Shown here: piece after piece, positions 1-64,000 of the stretch
How positions within the stretch are numbered: the first letter of the stretch is position 1
Layout of the letters: each line of letters begins with the position of its first letter
DNA from: Mesostigma viride
Lineage: Eukaryota; Streptophyta; Mesostigmatophyceae; Mesostigmatales; Mesostigmataceae
NCBI GenBank assembly: GCA_009746045.1
Contig: RPFO01000246.1
Coordinates: 2,764,758 to 2,828,757 of the forward strand
Direction: 5' to 3'
Length of the DNA: 64,000 bases
Notes under the pieces: model-generated
Seen by the model: the letters and a program-made list of their open reading frames with translations, nothing else
What the model was told of the DNA's origin: nothing
Databases searched by the model: none
Position numbers and translations under genes: made by a program

Positions 1-3000
1 GTGTACGGCTGTGCTCGTACTCGCCGTTGAGGCACAAAAAGCCGTTGAGGCACAGAATCTGCCAAGTAGCGGGGGTTCGGGGGCGGAGCCCCCGATCTTG
101 TTGCCCTTTATACTACTTTTATGGTCCGCCAATTGTTCCGCAAACTCTTCCGGCAAACGTTGTCCGTACCCGAGTAGCGCAAAAATCCGAACGCACAATT
201 TATTTCCACAAAACCTTTACGCAGATCCCATCCGTGGGCTTTCTAGCAACCTGTCACCGCGTAACGTCCGGCGCTCAAACTCTTCTAAGACGAGTAGCCA
301 AACAAATACCTGCCAACCGTCAATCAGTAAAAGCGTTTCGACTAGAAACGGCCGTAACCTCCTCGTAACCGTGAATTTTCCCAAGTAGCTAAGCGCCAAA
401 GCCTTGCGTTCCGAGTTGAGCTTGGGCCCACCTAGTTGTTTGGAACGGACGAGGGAAATTGGCAAGGAAAACGGCGAGGAGCGGACCGATTCAAGGGGTA
501 TTTGGCGGTTGCTGGCAAAAAGCGAGAAAGCTGACGGACGGACCTGACCTACTGGGAGACCAGGTTTAGTTGCGGTTCGGTTCAGCCACCGGCTTCCCAA
601 AATAGGCCAGCAAACCGTCCGGCACCATGAGTTTGCATGGAATCGAGGCGTAATCCACGGAATCACAGGCTGTGGCCGGCCGTACAGGTTCGGCTGTCTT
701 GCTAGTGGGCGGGCTGTGTAAGCGGGAGTGTACGGCTGTGCTGGTACTCGCCGTTGAGGCACAAAAAGCCGTTGAGGCACAGAATCTGCCAAGTAGCGGG
801 GGTTCGGGGGCGGAGCCCCCGATCTTGTTGCCCTTTATACTACTTTTATGGTCCGCCAATTGTTCCGCAAACTCTTCCGGCAAACGTTGTCCGTACCCGA
901 GTAGCGCAAAAATCCGAACGCACAATTTATTTCCACAAAACCTTTACGCAGATCGCGTCCGTGGGCTTTCTAGCAACCTGTCACCGCGTAACGTCCGGCG
1001 CTCAAACTCTTCTAAGACGAGTAGCCAAACAAATACCTGCCAACCGTCAATCAGTAAAAGCGTTTCTTGTTGAAACTGCCGTAACCTCCTCGTAACCGTG
1101 AATTTTTCCGAGTAGCTAAGCGCCGAAGCCTTGCGTTTCGAGTTGAGCTTGAAATTGGCCTAGGCGTTTGGAACGGACGAGGGAAATTGGCAAGGAAAAC
1201 GGCGAGGAGAGGACCGATTCAAGGGGTATTTGGCGGTTGCTGGCAAAAAGCGAGAAAGCTGACGGACGGACCTGACCTACTGACAGACCAGGTTTAGTTG
1301 CGGTTCGGTTCAGCCACCGGCTTCCCAAAATAGGCCAGCAAACCGTCCGGCACCATGAGTTTGCATGGAATCGTGGCGTAATCCATGGAATCACAGGCTG
1401 TGGCCGGCCGTACAGGTTCGGCTGTCTTGCTAGTGGGCGGGCTGTGTAAGCGGGAGTGTACGGCTGTGCTGGTACTCGCCGTTGAGGCACAAAAAGCCGT
1501 TGAGGCACAGAATCTGCCAAGTAGCGGGGGTTCGGGGGCGGAGCCCCCGATCTTGTTGCCCTTTATACTACGATTATGGTCCGCCAATTGTTCCGCAAAC
1601 TCTTCCGGCAAACGTTGTCCGTACACGAGTAGCGCAAAAATCCGAACGCACAATTTGTTTCCGCAAAATCTTTACGCAGATCCTCCGTAGCTTTCTAGCG
1701 GCCTGTCACCGCGTAGCGTCTGGCGCCCAAACTTTCTCAACACGGAACCAAACAAATACCTGCCAACCGTCAATCAGTAAAAGCGTTTCGACTAGAAACG
1801 GCCGTAACCTCCTCGTAACCGTGAATTTTTCCGAGTAGCTAAGCGCCAAAGCCTTGCGTTCCGAGTTGAGCTTGAAATTGGCCTAGGCGTTTGGAACGGA
1901 CGAGGGAAATTGGCAAGGAAAGCGGCGAGGAGAGGACCGATTCAAGGGTATTTGGCGGTTGCTGGCAACAAGCGAGAAAGCTGACGGACGGACCTGACGT
2001 GCTGACATGCCAGGTTTAGTTGCGGTTCGGTTCAGCCACCGGCTTCCCAAAATAGGCCAGCAAACCGTCCGGCACCATGAATTTGCATGGAATCGTGGCG
2101 TAATCCATGGAATCACAGGATGTGGCCTGCCGTACAGGTTCGGCTGTCTTGCTAGTGGGCGGGCTGTGTGAGCGGGAGTGTACGGCTGTGCTGGTACTCG
2201 CCGTTGAGGCACAAAAAGCCGTTGAGGCACAGAATCTGCCAAGTAGCGGGGGTTCGGGGGCGGAGCCCCCGATCTTGTTGCCCTTTATACTACGATTATG
2301 GTCCGCCAATTGTTCCGCAAACTCTTCCGGCAAACGTTGTCCGTACCCGAGTAGCGCAAAAATCCGAACGCACAATTTGTTTCCAAAAATCTTTACGCAG
2401 ATCCCATCCGTAGGCTTTCTAGCAGCCTGTCACCGCGTAGCGTCCGGCGCCCAAACTCTTCTAAGACGAGTAGCCAAACAAATACCTGCCAACCGTCAAT
2501 CGGTAAAAGCGTTTCGAGTAGAAACGGCCGTAACCTCCTCGTAACCGTGATTTTTCCGAGTAGCTAAGCGCCAAAGCCTTGCGTTCCGAGTTGAGCTTGA
2601 CATTGGCCTAGTTGTTTGGAACGGACGAGGGAAATTGGCAAGGAAAACGGCGAGGAGAGGACCGATTCAAGGGGTATTTGGAGGTTGCTGGCAACAAGCG
2701 AGAAAGCTGACGGACGGATCTGACGTACTGACATACCAGGTTTAGTTGCGGTTCGGTTCAGCCACCGGCTTCCCAAAATAGGCCAGCAAACCGTCCGGCA
2801 CCATGAGTTTGCATGGAATCGAGGCGCAATCCAGGGATCACAGGCTGTGGCCGGCCGTACAGGTTCGGCTGTCTTGCTAGTGGGCGGGCTGTGTGAGCGG
2901 GAGTGTACGGCTGTGCTCGTACTCGCCGTTGAGGCACAAAAAGCCGTTGAGGCACAGAATCTGCCAAGTAGCGGGGGTTCGGGGGCGGAGCCCCCGATCT

Positions 3001-6000
3001 TGTTGCCCTTTATACTACTTTTATGGTCCGCCAATTGTTCCGCAAACTCTTCCGGCAAACGTTGTCCGTACCCGAGTAGCGCAAAAATCCGAACGCACAA
3101 TTTGTTTCCACAAAATCTTTACGCAGATCCCATCCGTAGGCTTTCTAGCAGCCTGTCACCGCGTAGCGTCCGGCGCCCAAACTCTTCTAAGACGAGTAGC
3201 CAAACAAATACCTGCCAACCGTCAATCGTAAAAGCGTTTCGAGTAGAAACGGCCGTAACCTCCTCGTAACCGTGATTTTTTCCGAGTAGCTAAGCGCCAA
3301 AGCCTTGCGTTCCGAGTTGAGCTTGACATTGGCCTAGTTGTTTGGAACGGACGAGGGAAATTGGCAAGGAAAACGGCGAGGAGAGGACCGATTCAAGGGG
3401 TATTTGGAGGTTGCTGGCAACAAGCGAGAAAGCTGACGGACGGATCTGACGTACTGACATACCAGGTTTAGTTGCGGTTCGGTTCAGCCACCGGCTTCCC
3501 AAAATAGGCCAGCAAACCGTCCGGCACCATGAGTTTGCATGGAATCGAGGCGCAATCCAGGGGATCACAGGCTGTGGCCGGCCGTACAGGTTCGGCTGTC
3601 TTGCTAGTGGGCGGGCTGTGTGAGCGGGAGTGTACGGCTGTGCTCGTACTCGCCGTTGAGGCACAAAAAGCCGTTGAGGCACAGAATCTGCCAAGTAGCG
3701 GGGGTTCGGGGGCGGAGCCCCCGATCTTGTTGCCCTTTATACTACTTTTATGGTCCGCCAATTGTTCCGCAAACTCTTCCGGCAAACGTTGTCCGTACCC
3801 GAGTAGCGCAAAAATCCGAACGCACAATTTATTTCCACAAAACCTTTACGCAGATCCCATCCGTGGCTTTCTAGCAACCTGTCACCGCGTAACGTCCGGC
3901 GCTCAAACTCTTCTAAGACGAGTAGCCAAACAAATACCTGCCAACCGTCAATCAGTAAAAGCGTTTCGACTAGAAACGGCCGTAACCTCCTCGTAACCGT
4001 GAATTTTCCCAAGTAGCTAAGCGCCAAAGCCTTGCGTTCCGAGTTGAGCTTGGGCCCACCTAGTTGTTTGGAACGGACGAGGGAAATTGGCAAGGAAAAC
4101 GGCGAGGAGCGGACCGATTCAAGGGGTATTTGGCGGTTGCTGGCAAAAAGCGAGAAAGCTGACGGACGGACCTGACCTACTGACAGACCAGGTTTAGTTG
4201 CGGTTCGGTTCAGCCACCGGCTTCCCAAAATAGGCCAGCAAACCGTCCGGCACCATGAGTTTGCATGGAATCGAGGCGTAATCCACGGAATCACAGGCTG
4301 TGGCCGGCCGTACAGGTTCGGCTGTCTTGCTAGTGGGCGGGCTGTGTAAGCGGGAGTGTACGGCTGTGCTGGTACTCGCCGTTGAGGCACAAAAAGCCGT
4401 TGAGGCACAGAATCTGCCAAGTAGCGGGGGTTCGGGGGCGGAGCCCCCGATCTTGTTGCCCTTTATACTACTTTTATGGTCCGCCAATTGTTCCGCAAAC
4501 TCTTCCGGCAAACGTTGTCCGTACCCGAGTAGCGCAAAAATCCGAACGCACAATTTATTTCCACAAAACCTTTACGCAGATCCGTCCGTGGCTTTCTAGC
4601 AACCTGTCACCGCGTAACGTCCGGCGCTCAAACTCTTCTAAGACGAGTAGCCAAACAAATACCTGCCAACCGTCAATCAGTAAAAGCGTTTCTTGTTGAA
4701 ACGGCCGTAACCTCCTCGTAACCGTGAATTTTTCCGAGTAGCTAAGCGCCGAAGCCTTGCGTTCCGAGTTGAGCTTGAAATTGGCCTAGGCGTTTGGAAC
4801 GGACGAGGGAAATTGGCAAGGAAAACGGCGAGGAGAGGACCGATTCAAGGGGTATTTGGCGGTTGCTGGCAAAAACGAGAAAGCTGACGGACGGACCTGA
4901 CCTACTGACAGACCAGGTTTAGTTGCGGTTCGGTTCAGCCACCGGCTTCCCAAAATAGGCCAGCAAACCGTCCGGCACCATGAGTTTGCATGGAATCGTG
5001 GCGTAATCCATGGAATCACAGGCTGTGGCCGGCCGTACAGGTTCGGCTGTCTTGCTAGTGGGCGGGCTGTGTAAGCGGGAGTGTACGGCTGTGCTGGTAC
5101 TCGCCGTTGAGGCACAAAAAGCCGTTGAGGCACAGAATCTGCCAAGTAGCGGGGGTTCGGGGGCGGAGCCCCCGATCTTGTTGCCCTTTATACTACGATT
5201 ATGGTCCGCCAATTGTTCCGCAAACTCTTCCGGCAAACGTTGTCCGTACACGAGTAGCGCAAAAATCCGAACGCACAATTTGTTTCCGCAAAATCTTTAC
5301 GCAGATCCTGGCCGTATGCTTTCTAGCGGCCTGTCACCGCGTAGCGTCTGGCGCCCAAACTTTTCTCAACACGGAACTCAAACAAATACCTGCCAACCGT
5401 CAATCAGTAAAAGCGTTTCGACTAGAAACGGCCGTAACCTCCTCGTAACCGTGAATTTTTCCGAGTAGCTAAGCGCCAAAGCCTTGCGTTCCGAGTTGAG
5501 CTTGAAATTGGCCTAGGCGTTTGGAACGGACGAGGGAAATTGGCAAGGAAAGCGGCGAGGAGAGGACCGATTCAAGGTGTATTTGGCGGTTGCTGGCAAC
5601 AAGCGAGAAAGCTGACGGACGGACCTGACGTGCTGACATGCCAGGTTTAGTTGCGGTTCGGTTCAGCCACCGGCTTCCCAAAATAGGCCAGCAAACCGTC
5701 CGGCACCATGAATTTGCATGGAATCGTGGCGTAATCCATGGAATCACAGGATGTGGCCTGCCGTACAGGTTCGGCTGTCTTGCTAGTGGGCGGGCTGTGT
5801 GAGCGGGAGTGTACGGCTGTGCTGGTACTCGCCGTTGAGGCACAAAAAGCCGTTGAGGCACAGAATCTGCCAAGTAGCGGGGGTTCGGGGGCGGAGCCCC
5901 CGATCTTGTTGCCCTTTATACTACGATTATGGTCCGCCAATTGTTCCGCAAACTCTTCCGGCAAACGTTGTCCGTACCCGAGTAGCGCAAAAATCCGAAC

Positions 6001-8103
6001 GCACAATTTGTTTCCAAAAATCTTTACGCAGATCCCATCCGTAGGCTTTCTAGCAGCCTGTCACCGCGTAGCGTCCGGCGCCCAAACTCTTCTAAGACGA
6101 GTAGCCAAACAAATACCTGCCAACCGTCAATCGGTAAAAGCGTTTCGAGTAGAAACGGCCGTAACCTCCTCGTAACCGTGATTTTTCCGAGTAGCTAAGC
6201 GCCAAAGCCTTGCGTTCCGAGTTGAGCTTGACATTGGCCTAGTTGTTTGGAACGGACGAGGGAAATTGGCAAGGAAAACGGCGAGGAGAGGACCGATTCA
6301 AGGGGTATTTGGAGGTTGCTGGCAACAAGCGAGAAAGCTGACGGACGGATCTGACGTACTGACATACCAGGTTTAGTTGCGGTTCGGTTCAGCCACCGGC
6401 TTCCCAAAATAGGCCAGCAAACCGTCCGGCACCATGAGTTTGCATGGAATCGAGGCGCAATCCAGGGGATCACAGGCTGTGGCCGGCCGTACAGGTTCGG
6501 CTGTCTTGCTAGTGGGCGGGCTGTGTGAGCGGGAGTGTACGGCTGTGCTCGTACTCGCCGTTGAGGCACAAAAAGCCGTTGAGGCACAGAATCTGCCAAG
6601 TAGCGGGGGTTCGGGGGCGGAGCCCCCGATCTTGTTGCCCTTTATACTACTTTTATGGTCCGCCAATTGTTCCGCAAACTCTTCCGGCAAACGTTGTCCG
6701 TACCCGAGTAGCGCAAAAATCCGAACGCACAATTTGTTTCCACAAAATCTTTACGCAGATCCCATCCGTAGGCTTTCTAGCAGCCTGTCACCGCGTAGCG
6801 TCCGGCGCCCAAACTCTTCTAAGACGAGTAGCCAAACAAATACCTGCCAACCGTCAATCGGTAAAAGCGTTTCGAGTAGAAACGGCCGTAACCTCCTCGT
6901 AACCGTGATTTTTTCCGAGTAGCTAAGCGCCAAAGCCTTGCGTTCCGAGTTGAGCTTGACATTGGCCTAGTTGTTTGGAACGGACGAGGGAAATTGGCAA
7001 GGAAAACGGCGAGGAGAGGACCGATTCAAGGGGTATTTGGAGGTTGCTGGCAACAAGCGAGAAAGCTGACGGACGGATCTGACGTACTGACATACCAGGT
7101 TTAGTTGCGGTTCGGTTCAGCCACCGGCTTCCCAAAATAGGCCAGCAAACCGTCCGGCACCATGAGTTTGCATGGAATCGAGGCGCAATCCAGGGGATCA
7201 CAGGCTGTGGCCGGCCGTACAGGTTCGGCTGTCTTGCTAGTGGGCGGGCTGTGTGAGCGGGAGTGTACGGCTGTGCTGGTACTCGCCGTTGAGGCACAAA
7301 AAGCCGTTGAGGCACAGAATCTGCCAAGTAGCGGGGGTTCGGGGGCGGAGCCCCCGATCTTGTTGCCCTTTATACTACTTTTATGGTCCGCCAATTGTTC
7401 CGCAAACTCTTCCGGCAAACGTTGTCCGTACCCGAGTAGCGCAAAAATCCGAACGCACAATTTATTTCCACAAAACCTTTACGCAGATCCCATCCGTGGG
7501 CTTTCTAGCAACCTGTCACCGCGTAACGTCCGGCGCTCAAACTCTTCTAAGACGAGTAGCCAAACAAATACCTGCCAACCGTCAATCAGTAAAAGCGTTT
7601 CGACTAGAAACGGCCGTAACCTCCTCGTAACCGTGAATTTTTCCAAGTAGCTAAGCGCCAAAGCCTTGCGCTCCGAGTTGAGCTTGAAATTGGCCTAGGC
7701 GTTTGGAACGGACGAGGGAAATTGGCAAGGAAAACGGCGAGGAGAGGACCGATTCAAGGGGTATTTGGCGGTTGCTGGCAAAAAGTGAGGAATCTGACGG
7801 ACGGACCTGACGTGCTGACATACCAGGTTTAGTTGCGGTTCGGTTCAGCCACCGGCTTCCCAAAATAGGCCAGCAAACCGTCCGGCACCATGAGTTTGCA
7901 TGGAATCGTGGCGTAATCCATGGAATCACAGGCTGTGGCCGGCCGTACAGGTTCGGCTGTCTTGCTAGTGGGCGGGCTGTGTGAGCGGGAGTGTACGGCT
8001 GTGCTGGTACTCGCCGTTGAGGCACAAAAAGCCGTTGAGGCACAGAATCTGCCAAGTAGCGGGGGTTCGGGGGCGGAGCCCCCGATCTTGTTGCCCTTTA
8101 TAT
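1..8103. repeat. Satellite array, ~726-bp monomers in a 5-monomer higher-order repeat
   Basis: Twelve occurrences of the same landmark (GTGTACGGCTGTGCT) begin at 1, 728, 1456, 2178, 2903, 3630, 4356, 5081, 5809, 6535, 7263 and 7991, so monomers are 722-728 bp. Variants recur every fifth monomer. Monomers 1 and 6 share CTTGGGCCCACC (near 420 and 4050). Monomers 2 and 7 share TTTCTTGTTGAAAC. Monomers 3 and 8 share GTACACGAG. Monomers 4 and 9 share TTTCCAAAAATC. The higher-order period is 3625-3635 bp. Each monomer carries a GC hairpin (GGGGGCGGAGCCCCC). The array starts before the window and ends abruptly near 8103. Open frames of 119 and 134 residues recur on the minus strand in nearly every monomer, but they resemble no family I know and are treated as chance. 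Confidence 0.95.
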
Positions 8104-8560
8104 TATAATTTTAGACAGCGAAAAGTTTGCGCAAACCCTAAAAGCAAACTGTTGCCGCGTGCGAGTAGCGTTCCGCGGCGACCGCGATTGGGGGGTCGAC
8201 CGTAGGGGTTCCCTTACATGCGTGCCGTTGGCTTGGTTGCGTCCACTGGTTGCGCGCCAAAGTTTGTCCCATTTGTGCCACCATTGCGGCCAAACTTTTG
8301 TCAGACAGCGTTTTGGCTGGCCTACTGAAAGTTGTTTGCCCAAACTCTTGCCAAAAGTGTTGCGCAAACTCTTCCGTATTCGAGTAGCGTGGCCTATTGA
8401 CCACAGAATTTCGGCATTGCGACCGATTCAAGCGGTATGTGTGCGACAAACGTGGTGGGGTTGTTGCCCGGTTATTGGCCGGGAACTAGCGTCAGTTTGA
8501 CCACAGAATTGCGGCATTGTTGCCCAGTCGCTGCGTGTTGGTTCGTCACTTTGCATGTCG
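8104..8560. repeat. Diverged satellite-related flank
   Basis: Directly after the array the sequence keeps short satellite-like words in the same order: CAAACTCTTCCG followed by CGAGTAGCG, then CCGATTCAAG followed by GGTAT. The rest differs. It may be an old, decayed monomer or a related repeat. No gene is visible. Confidence 0.4.
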
Positions 8561-8566
8561 ACTGCG

Positions 8567-8945
8567 CAGTCGCTGCGTGCCAGAGGACAGCTCGTTAAGG
8601 GTTTGTTTCAATAATTTCAACGGACGCAACGAGTGCACGATGGGACGAAGACAAGGATAGCATGCGGAATTCAGAGAATTCGCACGATTTCCATTAAAGA
8701 AGGTCATTTAATGGTGTTGTTTGTGCAGGTTGCCCGGTTGCTGCCTGGTTTTTGCGTGTCGTGGCGACCGCAGTCGCTGCGTGCCAAAGGACAGCTCGGT
8801 AGCGTTGGTTTCAATGATTTCAACAGATTTTAACGGATGCAAGGAAGGCACGAAGGGACGAAGACAACGATAGCATGCGGAATGCAGAGAAATCATGCGA
8901 ACTCGTGAAAGAAGGTCGTTGAATGATGTTGTTTGTGCATTTTGA
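8567..8945. repeat. ~204-bp direct tandem duplication, two copies
   Basis: The words CAGTCGCTGCGTGCC, GGACAGCTCG, ACGAAGACAA, ATAGCATGCGGAAT and GTTGTTTGTGCA occur in the same order from about 8567 and again from about 8771. The two copies have diverged by substitutions and small indels. No coding frame is conserved between them. Confidence 0.8.
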
Positions 8946-9102
8946 AAAGTCAGGTGTTGTGGGATTCAATCAACGGCAAGGAAGCGTTTATATTGGCCTT
9001 TGAGTCGAAAGTGTGCTGCTTTACGTCAAGATTTCCATAACTATCGGTTTGCGCCACCAGTCTCGCGGGATGCGCGTCCTGCATGGAAGGGGGAAAATTT
9101 TT

Positions 9103-9150
9103 ATCAAGGAGACATCTAGCGCAGGCCAGAAATCGGGAGAATTCGGACCA
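9103..9150 (+). repeat. Dispersed repeat family X, short copy
   Basis: It contains the family words GGAGACATCTAGCGCAGGCC and AGAAATCGGGAGAATTCGG, which recur near 46296, 53868 and 58643. The surrounding stretch 8946-9582 has no gene I can recognise. Confidence 0.7.
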
Positions 9151-9582
9151 TTTCTTATGCCCCCGGGCGAGGGACGATACCTTTCGTGGTGGGATCTACT
9201 TTGTGGTGGGATCATCTTTTGTGGTGGCTCGCGCCTTGACACCTCACAGGCATGCAACGTAGATAACATCATTAAAACTCCGGCGGCGCTGCAGGGCGGC
9301 ATGGCAAGGGATCTGGCGCTATCTGACGGGAAAGAAGGCATAACCTCACGTTGATAACGTTGCTAAGAAGCGAAACATGTCGGCTGTCGGGGTTTTATCG
9401 AGTGGTTTTTGAGTGGTTTGTTGGAAGGTGTTTGCTGCAGGCTGCTCAGTTGTATGTAAATATTGAGGCAATTAAACGTTTCTTAGTTAGCACCGGCTTC
9501 ACTGTGCTTGGAGGCTTCACTGTGCTTGGAGGCTCACCAGCTTGTGTATTTTTAGCAAACGGATGTGTTGGAAAGAAAGTGA

Positions 9583-10045
9583 CATGGGTTGATCTGAGGG
9601 GCATACTGCACGGGTGAAACGCATGCAGGTAGGGAGTATCATTGGTAAGGCTGTATGTTATGTGTATACATATCTTGCGTATGCGTAGGTTGCATTATGC
9701 GTATGCGTATATTGAATTTGGCCTTGTGGCAAGCTTTGGTTTCTTACCAAAGGGTTGTGCTGGAAAGAAAGGTGACAGGGGTTGATCTCAGGGGCATACT
9801 GCATGGGCGAAACTGCACTAGGTACTCCTTACCTGTCCGGTCATTGGTAAGGCACGGTGCGTGCCAGGGGTTGACCTGAGGGGCGTACGGCATGGGTGAA
9901 GCTGCATGTACGTATGCCCAATACCTATCATCATTGGTAACGCACTGCGTGACAGGGGTTGATCTAAGGGGCATACTCCATCCAGTTGTCTCTTTGATAC
10001 TCCATGGGTGAAACTGCATGTAGGTAGAGGGCATCTTTGGTAAAG
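9583..10045 (+). repeat. Degenerate ~90-190-bp tandem repeats
   Basis: The phrase GGTTGATCTGAGGGGCATAC, followed by a GGGTGAA(A/G)C-GCATG segment and ATTGGTAA, recurs at about 9588, 9780, 9873 and 9958 with indels. The short open frames across it are not conserved between copies, so I do not treat it as coding. Confidence 0.7.
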
Positions 10046-11425
10046 CAGTATATAATGCCAGGTATACATGGTTGTCTCCTTGATACATATATTTCAGGTT
10101 CTTCTTTTCGGGGTTTAATTTCCCTATGTTGCATGCCATTCTCACCCGCCTCTAATATTCTCAATGAATGCATATATTGCTTCCACTCCGGGCGACCAAC
10201 TTTAGTGTAAATTGTCCTACGGTATAACCGGTTGTGATAAATTAATGGATGAATAGATTAATGTCGCGCTCATGGTCCTCCCTGCCTTACCAATGAAATA
10301 TAAATGCTTCCGTAACGCTCAATAAATGTCACAACTAAACCTAACGCACAAGCAATGATATACGCATACGTAATTTACACGTACCTCCGTCTGAACATCG
10401 CACAGTGAACAAAGTGCAAGACGTGTTCGCTGTGTTACCCCAACGGTTACAAATGCTTACGGCCTCAGTCGCACATCTCCGTAGCGCAATGGGAAGGGCA
10501 AATGTCTCCAGAATCTCCGATTGGCCGGGAACTAGCGTACGATTTTCACAGATTTTCACTCCAGTTGGTCGCCCGGACTGGAATATTTGCTCGCGTTCAG
10601 TGGGCCCTAAATGTGCACACGTTCCGTAGACGGTTGTAGTAGAGTAGGTGACGTGTCCGGCCGGAGACCGGCCACAAACGCCGGACAGGCACAATATTGG
10701 TTACTACCGGGGGCCCGGGGGCGAAGCCCCCGTTCTTGTCCTCAGGTTTTTGAATTCGTGGTGGCCCATGCATCTTACGCGATAATTGACGTATGTAATC
10801 AGTCTAACTAACCAATAACACCGAATCCAGCATTTGAATTCTCCTTTAATGAAGTCTCTGTATCCCATCGCCCAATGAATTTCAAGACCTATCAAACCTC
10901 GCCGTATCTCCAGCTATCTCTGAGACCATCCTGGCGATCCTGCACGTCAAAATAATGGTAAAACTAGTAAAGATTCTGTAAAGATCTGCCGTTACCTCTC
11001 GCAGAATCACCTCGAGACGCTTCCACGCTGCTGACACTCGGGCAGGGAGGACGAAGGTTCTTCTTATCAATCGTACGTGCTCGAGATCCCGTCCATAGCA
11101 GGGATAGCACACCGTGCGCGTGCAAATAAAAACACGTAATGGAGGCATGAACCAGTGCGCTATAGAATGCGAGGGGTAGCGCATAATCAACTTTACAGAT
11201 GACTTCACGCTCCTCATCAAATCCAGAGTTGCGAAGACAGAAGTTCTCTTTATTTTTATACATCCCGTCCTTATGCATTGTAGCAAAGCCGTTTAATAAT
11301 GGCCGCAACTGGAAGAATGCGCTCTAGTTCAACACCGCGAGGCATAAAGCGCTTGCATATGTGCCCAGTTAGGGCACTCCTTGGAATTACCAGTGGCTAG
11401 CTTACCTCGGGTTAATGACTTGGCC
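10046..11425 (+). other. Intergenic region upstream of the TOPLESS gene
   Basis: No gene is visible. A GC hairpin at 10716-10732 (CGGGGGC, loop GAA, GCCCCCG), followed by GTTCTTGTCC, resembles the hairpin and its following GATCTTGTTGCC in every satellite monomer. The phrase TTGGCCGGGAACTAGCGT near 10520 also occurs near 8475 in the satellite flank. The stretch just before 11426 should hold the TOPLESS promoter and 5' UTR, but I see no defined element. Confidence 0.5.
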
Positions 11426-14400
11426 ATGTCGTCATTGAGTCGAGAGCTCGTCTTTCTTATCCTTCAATTTCTCTATGAAGAGAAATACAAAGAAACCGTT
11501 CACAAGTAATGTATACGTATCCCTAGTATTTATATTTGGAAGTTCCGAGGCTGCCCAACTAGCAACAAGCACGTGGTGTGCGCCTCTATTCGAAATTCGC
11601 CCTTGCCGTGCCCAGTCTCTGTCCTCATTCCTCTTGCCCTTCCGCGCGCGCCGATCGCGCCGTGTCTTTTCTATGCTCCTGATCTGCATTAAAACGCTGC
11701 AGGCTCGAGCAGGAGTCGGGTTACTTCTTCAACATGAAATATTTCGAGGATGCAGTGCTCGCTGGTTCCTGGGATGAAGTAGACAAGTACTTGAGTGGCT
11801 TCATAAAAGTGCACGACAATCGCTACTCTACCAAAATTTTCTTCGAGCTGAAGAAGCAGAAGTACCTGGAGGCGTTGGACCGGTGCGTAGGCCTTCCTTG
11901 AAGTCCCACAGAGGCATAAAAATCCTCTGTATTCGTCGTCGTTTTTATAGCCAAGAGCTTGTGGAAATTAAGTCGGTACCCTCTCAGCTTGTTTTGTTTG
12001 TTGCTTGTGTTCTGCTGTTGTTCATCATCTTTGGCATCACGGACAGGAATGACCGGCTCGCTGCGCTGGATATCCTCACCAAGGAGCTGAAGGTTTTCCA
12101 AGCATCCAGCGACGAGCTGTACAAAGAAATGACGCAGCTGCTCACGCTGAACAATTTCAGGTGGGGCATTTGGTTGTTGCACGACGAGTTTGCATTTCTC
12201 TGTGCTCTGTTCCCTCTCACTACTGCTGGGAAATGCCAGAGGTACGTCATAAGCAGGAAGCTGTCCAATCGCCAATATATTATAAGAAAAAGTGAGACAA
12301 CATGTGATGTATGGCAGAATCCATATTTGCATTGTCCGTTAGGGTTAAAGGAAATTGCGTTACTGTAAATTGTTGTCAACCATGTGCAAGAGGCACTTGC
12401 GTATTGCAATATGATACCTCCCTCACGCGCTTTGAATGAAAGGAGGAAATTCTGCCGCTATCTACTATGTATCAAATTCTCCCCCGTGTCCCAAGCCCTT
12501 CTCTTTCATTCTCTGCCCTTCGTTGTCTCCGAGGCGAGGTGGGTCGTGGTTTGAGCACAATGGAGCCCTGTATTGGTCTATACTTTTGGCTCAATTGCCC
12601 TCCATTGCGAGCTTGTTGATTTTCCGTGTTGGTCCATCACATGGCCCCCATAAATGCTCGGGGATTTACCGTAATTTGGTGAGCCCCCTCATTATTTGCC
12701 CCGTAATTCAGGCCAGCTTCATCATGAGATGTAGACTCAACACTGTGCATGGACAACTCCATTTTTATAGCAAGTTAGCAAGCACGGAACCTTCATTTTC
12801 AAGTTTTCATATCAATGGCATATGCTATCACAACCACATTAATGTTAACAGCGGAGTTTCGATTTTGGCAGTCATGCACAAGGGGTTCTACGATCGCCCA
12901 CCTGCATTGACTCTTTGCCTTACTTTGCAAGGTACTTTTGGGCCCTTCATAAGTATACTCGCGTATTTGCAGTATTTTTGCCCCCCTCGTGAATACCCCG
13001 TATTGCAGTTTGGATCACTATGGTTGAGTTTAATGCAAAAAAGTACATTCAGCGCGCCCGCTAAAATTTCTTGCTGCTCACATCATTACTAGATCCTGGC
13101 CCCTGGGCCCTTGTGACGTATTCGGCCAGGAGGGGCCAGCATCGTGGGCACCACACAGTCATTATCATCAGGATGCATGCAGTCAAAATCTGTGGCCTAC
13201 AAGCAGAGGATGCACGCAGGAGAGCTGGCTTAGATATGGAACATTTTGAACGGCAAAGGATTGTTTTCAGCGAGAAGGGTGGGCCTCTAGTAGGAGGTCA
13301 AGGGGGAAGCATGGGGATTCAATCTAGGCATGGTCACCATCTACTGATCCATAATTATTATGGAATTTACCGGCATAATTTAGAATCCCGGTACTGGCGT
13401 GCAAAAAGGAATTGTACGGGCTAGTTGGTGCAGCAAGTACAAAGTAACCGCGTTTGACAATACGTGACCTATGTGTATACACGCGCCCCCCCCAAAATAG
13501 GGGTATATACGTGGGCCCCCCAGAATAGGTTTGCCCCCCAGACTGATACGAGGGCAAAAAAGTGGCTGATGATAGTGACTTTTACGGGATTGATCTCATC
13601 TATCTACATCAGCTTTCTTCGGAAACAGCAATTGCCTTTATTGTCCAAGCATAGCATGCCTGCAGAGTGCAGTATCTGGGCATGACTGCACATCACACGT
13701 AATACACGCCATCAAACCCCTCCTAGTTCATGAAATTTAGCAGATGAATAAGTGTAGCTAATGTCACATTAACATCATAGATTTTTAGAGCACTTTAGGG
13801 GCTTTCTATCGAGGCATAAAGCAGTCAGTTCTGGTAATAACGTATTGTGAAAGTTATCGCAATCCTTGTTGTACGCCCAAACATTTCCCAAGGCCGAATC
13901 ACTTATTACCGGCGGCAAAATACATGTAGTATACGGCATGGTTAGAATTACACATACTGCCGTACTTTGAGGGACAATACACACGTACTTCGGAACACGG
14001 CGCAAGAAGTACAGAAAGTGCACAAAGTATCTTATTTCATAGAGCTATTTTGGTGATTCCCATAATATGCTACTTAAATCTTCACCATAATCAGCAAAAC
14101 CTGCAGCGTGCGCGCATGCAGCATGCTGTCGCGTAATGAAGAGAAGTTGGATGATGGGTCTACCATGCAGCTACCCAGTAATTAATGTAATGCATATGAC
14201 TATGTCATGTGGGTTCCAGGAAAGGAACCTTCGACCCTTACACACAACAACTGGAGGGGGAAAACTTTCCCAAGCTGTTCTCATGGCCTTATAGTGGGCA
14301 GGCCACAGAATTCTCTCGGCATCATGGTGCAACACAAGAAGTAGCAAACGCCTAGTGGATGCACGAAGGTTGCCCCATCGTTCAGAGGCCACTGATAGGC

Positions 14401-17400
14401 TTGTGACTGATTCAGAGGCGCCGGTTTGTGATAGTGTAATTGCCCCTCTCTTGGAGCCTGGGGGGGGGTAGGGGCATACCCAGGGTTCATCCACGACCCC
14501 CATGAGCTGTAGCCATAAGCAAGATGATGCCAGCTAGCTCAGGCTAGTAGCTAATACTATTCCACCCTGAAGTAAGCAATGAAAATTTAGAGAACCAACA
14601 AGAAATGGCTTTAATTTCAGTCCAATGCGACCTATTTTTTTACAAGAATTGAGTAAGTTATGATGTTTCTTGCGAGTAAGGGTATCTGAAATGCGGCGAT
14701 CTTTGCCCGAAAATACGGTTACGGAGGGCATCCAAAAATTTCAGTGTTTTGCGAAATTTCTCGATATTTTGCATACCGGGAAACACAATGACAAATCTGC
14801 ATTGCAGGGAAGCATCACCGCTCGAGCAAGGCAAATCAGCCTGGCCCAGGCATTTCATGCAGTTAGAGCAGCATAGTAGTAAGGCAGGGAGAGCCTCGAA
14901 ATTCAGGTGCAGGCTAGCTTGGGATGGGCAGCCCGAAACCGAGTCCATATGTGCCCGCCTGCCTCCTTTCTAAATTACCCCGTTGTGCAGGTGACCATTG
15001 TTTGCACCTGTTTGTTAGCCTATGCCTTCTGCAGCAGGGCCATGATACGTTACAAGGACAGGAAGGGTAAGCAGCCTTTCCTAGTTTTACCAGCAGGCGC
15101 TGCTCTTGCCTCCACAGAGCACTGTAGTGGACGTATCATACTGCCAAATAGCGTGGGGTCATATGTCGAATAGGAAACCTTGGCATTGGGCCCACCCTAG
15201 CGAATGATCCCATGGCGCGCAACTGCCTAGTACAGGTATGATGCTGCAATAATGCAAGGACGGGATCATTTGTGAAGTGGCATGCATGTGTGACGCGCGG
15301 CAACAGCAGTTTTTCTCTTCTCTTCTCTTTTAGTGTATCTCTGTCTGCGTCTATTTATAATTCCCCTCCGTCTTCCTTCCCCCCGTCCTCTGTCTCGCAA
15401 GAGCCAGCACGCTCTCACATACCATACATGTAGCCTCGCAAGAGCACCCCCACAAGCTGTTTCAGTTCTTACCATCCACTGATGGCACCGCTGCTAGATC
15501 TTGAACTTAAACAATCCTCTCCTGCTATGTTCCTTCCCCCCCCTGCCTACACGCTGTTGGTGTTGCACGCACGCACATGGCCTGGCCCCTGGCTGTGGAT
15601 GTGCTTGGGGTTTGTATCCCCCTGGGCTTGTTTCTCCCTCATGCAGGGAGAACGCCAAGCTGTCGCGCTATGGCAATATCGTGAGCGCGCGCAACCTGAT
15701 GCTTATGGAGCTGAAGCAGCTTATCGAGGCCAACCCGCAGTTCCGCGGCAAGCTCGAGTTCCCCTCGCTCAAGATCTCGCGCCTGCGCACGCTTATCAAC
15801 CAGAGGTGGGTGGGCGGGCGCACGCTCATCGACCAGGGGTGGGTGGGTGGGTGGGTGGGTTGGGGAGTGGAAGGTGGGTCCTCACACTCATCAACCAGAG
15901 GTGGGTTGGGGAAGGATGGGCGCACGCTCATCAACCAGGGGTGGGTTGCAGTGGGGCGGGTGGGGAGGGCTCACGCTCATCAACCAATGGTGAGCTTTGG
16001 GGGCAGGTGGGTGGTGGTGGCACACTTATCATCAACCAGCGGTAGCTTGCGGGGTTGGGGGTTTAGGGCATGCTAATCAACCAGAGGTAGCTTGGCGGGG
16101 GTGGTGGGGGGGGCACACTTATCAACCGGAGGCGGGGTGGGGGTGGGGAGAAGGGGGGCGCACACTTATCAACCAGAGGCGGGGGGGGCGGGGGGGGCGG
16201 GGGCACTTATCAAGCATAGGTGACTTGGGGGGATTTGGGGGGGGTTGGGGGGGAACGCTAATCAACCAGAGGTGGGTTGGGTTGCGTGGGGGGTTGGCAA
16301 GCCATCAACCAGAGTGGGTTGGGGGGAAGGGGGTGTGGGCAGAGTTTGTTTGTTTATGTTTGGGGGGGGAGGGAGAAGGGCGGCTGGAAAATACTCTTGT
16401 CACGTGCAAAGGGAAGGGGGTGTTTGGTTGGGGCAAATGGCCCATACAAGTCTGCCCATTTTAAGCCACTAGGTGGGTCTTTGCCTGCTCGAGGCACAAT
16501 CATTCACCATGTGTATGTTGTGGCCATCGGCCATGCATGCATTGAAGCAACACTGTGCCAAAAAACACTAAAAATGGGCTCATTCTAAAGTGAAGTGTCA
16601 GTGGGTTTATGCCATTAAGTGCACGTTCCAGAAACTTAGCTGACTGGTCATTTGCTCGTCTCATTGTTTAGCAATGCCTTTAAACCCGGTCAGTACCCAG
16701 GTGTTGCGCTGTTCATTGGGTTGTTGATTATGGCATGTTTGCTGTTGTGGAGGTGAACAGAGGCAGAACGTATGCAGATTGCTTGCAACTTCACCAAATC
16801 GTAGAACAAGGACCACCAACGAGGGAGGGTCGTTTTCAAATAGTTATAGACAAAGTTATAGCGCGTGCCTGGTGAAAATGCTTAAGGGTTCTGAAAATGG
16901 AGGAAAAGAAATGGAAAAGCTAAATGCTTGCTTCTAAGTTTGCTTATCGCAGTAACTATAGCATGCTGGCCAACTGGGGTTCATTGCCAAAAAACTTAAT
17001 TACATGCTTATAAAATGGCAGCGTAATCAGGGCACAATATGGAGGGCACTGTTACCAGAGCAAAGTTGTTCAGACTCATGTATCTAGGGCTATATGTTTG
17101 GGGCCGTGTCCTCTGGCGTCATTTCGGCACAGACATATTGCCAACGGACTTTGATGACCATACCCTTGTAATGCCCAGCTTTATTAACCCTCACAGTGTT
17201 TCCCTAACGGCCTGTCCCCATGCATCCGCATTGAGTTCTCCTTCTCCTTCCCTCGACCATGCTCCACGTTCCCACTCCGCCTGGATCAGAACGGTGCACC
17301 ATGCTGCCCATGTATCCACCCAGCTGATCCTCTTGGCCCTCGGCGGTCCACCTCTCGCCCAGTCCGCCTGCTCCCCCTCTTCCTTGGCCCATGCTTACCC

Positions 17401-20400
17401 GCCATGCTTTGTGCGCTCTCATCGGCCAATGAGACTTGCCTCCACCCACCCAACCCGCTAGATATGCGACTTCAGGCTCATCTCATCCCGTACGCTGTGC
17501 CCCTTGTGCCCCTTGGTGAATGCGCCTGCTTGTCTGCGTGCGCCAGCCTCAACTGGCAGCACCAGCTGTGCCAGAACCCCAAGCCCAGCCCCGACATCAC
17601 CACGCTGTTCGAGGACCACACGTGTGGGCCAGCGCTCGAACCGCTACCCTTGGCCGGTGCTGGGGCAGGGATTGGGCCCCAGGGTGGGGGGATGGCCGGC
17701 GGCGGGGGTGTGCCTGGGGGCGGAGGCATGAACATTGCGGGGCCAACTGGCCAATATGTGCAGTCAGCCGGATATAACAAAGGAAGCGGTGGCGGTGGTC
17801 AGGTAATTCTAGTGGCTATCCATGCCTCTTCACTGATAATACTTAATTCTATTTGCCCCCTGGGTGCAGGCTCAAATTTGTAGTGAGCTGCTTGCTGCCG
17901 CTGAACTGTGTCGGTCGGCTCTCCACTCACTGAGAGGGTGTCTGTATTGGGCCAGTGCATGCCACAAACCCATGCCATGTAAAGCGGGACACGTTCGGTG
18001 CTGGCTGTCATCGGAGTGGCGGCACGGGGCAGCGGGTGATAGGGTGTGGTCCGTGGCGATGGTGATGCGTGGCGATTTGTGGGATGTTCGTCACCATGAG
18101 TGCAGGTGCAGGGTGCCATGGCCGCGCATGCAAGGTGCTGTGGCCATGGCACGTGTGCCCACATGAATGGCTGGCGTGTTGAAGGCGTTATTGGACAGCG
18201 CTTGATGAGCAGACGCTGCTGAGGTCAGGGGCCGTGAATGGTGACCGTGTGTCCGATTTCCTGGCATTTTCGGTGGTTGTTCGGCCAACAGAAGTACGGT
18301 TTAAAAGACCACGGCAGGCTACCCAGCCATGGTAGCGACGTTGATGGGTGCGAGATCTGCAGGGGCCTTAACCAAGGAAGCGCTGTTAGGGTTATGCTGC
18401 ACCGGCGCCTCTTCCAGTGTCCTGCGGATGGGCTCTAGATGTGTCCCCATGGCCAGGGGGCTGGTGCACAGGGAGGCCAAAACCTGTTTTCACCGTGCCA
18501 ATGTTGACATCATGTTTACATGCTTGCATGCCCGCACACTTCATGCCGCTTCGCGCGTGTATTACCGTGCGATTATGGCACCATGGCACAAGTAATGGCC
18601 TAGCAAGCGCTCCCTGTAGAGCTAACCGAGGTGCGACCTTTCCTCTCCTCCCATCTGCCGCCTATGCATCCCATCTGTCGCCGGTGCCTCTCACGGGCTG
18701 TCATCTGCTATGCAGGTGGGTGCGTCGGGCTATGGCCAGGGGCAACAGATGAAAGGTTTCGGGGGTGGAGGGGCCCCACAGACGCTGCCTCCGTCAGCAC
18801 AGATGGCCCCCCAGGCACAGGTCGCGCGGGGTCCCTGGCCAAATGCCCCGCCCGGGCCAGCAGGCCATGCTCCATCCGTGCCCCCCATGGCGGCTGTGGC
18901 ACCGAAGGCACCACCGCTGGGGGCTCCTCAAGCTGCGGCTGGAGGCACGGGTGCGTGTTAGCGGAGGCCCATGTTCCCATTCCAGAAGTTGAGGAATCGA
19001 GGGTTGGCCCGCGCGAAAGCTAGTGTTTTGTTTGGTGGCAGGATATGGGATGAGCACGTGCGCGCATGCTTGGGTTTGGTGGCAGGGAAATCCATGGGTC
19101 CGCGTGACTTGTGTAGTGGCAGCAAGTCCGAGCCACTGCGGGGGCAACGTTGCCTTTTGCTCTGATGACTGCATGCGATAGTCCGGGATGTTCCATGGAT
19201 ATTTTCCGCGCCTGCATCTTCAAACAGTGCTTGTTGCGTGACATGCATTTTGCAGCATTGGATGTCCACTGCATTATCTGGTGAAGCTGTATCTGGGTAA
19301 GCTGCTCCTGCAGCTTTGCCTTGGCCATGCGCCTATTTTGAGCTCCGCTACTACTTGTTTCTCACTCTCAACTCTTGGTGTGGTTCTTGGTTCACCCTTT
19401 ACACCCCCAGCTCACGCCCCCACCCACCCTCCACTCTTCAAACATTGGCGCTCTTTATCTGTTATATTCCCCACTGCGCTGCAATATGTTTTCCCGATAT
19501 AATGCACCCGACTCCTCTTGGTCGCTCAACCCGGCTGCCTTGTCCAATTTGCCTTGTCCACCACATTCGCCTTCCCTCAGGCGCTGCCGCCCCCACGACC
19601 AAAGCAAGCTCGGGCAGTAAGCGGCACCGCGCACACTCGCCGGCGTTGGCAGGGCAGGGGCCGCCCCCAGCGCAGGCAGGGGGGGTGGCCAAGCCGCTCT
19701 CGCCCTCGCAGCAGCAAAGTGGCGGCAGCTCCGGCCCAAGCCTCGGCAGCAACAACGTGGGCCAAGGGTCGGCCCAGAACCACGCGGGGGCGCTGCATAA
19801 GCGGGCACGGACGTCCCTGGAAGAGGAGGTGGGCCCCTGCGCCATGTCGCTGCTGCGACGCGCTTTCTGTGTGCTTCCCTTTACGTCACCTGTGCATACT
19901 GCGGTGGATACCATCCCTCCATTCAGTTATTCCTGCATGCCCTTAGTCATCCCTAGCCTAGAGCCCTTAGTCATTCCTACATGCCCTAAGTTATTCCTTT
20001 ATGCCCTGGGTCGTTCACACGGGGTTCCAACCCTCTAGCACGTATTGTAGCAAGCAATCTGCCTACCCCCCTAGGTTCGCTTGGCACATCAGCATGCGCA
20101 TCGGGCAGTGCGGTGTGCGACTCGGCTCTGTGCTGCAGTGCCCAGGCCCCTAGCTTTATTTGGTTTTTGATGAGGTGGCACCGACTTATCCGTCGTTGTA
20201 AAAACCACCATCTGGGATGTCCCTGGGATCCCAGGTGCATATATTGCTACGTTTCTTGCATGTACGCTATTCATCGTGGGCAATCATGTGACTGTGGGCA
20301 GATGAATGGGTGGGTGGCTGCAGAGGGCATGTGACAAATATCTAGCTCGGTGAAACAGTCACGCACTGCATGCGTTGCTCAATGGCATGGTTGCTTGTTA

Positions 20401-23400
20401 TCTGTTTACAGCTATCTGCTGCCACCATGTCACTTGGTTAGCCATCAACAAGGCATCCCGCGCTCTAAGTTACAACTCTCTATTTACGGTTTGTGCTACC
20501 GATTGCATGGGCACATCCCCACTTGGGTGATTTTTTCTGTAGTATATACTTTGCTGTTGGAAACATTCACAAGGATCGGAAGAGCTGTTGGAAACATTCG
20601 CTCACCCGTGCTGCTGCTGTTCACGCCTTGCATAACCGTACATCTTGCACTAGTCGCTTGCACACTCACGTTCGACATGCGTCATCGTTCACACACACGT
20701 CTCCCCTCCCCCTCCCCTCCCCCTCCCCCTCCCCCTCCCCCTCCCCCTCCCCCTCCCCCTCCCCTCCCCTCCCCCTCCCCTCCCCCTCCCCTCCCTCCCC
20801 CCTCCCCCTCCCCTCCCTCCCCCTCCCCCCCCCCTCCCCCTCCCTCCCCTCCCCCTCCCCCTCCCCCTCCCCCTCCCCCTCCCCCTCCCTCCCCCTCCCC
20901 CCCTCCCCCTCCCCTCCCTCCCCCTCCCTCCCCCTCCCTCCCCCTCCCCCTCCCTCCCCTCCCCCTCCCCCTCCCTCCCTCCCCCTCCCCCTCCCCCTCC
21001 CCCTCCCCTCCCCCTCCCCCTCCCCCTCCCCTCCCCTCCCTCCCCTCCCCCTCCCCTCCCTCCCCCTCCCCTCCCCTCCCCCTCCCTCCCCCTCCCCTCC
21101 CCCTCCCCTCCCCCTCCCCTCCCCCTCCCCCTCCCCCTCCCCCCTCCCCCCCCTCCCCCGGCCCGGCCCGGCCCTTCCCCATTCAACTCCCCCTCTCTGC
21201 ACCCCTGAATAACGCGGTGTGGCCTGTGTGGGGCCAGCCAAGCGGAGGCTTTGCAGGTGCCGCCGCCTCGTCTGCTGTGGATGTGGAGGACCTACCCCGC
21301 AAGGTGGTGGCCACGCTGCAGCCAGGTGTCGCGTTCTCGTCGATCGATTTCCACCCGCAGGACCCCAAGCTGCTGCTGGGTGCGTCGCCTGCTGGTTTTG
21401 TTGTTTTCTGCGTACCGTGGAGCCCCAGGGCAACCAGACCGAATCTCTATGACTATATATACTATATTATCATTCTCTATGAATATATATACGATATGAC
21501 AGATATATTCATGACTATGTATATGTCACGGCTATCCTTCCATCTCACTGTAAACGAAAGATGTTCAGAGAATCCTCTTTGTCATGACTTCCTCTTTGTT
21601 TGCGTTCCTTTGTCTTTTCCCTCGCCCCTCTTTCTTGCCTGCCAACTCGGCATGCCTGCAGGTCCGTAGGCAAGCCAATCCTTGTACACCGTTGCATTTG
21701 ATATTTGTCGGGTGTGCCATGCCAGTGGCTCCCCTTGTGCTGTCAGTCTAAGTCTGTCGTGCTTTGTTTGGTCTGTTCCTGTGCGGCACGTGTCCGCTGT
21801 GTGCTGGTTGCAGCCGGCACGGCTACGGGTGACATCATGCTGTGGGACATCGGGCTGTGTGAGAAGCTGTACGAGAAGAGGGAGCCGGTACGCGCACATT
21901 TACAATTGTTTGCACAATGTTAGCTGTGCTCCTGCTCTGCTTGTCAACACTCGCGCGTGCTGGGAGACGGAACCCATGCGGGCGTGGCCGTGGGGACCCC
22001 ATGGCAAGAAGCACAGGGAGAGGGAGTGAGCATGGGAAATGGCGAGGAGAGGTATTTGCGCGCTGGTTCTTGGGAGCCCACAGCATTCGTTGCGCGTGGG
22101 AACATCAGCGATCGTGCCCACAAGGTGTTTCCATGGCGCAGAGGGAGACAGTGAATATAACGTACAAACAAACGTGTTCCATGGCGCAGAGGGGGACAGT
22201 GAATATAACGTACAAACAAACGTGTTCCATGGCGCAGAGGGAGACAGTGAATATAACGTACAAACAAACGTGTTCCATGGCGCAGAGGGAGACAGTGAAT
22301 ATAACGTACAAACAAACGTGTTCCATGGCGCAGAGGGGGACAGTGAATATAACGTACAAACAAACGTGTTCCATGGCGCAGAGGGGACAGTGAATATAAA
22401 GTACAAACAAACGTGTTCCATGGCGCAGAGGGAGACAGTGAATATAACGTACAAACAAACGTGTTCCATGGCGCAGAGGGAGACAGTGAATATAACGTAC
22501 AAACAAACGTGTTCCATGGCGCAGAGGGGGACAGTGAATATAACGTACAAACAAACGTGTTCCATGGCGCAGAGGGAGACAGTGAATATAACGTACAAAC
22601 AAACGTGTTCCATGGCGCAGAGGGGGACAGTGAATATAACGTACAAACAAACGTGTTCCATGGCGCAGAGGGGGACAGTGAATATAACGTACAAACAAAC
22701 GTGTTCCATGGCGCAGAGGGGGACAGTGAATATAACGTACAAACAAACGTGTTCCATGGCGCAGAGGGAGACAGTGAATATAACGTACAAACAAACGTGT
22801 TCCATGGCGCAGAGGGAGACAGTGAATATAACGTACAAACAAACGTGTTCCATGGCGCAGAGGGGGACAGTGAATATAACGTACAAACAAACGTGTTCCA
22901 TGGCGCAGAGGGAGACAGTGAATATAACGTACAAACAAACGTGTTCCATGGCGCAGAGGGAGACAGTGAATATAACGTACAAACAAACGTGTTCCATGGC
23001 GCAGAGGGGGACAGTGAATATAAAGTACAAACAAACGTGTTCCATGGCGCAGAGGGAGACAGTGAATATAAAGTACAAACAAACGTGTTCCATGGCGCAG
23101 AGGGAGACAGTGAATATAACGTACAAACAAACATGTTCCATGGCGCAGAGGGAGACAGTGAATATAACGTACAAACAAACGTGTTCCATGGCGCAGAGGG
23201 AGACAGTGAATATAACGTACAAACAAACGTGTTCCATGGCGCAGAGGGGGACAGTGAATATAACGTACAAACAAACATGTTCCATGGCGCAGAGGGGGAC
23301 AGTGAATATAACGTACAAACAAGCCGCACAGGTGGTGGCCCGCTTCCTGAGGACCGAGTCTTATTGACTATCTGGCGGCCTTACTGGCTAGATGGTAACA

Positions 23401-26400
23401 ATCAGAGCCATGCAAGTCAACCACCCCTCTGGTGGTTGGAGTTCTCTCCGTTAGACCCAAGTGCCCATCTGCTGTGTGGCCTTTGCAGCCGTGCCAATCC
23501 CCAGTTTTCCGTGTCCGCTCCCAACGGCAGCTACGGCATCGAGCATGCTGCATATATGCTGGGCATGTTGAGAACGCAGGCACAAGGCAGGATGGGTAGA
23601 GCAGGCCACCTGGCGAGGGCTTGAGAGGGCATGGCCCAGTAGTGGATGTTTACACATCACTATAACATAAGTAATTGGATATTGCTCACACATAATTAGT
23701 ACGTAAGTAAATGGCTATTACTTACACATACCCACGCGCACATGCACACCCGGACACACACGCACAACTTTCAGTCACATTCCTCCACTCCTTGTTCGCA
23801 TGTCCTTACCTTTTTCTTTACCCCCTCCCCAGTTCCCCTTCTCTATCTCAGTCACACCTCACAGCTTCATTCGCCTCCATGTTCTTTATCCCCTTTCCCC
23901 ACCCTGCCCCCCTCCGCAGGTTCCGCCCAGTTTACGCCTGCCACCCGGCACCTCGATGTCGGTCAACCGCGTGGTGTGGAATTCGACCGCGCAGTTCTTT
24001 GGCGTCGCCTTCCTACAGAACATGGTCCACATCTACGCGCACCACGGCAAGGGGGACGTGCAGGAGCATGTCAAGGTGAGTGCATTGCAAGGTTGAGCGA
24101 ATGCCCATCTTGAGGGCATGGCAAGGCGAGCGGATGTCAAGGTTGAGGGCATGGCCAGGTTGAGGGCATGCCAAGGTGAGTACAAGCGGTTCGCCGACCG
24201 GATGGCAAAGCAACCCCTGAAAGTGGTTGGTCCCTCTTTTTCTAGGCACACAGGCAGTAGGGAAGGTCTGGGTGGGAGGTCACTGTGCGCCATCGGCTGC
24301 AATTATGGAACTTGACCATTGTAGATGATGGGTAATCTGCGCGAAGACTGGGGATTGAGAATCCATGGGCGGGCGATCGTGATGGGCCGCGTGTGGGAAA
24401 GTTACCAATGGAGGTGAAACCTGTGGACATGAAGGCCCATGGGATTGGAATGGAAAGACATGGAATGAAGGCAACAGGGGAGCTGGTGCATGCCGCTGAT
24501 GCATCCCCACTGCTGCATGCTGTGCTTGTGCACGCCATGCACGCCATGGTATGACATTCGATGCCACCAGTGCCGTGGAAGTGTGTGGCCCCTTCTGACA
24601 ATCCCTTTCCTTCTACTGTGCATGCACTGTTGATTGTGAGAAGCAAGGAGCTTCATTGGCTCGATGCCCACCCTGTAGTCACTGCATCAGCACTGCCCTT
24701 CTGTCACGCATACTCCTACGTGACGGCGCAGCCTCCATGGTCTCTGTGCCCCTTCGTTACATGCATGCCCACTTGCCACGCCTCCCTCACCACCGGTGAA
24801 ATGGTGGTGTCGGGCCTGGATAATATTCACCCCCCTTTGCCCACCCATCGCCCACCCATATGTTGTGTGCCCGCCCCTTTGCCACACATCGGCCATGTCC
24901 CACTTGCCACGCGCGCGCCAGGTGGAGGCCCACGACGGCGCAGTCAACGACCTGGCGTTCACGTACCCCGCACAGCGCCTGAGCTTCATCACGTGCGGCG
25001 ACGACAAGACGATCAAAGTGTGGGACCTGGAGACAGGCGCGCAGCAGCTGGTGTTTGAGGGTCACGAGGGGCCCGTCTACTGTGTGTGCCCCCACCGCAA
25101 GGAGAACATCCAGGTGAGTGCGTGGCTCAAGAACATTTGATTTTTTTTTTGTTATTTAGAGAGAGCGCGGCTCAGGAACATTTGATAACATTTTTTGCTA
25201 TCTAGTAAGAGCGTGGCTCCGGAACATTAGATAACCTTCTTTGTTATTTAGTTTCTCACAGGATGGTATGTGAGAAATTATACAGATGTGAGTGAGGGGG
25301 GCTAGCATTTGGTACCTGCTCCCTATAGTACATGTTTTTCAGAGATCATCTAGGTGTAAGTGTTGCTCGTGTCTTTTCATCATCTACTCTTATCACATGA
25401 GGGTTTTTGAGAGAGCTTCCAGATGCGGCTCATCGCCTGTCGTCGGTGGGCCTGGAATAGGTTTATTCCACGAGGGTTTTCGAGAGAACCGTCAAGAGCG
25501 GAGGGGGCAGGCATTTGCAATAGAATACAACCTGTTTGGAATATTCAGGTGCGGGCGAGGGGGGCGCGCAGTGGGCGCCTGCTCTGTGTGTCACAGGGCG
25601 GTTCTATTAGAATTCAGCCAGGTGCAAGGGAGGGGGCGTCAACTACCCTGTTGGGTGGTCAATGCACTTTACATCACATGACTAATTCGGTTCAGACATG
25701 TAGGTGTGAGGGAGCGGGTTGTAGGTTGATTGGATATCCTAACCCCGTTTGATTATATTACCGTTAGACATTGTTGTTAGGAATTGTTCAACATGCCGGC
25801 GAGCAGATGCCTGCTAGTGGTGTCACTAGACGGCTCGGGTAGAGAATACGTGGGTAGCGGGAGGGGGGTGCGTGCTCTATTTGCCACAGAATGGTCGGTC
25901 CGAAGGATACAGGTGCAAGTGCTGGTAGGTCGGCGGATGCAGGCGTACCGTTGCCAGAATTGCATGATACCCTGGCCAAAGCACTGCCCCTACGTCTTCC
26001 CCTCCCCTTGGCTCCCCTTTTCTCACCTTCCTAATCACAACACTTCACCCTTCCCCTGTTGCTGCCCTATCAACCCTCCCCCACGTATACCCTTCTTCCC
26101 CGATCCACATACCAAACACTGCCCACCATTACCCCTTTGCCATACTCTTTGGCGGCCGCCGCATCTTTTCTACCGTGCTTTATCATCTCCTCCCTTAAGT
26201 TACCTCTTGTACGGCTGCCGTTCATCTTCTCCACGGCATTTTATGAACTTGTCTCCTCCTCCCCTTATCCCCTTGTCCCGTCCTCCCCTTTGCCAACCTA
26301 TTTCACCATAGTTCATCTTCTCGACCGCGCGCGACGGCAAGATCATGGCGTGGCTGTACGACAACCTGGGCTCGCGCATCGACTACCTGGCGCCTTGCCG

Positions 26401-29400
26401 CTGGTGCACAACGATGCAGTACAGTGCGGACGGCATGCGCCTCTTCTCGTGCGGGACCAGCCAGGACGGGGAGTCGAGCCTGGTCGAGTGGAACGAGAGC
26501 GAGGGCTCCATCAAGCAGCGATACAAGGGGTTTTAGTGCGTGCACGCGTAGTGTCCATCAAGCAGCGACACAAGGGGTTTTAGTGCGTGCACGCATAGTA
26601 TCCATCAAGCAGCGATACAAGGGGTTTTAGTGCGTGCACGCATAGTGTCCATCAAGCAGCGATACAAGGGGTTTTAGTGCGTGCACGCATAGTGTCCATC
26701 AAGCAGCGACACAAGGGGCTTTAGTGCGTGCACGCATAGTATCCATCAAGCAGCGATACAAGGGGTTTTAGTGCGTGCACGCATAGTGTCCATCAAGCAG
26801 CGATACAAGGGGTTTTAGTGCGTGCACGCATAGTGTCCATCAAGCAGCGATACAAGGGGTTTTAGTGCGTGCACGCATAGTGTCCATCAAGCAGCGATAC
26901 AAGGGGTTTTAGTGCGTGCACGCAGAGTGTCCATCAAGCAGCGACACAAGGGGTTTTAGTGCGTGCACACATAGTGTCCATCAAGCAGCGACACAAGGGG
27001 CTTTAGTGCGTGCACACATAGTGTCCAACAAGCAGCGACACAAGGGGTTTTAGTGCGTGCACGCATCGTGTCCATCAAGCAGCGATACAAGGGGTTTTAG
27101 TGCGTGCACGCATAGTGTCCATCAAGCAGCGACACAAGGGGTTTTAGTGCGTGCACGCATCGTGTCCATCAAGCAGCGATACAAGGGGTTTTAGTGCGTG
27201 CACGCATCGTGTCCATCAAGCAGCGATACAAGGGGTTTTAGTGCGTGCACGCATAGTGTCCATCAAGCAGCGATACAAGGGGTTTTAGTGCGTGCACGCA
27301 TAGTGTCCATCAAGCAGCGACACAAGGGGTTTTAGTGCGTGCAAGCATAGTGTCCATCAAGCAGCACTGTAAGGGCTTCCAGCACGTGCACATATCAGCC
27401 TTGCATAATCGCAAAGGGTTTAATCAAGCAGCAATACGAGGGGGTTCGTGCACTTAATTTGCGTCGCTAGCCGGATCCCCGCGCCATAGAGGTATAAAAC
27501 ATGGCAGTGACATGATGACTGGCCTGATGGGTCACAAGGTAGCTGACACGATGACTGAGATGGTGGCTAGACCAACCAATGCAATATGTGTGGTTTACTT
27601 GTAATAAACATTCATATATTATCACTAATATGATCGCCACTGTTTGTGGGTGCACTTTTTGTTTGTGGGTGCGCACCTGGTCATCCCTCCCCCCCCCTCC
27701 CCGCACGCGTCCCCCCCCTCAGCAACCCCTCCCATTGCATCGCGCGCTTCCACACGCTGCTCAACCGCTACCTGGTGGCCGGCGACGCGGGGCAGGTCAA
27801 GTTCTGGCACATGGACCGAATCGACCCTGTGCTCACCATCGACGCCGAGGGGGGGCTGGGCTCGTGCCCGCTCGCCGTGTTCAACTGCAAGGGCACTCTG
27901 CTGGCCGTCACGGGGGAGACGAGCATCAAGATCCTCGCGAACGCGGAGGGAGAGCGCGATATGTGGCGCTCCAGCAGCAACGGGCCGCTCGGCATTGCAG
28001 GGTCTATGCCCTTCAACCCGGCCGCCGCCGGCAGGGCGGTGGATGGTGTCACCCGTATTCCCGCGGTAGCCTCCCGCCCAAACATACTCGCCGCCGCGGC
28101 ATCAGTGTCCGGCCCCGCAACCTCGCCCAGTTCCGGTGGTGGCGGTGGTGGCGGCAGCGGCAGTGGCTGCGGCAGCGGCAGCGGTGGTGGGCGTAGCATC
28201 TCGAGTGGCCACTCCCCCCCCCGCATCAAGCACGAGCCCCATGCCGAGGAGTCCAAGGGGGCAAGGGGCTCAGTGGGCAGCCAGCCATCCTTCGTGCCGC
28301 TCGCTGGAAGCTCGGCCGACCACCCGGGGAGTGGTGGTGAGGGTTCCCAGCCAGCGGGGGGCAGCGGCGGCACTGGTGGCGCTGTGGTGGCCGCCAGTGC
28401 GCCAGGGACGCAGCCAACCAGCGGGTCCGGGTCCTCCCAGGGGCGCGCCCAGGCGCCCGCGGGGGTTGGGACCGGGGAGGCTGACTCTGCAGGCACGGGC
28501 CGCGCGGCGGCGGACGACTCGGGGCCTAGGGGAGGCACCGGCGATGCCACGGACGCTGTGATGGAGCGCGGCAGCCAGGTTACTGCTGGCGACCGACAAG
28601 CGGCCCTCCCACCCAAGCCGGCAGCCAGCGACGTGGAAGACAAGGCTGCGCCAGCCTCAGGCACCTTGGGCGCGCAGGGTGCTGCGGCCGCTGTTGGGGA
28701 GGATCGGACGGTTGCGGACGGTGCATCTGAGTTGCAGGGTAAAGCTGTCAAGACGGAGCCGGCTGCGAGTACCCAGGGTGCAGCCGCGGCAGGTGCGCCC
28801 GCTACGGAACCGAGCACGGGCATGGCCTCATCTGCCAGGGGTGAGGCTGCCTCGCAGAGACTCCCAGGGATAGCAACCGCGGATGCTACCCGAGGCGGCG
28901 AGGAGGGTGAGATGCTCGTGGCGGGTGGCAGCACGCAAGGGCCCCCCCCTTGCCCCGTCCCCACATTAATTTTTTCGTCGGAGTCGGTGCTGCGCGAGGT
29001 GCTACCGCAGACGGCCCCGGGGGCGTCGGCCGCGCGGCTGCTGTTCACGCACGCGGGCACTGCGCTGTGTGTGGTCAGCGGGGGGTACTCAACCCGCCTG
29101 TGGAAGCTCAGGGAGGCGTCCTGGGGGGGCAAGGTGCGGATGGAACCAAGAAACCATGGGTATGGGCTAAGGGACAGGTTTAGGTCGACTGATAGTAGGG
29201 TGAGGGCATGCTATGAAAGGCAGGACCAGTGTTACTGGTATCGGGGGCAAGATACGATATGAGAAGCAGGACTAGTTCCATTAATAGCTACTATAGCTAG
29301 TACAGCTACTGTAGCCACTCCTGCCAGCTAGGCTTGGTGGGGGCTGGTTCCATCACTCTTGGGGGGCGAGGAGGGGGGTGGAGGGCGAGCGCACTAAATG

Positions 29401-32400
29401 CATGCTGGAGACGGGGGCGTGGGGCCACAGCGTTTTAGAGGTGTTTGGGGCCATGGGGTATGGAGGAAGTTGCGACGATGGTGCGATGATGCAGTGCCCT
29501 CTATGGTGGGTGAGCAAGGAGCTGCTGTAATTTTAGGAGACATGGATGGAGCCTTTCTACTGTGATTGCTTGTGTGATGCTGTGTGCTATTACGTGCCCC
29601 CTCTCACACATCTGATCTAAGCCCACCTGACATGACATGTCGCACCCTGCCGCACAACATGACCCACACGCGCGCACGCATGCACACACAATATACACAC
29701 TCGCTGAAACGAAATTCCAACAACAAATAAAAACTAACCTATTTTTTCGTGAGTGTACGATGCAAATGTGAACGTGCCAGGTGCCTCACCTGGTCCCCGA
29801 GGCCTATGCGCCCACCCCTAATGCTGCCATGATCAACATGCCGGCGCCCGCGTCCATGCCGGCTGCTGGGAACCCCACTCAGTCCGGCCCCTCTTACTCC
29901 GCACCCTGTCCGCCACCCCCCCGGCACCCCTGTGGCGCGGTCTCCACCAATGACCTGTATGTGCTCTCGGCCGTGGGCGGCAAGATCAGCCTCTTCAACC
30001 TGACAACCTTCAAGTCGATGGCCACCTTCCTCGAGCCACCGCCCGCGGCCAGCTTCCTATGCTTCCACCCACGGGACAACAATATCATGGCCATCGGTCT
30101 GGACGACGGCCGCGTCCAGATCTACGACGTCCGGCTGGACTCGGTGCGCTCCTGCGTGAGCGGCGTGCCGGGCGTGAGCAGCAACACCGCCGCAGGCGCC
30201 CCGGGGGCAGCGAGCCTCTCACTGGTGCGGAATGGGGGCGGGATGCCCCACCCTGGGGAAGATGCGGTGGGGGACCAAGCCGGCGCGGTCGTAAAGTCCG
30301 GGGAGAAGGACAGCGCAGGCACTGCCACATCCCTCATGGATGTGCAGCACCCGCACAGGATAACGGGGCTGGCGTTCTCAACCGCCCTAGAGATGCTGGT
30401 CACCGCGACCGCAAGCGGACACGTGGCGACCTGGGGCATGGCCAGCTGGAACCACGTGGGCCGCATGTACGTGGGCGATGGCGAGGCGGCGGGGGGTGGG
30501 GATGCGGCCCATGGGGTGGGCGACGAGGGCGCAGTGAGGGTGGCGCAGCAGGGCTGCGCCGCGGGGGGCGGGGCCCGGAACCATTCGGTCTCGTCGAGCA
30601 TGGGAACAGGGGTCCAGTTTGCGAGCGACCTGTGCCGGCTGCTGGTGGTGAGGGAGCGGTCGGTGGCTGTCTACCAGCTGGCGCCGACGTTCCAGCGCGA
30701 GTGCCAGGTAGGAGAAGAGGGCACACGGGAGTGTGGTTGGTAGGCATGTTCTGGCACGGTAGGGGTGGCAGGGCAAGCGCAGGGAGCAGATAGGGAGCGC
30801 GCGGTGGCCACATGGCGTTGTAGTGTAGGTAGGCACGCTTTAGCGGGATGGACATGTAGGGTAAGAAGCGTTCTGTCCGTCTCTACAGCTATTACGCTAT
30901 CGCTAAGCATGGATGCAGCGCAGGGTGTTGGCCACGTCAAGGGCCGACACTCAGCATTTGGGGGATAGGCCCTGGGCCGGTTCATGAGGCACTATCTTAC
31001 TACCCAGGTAGTGTTCGATTAGATGGAGCATGGACCAGCCAGCATGGCCCTTGGAGCAGGGTCACTGCCATGTGTTGGAAATTGAGGATTATGGCAGCAA
31101 CTCGAGCGATGGAAGAACAGTGCATGAGAGGTCCTGGGTTCGAATCCAGTGGTTTATGGTACCAAAGACTTCTCGGTCGGCGGCTTGTGAACCTGCCCAC
31201 GTCCTCCGATGTTTGTCCCATCCATGGTTTTGTTTGGACTTGTGCCAGCAGTGCATGGGGCAAGGCCATGCCTGGTTTTGTATCATGATTACGCGGCGGA
31301 GGGTGGCAGCGACCATGATGCTGGGCTCATGCATTGTTTGCGCTTGCCGGCGTAAGTCGCGAGCATGCGGGCCAGTGACTTGCCCAATTTTAAAAACAAC
31401 ATGGTGACGCCGGCATGATTCTGTGTCTTCCTTTCGCTCCGCTGTTGCCTCTCTGGTTTCTTTCCCCTCCTCTCTGTGGCCCATCACCATCCACTCCCAC
31501 TGCCCAATCCCTTTGCCCCCCAACACCCACCCGTTTACTGACACACTCCCGCCCCCCTGCCCTTTCTCCCCCGGCTCTTTCTCTCGGCGGCAGTGGGGGC
31601 CCGGCGAGGGCGTGGACATGCGCGTGATGGCCGCGTGCTTCAACAGCGGGAGCACGCTTGTGCTGGCCATGCTGGCGCAGGGAGACTGTCTCATGCTGTC
31701 CGCCGCCACGCTCAACCCTGTGCTGCAGCTGCGCGCAGCCGCGCTGATTCCGCGGCCAGCTCCCTCGCCCGTGGCAACCTTTCCCGATGTATCAGCATTC
31801 ATCCCCACGTCCATCGCGGCACACCCCAAGCGGCCCGGCACATTCGCCATCGGCTACATGTCCGGGGTGGTGCAGGTGGGTGGCCCATCGGTGGGGTGGG
31901 GTGGGGTGGGGTGGGGTGGGGTGGGGTGGGGGTTCTGGCTCAGGGGTGGGGGCGGGGCATTGTCTCAGGGATGGTGTCAGTGGGTGCGGTGAAGAGGAAT
32001 GTAGGGGGAGCAAGTGGTGTAGTCTTGCTGCTGCGCCTACCCCCCCATGGGCAGTGGACACCGCGTGGTCCGGCCACAATATGTTCGGGCTGCGCAGGCA
32101 TGGCCATGATTGCGCAGCTGCTGGTTGTGATAGTGGGGGCCTACGATTCAATGCGTTCTGTACTCTTAATGTCAAGTGGGCATGTGTGATGATGGAAGGG
32201 CACGAGGCTACCCATAGCAGGACCCTTTCCCTGGGGTGTCTTCCACTTTTTACCTCACCAAATGTGTATGGCTTGCAAACACCTTACTTGTGGACTGTGA
32301 AGTGGCTGTCTTGTCTTAGAAGCGGCAAGTCCAGATGGATTAGTGCAGTATTGTTGTAAACCGTTATGTGGTTGGTATTGTCATCCTGGCCCTTAGTCTC

Positions 32401-32720
32401 TTCACTTCGTCTTTCACGCCCTTGTAAATGTGGTGACCATGCTTCTTTACAGAGTGGTATGTCAGCCATAGCAAGAGTTGCACGGATTAGCTCCCTAATT
32501 GTCACACTTTGCTGGCAAAAGTTTCCGTGTAAAATCCCGCTGCCCTATGCCCTGCCATTGCCTTCAATGGGTGTGTCAACAGATGATCGAGCCTCGGTCA
32601 GGGTCTTGGCAGGAGCTCGCCGATTCCCTGGCTGTGACGGGTTCATCAACAATTCAGGGGGCTGCCGTGTCCTCGTCGGTGGCGACGGCTGCTGACTTGG
32701 TTTCCCCACCTGCTGCGTAG
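11426..32720 (+). CDS. TPL: TOPLESS/TOPLESS-related corepressor (LisH-CTLH-WD40), 16 exons
   Basis: Groucho/Tup1-type nuclear corepressor. In plants this family is recruited by EAR-motif repressors such as Aux/IAA and brings in histone deacetylases. My gene model is 11426-11505, 11703-11882, 12047-12160, 15647-15805, 17547-17802, 18716-18950, 19581-19828, 21238-21379, 21814-21887, 23920-24075, 24922-25113, 26312-26529, 27723-29133, 29781-30707, 31594-31875, 32583-32720. All introns are GT-AG, all phases join, and the product is 1603 residues against about 1130 in Arabidopsis TPL. LisH lies at ~4-36 (LSRELVFLILQFL), CTLH at ~35-92 (KYLSGFIKVHDNRYS) and the CRA part to ~210 (SLNWQHQLC at 178). 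Two WD40 blocks follow: VSVNRVVW, CGDDKTIKVWD and WLYDNLGSRIDY, then GGKISLFN and FHPRDNNIMAIG. The extra length is Gly/Ser/Ala-rich, mainly ~285 residues in exon 13 between the blocks, plus exons 5-7 and 14. The family's FKVWDL segment, expected between exons 9 and 10, is missing from the model. Confidence 0.93.
12161..15646 (+). other. TOPLESS intron 3 (3.5 kb), no gene seen
   Basis: This long AT-richer intron lies between the exons encoding LLTLNNF and ENAKLSRYG. I see no second gene, transposon terminus or conserved frame in it. Two short copies of a CCCCCCAAAATAGG/CCCCCCAGAATAGG motif lie at 13486-13540. Confidence 0.6.
15788..16330 (+). repeat. Intron 4 minisatellite derived from the exon 4 end and its donor
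   Basis: Exon 4 ends ACGCTTATCAACCAGAG and its donor reads GTGGGTG. Variants of this same exon-plus-donor sequence, such as ACGCTCATCAACCAG followed by GGGTGGG, recur about twelve times downstream. They are separated by variable G-rich spacers rich in GGGT and GGGGG. Each copy carries a potential 5' splice site. Confidence 0.92.
20699..21176 (+). repeat. ~480-bp pure polypyrimidine tract in TOPLESS intron 7
   Basis: The tract is built almost only from CCCCT, CCT and CCCCCT units on the sense strand and ends about 60 bp before exon 8. It translates as Pro/Ser/Leu on one strand and Gly/Glu/Arg on the other, so the long open frames across it are artefacts. It could act as an oversized polypyrimidine tract, or form triplex DNA. 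Confidence 0.95.
22122..23322 (+). repeat. 48-bp minisatellite, ~25 copies, in TOPLESS intron 9
   Basis: The unit contains TTCCATGGCGCAGAGGG, then A/GGACAGTGAATATAA, then CGTACAAACAAAC. Copies differ mainly at GAGGGAGAC versus GAGGGGGAC. One unit near 22385 is one base short. Because 48 is divisible by three, frames stay open for over 400 codons on both strands. Those frames sit wholly inside an intron and are repeat artefacts. Confidence 0.97.
24064..24182 (+). repeat. Short repeats in intron 10 derived from the exon 10 end and its donor
   Basis: Exon 10 ends GAGCATGTCAAG with donor GTGAG. The intron then holds about five variants of the same 16-18-bp string, for example GCATGGCAAGGCGAG, GGATGTCAAGGTTGAG and GCATGCCAAGGTGAG. 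Confidence 0.85.
25114..25960 (+). repeat. Degenerate repeats at the start of TOPLESS intron 11
   Basis: From the donor onward, three copies of about 55-60 bp share GTGCGTGGCTC, GGAACATTTGAT and TTGTTATTTAG (25114-25255). Further on, donor-like strings such as CAGGTGCGGGCG, CAGGTGCAAGGG, TAGGTGTGAGGG and CAGGTGCAAGTG recur at irregular spacing to about 25920. The exon part is not clearly copied here. Confidence 0.55.
26506..27372 (+). repeat. 47-bp minisatellite, ~18 copies, seeded by the exon 12 end and its donor
   Basis: Exon 12 ends TCCATCAAGCAGCGATACAAGG with donor GTTTTAG. The 47-bp unit reproduces this string exactly or with one or two changes (GATACAAGG or GACACAAGG), followed by GTTTTAGTGCGTGCACGCA. 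The array therefore begins inside coding sequence, and every unit carries a copy of the donor and a following TAG. Confidence 0.96.
31085..31165 (+). repeat. tRNA-derived SINE-like head (possible) in TOPLESS intron 14
   Basis: A perfect Pol III B-box word GGTTCGAATCC lies at 31137-31147 within a plausible T-arm (CTGG, loop, CCAG). About 45 bp upstream, TGGCAGCAACTCGAGCGATGG loosely resembles an A box. The full cloverleaf does not fold, so I call it a possible tRNA-related SINE or tRNA relic. Confidence 0.35.
31876..31932 (+). repeat. (GGGGT)n tract right after the TOPLESS exon 15 donor
   Basis: The donor GTGGGTGG is followed within 15 bp by seven or more GGGGT repeats. The RNA could form a G-quadruplex next to the 5' splice site. 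The tract may be another donor-seeded expansion, but the unit is too simple to prove it. Confidence 0.8.
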
Positions 32721-33464
32721 TTACAGATAGGAACGGTCCCCAAGTTGTTTCCCTGACACCTGCCCTGCTCTGCCTTGTAAAGCCAGGGGGCGCCTCCCAG
32801 TGGGTACCACACTGCCACTAGGGTGTAAAACTAGCATCCGGCTTATTCATGGCCATGTACGTCCAAGAATGTGTGGCCTTCCTGTCTTTTAATGGCGGTG
32901 TTGTGCGTGAAAGGAAGCAGCTGGGGACGCTTCGTTGTCCAGTTTCTTGGATAACAATAATTAGGGGCATCCATCTGTGGCCCTCTGAAGATTGTTTGGT
33001 GGCTCTGCAATGGACCACGGAGTTTCTTTGCGTTGCTTGGTGTCAACAAAGCTAAGTCGCTCCGTAGCACGAGCTCACAGGCATGTGAAATGATTTACTT
33101 AGTCATTTGCCGACCAAGTCACTGGTCATCGTCAAGGTGAGATTCATGTTCAGCTTTGTCTTGTCGTAGATATACTACGCGGGCGGTCTCTTTGATAAGT
33201 AAGTAAGTACTTGCGTGTCTCTTTGATACTAGTAATACTTGTTTCCTTTGAAGAGTGGACATTAGGGCTTCCGCTTTTTTGTGCCTTACAGGTCTCCCAG
33301 AGTTGACAGCTAATCATGAAGCGGCATGGCATGCCACATGCACTCATGACTTGTTGTCGACCTTATTTTATGTTAAGTATCAAATGAATGAACTTTTGTG
33401 TGTGAATTCAGGAATACGTATGCCATTAACTAGCGGCCTCTCTCTTGCTTCCCATGGATGTTGC
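32721..33464. other. Downstream flank of the TOPLESS gene, no gene seen
   Basis: This stretch should contain the 3' UTR. A short word, AAGTAAGTAAGTACTTGCG, near 33198 recurs near 33727 inside a LINE relic. Confidence 0.5.
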
Positions 33465-33862
33465 ATATTTAGCCAAGCTCAGCCTATGCAGAGAGTCACT
33501 CTCTGATGAGACGCCATGCCCTAGCCTTAATTAATTTGTATCGCCACATGATGATCTTCCCCCCTATGGCTGCGCCTGTAGGTAGGTGCTGGAATACATA
33601 GTGGTGTGCAGGTGCACTTGGTGCACCCAGATGCAGGTGTAGTTTACACCCTACCCTTGTGCACAGGAAGTAGCCCAGAGTGTATTAAGCTAGCCATATA
33701 CCCTTTCTCAGGGATATGTGCTAAGTGAGTAAGTAAGTACTTGCGTGTCATGCGCAAAGGCATGCCACGGAGTACTATGCTAATCTCATTAGAAAAATAA
33801 TTTACACAAAAGTTTAAACAAATTGTGCTACATATACTCCCAATGGAGTTATGTTCCAATTC
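33465..33862 (+). mobile_element. LINE-3 3'-end relic
   Basis: It shares with copies at 45640-46020, 46780-47110 and (reversed) 45356-45560 and 59340-59540 a series of 3'-UTR words: GCAGAGAGT and its variants, GTGCAC(C/T)TGGTGCACC, GAAGTAGCC, TTCTCAGGGATATGTGCTA, then the hairpin ACTCCCAATGGAGT. A degraded TAAT-type tail follows. Confidence 0.75.
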
Positions 33863-33889
33863 GATTTAATTCCATTCTCTCATTTTGGA

Positions 33890-34546
33890 GGCAGCTTGCA
33901 CAGGCCGGTTTGAGAGAGAAATCCTTGATCCCATGGGCCTCCTAATGGTGAGATCAAGCTCGCTGGTCGCCCAACGCCTTCCCCGCTCGCGGGGTAAGGC
34001 AGGGGCGCCTCCGCTTCTGCTCATCTTTGACAACCCGGCGGACAAGATTTCGTTTCTCAGACGCCGCAAGCGGCTCGAGAAGACTCACTACACCCTGTCC
34101 AGACGACGATCGACTTGACCCTGGCCGGCGCAGCAACAACGGCGACGGGAGCTATGGCCGACCTACTACCTCGATCCGGCAGACCGCGGCGGGGAAGCCG
34201 GTGTACTGGAAGGGGCCGGCGGCCATCTACGTCGGCCATGCCAAGCCCTGGCAAGCGACCCCCGCGGCCCCAGCTTAGGGGAATACAGCAGCAGTATATT
34301 CTGATCAGCAGCAGTATAGTGTACATAGAATAGTCAGGCCTAGCCACCGTGGCCTTGTACATGTACGCCTACTACAGGCCCCACACCAGCTGATGCCTTC
34401 ATGCATTATTTAGACATGTACATGTGTGCCTACGATGTGCCCCACACCAGATGATGCCTAGCTTTAATATCTAGTTATGCTGTGCCAATGCAGAGAGTTG
34501 CTCTCTGCTGAGATGCCATGCACCCTAGCCATAGTCTAGCCATTAG
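33890..34546 (+). mobile_element. LINE-3 relic: ORF1 C-terminal part plus 3' UTR
   Basis: Frames across 33940-34278 read LLLIFDNPADKISFLRRRKR, then a broken segment, and end near PWQATPAAPA. These match the ORF1 end of the LINE at 43668-45007 in pattern (VTFANVASKVKVLQARKLL) and the relics at 46075-46680. There is no ORF2 between the ORF1 end and the 3' UTR. The TTAA element at 34551 is inserted in its 3' UTR. Confidence 0.7.
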
Positions 34547-35423
34547 TTAACCCGTGTTTTTTTACAACGCGATACATCGCGTTGTAGGGTTAGAACGCGA
34601 TGTATCGCGTTGTAATCTGACACGTGGCCAAACATGCGATTTTTGGTCTGAAACTTTCAACATAGGTCAGAAGCATCTCATAGAATTCAAGAAAAAATCC
34701 TGGTATTTTTGGTTTTTTTTTTGTGACAGCTGCAAACAAATATGTACCACTGAAATCAGGCATTTTCGCGGGACTAAGGTGAAGACGACGGCGATGGCGG
34801 CAGGTAGATCTCGCCAGTTTTCGCGCAAATTTCAGTGGCTGTTGGGTGGCACGACCATGATGATGCGTTCAAAGGTTGATAATTAGGTTTCTACGAGTTT
34901 GTTGAGGTACGTACTGGGGCAAAGGAAACGTAGTTTTTTCCAGTTTCTCACCCAACTTTCATGCCGAAACCCTGGAGACCAGCATACATATTATTACGTC
35001 AAGACTCGGGTCTGCTGCGGCACCATGCTTGGTATTTCCATGGTGTTTCGACTTCTTAACACATGTTTATTCATTCCGAACGTCCGGACTCTCGGCTAAA
35101 CCGAGAATTGTGCAGACTTTTATTGGGTAGCGCCGGGCATGATGGTGCCTGCAAATAGCGTAAGGCGTGACCGTGGCTATTGCTACGGTATGCTGTATTT
35201 TCCTGGAAATGGCCTCTGCCACCGGCTCAATAGTGCTTGCAGGCGTAAGTATATCGTGTTTCTACCTAGTTTCGGCCAGTTTTCCACTTATTTCTACCGA
35301 CCTCTGCCCAGCCTCTCTAAGACCGCCATCCTACTCGACGTTGCTTGCATGTCAGCCATAGCAGGTTGCAGTTGTGCAGTATTTAGGTGCTGTATACGTC
35401 GTCAAGCCGTGCATATATCGTGA

Positions 35424-38400
35424 AGCATGAACCCCAATCGCCACCCTCCCCCCCCCCCCCCCCCCCCCCACCCCCACCTCCAGCACTACCCTTCTCCACC
35501 CCCACCCCCACCCCCACCCCCCCGCTAATAGGGCAACGGCCCATTCTTGGTATTGCTAGTTTTAACGTGCGCACCCTCCCCGCAGATCCTTCTACGAGCG
35601 GCGGCACCCCAGCACGCCAACGCGTCGACGAGCTGATCGCCCTGTGCGCCGACAACAAGATCGCTGTTCTTGGAGTCCAGGAGCACCGACGCACCGTTGA
35701 CCCTCAGCACGCGGTCAACGGTCTGCTGGTCGACGACCTGCGTGCAGGCTGGCGGTTCCACTATGGTGGCGGCGACGCGCCGGGCCAAGGGGTGTGGGCC
35801 TCTTGTGCTCGCCGGCAGCATCAGAGCAGCTCCAGTCCATCGTGCTGCGGTCCCCGCGTGTGCTAGTGGCCACTTTTTCGGCCACTGAGGGCCATTCACA
35901 CCACACGCTAACCGTTATCGTGGGATATGCACCACATGCGGGTCGAGCTCAGGCGGAACGTCAGGCCTTCTTCGACGCCCTCAAGGAGGAGGAGGCCAAC
36001 ATCCCAGCTCGGCACTTCCTGGTTATGCTGCTCGACGCCAACGCCACGCTGCCAGTTGGCACTGGGGGCGCTCAGTATTCCCCAACCAACACGACAGCCA
36101 ACGGTAACACGCCTTTATTTGCGAATCTGCTGGCAGAATCTGCGCTGGTTGCATGCAATGCTTCTTTCGCACGCCCCGCTGAGCAGCTGGCCACCTTTTT
36201 TGGGCCGTCGGATCGGGTGGTGTGCCTTGATTATGTCTGCGTACGTCGGGCTCAGCGCCCCTCAGTTGTCGATGCTCGCGTCCTGCAAGATTCTGTCAGC
36301 ACGGTGGAATCTGATCATCGTCTCGTGCTCGCTCGCATCAGATTGCGGTTTCCTGGGGTGAAACCGTCGCGACAGCTGGCACCTCAGCCAGATCTGAAAG
36401 TGCTCCGGATTGTGCTGAAGGATGCCGACAAGATGTCAGCAGCAGAGCAGGCCGCTATGTCGCACAGGGATGATTTCCTGGCCGTATTCGACGCCGGGGG
36501 CAGCCGACAGCAGTTACACGCCATTCCGCCGCCGGGGGATATTTCAGTGATCCTCCGTGGTGTCGCCGCCAAGTATCGCCTGGCTGCCCGCACCCTCCCC
36601 ACCTTGCCTCCGCGTCGGCAGCTTGCTGTCCACCGTCACGCACCGACAGTGGTCGCCGCCAGGCAGATGCTCCGCCGCAACAGAGATCCGCTCGCCAAAC
36701 CTGGGCTGCAAGCAGCTCTGAGGGCCGCCTACGAGCAGGCTGAGAAGGCAGATGCTCAGCAGATGGTCAAGGACCTGCGCAGCTGCCAGCAGAAGCACGA
36801 CGGCAAGGGGGCCTGGTTCTGGTACAAGCGCCTCGGGCACCCGGACGGCCTCGGCCGGCCCCACCGCCACGACGTCCCCGGCGCCCCAGCCAAGCGGCTT
36901 CGTACCTGGGCCACGGCCACGGCCGAGGTCGTGGGGACAGCTGCGCCGCCCCCACCCCTGCTCCCAGCCGCCGCCGCCCGCCCGGCCGCCCTGGCCGGCC
37001 CCGCAGGGCCCCCGGCCCCGCCTAGGTCAGCGGCGGACTACCTAGTCCCCCCGCTGGTCGGCCCACTTGGCGACCCGTCTGACATGCCTCCTTTCACCTC
37101 TCGCGAGGTCACGGAGGCGGTCCAGCGCCTGCGTTATGACGCAGCCACCGGCTCTGACGAGATTCCGGCCGCAGTTGTAAAACTTGCAGCCGAATTCGAG
37201 GACACAGGTGTTATGCTGCTCTTCCGGGACATCTGCAACCGCCTTCTGCTGTCGTCGCAACCACCTCCAGCGGCCTGGCAACACAGTTTTCGCACGATGC
37301 TGTACAAGAACAAGGGGTCGCCTGCCGACCCCGGCAACTACAGAGGGGTGTGCATTCAAAGTGCCCCCCTCAAGCTTCTTATGCGGCTCATCCTGAACCG
37401 CCTGCGCACGGCCCTGGACGGTCACCTCAGCGAGACTCAGCACGGCTTCCGTTCAGGTCGCAACACAGTACAGGCGCTCTTCGCTACTCGCCGACTGGTG
37501 GAGGAACTGCAACGCCTTCAGCCTGGTGAGTCCCCTTTGCACCTTGTGCTGGTGGACTTCATCAAAGCCTTCGATTCGGTTTTCTGGCCTGCGCTTTGGG
37601 ACATCCTCGAGTTGTTCCGGATCCCCCGCCCCCTGATTGCTGTCATCCGCAACCTGTATGAAGGGTCCACCACTTCGGTGCGCACTTCTTACGGGACCAC
37701 GCCCCCATGCCCTTTACAGAAGGGTGTGTGGCAGGGCTGCGTGCTGTCGCCCTACCTGTTCATTATTGTTGTCGAATACGTAATGATTCAGGCGCGCAAG
37801 CGATTTGCCCGCATCGTGGGCAGGGAACCAGGAGTGCAGGTTGCTAACAAATTCTGGCATGGCGGTGCGGACACGGAGATTCGGCTAGCAGACATCATTT
37901 ACGCAGACGACACCACCCTCTTTGAGGACACTGAGCACGTGCAGACATGGCTTGACTGCCTGGCTCTCGAGGCCCGTGCAGTGGGGCTTGAGGTCAGCAA
38001 GAAGACAGAGGCCCTGGCGGTTGGGCTCACCACCTCAGCGCCGCCCCTCTATCTCCTAGACGGCTCTCGAGTCCTGTATCGGGACCGCGTTAAGCTGCTA
38101 GGCAGCCTGCTCCCTAGCTGCGAGGTGGATGTGGACCACCGCATCTCCCTCGCCTGGCACGCTTTACGCCAGTACCGGGCCCTATGGCGCAAGCCCCTGG
38201 GCAAGATCGAGAAACAGGACCTGTTCAAGGTCCTCGTCCTTCCTGTTCTCACGTATGGCGCCGAGACGTGGACCCTCACCGCCGACCTGGCCCGCAAGCT
38301 GGACGGCGCGGTCACCAGCATGCTGCGTTCCATTTTCAGAGTAGGATATGCTGCTCATGTCCGCAATGAGGACCTGTACCAGGGCATGCCCTATATCACC

Positions 38401-38914
38401 AGCACAATTAAGCAACGCCGCCTGCAGCTAGTAGGGCACCTAGCTCGCACCAACCAGGTAGACACCTCACGTGGCCCCCCCGCAGGACTGCGACCAGCCC
38501 AGCCTGGCCGGCACCTCCTGACGTGGGCTGGGCCCAGTGATGTTAGACGCCGCAAGGCCCGCACCTTCAAAGAACAGCTAGTAGAGGACATGGGGGGCCT
38601 AGGCCTCTCCGTGATTTGGAAGAAGATGATGGACAAGGCCAAGTGGGCCCAGGTCATAGAGGACAACGAGCCCCCCCCAGTGGGGAAGCGCCCGCGTGTG
38701 CAATCCCGCGGGAGGCACGCTAGATAGCTCCCCCTAGGGCAGCGTGCGGCTGCCTAGATAGATGATGTAGATAGAATGTTGTTAGATAGATGTAGTATGT
38801 AGCCAATGTAGATAGATTAGACCGGTAGGAATGTTGCACCCATCCATCCATTCATCGGGGTTAATGCTCCGTGACTCCCCAACGGGAGCACGAGTCTAAT
38901 TAATTAATTAATTA
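35424..38914 (+). mobile_element. LINE-1-family retrotransposon, copy A (5'-truncated)
   Basis: The copy is bounded by a direct repeat ATATATCGTGA (35413-35423 and 38915-38925), which marks target-primed insertion. Its 5' end is truncated inside the ORF2 polyproline region; the C-rich run is at 35446-35470. Its 3' end has the TGCTCC...GGAGCA hairpin (38867-38892) and a (TAAT)n tail. It is nearly identical to copy B in inverted orientation. Confidence 0.92.
35431..38727 (+). pseudogene. LINE ORF2: AP-type endonuclease plus reverse transcriptase, one frameshift
   Basis: The endonuclease shows SFNVRTL, GVQEHRR, LLDANATL and SDHRL, the usual catalytic set of the APE-like family. The reverse transcriptase shows FIKAFDSV (motif A), GVWQGCVLSPYLF (B), IYADDTTLF (C) and KLLGSLLP. 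A C-terminal LTYGAETWTL region follows. One base is missing near 35790 relative to copy B, which breaks the frame inside the endonuclease; downstream the frame is open for 977 codons. The N-terminus is lost to 5' truncation. It presumably encoded the enzyme for target-primed reverse transcription. The clade looks L1-like, but I have not placed it. Confidence 0.93.
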
Positions 38915-39811
38915 ATATATCGTGAGGATTGGATGTTGATGGTTTATACTGCGTTGATTGTGCAAGAAGACCAGCTAGGTGCCCATAATCATGGTGTATA
39001 ATCATGTGTTGTTAGCATCTTGCCACCATTTGCTAGCATGCATTCCAGCGTCATCTTTGCCTGCATGTAAGCTCATGGATCACTCAACCTATCCAAGCCT
39101 TGCATTACACGTGCCTCTTTCTTTCAGTATTGCACGCGACGGTTATGGAATGAAAACCTAGCACCTCCGTTCCCACGAGGCATGTGCTCAACACGTTGTG
39201 AGAGTGGATGATGCTTTGGCTATGGCTGCCTGATTCAGTCATATTAGGTCATCCAGTCATGATGTTTGATGCATGTTTGATGCAGTATAACTTATACAAC
39301 ACCTATTTTCAACGTTTTGACCCTCCAAGCTCACTATGGCCGCGTTTATGGGGCTCATGTCGTTGAGTCATGTTGTGAAGGGCTCTCATTTTTTTCCACT
39401 GCGTTGTACTGCGTTGTAATTGTGATGCTAATGAAGAATAGCTCCAGTGGCCCAATGGGCCTGAGTTTTGTTTCACAGCGCCTGCATATGTTGCCCATAG
39501 CTCGTGCAAGAAGCCAGATTTTTTTCATGAACCATTTGTGAATAAGCACATGACTTGTGACCTAGGGTCAAGAAATCGCGGTCATGGTCAGACCCCCCTG
39601 TATTCAAACCAGTGTATCTCTCTAATGAAGTTGCATTTTGTAGGTCTGAGTAGCTCAAAAAATCCTTTGATTTATGGGCTTTCAGGAAAGTATATACATA
39701 ACCATGAAAAAAAAAATTCCTAAGGTGCTATACGCGTTCTAAAAAAAGCTTACAACGCGATAGGCGATATATCGCGTTCTAATTAAAAAAAAAAAAAAAA
39801 ACACGGGTTAA

Positions 39812-39891
39812 TTAGACTCGTGCTCCCGTTGGGGAGTCACGGAGCATTAACCCCGATGGATGGATGGGTGGGTGCAAACAGTCCTACCGGT
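39812..39891 (-). mobile_element. Solo LINE-1 3' terminus (~80 bp)
   Basis: This is a second copy of the last ~80 bp of the LINE (hairpin and CCCATCCATCC stretch), placed directly beyond the (TAAT)n tail of copy B. It is either a severely truncated insertion into the tail or a duplicated 3' end. Confidence 0.85.
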
Positions 39892-40049
39892 CTAATTAAT
39901 TAATTAATTAATTAGACTCGTGCTCCCGTTGGGGAGTCACGGAGCATTAACCCCGATGAATGGATGGATGGGTGCAACATTCCTACCGGTCTAATCTATC
40001 TACATTGGCTACATACTACATCTATCTAACAGCATTCTAACTACAACAT

Positions 40050-43000
40050 CTATCTAGGCCGCCGCACGCTGCCCGAGGGGGAGCTATCTGGCGTGCCTCC
40101 CGTGGGATTGCACACGCGGGCGCTTCCCCACTGGGGGGGCTCATTGTCCTCTATGACCTGGGCCCACTTGGCCTTGTCCATCATCTTCTTCCAAATCACG
40201 GAGAGGCCGAGGCCCCCCATGTCCTCTACTAGCTGTTCCTTGAAGGTGCGGGCCTTGCGGCGTCTAACATCACTAGGCCCAGCCCACGTCAGGAGGTGCC
40301 GGCCAGGCTGGGCTGGTCGCAGTCCTGCGGGGGGGCCACGTGAGGTGTCTACCTGGTTGGTGCGAGCTAGGTGCCCTACTGCCCCTACAAGCTGCAGGCG
40401 GCGAACGTTGCTTAATGGTGCTGGTGATATAGGGCATGCCCTGGTACAGGTCCTCATTGCGGACATGAGCAGCATATCCTACTCTGAAAATGGAACGCAG
40501 CATGCTGGTGACCGCGCCGTCCAGCTTGCGGGCCAGGTCGGCGGTGAGGGTCCACGTCTCGGCGCCATACGTGAGAACAGGAAGGAGGAGGACCTTGAAC
40601 AGGTCCTGTTTCTCGATCTTGCCCAGGGGCTTGCGCCACAGGGCCCGGTACTGACGTAAAGCGTGCCAGGCGAGGGAGATGCGATGGTCCACATCAGCCT
40701 CGCAGCTGGGGAGCAGGCTGCCCAGCAGCTTAACGCGGTCCCGATACGGGACTCGAGAGCCGTCTAGGAGATAGAGGGGCGGCGCTGGGTTGGTGAGCCC
40801 AACCGCCAGGGCCTCTGTCTTCTTGCTGACCTCAAGCCCCACTGCACGGGCCTCGAGAGCCAGGCAGTCAAGCCATGTCTGCACGTGCTCAGTGTCCTCG
40901 AAGAGGGTGGTGTCGTCTGCGTAAATGATGTCTGCTAGCCGAATCTCCGTGTCCGCACCGCCATGCCAGAATTTGTTAGCAACCTGCACTCCTGGTTCCC
41001 TGCCCACGATGCGGGCAAATCGCTTGCGCGCCTGAATCATTACGTATTCGACAACAATAATGAACAGGTAGGGCGACAGCACGCAGCCCTGCCACACACC
41101 CTTCTGTAAAGGGCATGGGGGCGTGGTCCCGTAAGAAGTGCGCACCGAAGTGGTGGACCCTTCATACAGGTTGCGGATGACAGCAATCAGGGGGCGGGGG
41201 ATCCGGAACAACTCGAGGATGTCCCAAAGCGCAGGCCAGAAAACCGAATCGAAGGCTTTGATGAAGTCCACCAGCACAAGGTGCAAAGGGGACTCACCAG
41301 GCTGAAGGCGTTGCAGTTCCTCCACCAGGCGGCGAGTAGCGAAGAGCGCCTGTACTGTGTTGCGACCTGAACGGAAGCCGTGCTGAGTCTCGCTGAGGTG
41401 ACCGTCCAGGGCCGTGCGCAGGCGGTTCAGGATGAGCCGCATAAGAAGCTTGAGGGGGGCACTTTGAATGCACACCCCTCTGTAGTTGCCGGGGTCGGCA
41501 GGCGACCCCTTGTTCTTGTACAGCATCGTGCGAAAACTGTGTTGCCAGGCCGCTGGAGGTGGTTGCGACGACAGCAGAAGGCGGTTGCAGATGTCCCGGA
41601 AGAGCAGCATAACACCTGTGTCCTCGAATTCGGCTGCAAGTTTTACAACTGCGGCCGGAATCTCGTCAGAGCCGGTGGCTGCGTCATAACGCAGGCGCTG
41701 GACCGCCTCCGTGACCTCGCGAGAGGTGAAAGGAGGCATGTCAGACGGGTCGCCAAGTGGGCCGACCAGCGGGGGGACTAGGTAGTCCGCCGCTGACCTA
41801 GGCGGGGCGGGGGCCCAGCGGGGCCGGCCAGGGCGGCCGGGCGGGCGGCGGCGGCTGGGAGCAGGGGTGGGGGCGGCGCAGCTGTCCCCACGACCTCGGC
41901 CGTGGCCGTGGCCCAGGTACGAAGCCGCTTGGCTGGGGCGCCGGGGACGTCGTGGCGGTGGGGCCGGCCGAGGCCGTCCGGGTGCCCGAGGCGCTTGTAC
42001 CAGAACCAGGCCCCCTTGCCGTCGTGCTTCTGCTGGCAGCTGCGCAGGTCCTTGACCATCTGCTGAGCATCTGCCTTCTCAGCCTGCTCGTAGGCGGCCC
42101 TCAGAGCTGCTTGCAGCCCAGGTTTGGCGATCGGATCTCTGTTGCGGCGGAGCATCTGCCTGGCGGCGACCACTGTCGGTGCGTGACGGTGGACAGCAAG
42201 CTGCCGACGCGGAGGCAAGGTGGGGAGGGTGCGGGCAGCCAGGCGATACTTGGCGGCGACACCACGGAGGATCACTGAAATACCCCGGCGGCGGAATGGC
42301 GTGTAACTGCTGTCGGCTGCCCCCGGCGTCGAATACGGCCAGGAAATCATCCCTGTGCGACATAGCGGCCTGCTCTGCTGCTGACATCTTGTCGGCATCC
42401 TTCAGCACAATCCGGAGCACTTTCAGATCTGGCTGAGGTGCCAGCTGTCGCGACGGTTTCAACCCAGGAAACCGCAATCTGATGCGAGCGAGCACGAGAC
42501 GATGATCAGATTCCACTGTGCTGACAGAATCTTGCAGGACGCGAGCATCGACAACTGAGGGGCGCTGAGCCCGACGTACGCAGACATAATCAAGGCACAC
42601 CACCCGATCCGACGGCCCAAAAAAGGTGGCCAGCTGCTCAGCGGGGCGTGCGAAAGAAGCATTGCATGCAACCAGCGCAGATTCTGCCAGCAGATTCGCA
42701 AATAAAGGCGTGTTACCGTTGGCTGTCGTGTTGGTTGGGGAATACTGAGCGCCCCCAGTGCCAACTGGCAGCGTGGCGTTGGCGTCGAGCAGCATAACCA
42801 GGAAGTGCCGAGCTGGGATGTTGGCCTCCTCCTCCTTGAGAGCGTCGAAGAAGGCCTGACGTTCCGCCTGAGCTCGACCCGCATGTGGTGCATATCCCAC
42901 GATAACGGTTAGCGTGTGGTGTGAATGGCCCTCAGTGGCTGAAAAAGTGGCCACTAGCACACGCGGGGACCGCAGCACGATGGACTGGAGCTGCTCTGAT

Positions 43001-43632
43001 GCTGCCGGCGAGCACAAGAGGCCCACACCACCTTGGCCCGGCGCGTCGCCGCCACCATAGTGGAACCGCCAGCCTGCACGCAGGTCGTCGACCAGCAGAC
43101 CGTTGACCGCGTGCTGAGGGTCAACGGTGCGTCGGTGCTCCTGGACTCCAAGAACAGCGATCTTGTTGTCGGCGCACAGGGCGATCAGCTCGTCGACGCG
43201 TTGGCGTGCTGGGGTGCCGCCGCTCGTAGAAGGATCTGCAGGGAGGGTGCGCACGTTAAAACTTGCAATGCCAAGAATGGGCCGTTGCCCTATTAGCGGG
43301 GGGGTGGGGGTGGGGGTGGGGGTGGAGAAGGGTAGTGCTGGAGGTGGGGGTGGGGGTGGGGGGGGGGGAGGGGGAGGGTGGCGATTGGGGTTAATGCTTG
43401 TCAACGCATGGAGGCTTTCTTTCAGGACGGATATGCGTCGTCTCCGTCCTGGCTGGGGTCGCCGGCGTGTCGACTGGGCCTCATCCCGCTCAAGGCGGGC
43501 TAGGAGGCGTGTAAGGCTGGTAAATTGGCGGGAAGGTTGACCGTGGCGTGCCTGGCGACCTTGCATCCTGATCATGCTCGCACGGTGCGACATGAGGATG
43601 GAAAGGGGCTTGTTTATAAAGGCTGTGCCCAA
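40050..43632 (-). pseudogene. LINE ORF2 (endonuclease-reverse transcriptase), multiply frameshifted
   Basis: This is the same protein as in copy A but with an intact N-terminus, including a basic region and a polyproline run. The endonuclease segment is in frame (GVQEHRR, LLDANATL, SDHRL). Compared with copy A it has a 2-base loss near 42283, a 1-base loss near 41808, an insertion near 40380-40410 and a 1-base loss near 40138. The reverse transcriptase core (41739-40480) is uninterrupted, with FIKAFDSV, GVWQGCVLSPY and YADDTT. It starts about 36 bp after the ORF1 stop. Confidence 0.93.
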
Positions 43633-43667
43633 AGCCTATTGTACCGCGAGGCCGCGAGGGTGTGCCC

Positions 43668-45007
43668 TTACCGGGCGCCATCCATACCCGGGACGTGCGT
43701 AGACGATGATGACGCAGCTGGGGCGGGCCTGGTACGGCCCGACTTGTGCCGCTTGTTAGGAGCCTGCGCCTCCGTGCGCTGGCCGTTGATGAACAGCACG
43801 GGGGTGTCGTGGACGAGGCGGACGTAGACCTTCTGGCCCTCATTCTTGGCCTTGATCGCCACGTCGCTGCCCAGCAGACCGTTCTTGATGACTAGCTGGG
43901 CCGGTGAGAGGAGGTCGTCGAGGCTCGGCGCGTTTCTCCCGCCTAGGAGCTTGCGGGCCTGGAGTACCTTCACCTTGCTGGCCACATTCGCGAAGGTCAC
44001 CCGGATGGGGCCAGGCTGGCCCGCCATCCAAGCTGCCGACTCGATGCGGATGCGCTCGTTGCCCAGCTGCAGCCGGCCCACGATGAGGTTCTGGTACAGG
44101 CGTTGCGCTAGCATCAGGTCCGTTTCTGGCTGTGGCGCGACCTGGAAATATCGAACCACTATACTGCGTGACCGCTGGTCCTCCTCCACAGCAGTCTTGT
44201 GGGCTGCAGCCCCCTGCGTGCGGCATCCTCCATCAGGTTGGCAATGTCGGTCTGTTTCACCATGTTAGCGTAGCTGGTGGGTGCAGGGGCGGCTTGCTGG
44301 GGCGGGGTAGTCATGGCGGCCTTGACCTCGGCAATGCTTGATTGGAGCTCAGCAGTGTCTTGGCGGATAGCAGTGGATAGGGCGCCGAGTTGAGCGGCCA
44401 TGTCGTCGACTTTCTGGTTGAGCTGGCGCAGGGTTGCGTCCGGGGAAGCAATGGGGGTATTGGCGGTGCCATCGGCATCCTCGAAAGCGGCAAAAAGTGC
44501 CCGGAGGCAAGGGGCCTTCGCGTAGCTCAGAAAAACAGAAAGACGAAGCTGTGGCAGCTCCAGATGGTGAACGTCGTCCACCGAAGTCTCGCTAGACGTG
44601 CTGGGAAAATGTAGCTCATGGCCTTTGGCGTGCAGGAGGAGCAGGATAGCCTGCGCCTGCTCGGCGGTAAGCGAAAAGAACCGGTGCTCGGCGACAGTCC
44701 CGCCAGGCAGGAAGTCCGCTGGGTCAAACGTAGCGTCGGCGATGGCGTCGTCGTCGTCGTCGTCAAGGGGGTCGGTCTCACGGGAAACCTCGCTGGAAAC
44801 AGGAGCCGCTGGCGGAGGGATCTGGCTGTCCATCTCGTCGACGGGGCCGGGGCAATGCCGCTTAGACGAAACGTTAATGGCGGCATCAGCAGACGATGGC
44901 TGGGTCGCAATGGTGTCCACAGCATCGACTAGTTGCATGATGGTATGAGGCGCTGAATCCCCCCCATCGGCGGGGGAGTGGGAGGCGGCTGAAGGTGATT
45001 CCGCCAT
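43668..45007 (-). pseudogene. LINE ORF1 (RNA-binding, gag-like), one frameshift
   Basis: The first ~275 residues, from ATG at 45007, include an acidic run (LDDDDDDAIAD) and a probable coiled-coil stretch (LRQLNQKVDDMAAQL...LQSSIAEVKAAM). A frameshift near 44180 moves into a 173-residue frame with VRYFQVAP, RVTFANVASKVKVLQARKLL and LDDLLSPAQ. That arrangement (coiled coil, RRM-like domain, C-terminal domain) matches L1-type ORF1 proteins, which coat the element RNA. The family call is from pattern only. Confidence 0.75.
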
Positions 45008-45236
45008 GGCTACTTTCCGGAAAATACGATCCCTGCCTGCGCTGCGTTTTATGATATTGCGCTAAATCTTGGGCGATGGCGGCTGAAAATTATATCATCG
45101 TGTTCGTCATCAAAAGACGCTTCTACTGCAATTTACCCGACCAAATTTCATGCCCGGAAATAAAAGTTATGAGCATTCTCGGCATCCATAGCTCGCCAAG
45201 GCATAGCTTATAGCCCATAGCTTATAGCCCATAGCT

Positions 45237-45352
45237 TACCGGTCTAAGCTATCTACCTCAGCTACCTACAACATCTATCTAACAGCAACTAACTACAACA
45301 TCTATCTAGATACAGCATCACGTGGCCATAGGGGAGCTGTCTGGCGTGCCTC
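45237..45352 (-). mobile_element. LINE-1 3'-UTR fragment
   Basis: The words CATCTATCTAACAGCA, ACTACAACATCTATCTAG and GGGAGCT(G/A)TCTGGCGTGCC match the region just after ORF2 of copy B (39990-40100). The terminal hairpin is absent. Next to it lies a short tandem ATAGCTTATAGCCC (45200-45235). Confidence 0.8.
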
Positions 45353-45355
45353 CCG

Positions 45356-45560
45356 TCTAGCCATTAAATAATTAATTAATTAGAAACATAACTCCGTTGG
45401 GAGTATCTGTAGTGCTCACATATCCCAGAGAGGGGGCATATGGCTTTTAATACATTCTAAGCTACTTCCTGCAAGGGTGGGAATGTAAACAACACTTGCT
45501 CTAGGTGCACCAAGGGCACCGGCACCACCAGGATCTATCAAGCACAGCCCAGCTATAGCC
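45356..45560 (-). mobile_element. LINE-3 3'-end relic
   Basis: A reversed TAAT-type tail is followed by AACTCCGTTGGGAGT and then CATATGGC, TTAATACATTCT, CTACTTCCTGCAAGGGTGGG and GTGCACCAAGGGCACC. This is the inverse of 45870-46015. Confidence 0.8.
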
Positions 45561-45566
45561 CATATA

Positions 45567-45600
45567 TGACAGGCTCCCCTTAACCTTGGGGAGCCTGTCA
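45567..45600. repeat. Perfect 13-bp hairpin, 8-nt loop
   Basis: TGACAGGCTCCCC at 45567-45579 pairs exactly with GGGGAGCCTGTCA at 45588-45600. It lies between two LINE-3 relics in opposite orientation. It is too far from any gene to be called a terminator. Confidence 0.9.
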
Positions 45601-45639
45601 TGGGGGGGGATGATCACCATGCATGGCTATACACGGGCT

Positions 45640-46020
45640 AGGGCATGGCTTAAGAATTCTCATCAGAGAGTGACTCTAGCTCTGTATAGGCAGGGCTGAG
45701 CTAAATTCTTAATATGCATCATCCATGGGGTGTAGGTCATTATAGGCAGGGCGTGACTAAATGTTGAAAGCATCATCCATGGGGGCCATTATGGGCGCAC
45801 ATGCGCGTGGGCTCTTCCCCCACATAACATACTCCCCCTTAGCTGGGCATTGTGTGAAGATTATGAGGGTGCAGGTGCCTTGGTGCACCTAGAGCAAGGG
45901 TCGCTTACATTCCCACCCTTGCAGGAAGTAGCCTAGAATGTATTGAAAGCCATATGCCCCTTCTCAGGGATATGTGCTACATTGACTCCCAACGGAGTGA
46001 TGTTCCTAATTAATTAATGC
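45640..46020 (+). mobile_element. LINE-3 3'-end relic
   Basis: It carries the family 3'-UTR words, TTCTCAGGGATATGTGCTA, the hairpin ACTCCCAACGGAGT near 45985 and a short TAATTAATTAAT tail. Two internal copies of CATCATCCATGGGG are present (near 45720 and 45772). Confidence 0.8.
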
Positions 46021-46074
46021 GCGTGGGCCACGTGGTAGGCTAAGCCTTCCTAATCTACACTACTACTATATTCC

Positions 46075-46290
46075 CTAGACTGGGGTGGCAGGGGGTGCCT
46101 GCCAGGGCTTATGGTCAACGTGGATGACGTCCCCCCTCCAGTATACCGGTTTCCCCCCTGCGCTCTGCCGGATCTGGAGGTAGGTCGGCCATAGCTCGCG
46201 TCGTCGTTGTTGCTGGGCCAGGGTCAGGTCAGCCAGCCATGCTACGTCCTTAATTGCTACATGCTTCGCTTGCTTGCCCACGCTCCTCGT
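46075..46290 (-). mobile_element. LINE-3 ORF1 C-terminal relic
   Basis: The minus-strand frame reads DLTLAQQQRRRELWPTYLQ, then GGKPVYWRGD, and ends KPWQAPPATPV and stop. It matches the plus-strand relics at 34100-34278 and 46480-46680. It is the ORF1 end only. Confidence 0.75.
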
Positions 46291-46295
46291 TATGA

Positions 46296-46355
46296 TATCA
46301 AGGAGACAACCAGCGCAGGCCAGAAATCGGGAGAATCCGGACCATGGTAGCTCGC
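46296..46355 (+). repeat. Dispersed repeat family X
   Basis: ATCAAGGAGACAACCAGCG, CAGGCCAGAAATCGGGAGAA and CCGGACCATGGTAGCTCG appear in order, as near 58643. It sits between the two inverted ORF1 relics. Confidence 0.8.
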
Positions 46356-46402
46356 ACTGGTAAGGGCAAGCCGCGGGGGTAATTAAGGCCGGCCCCTCCC
46401 CC

Positions 46403-47112
46403 TTGCTCCTCACCTTTGACACCATGGCGGATAAGATGGAGTTCCTCAAGTGTCGCAAGCGACTTGGGGGGACCTCCTACACGCTGGACGACGACTTGGG
46501 CCTTGACGCAGCAACAATTAACGGCGACGGGAGCTATGGCCGACCTACCTCCAGCTCCGGCGGACGGCGGGGCAGAAGCCGGTCTACTGGAAGGGGGCGG
46601 ACATCTACGTCGCCCACAAGCCCTGGCAGGCGACCCCTGCCGCCCCAGCCACCCCAGCCACCCCAGCCACCCCAGCCTAGGGAATGTAGCAGTAGTGTAG
46701 ACTAGAAATCTTAGCTATGTGGCCATGTATGCCTACGTGATGGGCCCACACCAGCCCTTGCAACAGCCGTAGCAATTTAGAGTCATGCTTTGCCCATGCA
46801 GGGAGTTACTCTCTGCTGAGAGGCCATGTGTACCCCAGCTATAGCCTAGCCACATACCTTCCACCCCATATGTCATGCAGGCCTTCTAGGCCCTCTCCTC
46901 AAGCCGCCTTGTGTGCTTGTGCTTGTTTAGGAGGCATGAACCATCATGGCGGTGCAGGTGCACCTTGTGCACCCAGAGCCGGTGATAGTTGTACATCCTA
47001 CACCTGCAGGTTGTCGCCCTGATTGTATTACAAACCCATAGATGCCCCTTTCTCAGGGCTATGTGTTACATATGCTCCCCACGGAGCTATGATTATAATT
47101 AATTAATTAATG
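46403..47112 (+). mobile_element. LINE-3 relic: ORF1 C-terminus, 3' UTR, hairpin and tail
   Basis: 46403-46680 reads LLTFDTMADKMEFLKCRKRL and TSYTLDDDLG, then drifts out of frame to the end of ORF1. The 3' UTR follows directly (ATGCAGGGAGTTACTCTCTG, GTGCACCTTGTGCACCC, TTTCTCAGGGCTATGTG), then GCTCCCCACGGAGC and (TAAT)n near 47100. No ORF2 lies between, so it may be an ORF1-only non-autonomous form. Confidence 0.75.
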
Positions 47113-47290
47113 GTAGCTCGAGCATGCCGTTATCTTGTCCGCGTGTTCGAGTCGTTCAGGATGATGAATATGAATGGTGATGGAAATGTGTAGCATTGTG
47201 CATTGAAATTATGGCTGGCTTACGTGTCTACAGAGCGACTAGATGACCTAGACGGTGGGGCCGGAAACAGCTTGCTTGATTATCCTCGTT
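47113..47290 (+). repeat. Dispersed repeat family X, second part
   Basis: It runs from ATGGTAGCTCGAG through CCGTTATCTT, GATGATGAATATGAATGG, ATTATGGCTGGCTTAC and GACCTAGACGGTGGGGCCGG, in the order found at 58695-58860. It ends with CCTCGTTATGATAT, a word that sits at the other end of the family at 46288. Confidence 0.75.
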
Positions 47291-47424
47291 ATGATATGCT
47301 CACGCGGGTCTTATTGCACCCACAGAATTTGCCGGATCGTCTATCGTTTCCTATTGCTGCTGTGGCATGCCTCTGGCATGAAGGAGAAAGGGGTGTCTGC
47401 CCTTTCTTCCTGTTGTGCACTCCG

Positions 47425-47478
47425 GTGCTCCGTGACTCCACAACGGGAGCACGAGTTTAATTAATTAAATTAATTCCC
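47425..47478 (+). mobile_element. LINE-1 3' terminus fragment
   Basis: GTGCTCCGTGACTCCACAAC followed by GGGAGCACGAG and a TTAATTAATTAAAT tail matches the ends of copies A and B. Confidence 0.8.
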
Positions 47479-47659
47479 TCACATGTGCCCAAAGGCAAGC
47501 ACCAAAGCGCAGCCTGCTCAGTATCGAATAAAACTACTCACAAGGAGAGTCAGGTATTTAATGTGTGCACACTGAATCCGAAATGTGCGGGACTAAACTT
47601 GTGCATGGGTGCATTGACTTGAAAAGCTGAGCATATTAGGTAGTCAACTGGTACCTCGC

Positions 47660-47747
47660 GGCTTCCTCCACCCCACCCATCATGAAATATGTGCTACATG
47701 ACCTCCCCACGGAGGCATGTTATAATTTAATTTAATTTAATTTTTAA
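47660..47747 (+). mobile_element. LINE-2 3' terminus fragment
   Basis: CCACCCATCATGAAATATGT, GCTACATGACCTCCCCACGG, AGGCATGTTATAA and a TTTAA-type tail are the inverse of the LINE-2 ends at 51409-51500 and 59849-59930. Confidence 0.8.
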
Positions 47748-48068
47748 CTGGTACCTAGGCTCAGGACCATAGTAAGCAGTGCCACATAGGTTGCAGCCAG
47801 CTAGGCCGGGCATTGAGAGGCGTGAACGAATACATACAATGCACGTGGCGGTCTTGGCCATCCCGAAAACCTTCCGTACGTATGAAGATCATGTACAGCT
47901 TAATGATTCTAGCATGAGACAGCATGATAGCCCGTGGGCGTGGCGCGCCGGCAGATGCCAAAGCAGCTGTATGGTGTGCGGGGGGGTAACCCATAGCTTG
48001 TTGTCAGGGTACACGTCCTAAGCCCCTCAGTGGTCAGTGAACCTTCGAACGGCTTCTCGGTGCCTTGC

Positions 48069-48305
48069 TTATGGCGGGGGAACGTGTGCGCGACGCACAT
48101 ACAGCTCGCGACGTGCATGCTGCTGGGCGGGGGTCAGGGACGTCGTCATCCAGCGACCAGGGGGCGGGCTGCAGGCTGATGGTGGACTGCAGGCTAAATT
48201 GCGCTGCCGAATTAAAAACCGCGCCTTATCCTCGAGGGAGTCAGAGGTGTGCAGCACTGACGGGGAAACCTTGTCCCGCCGGATAGGGGACGACGCCGTG
48301 CCCAT
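48069..48305 (-). mobile_element. LINE ORF1 C-terminal relic
   Basis: The frame reads LEDKARFLIRQRN and then RWMTTSLTPAQQHARREL, which resembles the L-L/T-x-AQ motif of the other ORF1 ends here. It is old and isolated, and could be a fourth family. Confidence 0.5.
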
Positions 48306-49081
48306 GCACTGCTACGTCGATCACAGTCTTTGCTCCCTCAGCATGGCACGTCAGTTCATGCCTCCAAGATCCAGATAACAATCCTCTCCTTTCCCTGTTA
48401 CTTAGCATGCAAGGGTGCGGACACATGGAATCAAATCATAGGCACCGGTTGAAGTCGGAAGCATAAATATGGCTAAAGCAGGGAAAGAGCAAGCATTGCC
48501 CAGCCCATTATGTAGCTATAAACTAAATACCTGGGTGAAGCTGCGACATGCTTGCATGTGCTTAAAGTGCGTGTGCTGCTTTTCCCTGCACATTCATGAT
48601 CAGATTTACAAGTACGTTTTGTCCGCATTATCAGAGCTCAATTGATGATCAGTAATGCAGAGCCGTGCAAGCGGCCATTCGCCCAGGTGAAACACACCTA
48701 CCCTTTAGAACTTGGACAAGATAATAATGCACAGCATGTGCACACCTGTGACTGTGCAAGCAGATGCCAGCAGCAAGTGCCGAAAAGATGCTGCTGGCAT
48801 ATGCCCATCCTGAGCCTGCTGCGTCAGGTGGCATGGACAAGGGGACAGATGACAGTCATCAGGAGGGCGGTGTGGATGCTGCATGGGCCCTGCATGGTGC
48901 TCGCTGCCACTAACAGCTAAACATGACCCGGCTCAGTGCATGATAAGTTTCCAGGGCAGGCACGCTGTGGCATGGCCTTTTATCACACGGTGCCAGGCGA
49001 CCATGCTACAGTACCCTCGATCCAAGCACTTGCGCCTACGAGTAGTGCCACGCCTGCAGCACCTTAAGCTGGCGCGCTCAC
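48306..49081 (-). other. Region expected to hold the last methyltransferase exon; not identified
   Basis: Exon 6 of the methyltransferase ends at a good donor (CAG then GTGAGC) at 49082/49081, so at least one more coding exon should lie at lower coordinates. In the family this is a short Gly/Lys/Arg-rich tail. I could not find a convincing match. No other gene is visible. Confidence 0.4.
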
Positions 49082-52000
49082 CTGGCGTGGCCCCAGGCTG
49101 TTAGCCACCGGCTCGTCATAAATGGCACGGAAGCCCAGCGGCTCCAGCACCCGCTGGTACCTGCACATTTCCGGCCGGGTAATAATCATCGCAGACAGCG
49201 AGACGCCCATGTTTGCAGAGTTTGCGCGTTCGCAGAACGATGAATCAGGGAGAAAGCTTTCCTCTGAGGAGTGTAGTTGCATAGCAGCATTCATGGTACG
49301 ACACAGGGCGCAACCGATGTGGTGTATACAGGAGGTATACATGAGGTATAAAGGAAGTATATAGGAGGTATATAGGAAAACAACCCTCAGACCGGCATCC
49401 ACTTGTGAAAAAATCCATTCTCCCCACCCAGCAGAGACATGCCAGAGGACCATGATATCTATATACACCAGTCGACTCATCTATGTCTATATCTATGAGA
49501 CGGACCGTGGGAGTCAAGCAACGGGCTGGACATTACCACCCTGTCAGCGCCGTGGTCACCATTCCTGCGACGTGTGTGCTTGCCAGCTGGCAACCATGCG
49601 CTCATCAGAACGCATTTAACCCCTAACTGGGTTACGTCACGCATGCGGCGACTTGCAAAGATCACGTCATGCATGCCGCACAACGCAGATCTGGCGTTGT
49701 ATGAAAAATACCAGCCAGCGACACCTCCAGGGCATGCTAGCTGGGGCTGTCCCATGTCTTGGATAACTGCTGCACAGAGTGAACACGAATAGCGATAAAC
49801 ATGTCATGCAGCAAGTGCCAAGCATACCACAATCCATGCCCTTGCACATACTCCATGTTCCGCTGGCAAAGTCATCAACTGCGTGAGAATGGTTGTCCAT
49901 TGTTATAATGGGTGCAGAGAGCATGAAAAATGTTCAAGCTGCTATAGCGTGGTTTAGCAGCAAGACTGACAGCCACCAGCTGCCGGCATGGCACGCAGAC
50001 AAAGCGCGCACGTTGACAACAGCAACAGCACCCAGAGAAACGGCCACGGCCGCCAACATGTGACATGCGGCTCCAGTTGAGAGCACACTATAGTTGTACC
50101 CTGATGTTCATAACATGATACTGGGAACATCATAGGACCAAACCAATGGCCCATGAGTGACCAACGACGCCCCTATCAAGTTTGCTGACTTTCATATTCA
50201 TTTCATATTCATTGGGCATCGTTCAACAGGAGACTTACGCTTGAGGGGGCGAGTGGAAGGGAGGCCCGCTATTCGCGTCACCATTCATGGGGGTTATCTG
50301 GTGCAGTGAACAAGAGGGCCGCCCCAGGACAAGAGGGCACAACCAGGGTGCACATGCACGGGTGAGTCTAGCAGACATGGGCTGCGTTTGATCGAGGCGA
50401 CATGTGAATGTAGCGACAGCAAACTCAACTGGGTGAGTTCCAAGTTGCAAGGATGGATCGGTTCAAGCGACACTGAGAGATGGATGAGGCGGCAGCAAAC
50501 TATTGCCTCGGACGACGTGGCTGTGTGGGAATGTAGGAGGTACCAATCAACTCTGCGGCTGTGCTTGCCTGCCGGCAACATGGTGTGGAAAAGCATACGG
50601 ACAAACACCCCGCGAGGCAAGTCTATACCGGCAACACGGCATATGCAACAAGCCATGGCATAGTAGGGTGCATGCCTAACGGCAACATTACATGGGTACA
50701 AGCGCAAGCCCAAACAAACCCTCAGGCCCGTATACTGGGAACGTGGCATGCAATGATCAACCCATGGCATAGAGGGCGCCTGCCTAGCGGGAACATGTGT
50801 GCAACATGCGTGGCGTGGGCCAGCAGGAGTGCGGACAGCCCCCCAAATAAGCCTACCGGGAACATGAGCGTGGCCAGCTTGCCGCTTCCCCGCTTGACCA
50901 TGCGCGCCATGCCTTGCGCCCACTTGGGCCGCCATGCGGGGGGTATGGCGCAGAAGAAGCTGCACCCACGCGCGCAGAGGGAAGCACACAGCATGCCGTT
51001 CACAACGCAGTGGTCCATGACATATTCCGACCGAATAGGCATGTGACAGGGCATGTGCCTCAGGCAACCGCGGATCAGGAAACGACGTCCCTTCACAATG
51101 ACAGAAGTTTGTCCGCTCCAGCATGGACCATGTCAAAATATTTGTTACAAACCCCGTGCCACATGCATGGGCACAGCCGAGTGTGGCCGCCTTGCGACAT
51201 GCCACGTGGCCACACCGGCACACCATGAACCATGGTCGCGCATGTGGTGGTGTCTCGATCCCCTGTGCTCCTCGAACACCACGGCCACATATGTGGCGAT
51301 GCCGCGCCTCTTTTACGCTACGGTGACTCCTCTTACTACAGTGCCTTGAGTAGTGTGTGCCCCTTGAGCATTTGTGCGCTGTAATCGCCACGCCCTATTC
51401 GACAGCACAGATTAAAATTAAATTAAATTAAATTAAATTATAACATGCCTCCGTTGGGAGATCATGTAGCACATATTCCATGATGGATGGGTGGGGTGGA
51501 CGAAGCCGCGTAATCGAACTATCCTAACTCTAAGCTATCTAGTCTAGAAAATCCAAACTACACTACTCATCAAAACGCCTCCTCCTCTTGGGGGGAGGGG
51601 GCTTGCCCACAGGGTCGGGCGTGTGAGCCTTGACAATCTTCTGCCACCGCGTCTTGTCCTGCATGGCAGTCCAAAGACGGGAGAGAGAGTGGGTGCGGTT
51701 CTCAAACTGGGCTGGGACCACTAGGTCGTCCAGCAACATCTGGATGTAGTTCGTGACAGGTTTCCCTACCCTTTTGGGAATGCCCTTGGGGCCAGGCCAG
51801 GTCAGAATGTGTCGCCCTGGCACAGCACAGATACCAAGTACTAATTATAGCAGTTCGTTGTAACAAGCTCAATGTGCCACGGTTATGCACAGGGAGGTGG
51901 GGCAGCCATGGTCTCGTCCGAAAACACAGAAGCTTTTTTTTTTTTTTTTCACTTTTTCCTCCCAAAAAAGTTCACATTAAAAGCCTCTTACGAGGGCGCG

Positions 52001-55000
52001 CGTCTGTGTGGTAGTGATCAAAACTTGTACGGATGAGATCAAATCTATAATTGACCAATAGTGTATACTAGAATACACAAGCATCAGCTTTCTCTGCACT
52101 CTGCACGCGACCTTTCACCTGTACTGCTCCATTGCCCACCATCATCTTGTCCCATCCCCACTCCCTTCCCAAACCATCTACAAAAGAATCGCATCGCTGC
52201 CGACCAGCTGGGGGAGGACACAGGCACATGCAAGGCCAGAGGCAAAAGAAAGGACCACCCTGTAGCCTTGCCGACAAACCAAGGTTGCTTGAGGAATGTC
52301 ACGCCCTTCATGCCGCCCTCCCGGCTTGCCTCCCAGTGCTCAGCAGGGCTTGTCTATCAAATAGCGGTATGCAATGACGAAACATCGCCTCATATAATCC
52401 TAATCAAATACTACCGGGTAGTAGTATCTGAACAAAGAGGTGCCAACACGACATGATGCTGCAGCATACGTGCACATGTCACTGTGCCTGCCTGTTACGA
52501 TGCCGCCGCTGCCTTGTAAAGTCGCTAGTAGCGGGATAGTAACAGCAGCCATGCAGTGACATAACTGTGCACTTTTCACAAGCCATGCATAAGCAACGCA
52601 GAAGGGATGAAGCGCGGCAACACAGCTTGCCAGAGCGGGAGTGCTGGCATCCCGCCACATATGGCATCTAGCGCATGCGTGCACACATGTGCGCCTACTC
52701 ACGTGTAAAAATCAAATACAAAACAAACTTGTCTGCGGGGTCATACTCACGTGTAATCAAACACAAAGTCGAACTTGTCTGCGGGGTCGTACTCGAAAAA
52801 ATCCACCTTCTCGAATGCAACGACGTCGGCTGGGACGCCTGACTCCTCCCTCAACTGTTGGACACAAAAGGGAGGCATGGGGAGAGGGGGTGGGGGAGGC
52901 ATGGAGAGGAGGGGTGGGGGAGGCAAGGGGAGAGGGGGTGGGGATGAGGCCGGGGGAGGGGGGAAGGCATCGCTTCGTTGGAATGGGGGATGCATTCTCC
53001 ACTGTACAACAGTGACCTGATTCTGGATCGGGCAGGAAACACTCCACCCACTCATGCGCAAACGAGGTGGCATCCCCACTCGCCAGCCAGGGTTGTGACT
53101 TCCCGCAGCACCAACAGTTGCCAGCAGCACCAACCGTTGCCAGCAGCAGTAACTGTTGCCAGCAGCACCAACCGTTGCCAGCAGCACCAACAGTTGCCAG
53201 CAGCACCAACCGTTGCCAGCAGCACCAACAGTTGCCAGCAGCACCAACCGATGCCAGCAGCAGTAACTGTTGCCAGCAGCACCAACCGTTGCCAGCAGCA
53301 GTAACTGTTGCCAGCAGCACCAACCGTTGCCAGCAGCAGTAACTGTTGCCAGCAGCACCAACCGTTGCCAGCAGCAGTAACTGTTGCCAGCACAGGGACG
53401 AGAACATAGGCACATGTACAGGGGTTGCTTGAATGCACACTGGGGTTACGCGGTGATGTGTCATCCGTCACGCAGTAGGCAGAACAGCAGGTGTAAACTC
53501 TTTTCTCTCTTCCACTGCCCCCTGCCCACTCGGGCGTCTCTTCTACTGCCCCCTGCCCACTCGGGTGTCTCTTCAACTGCCCCCTGCCCACTCGGGCGTC
53601 TCTTCTACTGCCCCCTGCCCACCCCAGTGTCTCGATTTCACGCCCCCCTCACCAATCCGGTGACTCAACCACCGCCTCCACAAGGTGGCATGCAGTCAAG
53701 GGGAGCGCGGATGATCGCATCCATCCAGGGGAGCGCGGATGAGCGCATCCATGCAGGGGAGCGCGGATGAGCGCATCCATGCAGGGGAGCGCGGATGAGC
53801 GCATCCATCAAGGGGAGCGCGGATGAGCGCATCCATCAAGGGGAGCGCGGATGAGCGCATCGATGGTGGAGACAACCAGCGCAGGCCAGAAACCGGCATC
53901 TATGGTGGAAAACGTTGCAGCATTGTTTGCGAGGGTGAGGTTGCAGCCCTCTTTCGGATGGAAGAAGCTCTGTTGCGGGCCCTACGCCGTGGTTGGAAGG
54001 CAATGCGGCCCAGAGGGAGCCGGAGGGGGGGATACCTCAGAGGGGGGGGCATCGCGTGGACCGCCCATGGTCGCGGGGATATCGCGTGTGAGGCCCTCAG
54101 GAGAGCCTCGCAGGCATGTGACAGCCCCCACAGGACCAAATGTCATGTCCGTGAATAGACCCCCCCTGAATAGAGAACAAGGCTTCTACAAGGCGTGCCT
54201 CGCCTCCTATTCTCCACATCACCACCATCCGTCTCGCCACGACACATCCTGTAAGGACCTAATCACCGCCGTTGGCACACCCGACATCACAGCGTGGAAG
54301 CAGCCTGGTTCTTAAACTATAATCTGTAACCTACAACAAGCATACCGTATAAACATTAATCATAGCACACCCCACAATCACAAGGTCCAAGCAGCCTGGT
54401 CAGTAGCTACATTCTATACCGTAGTGGCCCCAATATCTGTACGCGTAATTATCGTACGAATACTTTTAGGAATTTTTGTTACGTGTACGAGAACTTTTGG
54501 GAATTATTTTTACTGTACGTACGTATAATGTCAGGGTATATTCAAGGGTGCGCGAGTAGTAGGTAGTTCAGTTCAGTTTGACTGAACTGCATGTAGGTAC
54601 TAGGTAGTAGCCATTTAGCTAACTGAATGCCAGCGGGCGGGTATATTGTGATGGTGTATGGGATAAATAAAAAATGCACAGTTCCTCCGGGCGCCGCGCC
54701 ACGGGTAGCTAGGCTTTAAGGTCTGCGCCGCGCTGCGCTGGTGGTACCTAATTTTGAGGTGTACGAGGCCCGGAAGAGGGTTTTTTTGGGCCTGTACGAG
54801 GTCGATTCGTACATAATTACGCGTACAGATATTGGGACCACTACGGTAACCTACAACAAGCATACTCTAAAAAGATAATCAAGACAAATAATAATGATGC
54901 GGCCACTTGCCTGTTTGGCGACTTCAAGGGCAGACACCGAGATGTCCACCGCGAGCACGCTGCGGCCGCCACGCCTGCCCAGCTCTAGCGCCTCCCAACC

Positions 55001-56116
55001 CTGGGGGGGGGTGAGAGCCCAACCCAAGGGGGTGAATGCCCGATGCGGGTGGGTAAGGTGGCCAGCCACCCGTGCCACCATGGGGGCACACCACATGGAG
55101 GGGCAAGCATGCTGCATCAGAATAGAGTATGAAGATGCTATCTATATCTACTGTAACTGTACTGTATCTACTGTAACTGTACTATATCTACTGTAACTGT
55201 ACTATATCTACTGTAACTGTACTTTATCTACTGTAACTAACTATATCTACTGTAACTGTACTATATCTACTGTGACTGTACTATATCTACTGTAACTATC
55301 TATATCTACTGTAACAGTACTATATCTACTGTAACTGTACTATATCTACTGTAACAGTACTATATCTACTGTAACTATCTATATCTACTGTAACTGTACT
55401 ATATCTACTGTAACTGTACTATACCTACTGTAACAGTATACTGTATATATACTGTAACTGTATTGTATCTACTGTAACTGTACGATATCTACTGTAACTG
55501 TCCTGTATCCACTGTAGCTGGTGGGACTCCCCCCACGGCTGGTCATGGTGGTCATGAAACAACGTGGGGGGGAGGGTAAAGCGGCTCATGTCGCCTCCGG
55601 GGAGGTCCCGTAGGCCGTATCGCATCATGGCTTACCATGTCCTATCATTCATGTGTCCATACCCAACCGGAGGAAAGCAGGGCAGTGTATGTATGGGAAT
55701 GGACACACACGTGCACATCTCAGCTTGCCATCACACGTGCACATCTCAGCTCACCACCACACGTGACCATCCCCATTAGCCCCAGCTCTCTGTGCTGCCG
55801 TGTCATGCAGGCCAGTAACCAACTTGGCGCGGGTGCCTTGCATGTCCCCATCATGTCTAAATTGGACAAACCGTGAGTCGAGAAAAGACAAGAAATGCGC
55901 TCGAAGACAGCCTGCCACTTCGCAGCTTCCATGCCATATGATACTCCATCTTAACGCTCGCACCTTCCCGCAGCCAGGAACCAAGCATCTTCCCTCGGGC
56001 ACTAGTCCGGCATCCAATATCTGAATCAGCCCCGGCGCCGCCCGGTCCGTATTCCAAGGCGTGCTCCCCGTTTGCCACCGATGTTCCCAGTAGCCAGGGG
56101 CGTCGGGAGCCGGCAT
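49082..56116 (-). CDS. HOL/TPMT-type SAM-dependent methyltransferase, 3' exon missing from the model
   Basis: The six exons on the minus strand are 56116-55964, 55000-54911, 52854-52751, 50959-50857, 50297-50239 and 49160-49082, with all phases joining (196 codons). Exon 1 starts PGYWEHRWQTGSTPW, typical of the thiopurine methyltransferase fold. LVPGCG (45-50) is SAM motif I, VDIS (D70) is the ribose-binding acidic strand, FDYTFFCAIPP (~114-123) is the family signature spanning exons 3-4, and SGPPFHSPPQAYQRVLEPLGF spans exons 5-6. Plant members (HARMLESS TO OZONE LAYER) methylate chloride, bromide, iodide or thiocyanate. The substrate here is inferred. Intron 2 uses a GC donor (CAG then GCAAGT). 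Introns are far larger than the exons and full of repeats. Length to exon 6 fits the ~200-230 residues of the family. An acceptor-like sequence before the ATG leaves room for a 5'-UTR intron. Confidence 0.88.
49325..49380 (+). repeat. Short GAGGTATA-type tandem repeat in methyltransferase intron 5
   Basis: Five degenerate ~11-bp units (GGAGGTATACAT, GAGGTATAAAG, GAAGTATATAG and similar) follow each other. Confidence 0.7.
50555..50875 (-). repeat. Intron 4 repeats derived from the methyltransferase exon 4 end and donor
   Basis: Exon 4 ends GCTCATGTTCCCG with donor GTAGGC. Along the intron on the same strand, variants recur at irregular spacing of about 40-80 bp: CATGTTCCCGCTAGGC (~50790), ACGTTCCCAGTATAC (~50740), AATGTTGCCGTTAGGC (~50680), GTGTTGCCGGTATAG (~50630) and CATGTTGCCGGCAGGC (~50575). 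They are degenerate but share the exon-donor junction. Confidence 0.75.
51409..51825 (-). mobile_element. LINE-2 relic in methyltransferase intron 3
   Basis: The C-terminal end of ORF2 (51823-51563) reads MPGRHILTWPGPKGIPKRVG and ends KRRRRFDE and stop. The 3' UTR follows, with hairpin CTCCCAACGGAG and a (TTTAA)n tail at 51409-51440. It is strongly 5'-truncated and lies in the same orientation as the host gene. Confidence 0.88.
52692..52800 (-). repeat. Tandem duplication of the methyltransferase exon 3 end and donor
   Basis: Exon 3 ends with GACCCCGCAGACAAGTTCGA, continuing to TTTGATTACAC and donor GTGAGT. Immediately downstream the same ~49 bp recurs (GACCCCGCAGACAAGTTTG ... TTTGATTTTTACAC then GTGAGT). 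The duplicate is intronic and has accumulated changes, so two complete 5' splice sites stand in tandem. Confidence 0.93.
53100..53395. repeat. ~18-bp minisatellite in methyltransferase intron 2
   Basis: Units such as GTTGCCAGCAGCACCAACC and GTTGCCAGCAGCAGTAACT alternate about 16 times. The long open frames on both strands (Leu/Ala/Gly/Cys or Gln/Pro/Ala) arise because the unit is a multiple of three. Confidence 0.95.
53505..53635 (+). repeat. ~30-bp tandem repeat, four copies
   Basis: TGCCCCCTGCCCACTCGGG followed by (C/T)GTCTCTTC recurs four times in intron 2 of the methyltransferase. Confidence 0.9.
53695..53870 (+). repeat. 28-bp tandem repeat, ~6 copies, ending in family X sequence
   Basis: The unit is GGGGAGCGCGG followed by ATGAGCGCATCCAT and CA/AA. 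It runs straight into GGAGACAACCAGCGCAGGCC (53871-53890), a core word of dispersed family X. Confidence 0.9.
54419..54846. mobile_element. 428-bp TA-flanked MITE with ~40-bp terminal inverted repeats
   Basis: Both ends read inward as CCGTAGTGG(C/T)CCCAATA, then TCTGTACGCGTAATTAT, and are flanked by TA. A ~100-bp direct duplication of the host sequence gives an empty-site comparison: CTGTAACCTACAACAAGC near 54326 against CTA-[element]-TAACCTACAACAAGC at 54847. This supports a TA target duplication, as in Tc1/mariner-type MITEs. It lies in intron 2 of the methyltransferase. Confidence 0.85.
55135..55525. repeat. ~20-bp minisatellite in methyltransferase intron 1
   Basis: CTATATCTACTGTAACTGTA and close variants repeat about twenty times. 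Some units lack a few bases (TAACTATCTATATC). It is AT-rich and has no coding value. Confidence 0.95.
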
Positions 56117-56723
56117 GGCGTCTGCGCAATTCACAAAAGAACGTGTAAAGTGACACTGAGTGGCGTTTGACTGATAAGAAGTTGATACAGGACTGTCAGG
56201 CCTTCACGTCATAATCACTCATGAGCCCATTTCGTCTAGTAGCCGGTGATACATGACAACAAGTTAGGCAGCGAGCAGAACGCGCTCAAATCATGCCAGG
56301 AGGCAATAAACTTGCCTGACATCATCCCAGATGATAATCTGATGCTTCTCGAGGCCGCGGCTCTGATCGAGGCGTGATCAGGAAAGACTGCTGGCCGCTG
56401 AATCGGTCGACCTGAATGTCGGCGCGACTTGGCAGCTAAAGAGGTGCAAGCTTTAGATGATATTGTAGAAAACAAAAAGCGAGCGGCAACACTGGTTGAA
56501 CCTAAACGCGGACGCACCAAGTTTGGGCATGGTGCCGCCATAGCACGGGTCACTTGCCCCGCAACGCATGACATCGCGGGCACGTGCATCTCACCTCAGC
56601 AAGCCATCCGCGTGGACAAGTCAGCGCGACGTCACCACTAACCACGCATCAGACATTTATGTCCCAGGGACTTAGGCAGCATCGAACCGTACAAAACCTA
56701 CTGTAATACATACAGTATGTATA

Positions 56724-56899
56724 GATTCTCTGCTGTCCTTGGGCGGCGTGGGACACAACGACAACAACAACAACATACAGTATGTACTGTACGACAAAGC
56801 GAGTTTCCGGGTAAATCAGGGGTAAATGGGTAATTTAATCACCATTACCGTTGTTGTTGTTGTTGTTGTGTCCCACGCCGCAGTCAGCAGCAGAGAGTC
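56724..56899. mobile_element. Short element with ~50-bp inverted repeats between the divergent genes
   Basis: The left arm (56724-56773) contains TTCTCTGCTG, GGCGGCGTGGGACACAAC and an ACAACAACAAC run. The right arm (56850-56899) is its inverse. About 75 bp separate them, so it could be a MITE or fold as a long hairpin. A clear target-site duplication is not visible. Confidence 0.65.
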
Positions 56900-57342
56900 A
56901 ATAGTGGACTACCACCACTGACTTCATTTACCGGAGTGAAGGTGACAGTCGTCAGCAGTCTTTGGGAATGGTAAAAATAATGCTCGGCTTTTCCGTTTAG
57001 TCCACGTATGTACTGTAGGTTCACTAGGTTGTCAAATGGATTACTTTCGAGACTACCGGGATTCGGGAGGCCAATTACATGTATTGGCCAAATCGACTCA
57101 TGCTTGATGCTGCCCTGATCTTCCCTCTACCCACGTATGTAATTCAGGTCTGTGGCATCTATAAAGCGCACGAAGGTTGATCCTTATACCGGGTATATTA
57201 CCGGGGCAGCCCAGCTTTCGTTCTCACTTCTCAGCGTTTAGGCTCCGATCCGAGGAAGCTACTGTTTGCTGACGCTTGAATAAGTTACAATCAACATTCT
57301 GCAAGTTAAATCTGGCAAGTCTTACGACGGATATTTAGCGTC

Positions 57343-58182
57343 ATGAAGCCGACCTTGTGCCTGCCTCCTGCCTCTCGGGTGGTGCAACTGATCCGCGTTT
57401 CCAAAGGTGCTCTGCAGGCCTCGAGCCGTGGGAGCCGCTCCGGGATCGTCCAGCCCCAGCAATTATGCTCTCTGCCCTCCACTGCGTTCCATGGAACACA
57501 CCTAGCTTTTGCTCGAGCCCCGTCGCCCCAGTTGCGGGTCGTGCGGACAGTGGTTACCATGCGCATGTCAAGATTTCAAAAGGAGCTAAGTGAGATCAGC
57601 AAGGACAGGGAAGAAGAAGGAGCCGGACCAGTTCACTTCGAGAAACCGCTGAAAATTGTCCTATATCCGCATCCTGCCCTACGGGCGCCCAACAAGACGG
57701 TCACCGTCTTCGACGACAGCCTCAAGGACCTCGCAAAAGAAATGTTTGAGATAATGTACAACACAGACGGCGTCGGCTTGTCAGCGCCACAGGTGGGGGT
57801 CAATGTCAAGCTGATGGTTTATAACCCGGAGGGAGAGAGGGGGAAGGGGCAGGAAATCGTGCTCGTGAACCCACGCATAACCAACAAGTCGAAGAAGATG
57901 GAGGTCGGTGAGGAGGGGTGCCTCTCATTCCCTGGTCTATATGCTGACGTGGAGCGCCACGTCGGCATCAAAGTGGAGGCGCTGGATGTGCAGGGGCGCA
58001 AGGTGAACCTGCAGCTACGGGACTGGCAAGCCAAGATTTTCCAGCACGAGTTTGACCACCTGGAGAAGACTCTGTTCTTCGAGCGAATGACAGAGGAGGA
58101 ACGGGCCAAGATCCAAGGTGGCCTTGACAAGTTGGTGGAGACCTGGAAGACGGATCACCCCACTACTCCTGCCGCTATCTAG
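57343..58182 (+). CDS. PDF1B: Plastid-type peptide deformylase (PDF1B), intronless
   Basis: The enzyme removes the N-formyl group from nascent proteins made in plastids (and possibly mitochondria), using a metal bound by one Cys and two His. The 279-residue product has all three motifs: GVGLSAPQ (143-150), EGCLSFP (191-197, metal ligand Cys193) and QHEFDHL (234-240, His235 and His239 with catalytic Glu236). The segment LMVYNPEGERGKGQEIVLVNP strongly recalls plant PDF1B. Residues 1-~75 are rich in Ser, Arg, Ala and hydrophobics without acids, as in a transit peptide. I chose the first ATG for that reason; the MRMSRFQKEL methionine at 73 could give a cytosolic form. The reading frame is unbroken, which is odd beside two intron-rich neighbours. 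The gene is divergent from the methyltransferase, with 1.2 kb between their starts. Confidence 0.96.
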   Translation: MKPTLCLPPASRVVQLIRVSKGALQASSRGSRSGIVQPQQLCSLPSTAFHGTHLAFARAPSPQLRVVRTVVTMRMSRFQKELSEISKDREEEGAGPVHFEKPLKIVLYPHPALRAPNKTVTVFDDSLKDLAKEMFEIMYNTDGVGLSAPQVGVNVKLMVYNPEGERGKGQEIVLVNPRITNKSKKMEVGEEGCLSFPGLYADVERHVGIKVEALDVQGRKVNLQLRDWQAKIFQHEFDHLEKTLFFERMTEEERAKIQGGLDKLVETWKTDHPTTPAAI

Positions 58183-58642
58183 AAAGCAAGCTATCGAGTC
58201 GCGCAGATGTCTTGCCGGTATCAGCGAGTTTGAGTTCGCGAGACGTTCGTCGTAGTGAGGGCAGGTGGTCACTTTGGAATGTCAGAGCATGTGGAGAGGT
58301 TGAATTTCAGCCCTGAGCCACGTAATGCCGGGAATTCAGGATTTTGCGCGAAGGCGATATAAGAACGTGTGCGAGGTGCGAGGTGTGAGGTGCGGGCGTG
58401 AACTAGAGTGGTCGGAAGGATTTAGTGGCGGCAAGGATAGATTAGCAGTTCCGCACTTGTAGTCTGAAAACAAAGAACATTGTTTCAGCCCCAGTCCAAC
58501 CTAGCTGAATGATGACGAGGTTGTTTTACCTAATTTTCGAATTCATGTTATTTTGAAGGGGTTCAATGGAAATTTTCAGGCCAAAAGAGAAGCTTGTCGA
58601 ATTCTCCCAAATCTTCCTTCATGTGTTTGACAACTTCATTGA
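58183..58642. other. 3' flank of PDF1B, no gene seen
   Basis: This is the 3' UTR and intergenic sequence. A small GTGCGAGGTGCGAGGTGTGAG run lies near 58370. Confidence 0.5.
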
Positions 58643-58865
58643 AATCAAGGAGACAACCAGAGCAGGCCAGAAATCGGGAGAATCCGGACCATGGTAGCTC
58701 GAGCCCGCCGTTATCTTTTCCGCGTTTTCGAGTATGTCATTTAGGATGATGAATATGAATGGAGATGGAAATGTGTAGCCTTGTGTATTGAAATTATGGC
58801 TGGCTTACATACGTGTAGAGCAACTAGATGACCTAGACGGTGGGCCGGGTCCGGAAACAGAGCTC
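58643..58865 (+). repeat. Dispersed repeat family X, longest copy
   Basis: This copy contains both parts seen separately elsewhere: GGAGACAACCAGAGCAGGCC to GACCATGGTAGCTCGAG (as at 46296), then CCGTTATCTT, GATGATGAATATGAATGG, GGCTGGCTTAC and CTAGACGGTGGGCCGGGTCC (as at 47113). I do not recognise its class. Confidence 0.8.
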
Positions 58866-59339
58866 TTGCTTGATCAGGCCGGGCGTGTGTTTCGAGCCTA
58901 ACTGGCCAGGAGTGCATGTCTAGTGGTGAGCACCATATTGCTGCGATCGCTCTCCCACCTTTTACGAGGAAATACCCGCAAATGGAAAACCACTGAATTT
59001 AGGTCTAGCTAGTCAGTCATTACGTTAGCCATGCCATGTTTCCAAACGTCCAAGAACTGCACACGGTGCAAAGAAAAAAATCGGAGGATGGCACGTTCAA
59101 ATGTGCCGCGGGAACCAACAGCCCGCATAAACATCAGTAGCGACGCGACAGTGTGGACAACGAATCCAGTGCCAAGCTCGGAATGGCCGCAAGGGAGATC
59201 TGGCATCACAGGATTCAGATGCGCGGAGATACTACGCAATCCAGGGCTCCGGTCCACGACCCGTTTGTAGAGCTTGTGCCAAGGGGCAGCACCGAACAGA
59301 TGTGGGTGACGTTGCAAAACACACCGGACTTGACGGAGC
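58866..59339. other. No recognisable gene
   Basis: A 110-codon minus-strand frame (59341-59009) has no motif I recognise. It ends against a LINE-3 tail and is probably transposon-related or chance. Confidence 0.4.
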
Positions 59340-59540
59340 ATAATTAATTCAATAATTCATTAGGAACATAACTCCGTTAGGAGTACATGTAGCACATATA
59401 TCCAGGGCTGAGAACTAGGGGCATATGGCATTTAATACATTCTGGGCTACTTCCCGCAAGCCGGTGGCAGGGATGTAAACTATACACCTGCTCGAGGTGC
59501 ACCAAGGGCGCCTGCACCACCATGGTGTCTCACACACAAA
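59340..59540 (-). mobile_element. LINE-3 3'-end relic
   Basis: A reversed TAAT-type tail is followed by AACTCCGTTAGGAGT, CATATGGCATTTAATACATT, GGGCTACTTCC and GTGCACCAAGGGCGCC, matching 45356-45560. Confidence 0.82.
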
Positions 59541-59848
59541 GGGGCCTGGCATGGGGTGGACGATCATCACTGATCGATAATTCAAAATGCACATTCTACC
59601 AAAAATGAAAACGCGTGTCTCGACCCCCCTAACTTTGGCGGTACGTAGTTTTATATGGCCTACTATCCTGCAGATATGTGAGGTTGTGATAGCTCACCCC
59701 GAAGGGCAACTCATGGACATGCTTGACCCCCAAGGACAGCCAGGTTGGATGTTGGTAGGTTGGCTGTGGGGTGGTTTGCAAATTCATCATTTTGCAGCCG
59801 AATTATCGGCTTGAAATGGGACCAATGAGCCCGCGATGGCAGTAGCAT
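59541..59848. other. No recognisable gene
   Basis: This short gap between LINE-3 and LINE-2 ends holds a 75-codon plus frame without motifs. Confidence 0.4.
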
Positions 59849-60919
59849 TAAAATTAAATTAAATTATAACATGTCTCCGTTGGGAGATCATGTAGCACAT
59901 ATTCCAGGTTGGATGGGTGGTGTGGAGGAAGCCGCGTAATCGAACTAACCTAACTCTAAGCTATATCTAGTCTAGAAAAGCCTATCTACGCTACTCATCA
60001 AAACGGCTCCTCCTTTTTGGGGGAGGCGGCTTGACCACAGGGGCTGGCGTGTGCGCCTTGACAATCTTCTTCCACCGCGTCTTGTCCTGCATGGCAGTCC
60101 AAAGACGGGAGAGAGAGTGGATGCGGTACTCAAACTGGGCTGGGACCACTAGGTCGTCCAGCAACATCTGGGTATAGGTTGAATGGCATGTTTCCCTACC
60201 TTTTTAGGAATGTTCTTGGGGCCAGGCCAGGTCAAAATATGCCGCCCTGGTTGGCCGAGCCGCTGGGGACCGGCCAGACCAAGGGCGGTGTCGACCTGGC
60301 TGGTGCGAGCAAGATGTCCTACAAATGCTATCCTACGCTGCCTAATCTCATCCGAAATACGAGGCATACTGTGATACAAAGACTCTAATGACCTACGCTG
60401 AGAAAACCCGACATTCAGGACCTGTCGGAGCATCCGGGTTACCGTACCGTCTAGCTTTGCTGCCAGTGTTGCCGTGAGTGTCCATGCCTCGGCGCCATAC
60501 GTGAGCACCGTGAGGACGAGGACCTTGAAGAGCATGCGCTTGCGGTGCTCGTCCAGGACCTTCGAGCGCCAGTAGATGTTGAGCGAACGGAGCTTGGCCC
60601 AGGAAAGGCCGATGCGGGTGTCCACATCGATCGTCGGCAGTGTCAGGAAGCCAACTCCCCAACAGCTTGAAGCGGTCGCGGAATGGGACCTCCGTCCCGT
60701 CGAGCAGGCGTGGCAGCGGTGGACGACTGGAGGCCCCAATCACCGCCATCGCCTCAGTTTTGACACTAATCTCCAACCCCACCGCCCTCTCCTCCAGGCC
60801 CAGACAGTCCAGCCAGGTCTGAATGTGCTCGGGGCGCGCGATGAGGGTGGTGTCGTCCGCACAAATCAGGTCAGCCAGGCGGTAACCCGTGCTAACCCCG
60901 CCGTGCCCACGCTCGTTAA

Positions 60920-63555
60920 GGGGAGGTGGCACCCCAAAACCCAAAAAAACTGACATATGCTAATATCACTTGAAATTCATTTGCACAATGCTGAATTATG
61001 ATTGGGGGCACTAAATAACATCTCTAGTGAGTTGTCCATGCACTTGTTGGGGGTACTACCCCCATATATACGCCAATAACGCGCTATAAATAGCAAAAGA
61101 CGCTAATTAGGGCTGAGTATGCCCCAGCCAATGCACTTATTTGTTGGCTACCAAAAATCAAGGTCATATAGTTCCCTGAGTTTGTAGCTTGCTGAGCTAT
61201 TTACATCATGGAAATGGCAAAACCTTGAACAGTTATTAATTTTCCCGCAAAACAGGTCATTTTTTACCGGACATTGGGAATAAACTATCATAAACACTTC
61301 CGATAAGGCCACAAAATCAACAAAAATTCCGGCTAACAGGGGGACAGCAGTGTTCCAAGTCCCAGGTCATTCCGACAAGTCTAGCTCAAGTTATTGCGTC
61401 AGACGTGTTTTCAAAAAAATGCCCGCTAAAACAGAAAATGTCACTATATCAGCCCTTGTAAGCATCCTGCACAAGGCAGGCAGGGCAAAACCAATCCCCC
61501 TTGGGCTCCTTAGTCAACGGGGGGTCAGCGCAGCACCCATGCAGTCCTCCCTTGCACCCGAATGTGCTGCACAGCAGGAAAGGGACACCGTCAATTTCAT
61601 CCGGGGAAGCACATGCAAGGCAAGGAATATTATCAACATCATTCTCATCATCACTACTACCTTCCCCATCGTCCCCCTGCCCCTCCCTTTGCATCACGTC
61701 GTGGCAGCCACCCTTAACACAGGTCATTCCGACAAGTCTTGCTCAAGTAATAAGGTTATGCGTGCTAAAACCTGAACATAAGCTTAAGGGGGGGTTCTTT
61801 GTATATGGCCACTTAGGCATGCTGTTTTCCATCCAAAAAGCCAGAAAGCATGCCCCACTCGATCACAAAACATAAGCAAACGGCTAGGCACCACATCTTC
61901 CCTCACCTGCCCTCGGCATGGCCAACCTTGCCAGCGCAAGCATAGCAACACGATCGCTAGGCATACATGCCAAGAGAGCATACACTATACTCTACCCAAG
62001 GTTACCTTGTAAACTTCATGCCAAGAACTCAGCAAATCTATGATCAAAAGCACATATAATTAACTCTAGCACACTGATGACGACACATGCTCAAGGTTGG
62101 GGGTCACTGTGGCACGCACTGATGGGTTTCCTAGACGACCACTCACTACCTGACAAGGCGCTAAGGACCACTCAGAAAGCAAGTAAACACAATCACACTT
62201 TACATGCCATCAACATGGATCAAATCCATGCTGAATATGATGTGAAGTACAAAGGGGTGGCCACGCACCTCATACTCCTTCACCGTCCCTCGAGCATGGC
62301 CAGACTTATAAGTACGTGAATAGCAATAATGATTATGGCACTAACATGCATTACCAGCATTTTCTATGTTTCTCCCAGGTTAGATTGTAAGGGTTATGCC
62401 AACCAAGCTTACCAACACAGCAACAACTCCTTAACTGAACTACCCGACATGGGCAACAAACTGGAACTATGGAGGGCAAGGAACCAAGGAGATCATGGCA
62501 TACAAAGCTTGTATGCAGTCAACCATGTCAACCATGGTTGGCTCAGCAACATTGCTGTCTTGTCACATCATCATAACAAGGAAAGCTCAAATAAACCAAT
62601 GATGGCAGCTATCTACATGCAGTCACACAAATGCAATATCTCCAACATGATCGTCGATTTAAAAAATTCCTTCCCTGCACGATAAAATGCAAAGAAACCA
62701 GTGGCGGCCGTTCAGCTTCTGACCGCTGTGATGCCGCTGCGAGGAAAGGGTGCGTCACTATCACACAACAAGAAGCGTCCATACGCACAACATCCTTGCC
62801 AGAACACGTGCTATGAAATCCCTTACGCCTTCCCTAGGATCTATCGGCTGAGACTGAAGCGGATTTGATCAAGACATCAACGAAAACAAGCTAAAGCTGC
62901 CAGGTATTCGTCAACACGACGGCAAGCAACGGAGAGTTAACTGGCGGAAACTGACCAAAACGAACGCAAAAAACTTCGAACGATGAGCTCTTCGAAGAAA
63001 GAACTGATAGTAGATAACAGTCGCCACAAATCTATACCTTGCCTCGTAGATCCCTCGCCCAGGCGCGCAACAACGGCCGTTCTTCCATGGAAGGTTCCGA
63101 CATGCACTGCGCAGGCCTGAAAAAATACTTACCGAGAATGGCCGAAAATGTAGCAAAAAGCACCCGTTCGGTTTAGAATTCGATGCTACCGATATGAATG
63201 CATCCTTCACGGTCAAAAGACCCCCAAAACTGAGAATTTACTGCCGCAATCACGAATTCTATTTTATTCCGCGCGACCAAAAAATGCAGATTACCCCCCA
63301 TGCCGATGGCAGTAAAAGAAAGCAGCGATATTGTAAACCAGCCACTTGCCGCCACAAACCAACATTATTAAATCATCCTCTTCAACATCCAAGCATTTTT
63401 TTTGCATTTCTCTAGCCCTACATTGCTAGTTTCGCCTAAACGCAGTCGCCATGGCCACTTCCGCAAGTGGTGCGCGCACGGAGCACCCACTTTTCACGGT
63501 ACGGCCGGTGCCGCGAATTTTTTCGCGCGGAAAATATTCGGCGCGCCACGTCCCC
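60920..63555. mobile_element. 2.6-kb TTAA-flanked DNA element encoding a PHD finger
   Basis: It is flanked by TTAA at 60916-60919 and 63556-63559. Left end GGGGAGGTGGCACCCC and right end (inward) GGGGACGTGGCGCGCC match at 13 of 16 positions. Removing it with one TTAA rejoins the LINE-2 reading frame exactly, which fixes the insertion point. TTAA duplication suggests the piggyBac superfamily, but the ends begin GGGG rather than CCC and I find no transposase catalytic core. GGTCATTCCGACAAGTC occurs twice, at 61365 and 61720, flanking the PHD frame. Confidence 0.8.
61449..61727 (-). CDS. PHD-finger open frame inside the TTAA element
   Basis: The 92-codon frame has an acidic stretch (GSSDDENDVDN) followed by a Cys4-His-Cys3 zinc-finger pattern: PCLACAS, LLCSTFGCKGGLHGCC, then GDWFCPACL. 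The C-terminal W-F-C-P-x-C ending is typical of PHD fingers, which read histone tails. piggyBac transposases end in a Cys-rich finger, so this could be the last exon of a transposase. It could also be a captured host exon. The true start is unknown; the annotated ATG lies in the flanking direct repeat. Confidence 0.6.
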   Translation of the reverse strand: MTCVKGGCHDVMQREGQGDDGEGSSDDENDVDNIPCLACASPDEIDGVPFLLCSTFGCKGGLHGCCADPPLTKEPKGDWFCPACLVQDAYKG

Positions 63556-64000
63556 TTAAGGATGTCCAAGCCTGGCTCGAGCCCCTTAAGAGCAGTAAAG
63601 CGCGCACGTGCCTGGCGCATGACGTGGTCCACGGCAATAATGAACAGGTATGGAGACAGGACAGAACCTTGCCACACCCCGTGGTGAAGGGGGAATGGTG
63701 GGGTGGTGCCTTCCGCAGTCCGCACTACTGCCTGTGAGCCCTCATACAGTCGGTGAATGGCAGCAATAAACGCTGGTGGCACTCGGTCGGCAGAGCTAGG
63801 ATGGCCCAAAGAGCCTCCCAGAGGACCGTGTCAAAGGCCTTGATATAGTCAACAAAAATGAAGACCAGCGGCAAACTGTCAGGGCGGGAGCATGGCCGGG
63901 GCCAATTTCAACTTTCAGCACTGACTAGAGTCTCATACTAAATCCTTGAGGCATGATGTACGTGCCGTGAGATGAGAATTGCAGCCAGTATGACTGACTG

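What the first reader, a model, noticed from the sequence alone, without database searches (positions are those of the whole stretch)
15788..52800. Recurrent tandem copies of exon end plus 5' splice site at the start of introns
In TOPLESS introns 4, 10 and 12 and methyltransferase introns 3 and 4, the last 12-45 bp of the exon and the donor are repeated into the intron. Copy number runs from 2 to about 18. The genes are unrelated and on opposite strands, so this is unlikely to be one local accident. It suggests a process, such as slippage or R-loop/donor-linked breaks, that grows introns from the donor while leaving decoy donors behind. I know of no named system that does this.
Basis: seen in the sequence. 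Interest (0 to 1): 0.87.

Follow-up and report, generated by a model that had tools for sequence, protein, structure and literature searches.

The report
Exon-end/donor copies growing algal introns
In the genome this window comes from (very probably the green alga Mesostigma viride), about one in four of the introns sampled carries, near its start, tandem copies of the end of the preceding exon plus its splice site, as if introns lengthen again and again from that one edge.

Summary
All five named introns repeat the exon end and donor into the intron; TOPLESS intron 10 and methyltransferase intron 4 are borderline. The genome (439.9 Mb) fits Mesostigma viride. I tested 82 introns in TOPLESS, a TPMT-like methyltransferase, exportin-7, kinesins and CCT chaperonins. 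A donor copy lies within 1 kb in 22 of 82, an acceptor copy in 6 of 82 (20 donor-only, 4 acceptor-only, p=0.0015); outside the window 19 and 6 of 62. Controls: other genes' introns 0 of 246, reverse complement 0, exon bodies 0 of 82. Counting leftmost copies only, donors score 28%, intron interiors 4.9%, acceptors 8.5%. Copies mostly reach less than 50 bp into the exon (29 of 32 hits). Unit lengths ignore the reading frame, and two kinesin paralogues each homogenised the same array. Single cases are known (human CBS VNTR); I found no description of a donor-biased version across many genes. Best reading: recurrent short tandem duplications across the 5' splice site, harmless while the proximal donor is used, harmful at acceptors. 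A donor-linked mutational process remains possible.

The parts
11426..32720 (+). TOPLESS-like gene, 16 exons, 15 introns, 1605 aa
   Evidence: spliced by hand from junctions, open throughout; Pfam TPR1-like_2nd, zf_topless, LisH_TPL, WD40
15785..16320 (+). TPL intron 4: donor 15805|15806 (AACCAGAG|GTGGGT); about 10-12 degenerate copies of the last about 20 exon bases plus donor, G-rich spacers
24064..24180 (+). TPL intron 10: donor 24075|24076 (ATGTCAAG|GTGAGT); about 7 degenerate 17-bp copies; weaker case
   Evidence: below z 5
25120..25252 (+). TPL intron 11: 46-bp unit x2.9 starting 6 bp after donor 25113|25114; not donor-spanning
26507..27399 (+). TPL intron 12: donor 26535|26536; 47-bp unit (29 exon + 18 intron) x18.3, donor intact in 18 copies, then a degenerate copy
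49082..56116 (-). TPMT-type methyltransferase gene, 6 exons modelled
   Evidence: PF05724, E 4.6e-31
52696..52794 (-). methyltransferase intron 3: donor 52751|52750 (GATTACAC|GTGAGTA); 46-bp unit x2.1, up to 44 exon bp
50560..50870 (-). methyltransferase intron 4: donor 50857|50856 (TGTTCCCG|GTAGGC); loose copies of about 12-15 bp every 50-70 bp (by eye); weaker case
   Evidence: below z 5

Best explanation
The arrays come from recurrent short tandem duplications (spacings about 17 to 200 bp) whose segment straddles the 5' splice site. The exon and proximal donor stay intact and are still used, so the new copy becomes the start of a longer intron. Exon selection keeps the leftmost copy fresh, so duplication repeats there, older copies move downstream and decay, and unequal exchange evens out young arrays. 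Duplications across the 3' splice site are mostly lost, because an upstream acceptor copy would be used first. Shown here: the copies, their donor bias, lack of frame bias, homogenisation within paralogues. Inferred: use of the proximal donor, selection against acceptor duplications, and the duplication chemistry. A modest mutational bias towards the donor is probably needed as well.
For: 22 of 82 donors against 6 of 82 acceptors, controls 0. Leftmost-copy test: donors 20 of 71, interior windows 114 of 2316, acceptors 6 of 71 against 141 of 2316 interior rightmost copies. Detection power for planted copies is about equal for donor and interior windows up to 20% divergence (0.84 against 0.83); beyond that donors are ahead (0.56 against 0.46 at 30%), but the curves include the natural copies, of which donors have more. 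A constant exon copy should therefore give about a 2.2-fold gain at most (my integration); the donor excess stays significant against 2.2 x interior (p 4.5e-5). The intron part of the unit is also duplicated (identity 0.60, shuffled 0.41; exon end 0.82; 19 cases), roughly what one constrained and two free copies would give. Spacing modulo 3 is 0, 1, 2 in 7, 9 and 6 of 22 (my count), no frame bias. Kinesin paralogues C2189 and C1579 share a 70-bp array, each homogenised within its locus and carrying its own exon's synonymous base; at a later donor only C1579 has a copy.
Against: Per window, ignoring copy order, donors (19 of 65) exceed mid-intron windows (121 of 616) only 1.5-fold. Duplication with uniform ends does not predict that strict alignments stop short in the exon: 8-41 bp in 23 main hits, 29 of 32 at 45 bp or less when the matrix-placed donors are added. 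That limit is soft: three reach 46, 47 and 64 bp, and L030_i1 has a further match to exon -69..-25. No RNA evidence shows which donor is used. Acceptor scarcity could be mutational. First copy beat last copy in only 9 of 13 arrays, so polarity is modest.
Confidence: 0.57

Rival explanations
1. A donor-linked mutational process: co-transcriptional events at the 5' splice site (R-loop, polymerase pausing, nicking of the displaced strand) cause staggered breaks and fill-in around the donor, so that a segment from a few tens of bases upstream to some tens or hundreds downstream is duplicated.
For: About 6-fold excess of first copies at donors over intron interior; eight TRF arrays start in the last 45 exon bp and cross the donor in 65 introns (my reading of the table); left edge mostly under 50 bp; GC skew jumps from about 0 in the exon to +0.28 after the donor.
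Against: Arrays do not go with local GC skew or donor strength. Part of the excess follows from exon constraint and splicing tolerance. The left-edge limit has exceptions and old arrays blur their ends.
Confidence: 0.26
2. The copies are kept because they work: repeated exon-end/donor sites act as decoys or U1 landing pads that improve or tune splicing.
For: GT kept in 19 of 22 best copies; all 18 TPL12 donors intact.
Against: Identity of exon end and donor in copies (0.82, 0.80) is what decay would leave; paralogues differ in having a copy; GT lies inside or beside the aligned part, so its retention is biased upward.
Confidence: 0.08
3. Ordinary intronic minisatellites that happen to touch the exon, without any donor bias.
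For: Introns are full of repeats: 121 of 616 mid-intron 50-mers have a copy within the next 400 bp.
Against: Per event (leftmost copy) donors exceed the interior about 6-fold and acceptors hardly do.
Confidence: 0.06
4. Assembly or gene-model artefact.
For: Tandem repeats are prone to assembly error; donors were placed by profile-HMM continuity and a small weight matrix.
Against: The pattern recurs in independent loci on many contigs; protein continuity across the junction fixes the first donor; artefacts would not prefer donors. The published Mesostigma assembly used 113x PacBio and 162x Illumina.
Confidence: 0.03

Closest known systems
Human CBS 31-bp VNTR, c.1444_1467+7(16_21) (PMC2630376, passages seen)
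   Same: By its notation the repeat unit is the last 24 bases of an exon plus the first 7 bases of the intron, 16-21 tandem copies at a donor.
   Different: One gene in one species; here more than a quarter of sampled introns over unrelated genes.
Internal tandem repeats at exon-intron boundaries of human genes in segmental duplications (PMC2812944, abstract and passages seen)
   Same: Variable tandem repeats at exon-intron boundaries altering intron structure; 27 intron modifications reported.
   Different: No donor-versus-acceptor bias or rate over all introns in the passages seen; there repeats may become new introns, here they lengthen existing ones.
[quoted passage not shown] potato RdRp, fission yeast and ATP2A1 cases, PMC4974935, passages seen; Drosophila, PMC2891723, passages seen)
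   Same: Tandem duplication of a segment with a splice motif near an exon edge.
   Different: That model makes a new intron bounded by the two copies; here the copies lie at the 5' side of an existing intron with its own distant acceptor.
Introner elements (recalled)
   Same: Process acting on intron content of many genes.
   Different: No shared sequence: 0 of 426 and 0 of 246 cross-gene comparisons matched.

Membership tests
Exon-intron boundary VNTR (CBS type) | unit contains exon end plus first intron bases | tested here: met
   exon end and donor in the aligned copies of most hits; for TPL12
Exon-intron boundary VNTR (CBS type) | tandem, two or more copies | tested here: met
Exon-intron boundary VNTR (CBS type) | copy number varies between individuals | not testable with these tools
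   one assembly only; two paralogues differ at one donor
Intron gain by tandem duplication (Rogers) | intron bounded by the two copies, acceptor supplied by the second copy | tested here: not met
   donor window against the last 1 kb of long introns: 0 of 8; in the hits the intron continues beyond the copies
Introner elements | same element in many introns | tested here: not met
   0 of 426 and 0 of 246 cross-gene matches of donor windows
R-loop-driven repeat instability | instability goes with G-skew or R-loops | tested here: inconclusive
   skew does not separate hit from non-hit donors; R-loops themselves not testable here

The most novel reading that the evidence does not exclude
This alga has a donor-linked duplication process: each 5' splice site is a mutational source that copies a short segment (usually under 50 exon bases plus adjoining intron) into the intron again and again, so spliceosomal introns lengthen from their 5' edge as a side effect of being transcribed and spliced.
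Probability: 0.26. Interest if true: 0.92.

Novelty: new variant of a known kind. Interest (0 to 1): 0.75.

Why it matters
How introns lengthen is usually told through transposons. Here is a genome where a quarter of the sampled introns carry readable scars of growth at one edge, with the exon as a built-in undamaged reference copy. It makes the mechanism of intron growth, the tolerance of duplicate donors against duplicate acceptors, and any link between splicing or transcription and tandem duplication testable with ordinary annotation, RNA-seq and resequencing.

Tried and rejected
Considered and rejected: introner or transposon origin (no cross-gene similarity); target-site-duplication anatomy (0 of 8 long introns have the donor window repeated in their last 1 kb); intronised coding repeats (protein homology runs straight across the first donor; spacing has no frame bias); a selected 'donor patch' (exon end and intron part of the unit differ about as neutral decay predicts; L039_i1, 0.95 against 0.64, is an outlier); G-skew as cause. 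Ab initio gene calling over-predicted; from it only the exportin-7 gene (Pfam PF25795) was used. Among the unused ab initio exons two donors and one or two acceptors also passed z 5; they are not counted. A PDB sequence search with part of exportin-7 gave nothing. A per-window interior rate (about 19%) at first seemed to explain the donors; it counts every copy of long arrays, and the leftmost-copy test is the fair one. A looser alignment scoring for the left edge ran through unrelated sequence (26 of 32 beyond 45 bp) and I set it aside as uninformative, though for L030_i1 and L037_i1 its scores (91.5 and 77) suggest a real longer copy. Whether the TPL12 unit occurs elsewhere could not be checked: the DNA search did not complete.

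Rows dropped: kinesin pairs 23 of 31 kept (score 5 or more, profile gap within 4 residues; two more pairs gave no junction) and 5 of 7 (two more gave none); CCT 12 of 13 (two more gave none; the dropped one, L050 intron 2, was a donor hit). L032_i3, a hit that had failed the filter, was re-added by me and so sits; one search repeats the main counts without it. Donors placed by weight matrix alone are outside the main count: 3 hits of 12 (4 of 16 skipped as weak) and 5 of 10. Thresholds depend on shuffles: TPL10, MT4, XPO7_15 and the TPL11 and L039 acceptors move across z 5 between runs.
Full report
What is in the window. The + strand carries a TOPLESS-like gene (11426-32720, 15 introns) and the - strand a TPMT-type methyltransferase (56116-49082, 5 introns modelled); both were spliced by hand and are supported by Pfam. 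The window lies in a 439.9-Mb assembly of 2243 contigs. Its size and a plant-type TOPLESS fit Mesostigma viride NIES-296 (441.8 Mb, mean intron 1142 bp; PMC6947507, passages seen).

The observation. In the five named introns the last bases of the exon and the donor recur in the intron. The best is TPL intron 12: 29 exon bases plus 18 intron bases, 18 copies with an intact GTGCGT counting the exon's own, then a decayed one. TPL10 and MT4 are borderline and drop out of the strictest run.

Is it more than these genes? I first took 200 kb of the same contig without knowing its content. It held an exportin-7 gene whose introns show the same thing: for example an exon end of about 40 bp repeated after intron 19's donor, and a roughly 23-bp unit repeated in intron 17. 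I then took 27 stretches at kinesin exons found by profile search (coordinates) and, as a last sample chosen before looking, four stretches of CCT chaperonin genes. Donor copies: TOPLESS 2 of 15, methyltransferase 1 of 5, exportin-7 5 of 22, kinesins 11 of 28, CCT 3 of 12; acceptor copies 0, 0, 1, 4 and 1. In all, 22 of 82 donors and 6 of 82 acceptors; 20 introns donor-only, 4 acceptor-only, sign test p 0.0015. Outside the window, 19 and 6 of 62, p 0.007. Introns in one gene and in paralogues are not fully independent, and 82 introns from five protein families are a sample, not the genome.

Controls. Donor windows against introns of other genes 0 of 246, reverse complements 0 of 82, exon bodies (-110 to -60) 0 of 82; an earlier run gave 0 of 426, 0 of 71 and 0 of 71. 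Method: best local alignment of 40 exon + 10 intron bases to the next 1 kb of intron, against shuffles of the query that keep blocks of two bases; hit = score 26 or more and z above 5.

Donor hot spot or repeats everywhere? Introns here are thick with repeats: 121 of 616 mid-intron 50-mers have a copy within the next 400 bp, against 19 of 65 donors. But long arrays inflate the mid-intron figure, whereas a donor can only be the first copy. Counting leftmost copies only, donors give 20 of 71, interior windows 114 of 2316, acceptors 6 of 71 against 141 of 2316 interior rightmost copies (similar, where the ratio stays between 6 and 8 from score 26 to 50). Because the exon copy does not decay, donor copies stay detectable for longer; from the power curves I estimate at most about 2.2-fold. 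The donor excess is still significant against that (p 4.5e-5). Acceptors have the same advantage and show little excess, so they are either selected against or not a mutational target. Tandem Repeats Finder agrees: among 61 arrays in 65 introns, eight start in the last 45 exon bases and cross the donor, one crosses an acceptor (my reading; the script's own tallies of 9 and 3 include arrays lying wholly in exons).

Anatomy. In strict alignments the copies reach 8-41 bp into the exon in the 23 main hits (median 23; one re-added by hand), although 150 exon bases were offered, and where the spacing is 70 bp or more the exon share never exceeds 0.34 (18 hits; for TPL12, TPL10 and XPO7_17 the spacing spans more than one unit). 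This limit is a tendency, not a wall: with further hits 29 of 32 stop at 45 bp or less, the others at 46, 47 and 64, and L030_i1 has a second match to exon -69..-25, which would raise its share above a half. GT is kept in 19 of 22 best copies, spacing modulo 3 shows no bias, exon end identity is 0.82 and intron-part identity 0.60 against 0.41 for shuffles. First copy beats last in 9 of 13 arrays. Hit and non-hit donors do not differ in GC skew or donor score.

Turnover. Two kinesin paralogues (C2189, C1579) share a 70-bp donor array; within each locus the copies match each other and that locus's exon, including a synonymous base, better than the other locus. At a later donor, placed by weight matrix, only C1579 has a copy (z 10.2; z 1.1 in C2189). 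So arrays are rewritten within the life of these paralogues.

Mechanism. The simplest full account: short tandem duplications straddle the donor; the proximal donor is still used; the copy joins the intron; the exon renews the source; acceptor duplications are lost. Shown: copies, bias, absence of frame bias, turnover. Inferred: donor choice, selection at acceptors, duplication chemistry. The short reach into the exon and the residual excess (about 2-3 fold after correction) are not explained by this account and point to a process tied to the donor.

What is known. The human CBS 31-bp VNTR is c.1444_1467+7, by its notation 24 exon bases plus 7 intron bases, 16-21 copies (PMC2630376, passages). 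Repeats at human exon-intron boundaries are described (PMC2812944, passages), and intron gain by tandem duplication is an established model (PMC4974935, passages; PMC2891723, passages; review PMC3488318, passages). Zhuo et al. 2007 was seen only as a reference. I found no paper describing a donor bias over many introns; the searches were in an open-access library, so a subscription paper could exist. The Mesostigma genome paper has no word beginning 'splic' in its main text.

Noticed in passing
window 1-8100: Tandem array of a roughly 725-bp unit; a marker string recurs 12 times from 45 to 8035.
   Followed up: partly
window 35701-38724 (+) and 40276-43635 (-): Two copies, on opposite strands, of a LINE-like element (endonuclease/reverse-transcriptase-like frames by eye), with short A/T tandem tails nearby; not run against Pfam.
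   Followed up: partly
window 9102, 46296, 58641 and, shorter, 53862 (+): A conserved piece of about 50 bp (AAGGAGACAACCAGCGCAGGCCAGAAATCGGGAGAATCCGGACCAT and variants) occurs at unrelated places; nature unknown.
   Followed up: no
window 54911|54910 (-): Methyltransferase intron 2 uses a GC donor (CCAAACAG|GCAAGTGG) in the gene model.
   Followed up: no
donor copies in 23 introns: The exon base just before the copied segment is C or T in 18 of 23 (12 C, 6 T, 3 A, 2 G) while exon C+T is about 0.49; partly an alignment-edge effect, unexplained.
   Followed up: partly
65 introns: Strong strand asymmetry: G over C just after donors (+0.28) and C over G before acceptors (-0.36).
   Followed up: partly
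L034, L035, L036: Acceptor-side copies are rarer but can be long (17-59 exon bp) and lie 117-409 bp upstream.
   Followed up: partly
window 57343-58182 (+): Intronless gene resembling peptide deformylase (by eye; 279 codons), beside very intron-rich neighbours.
   Followed up: no
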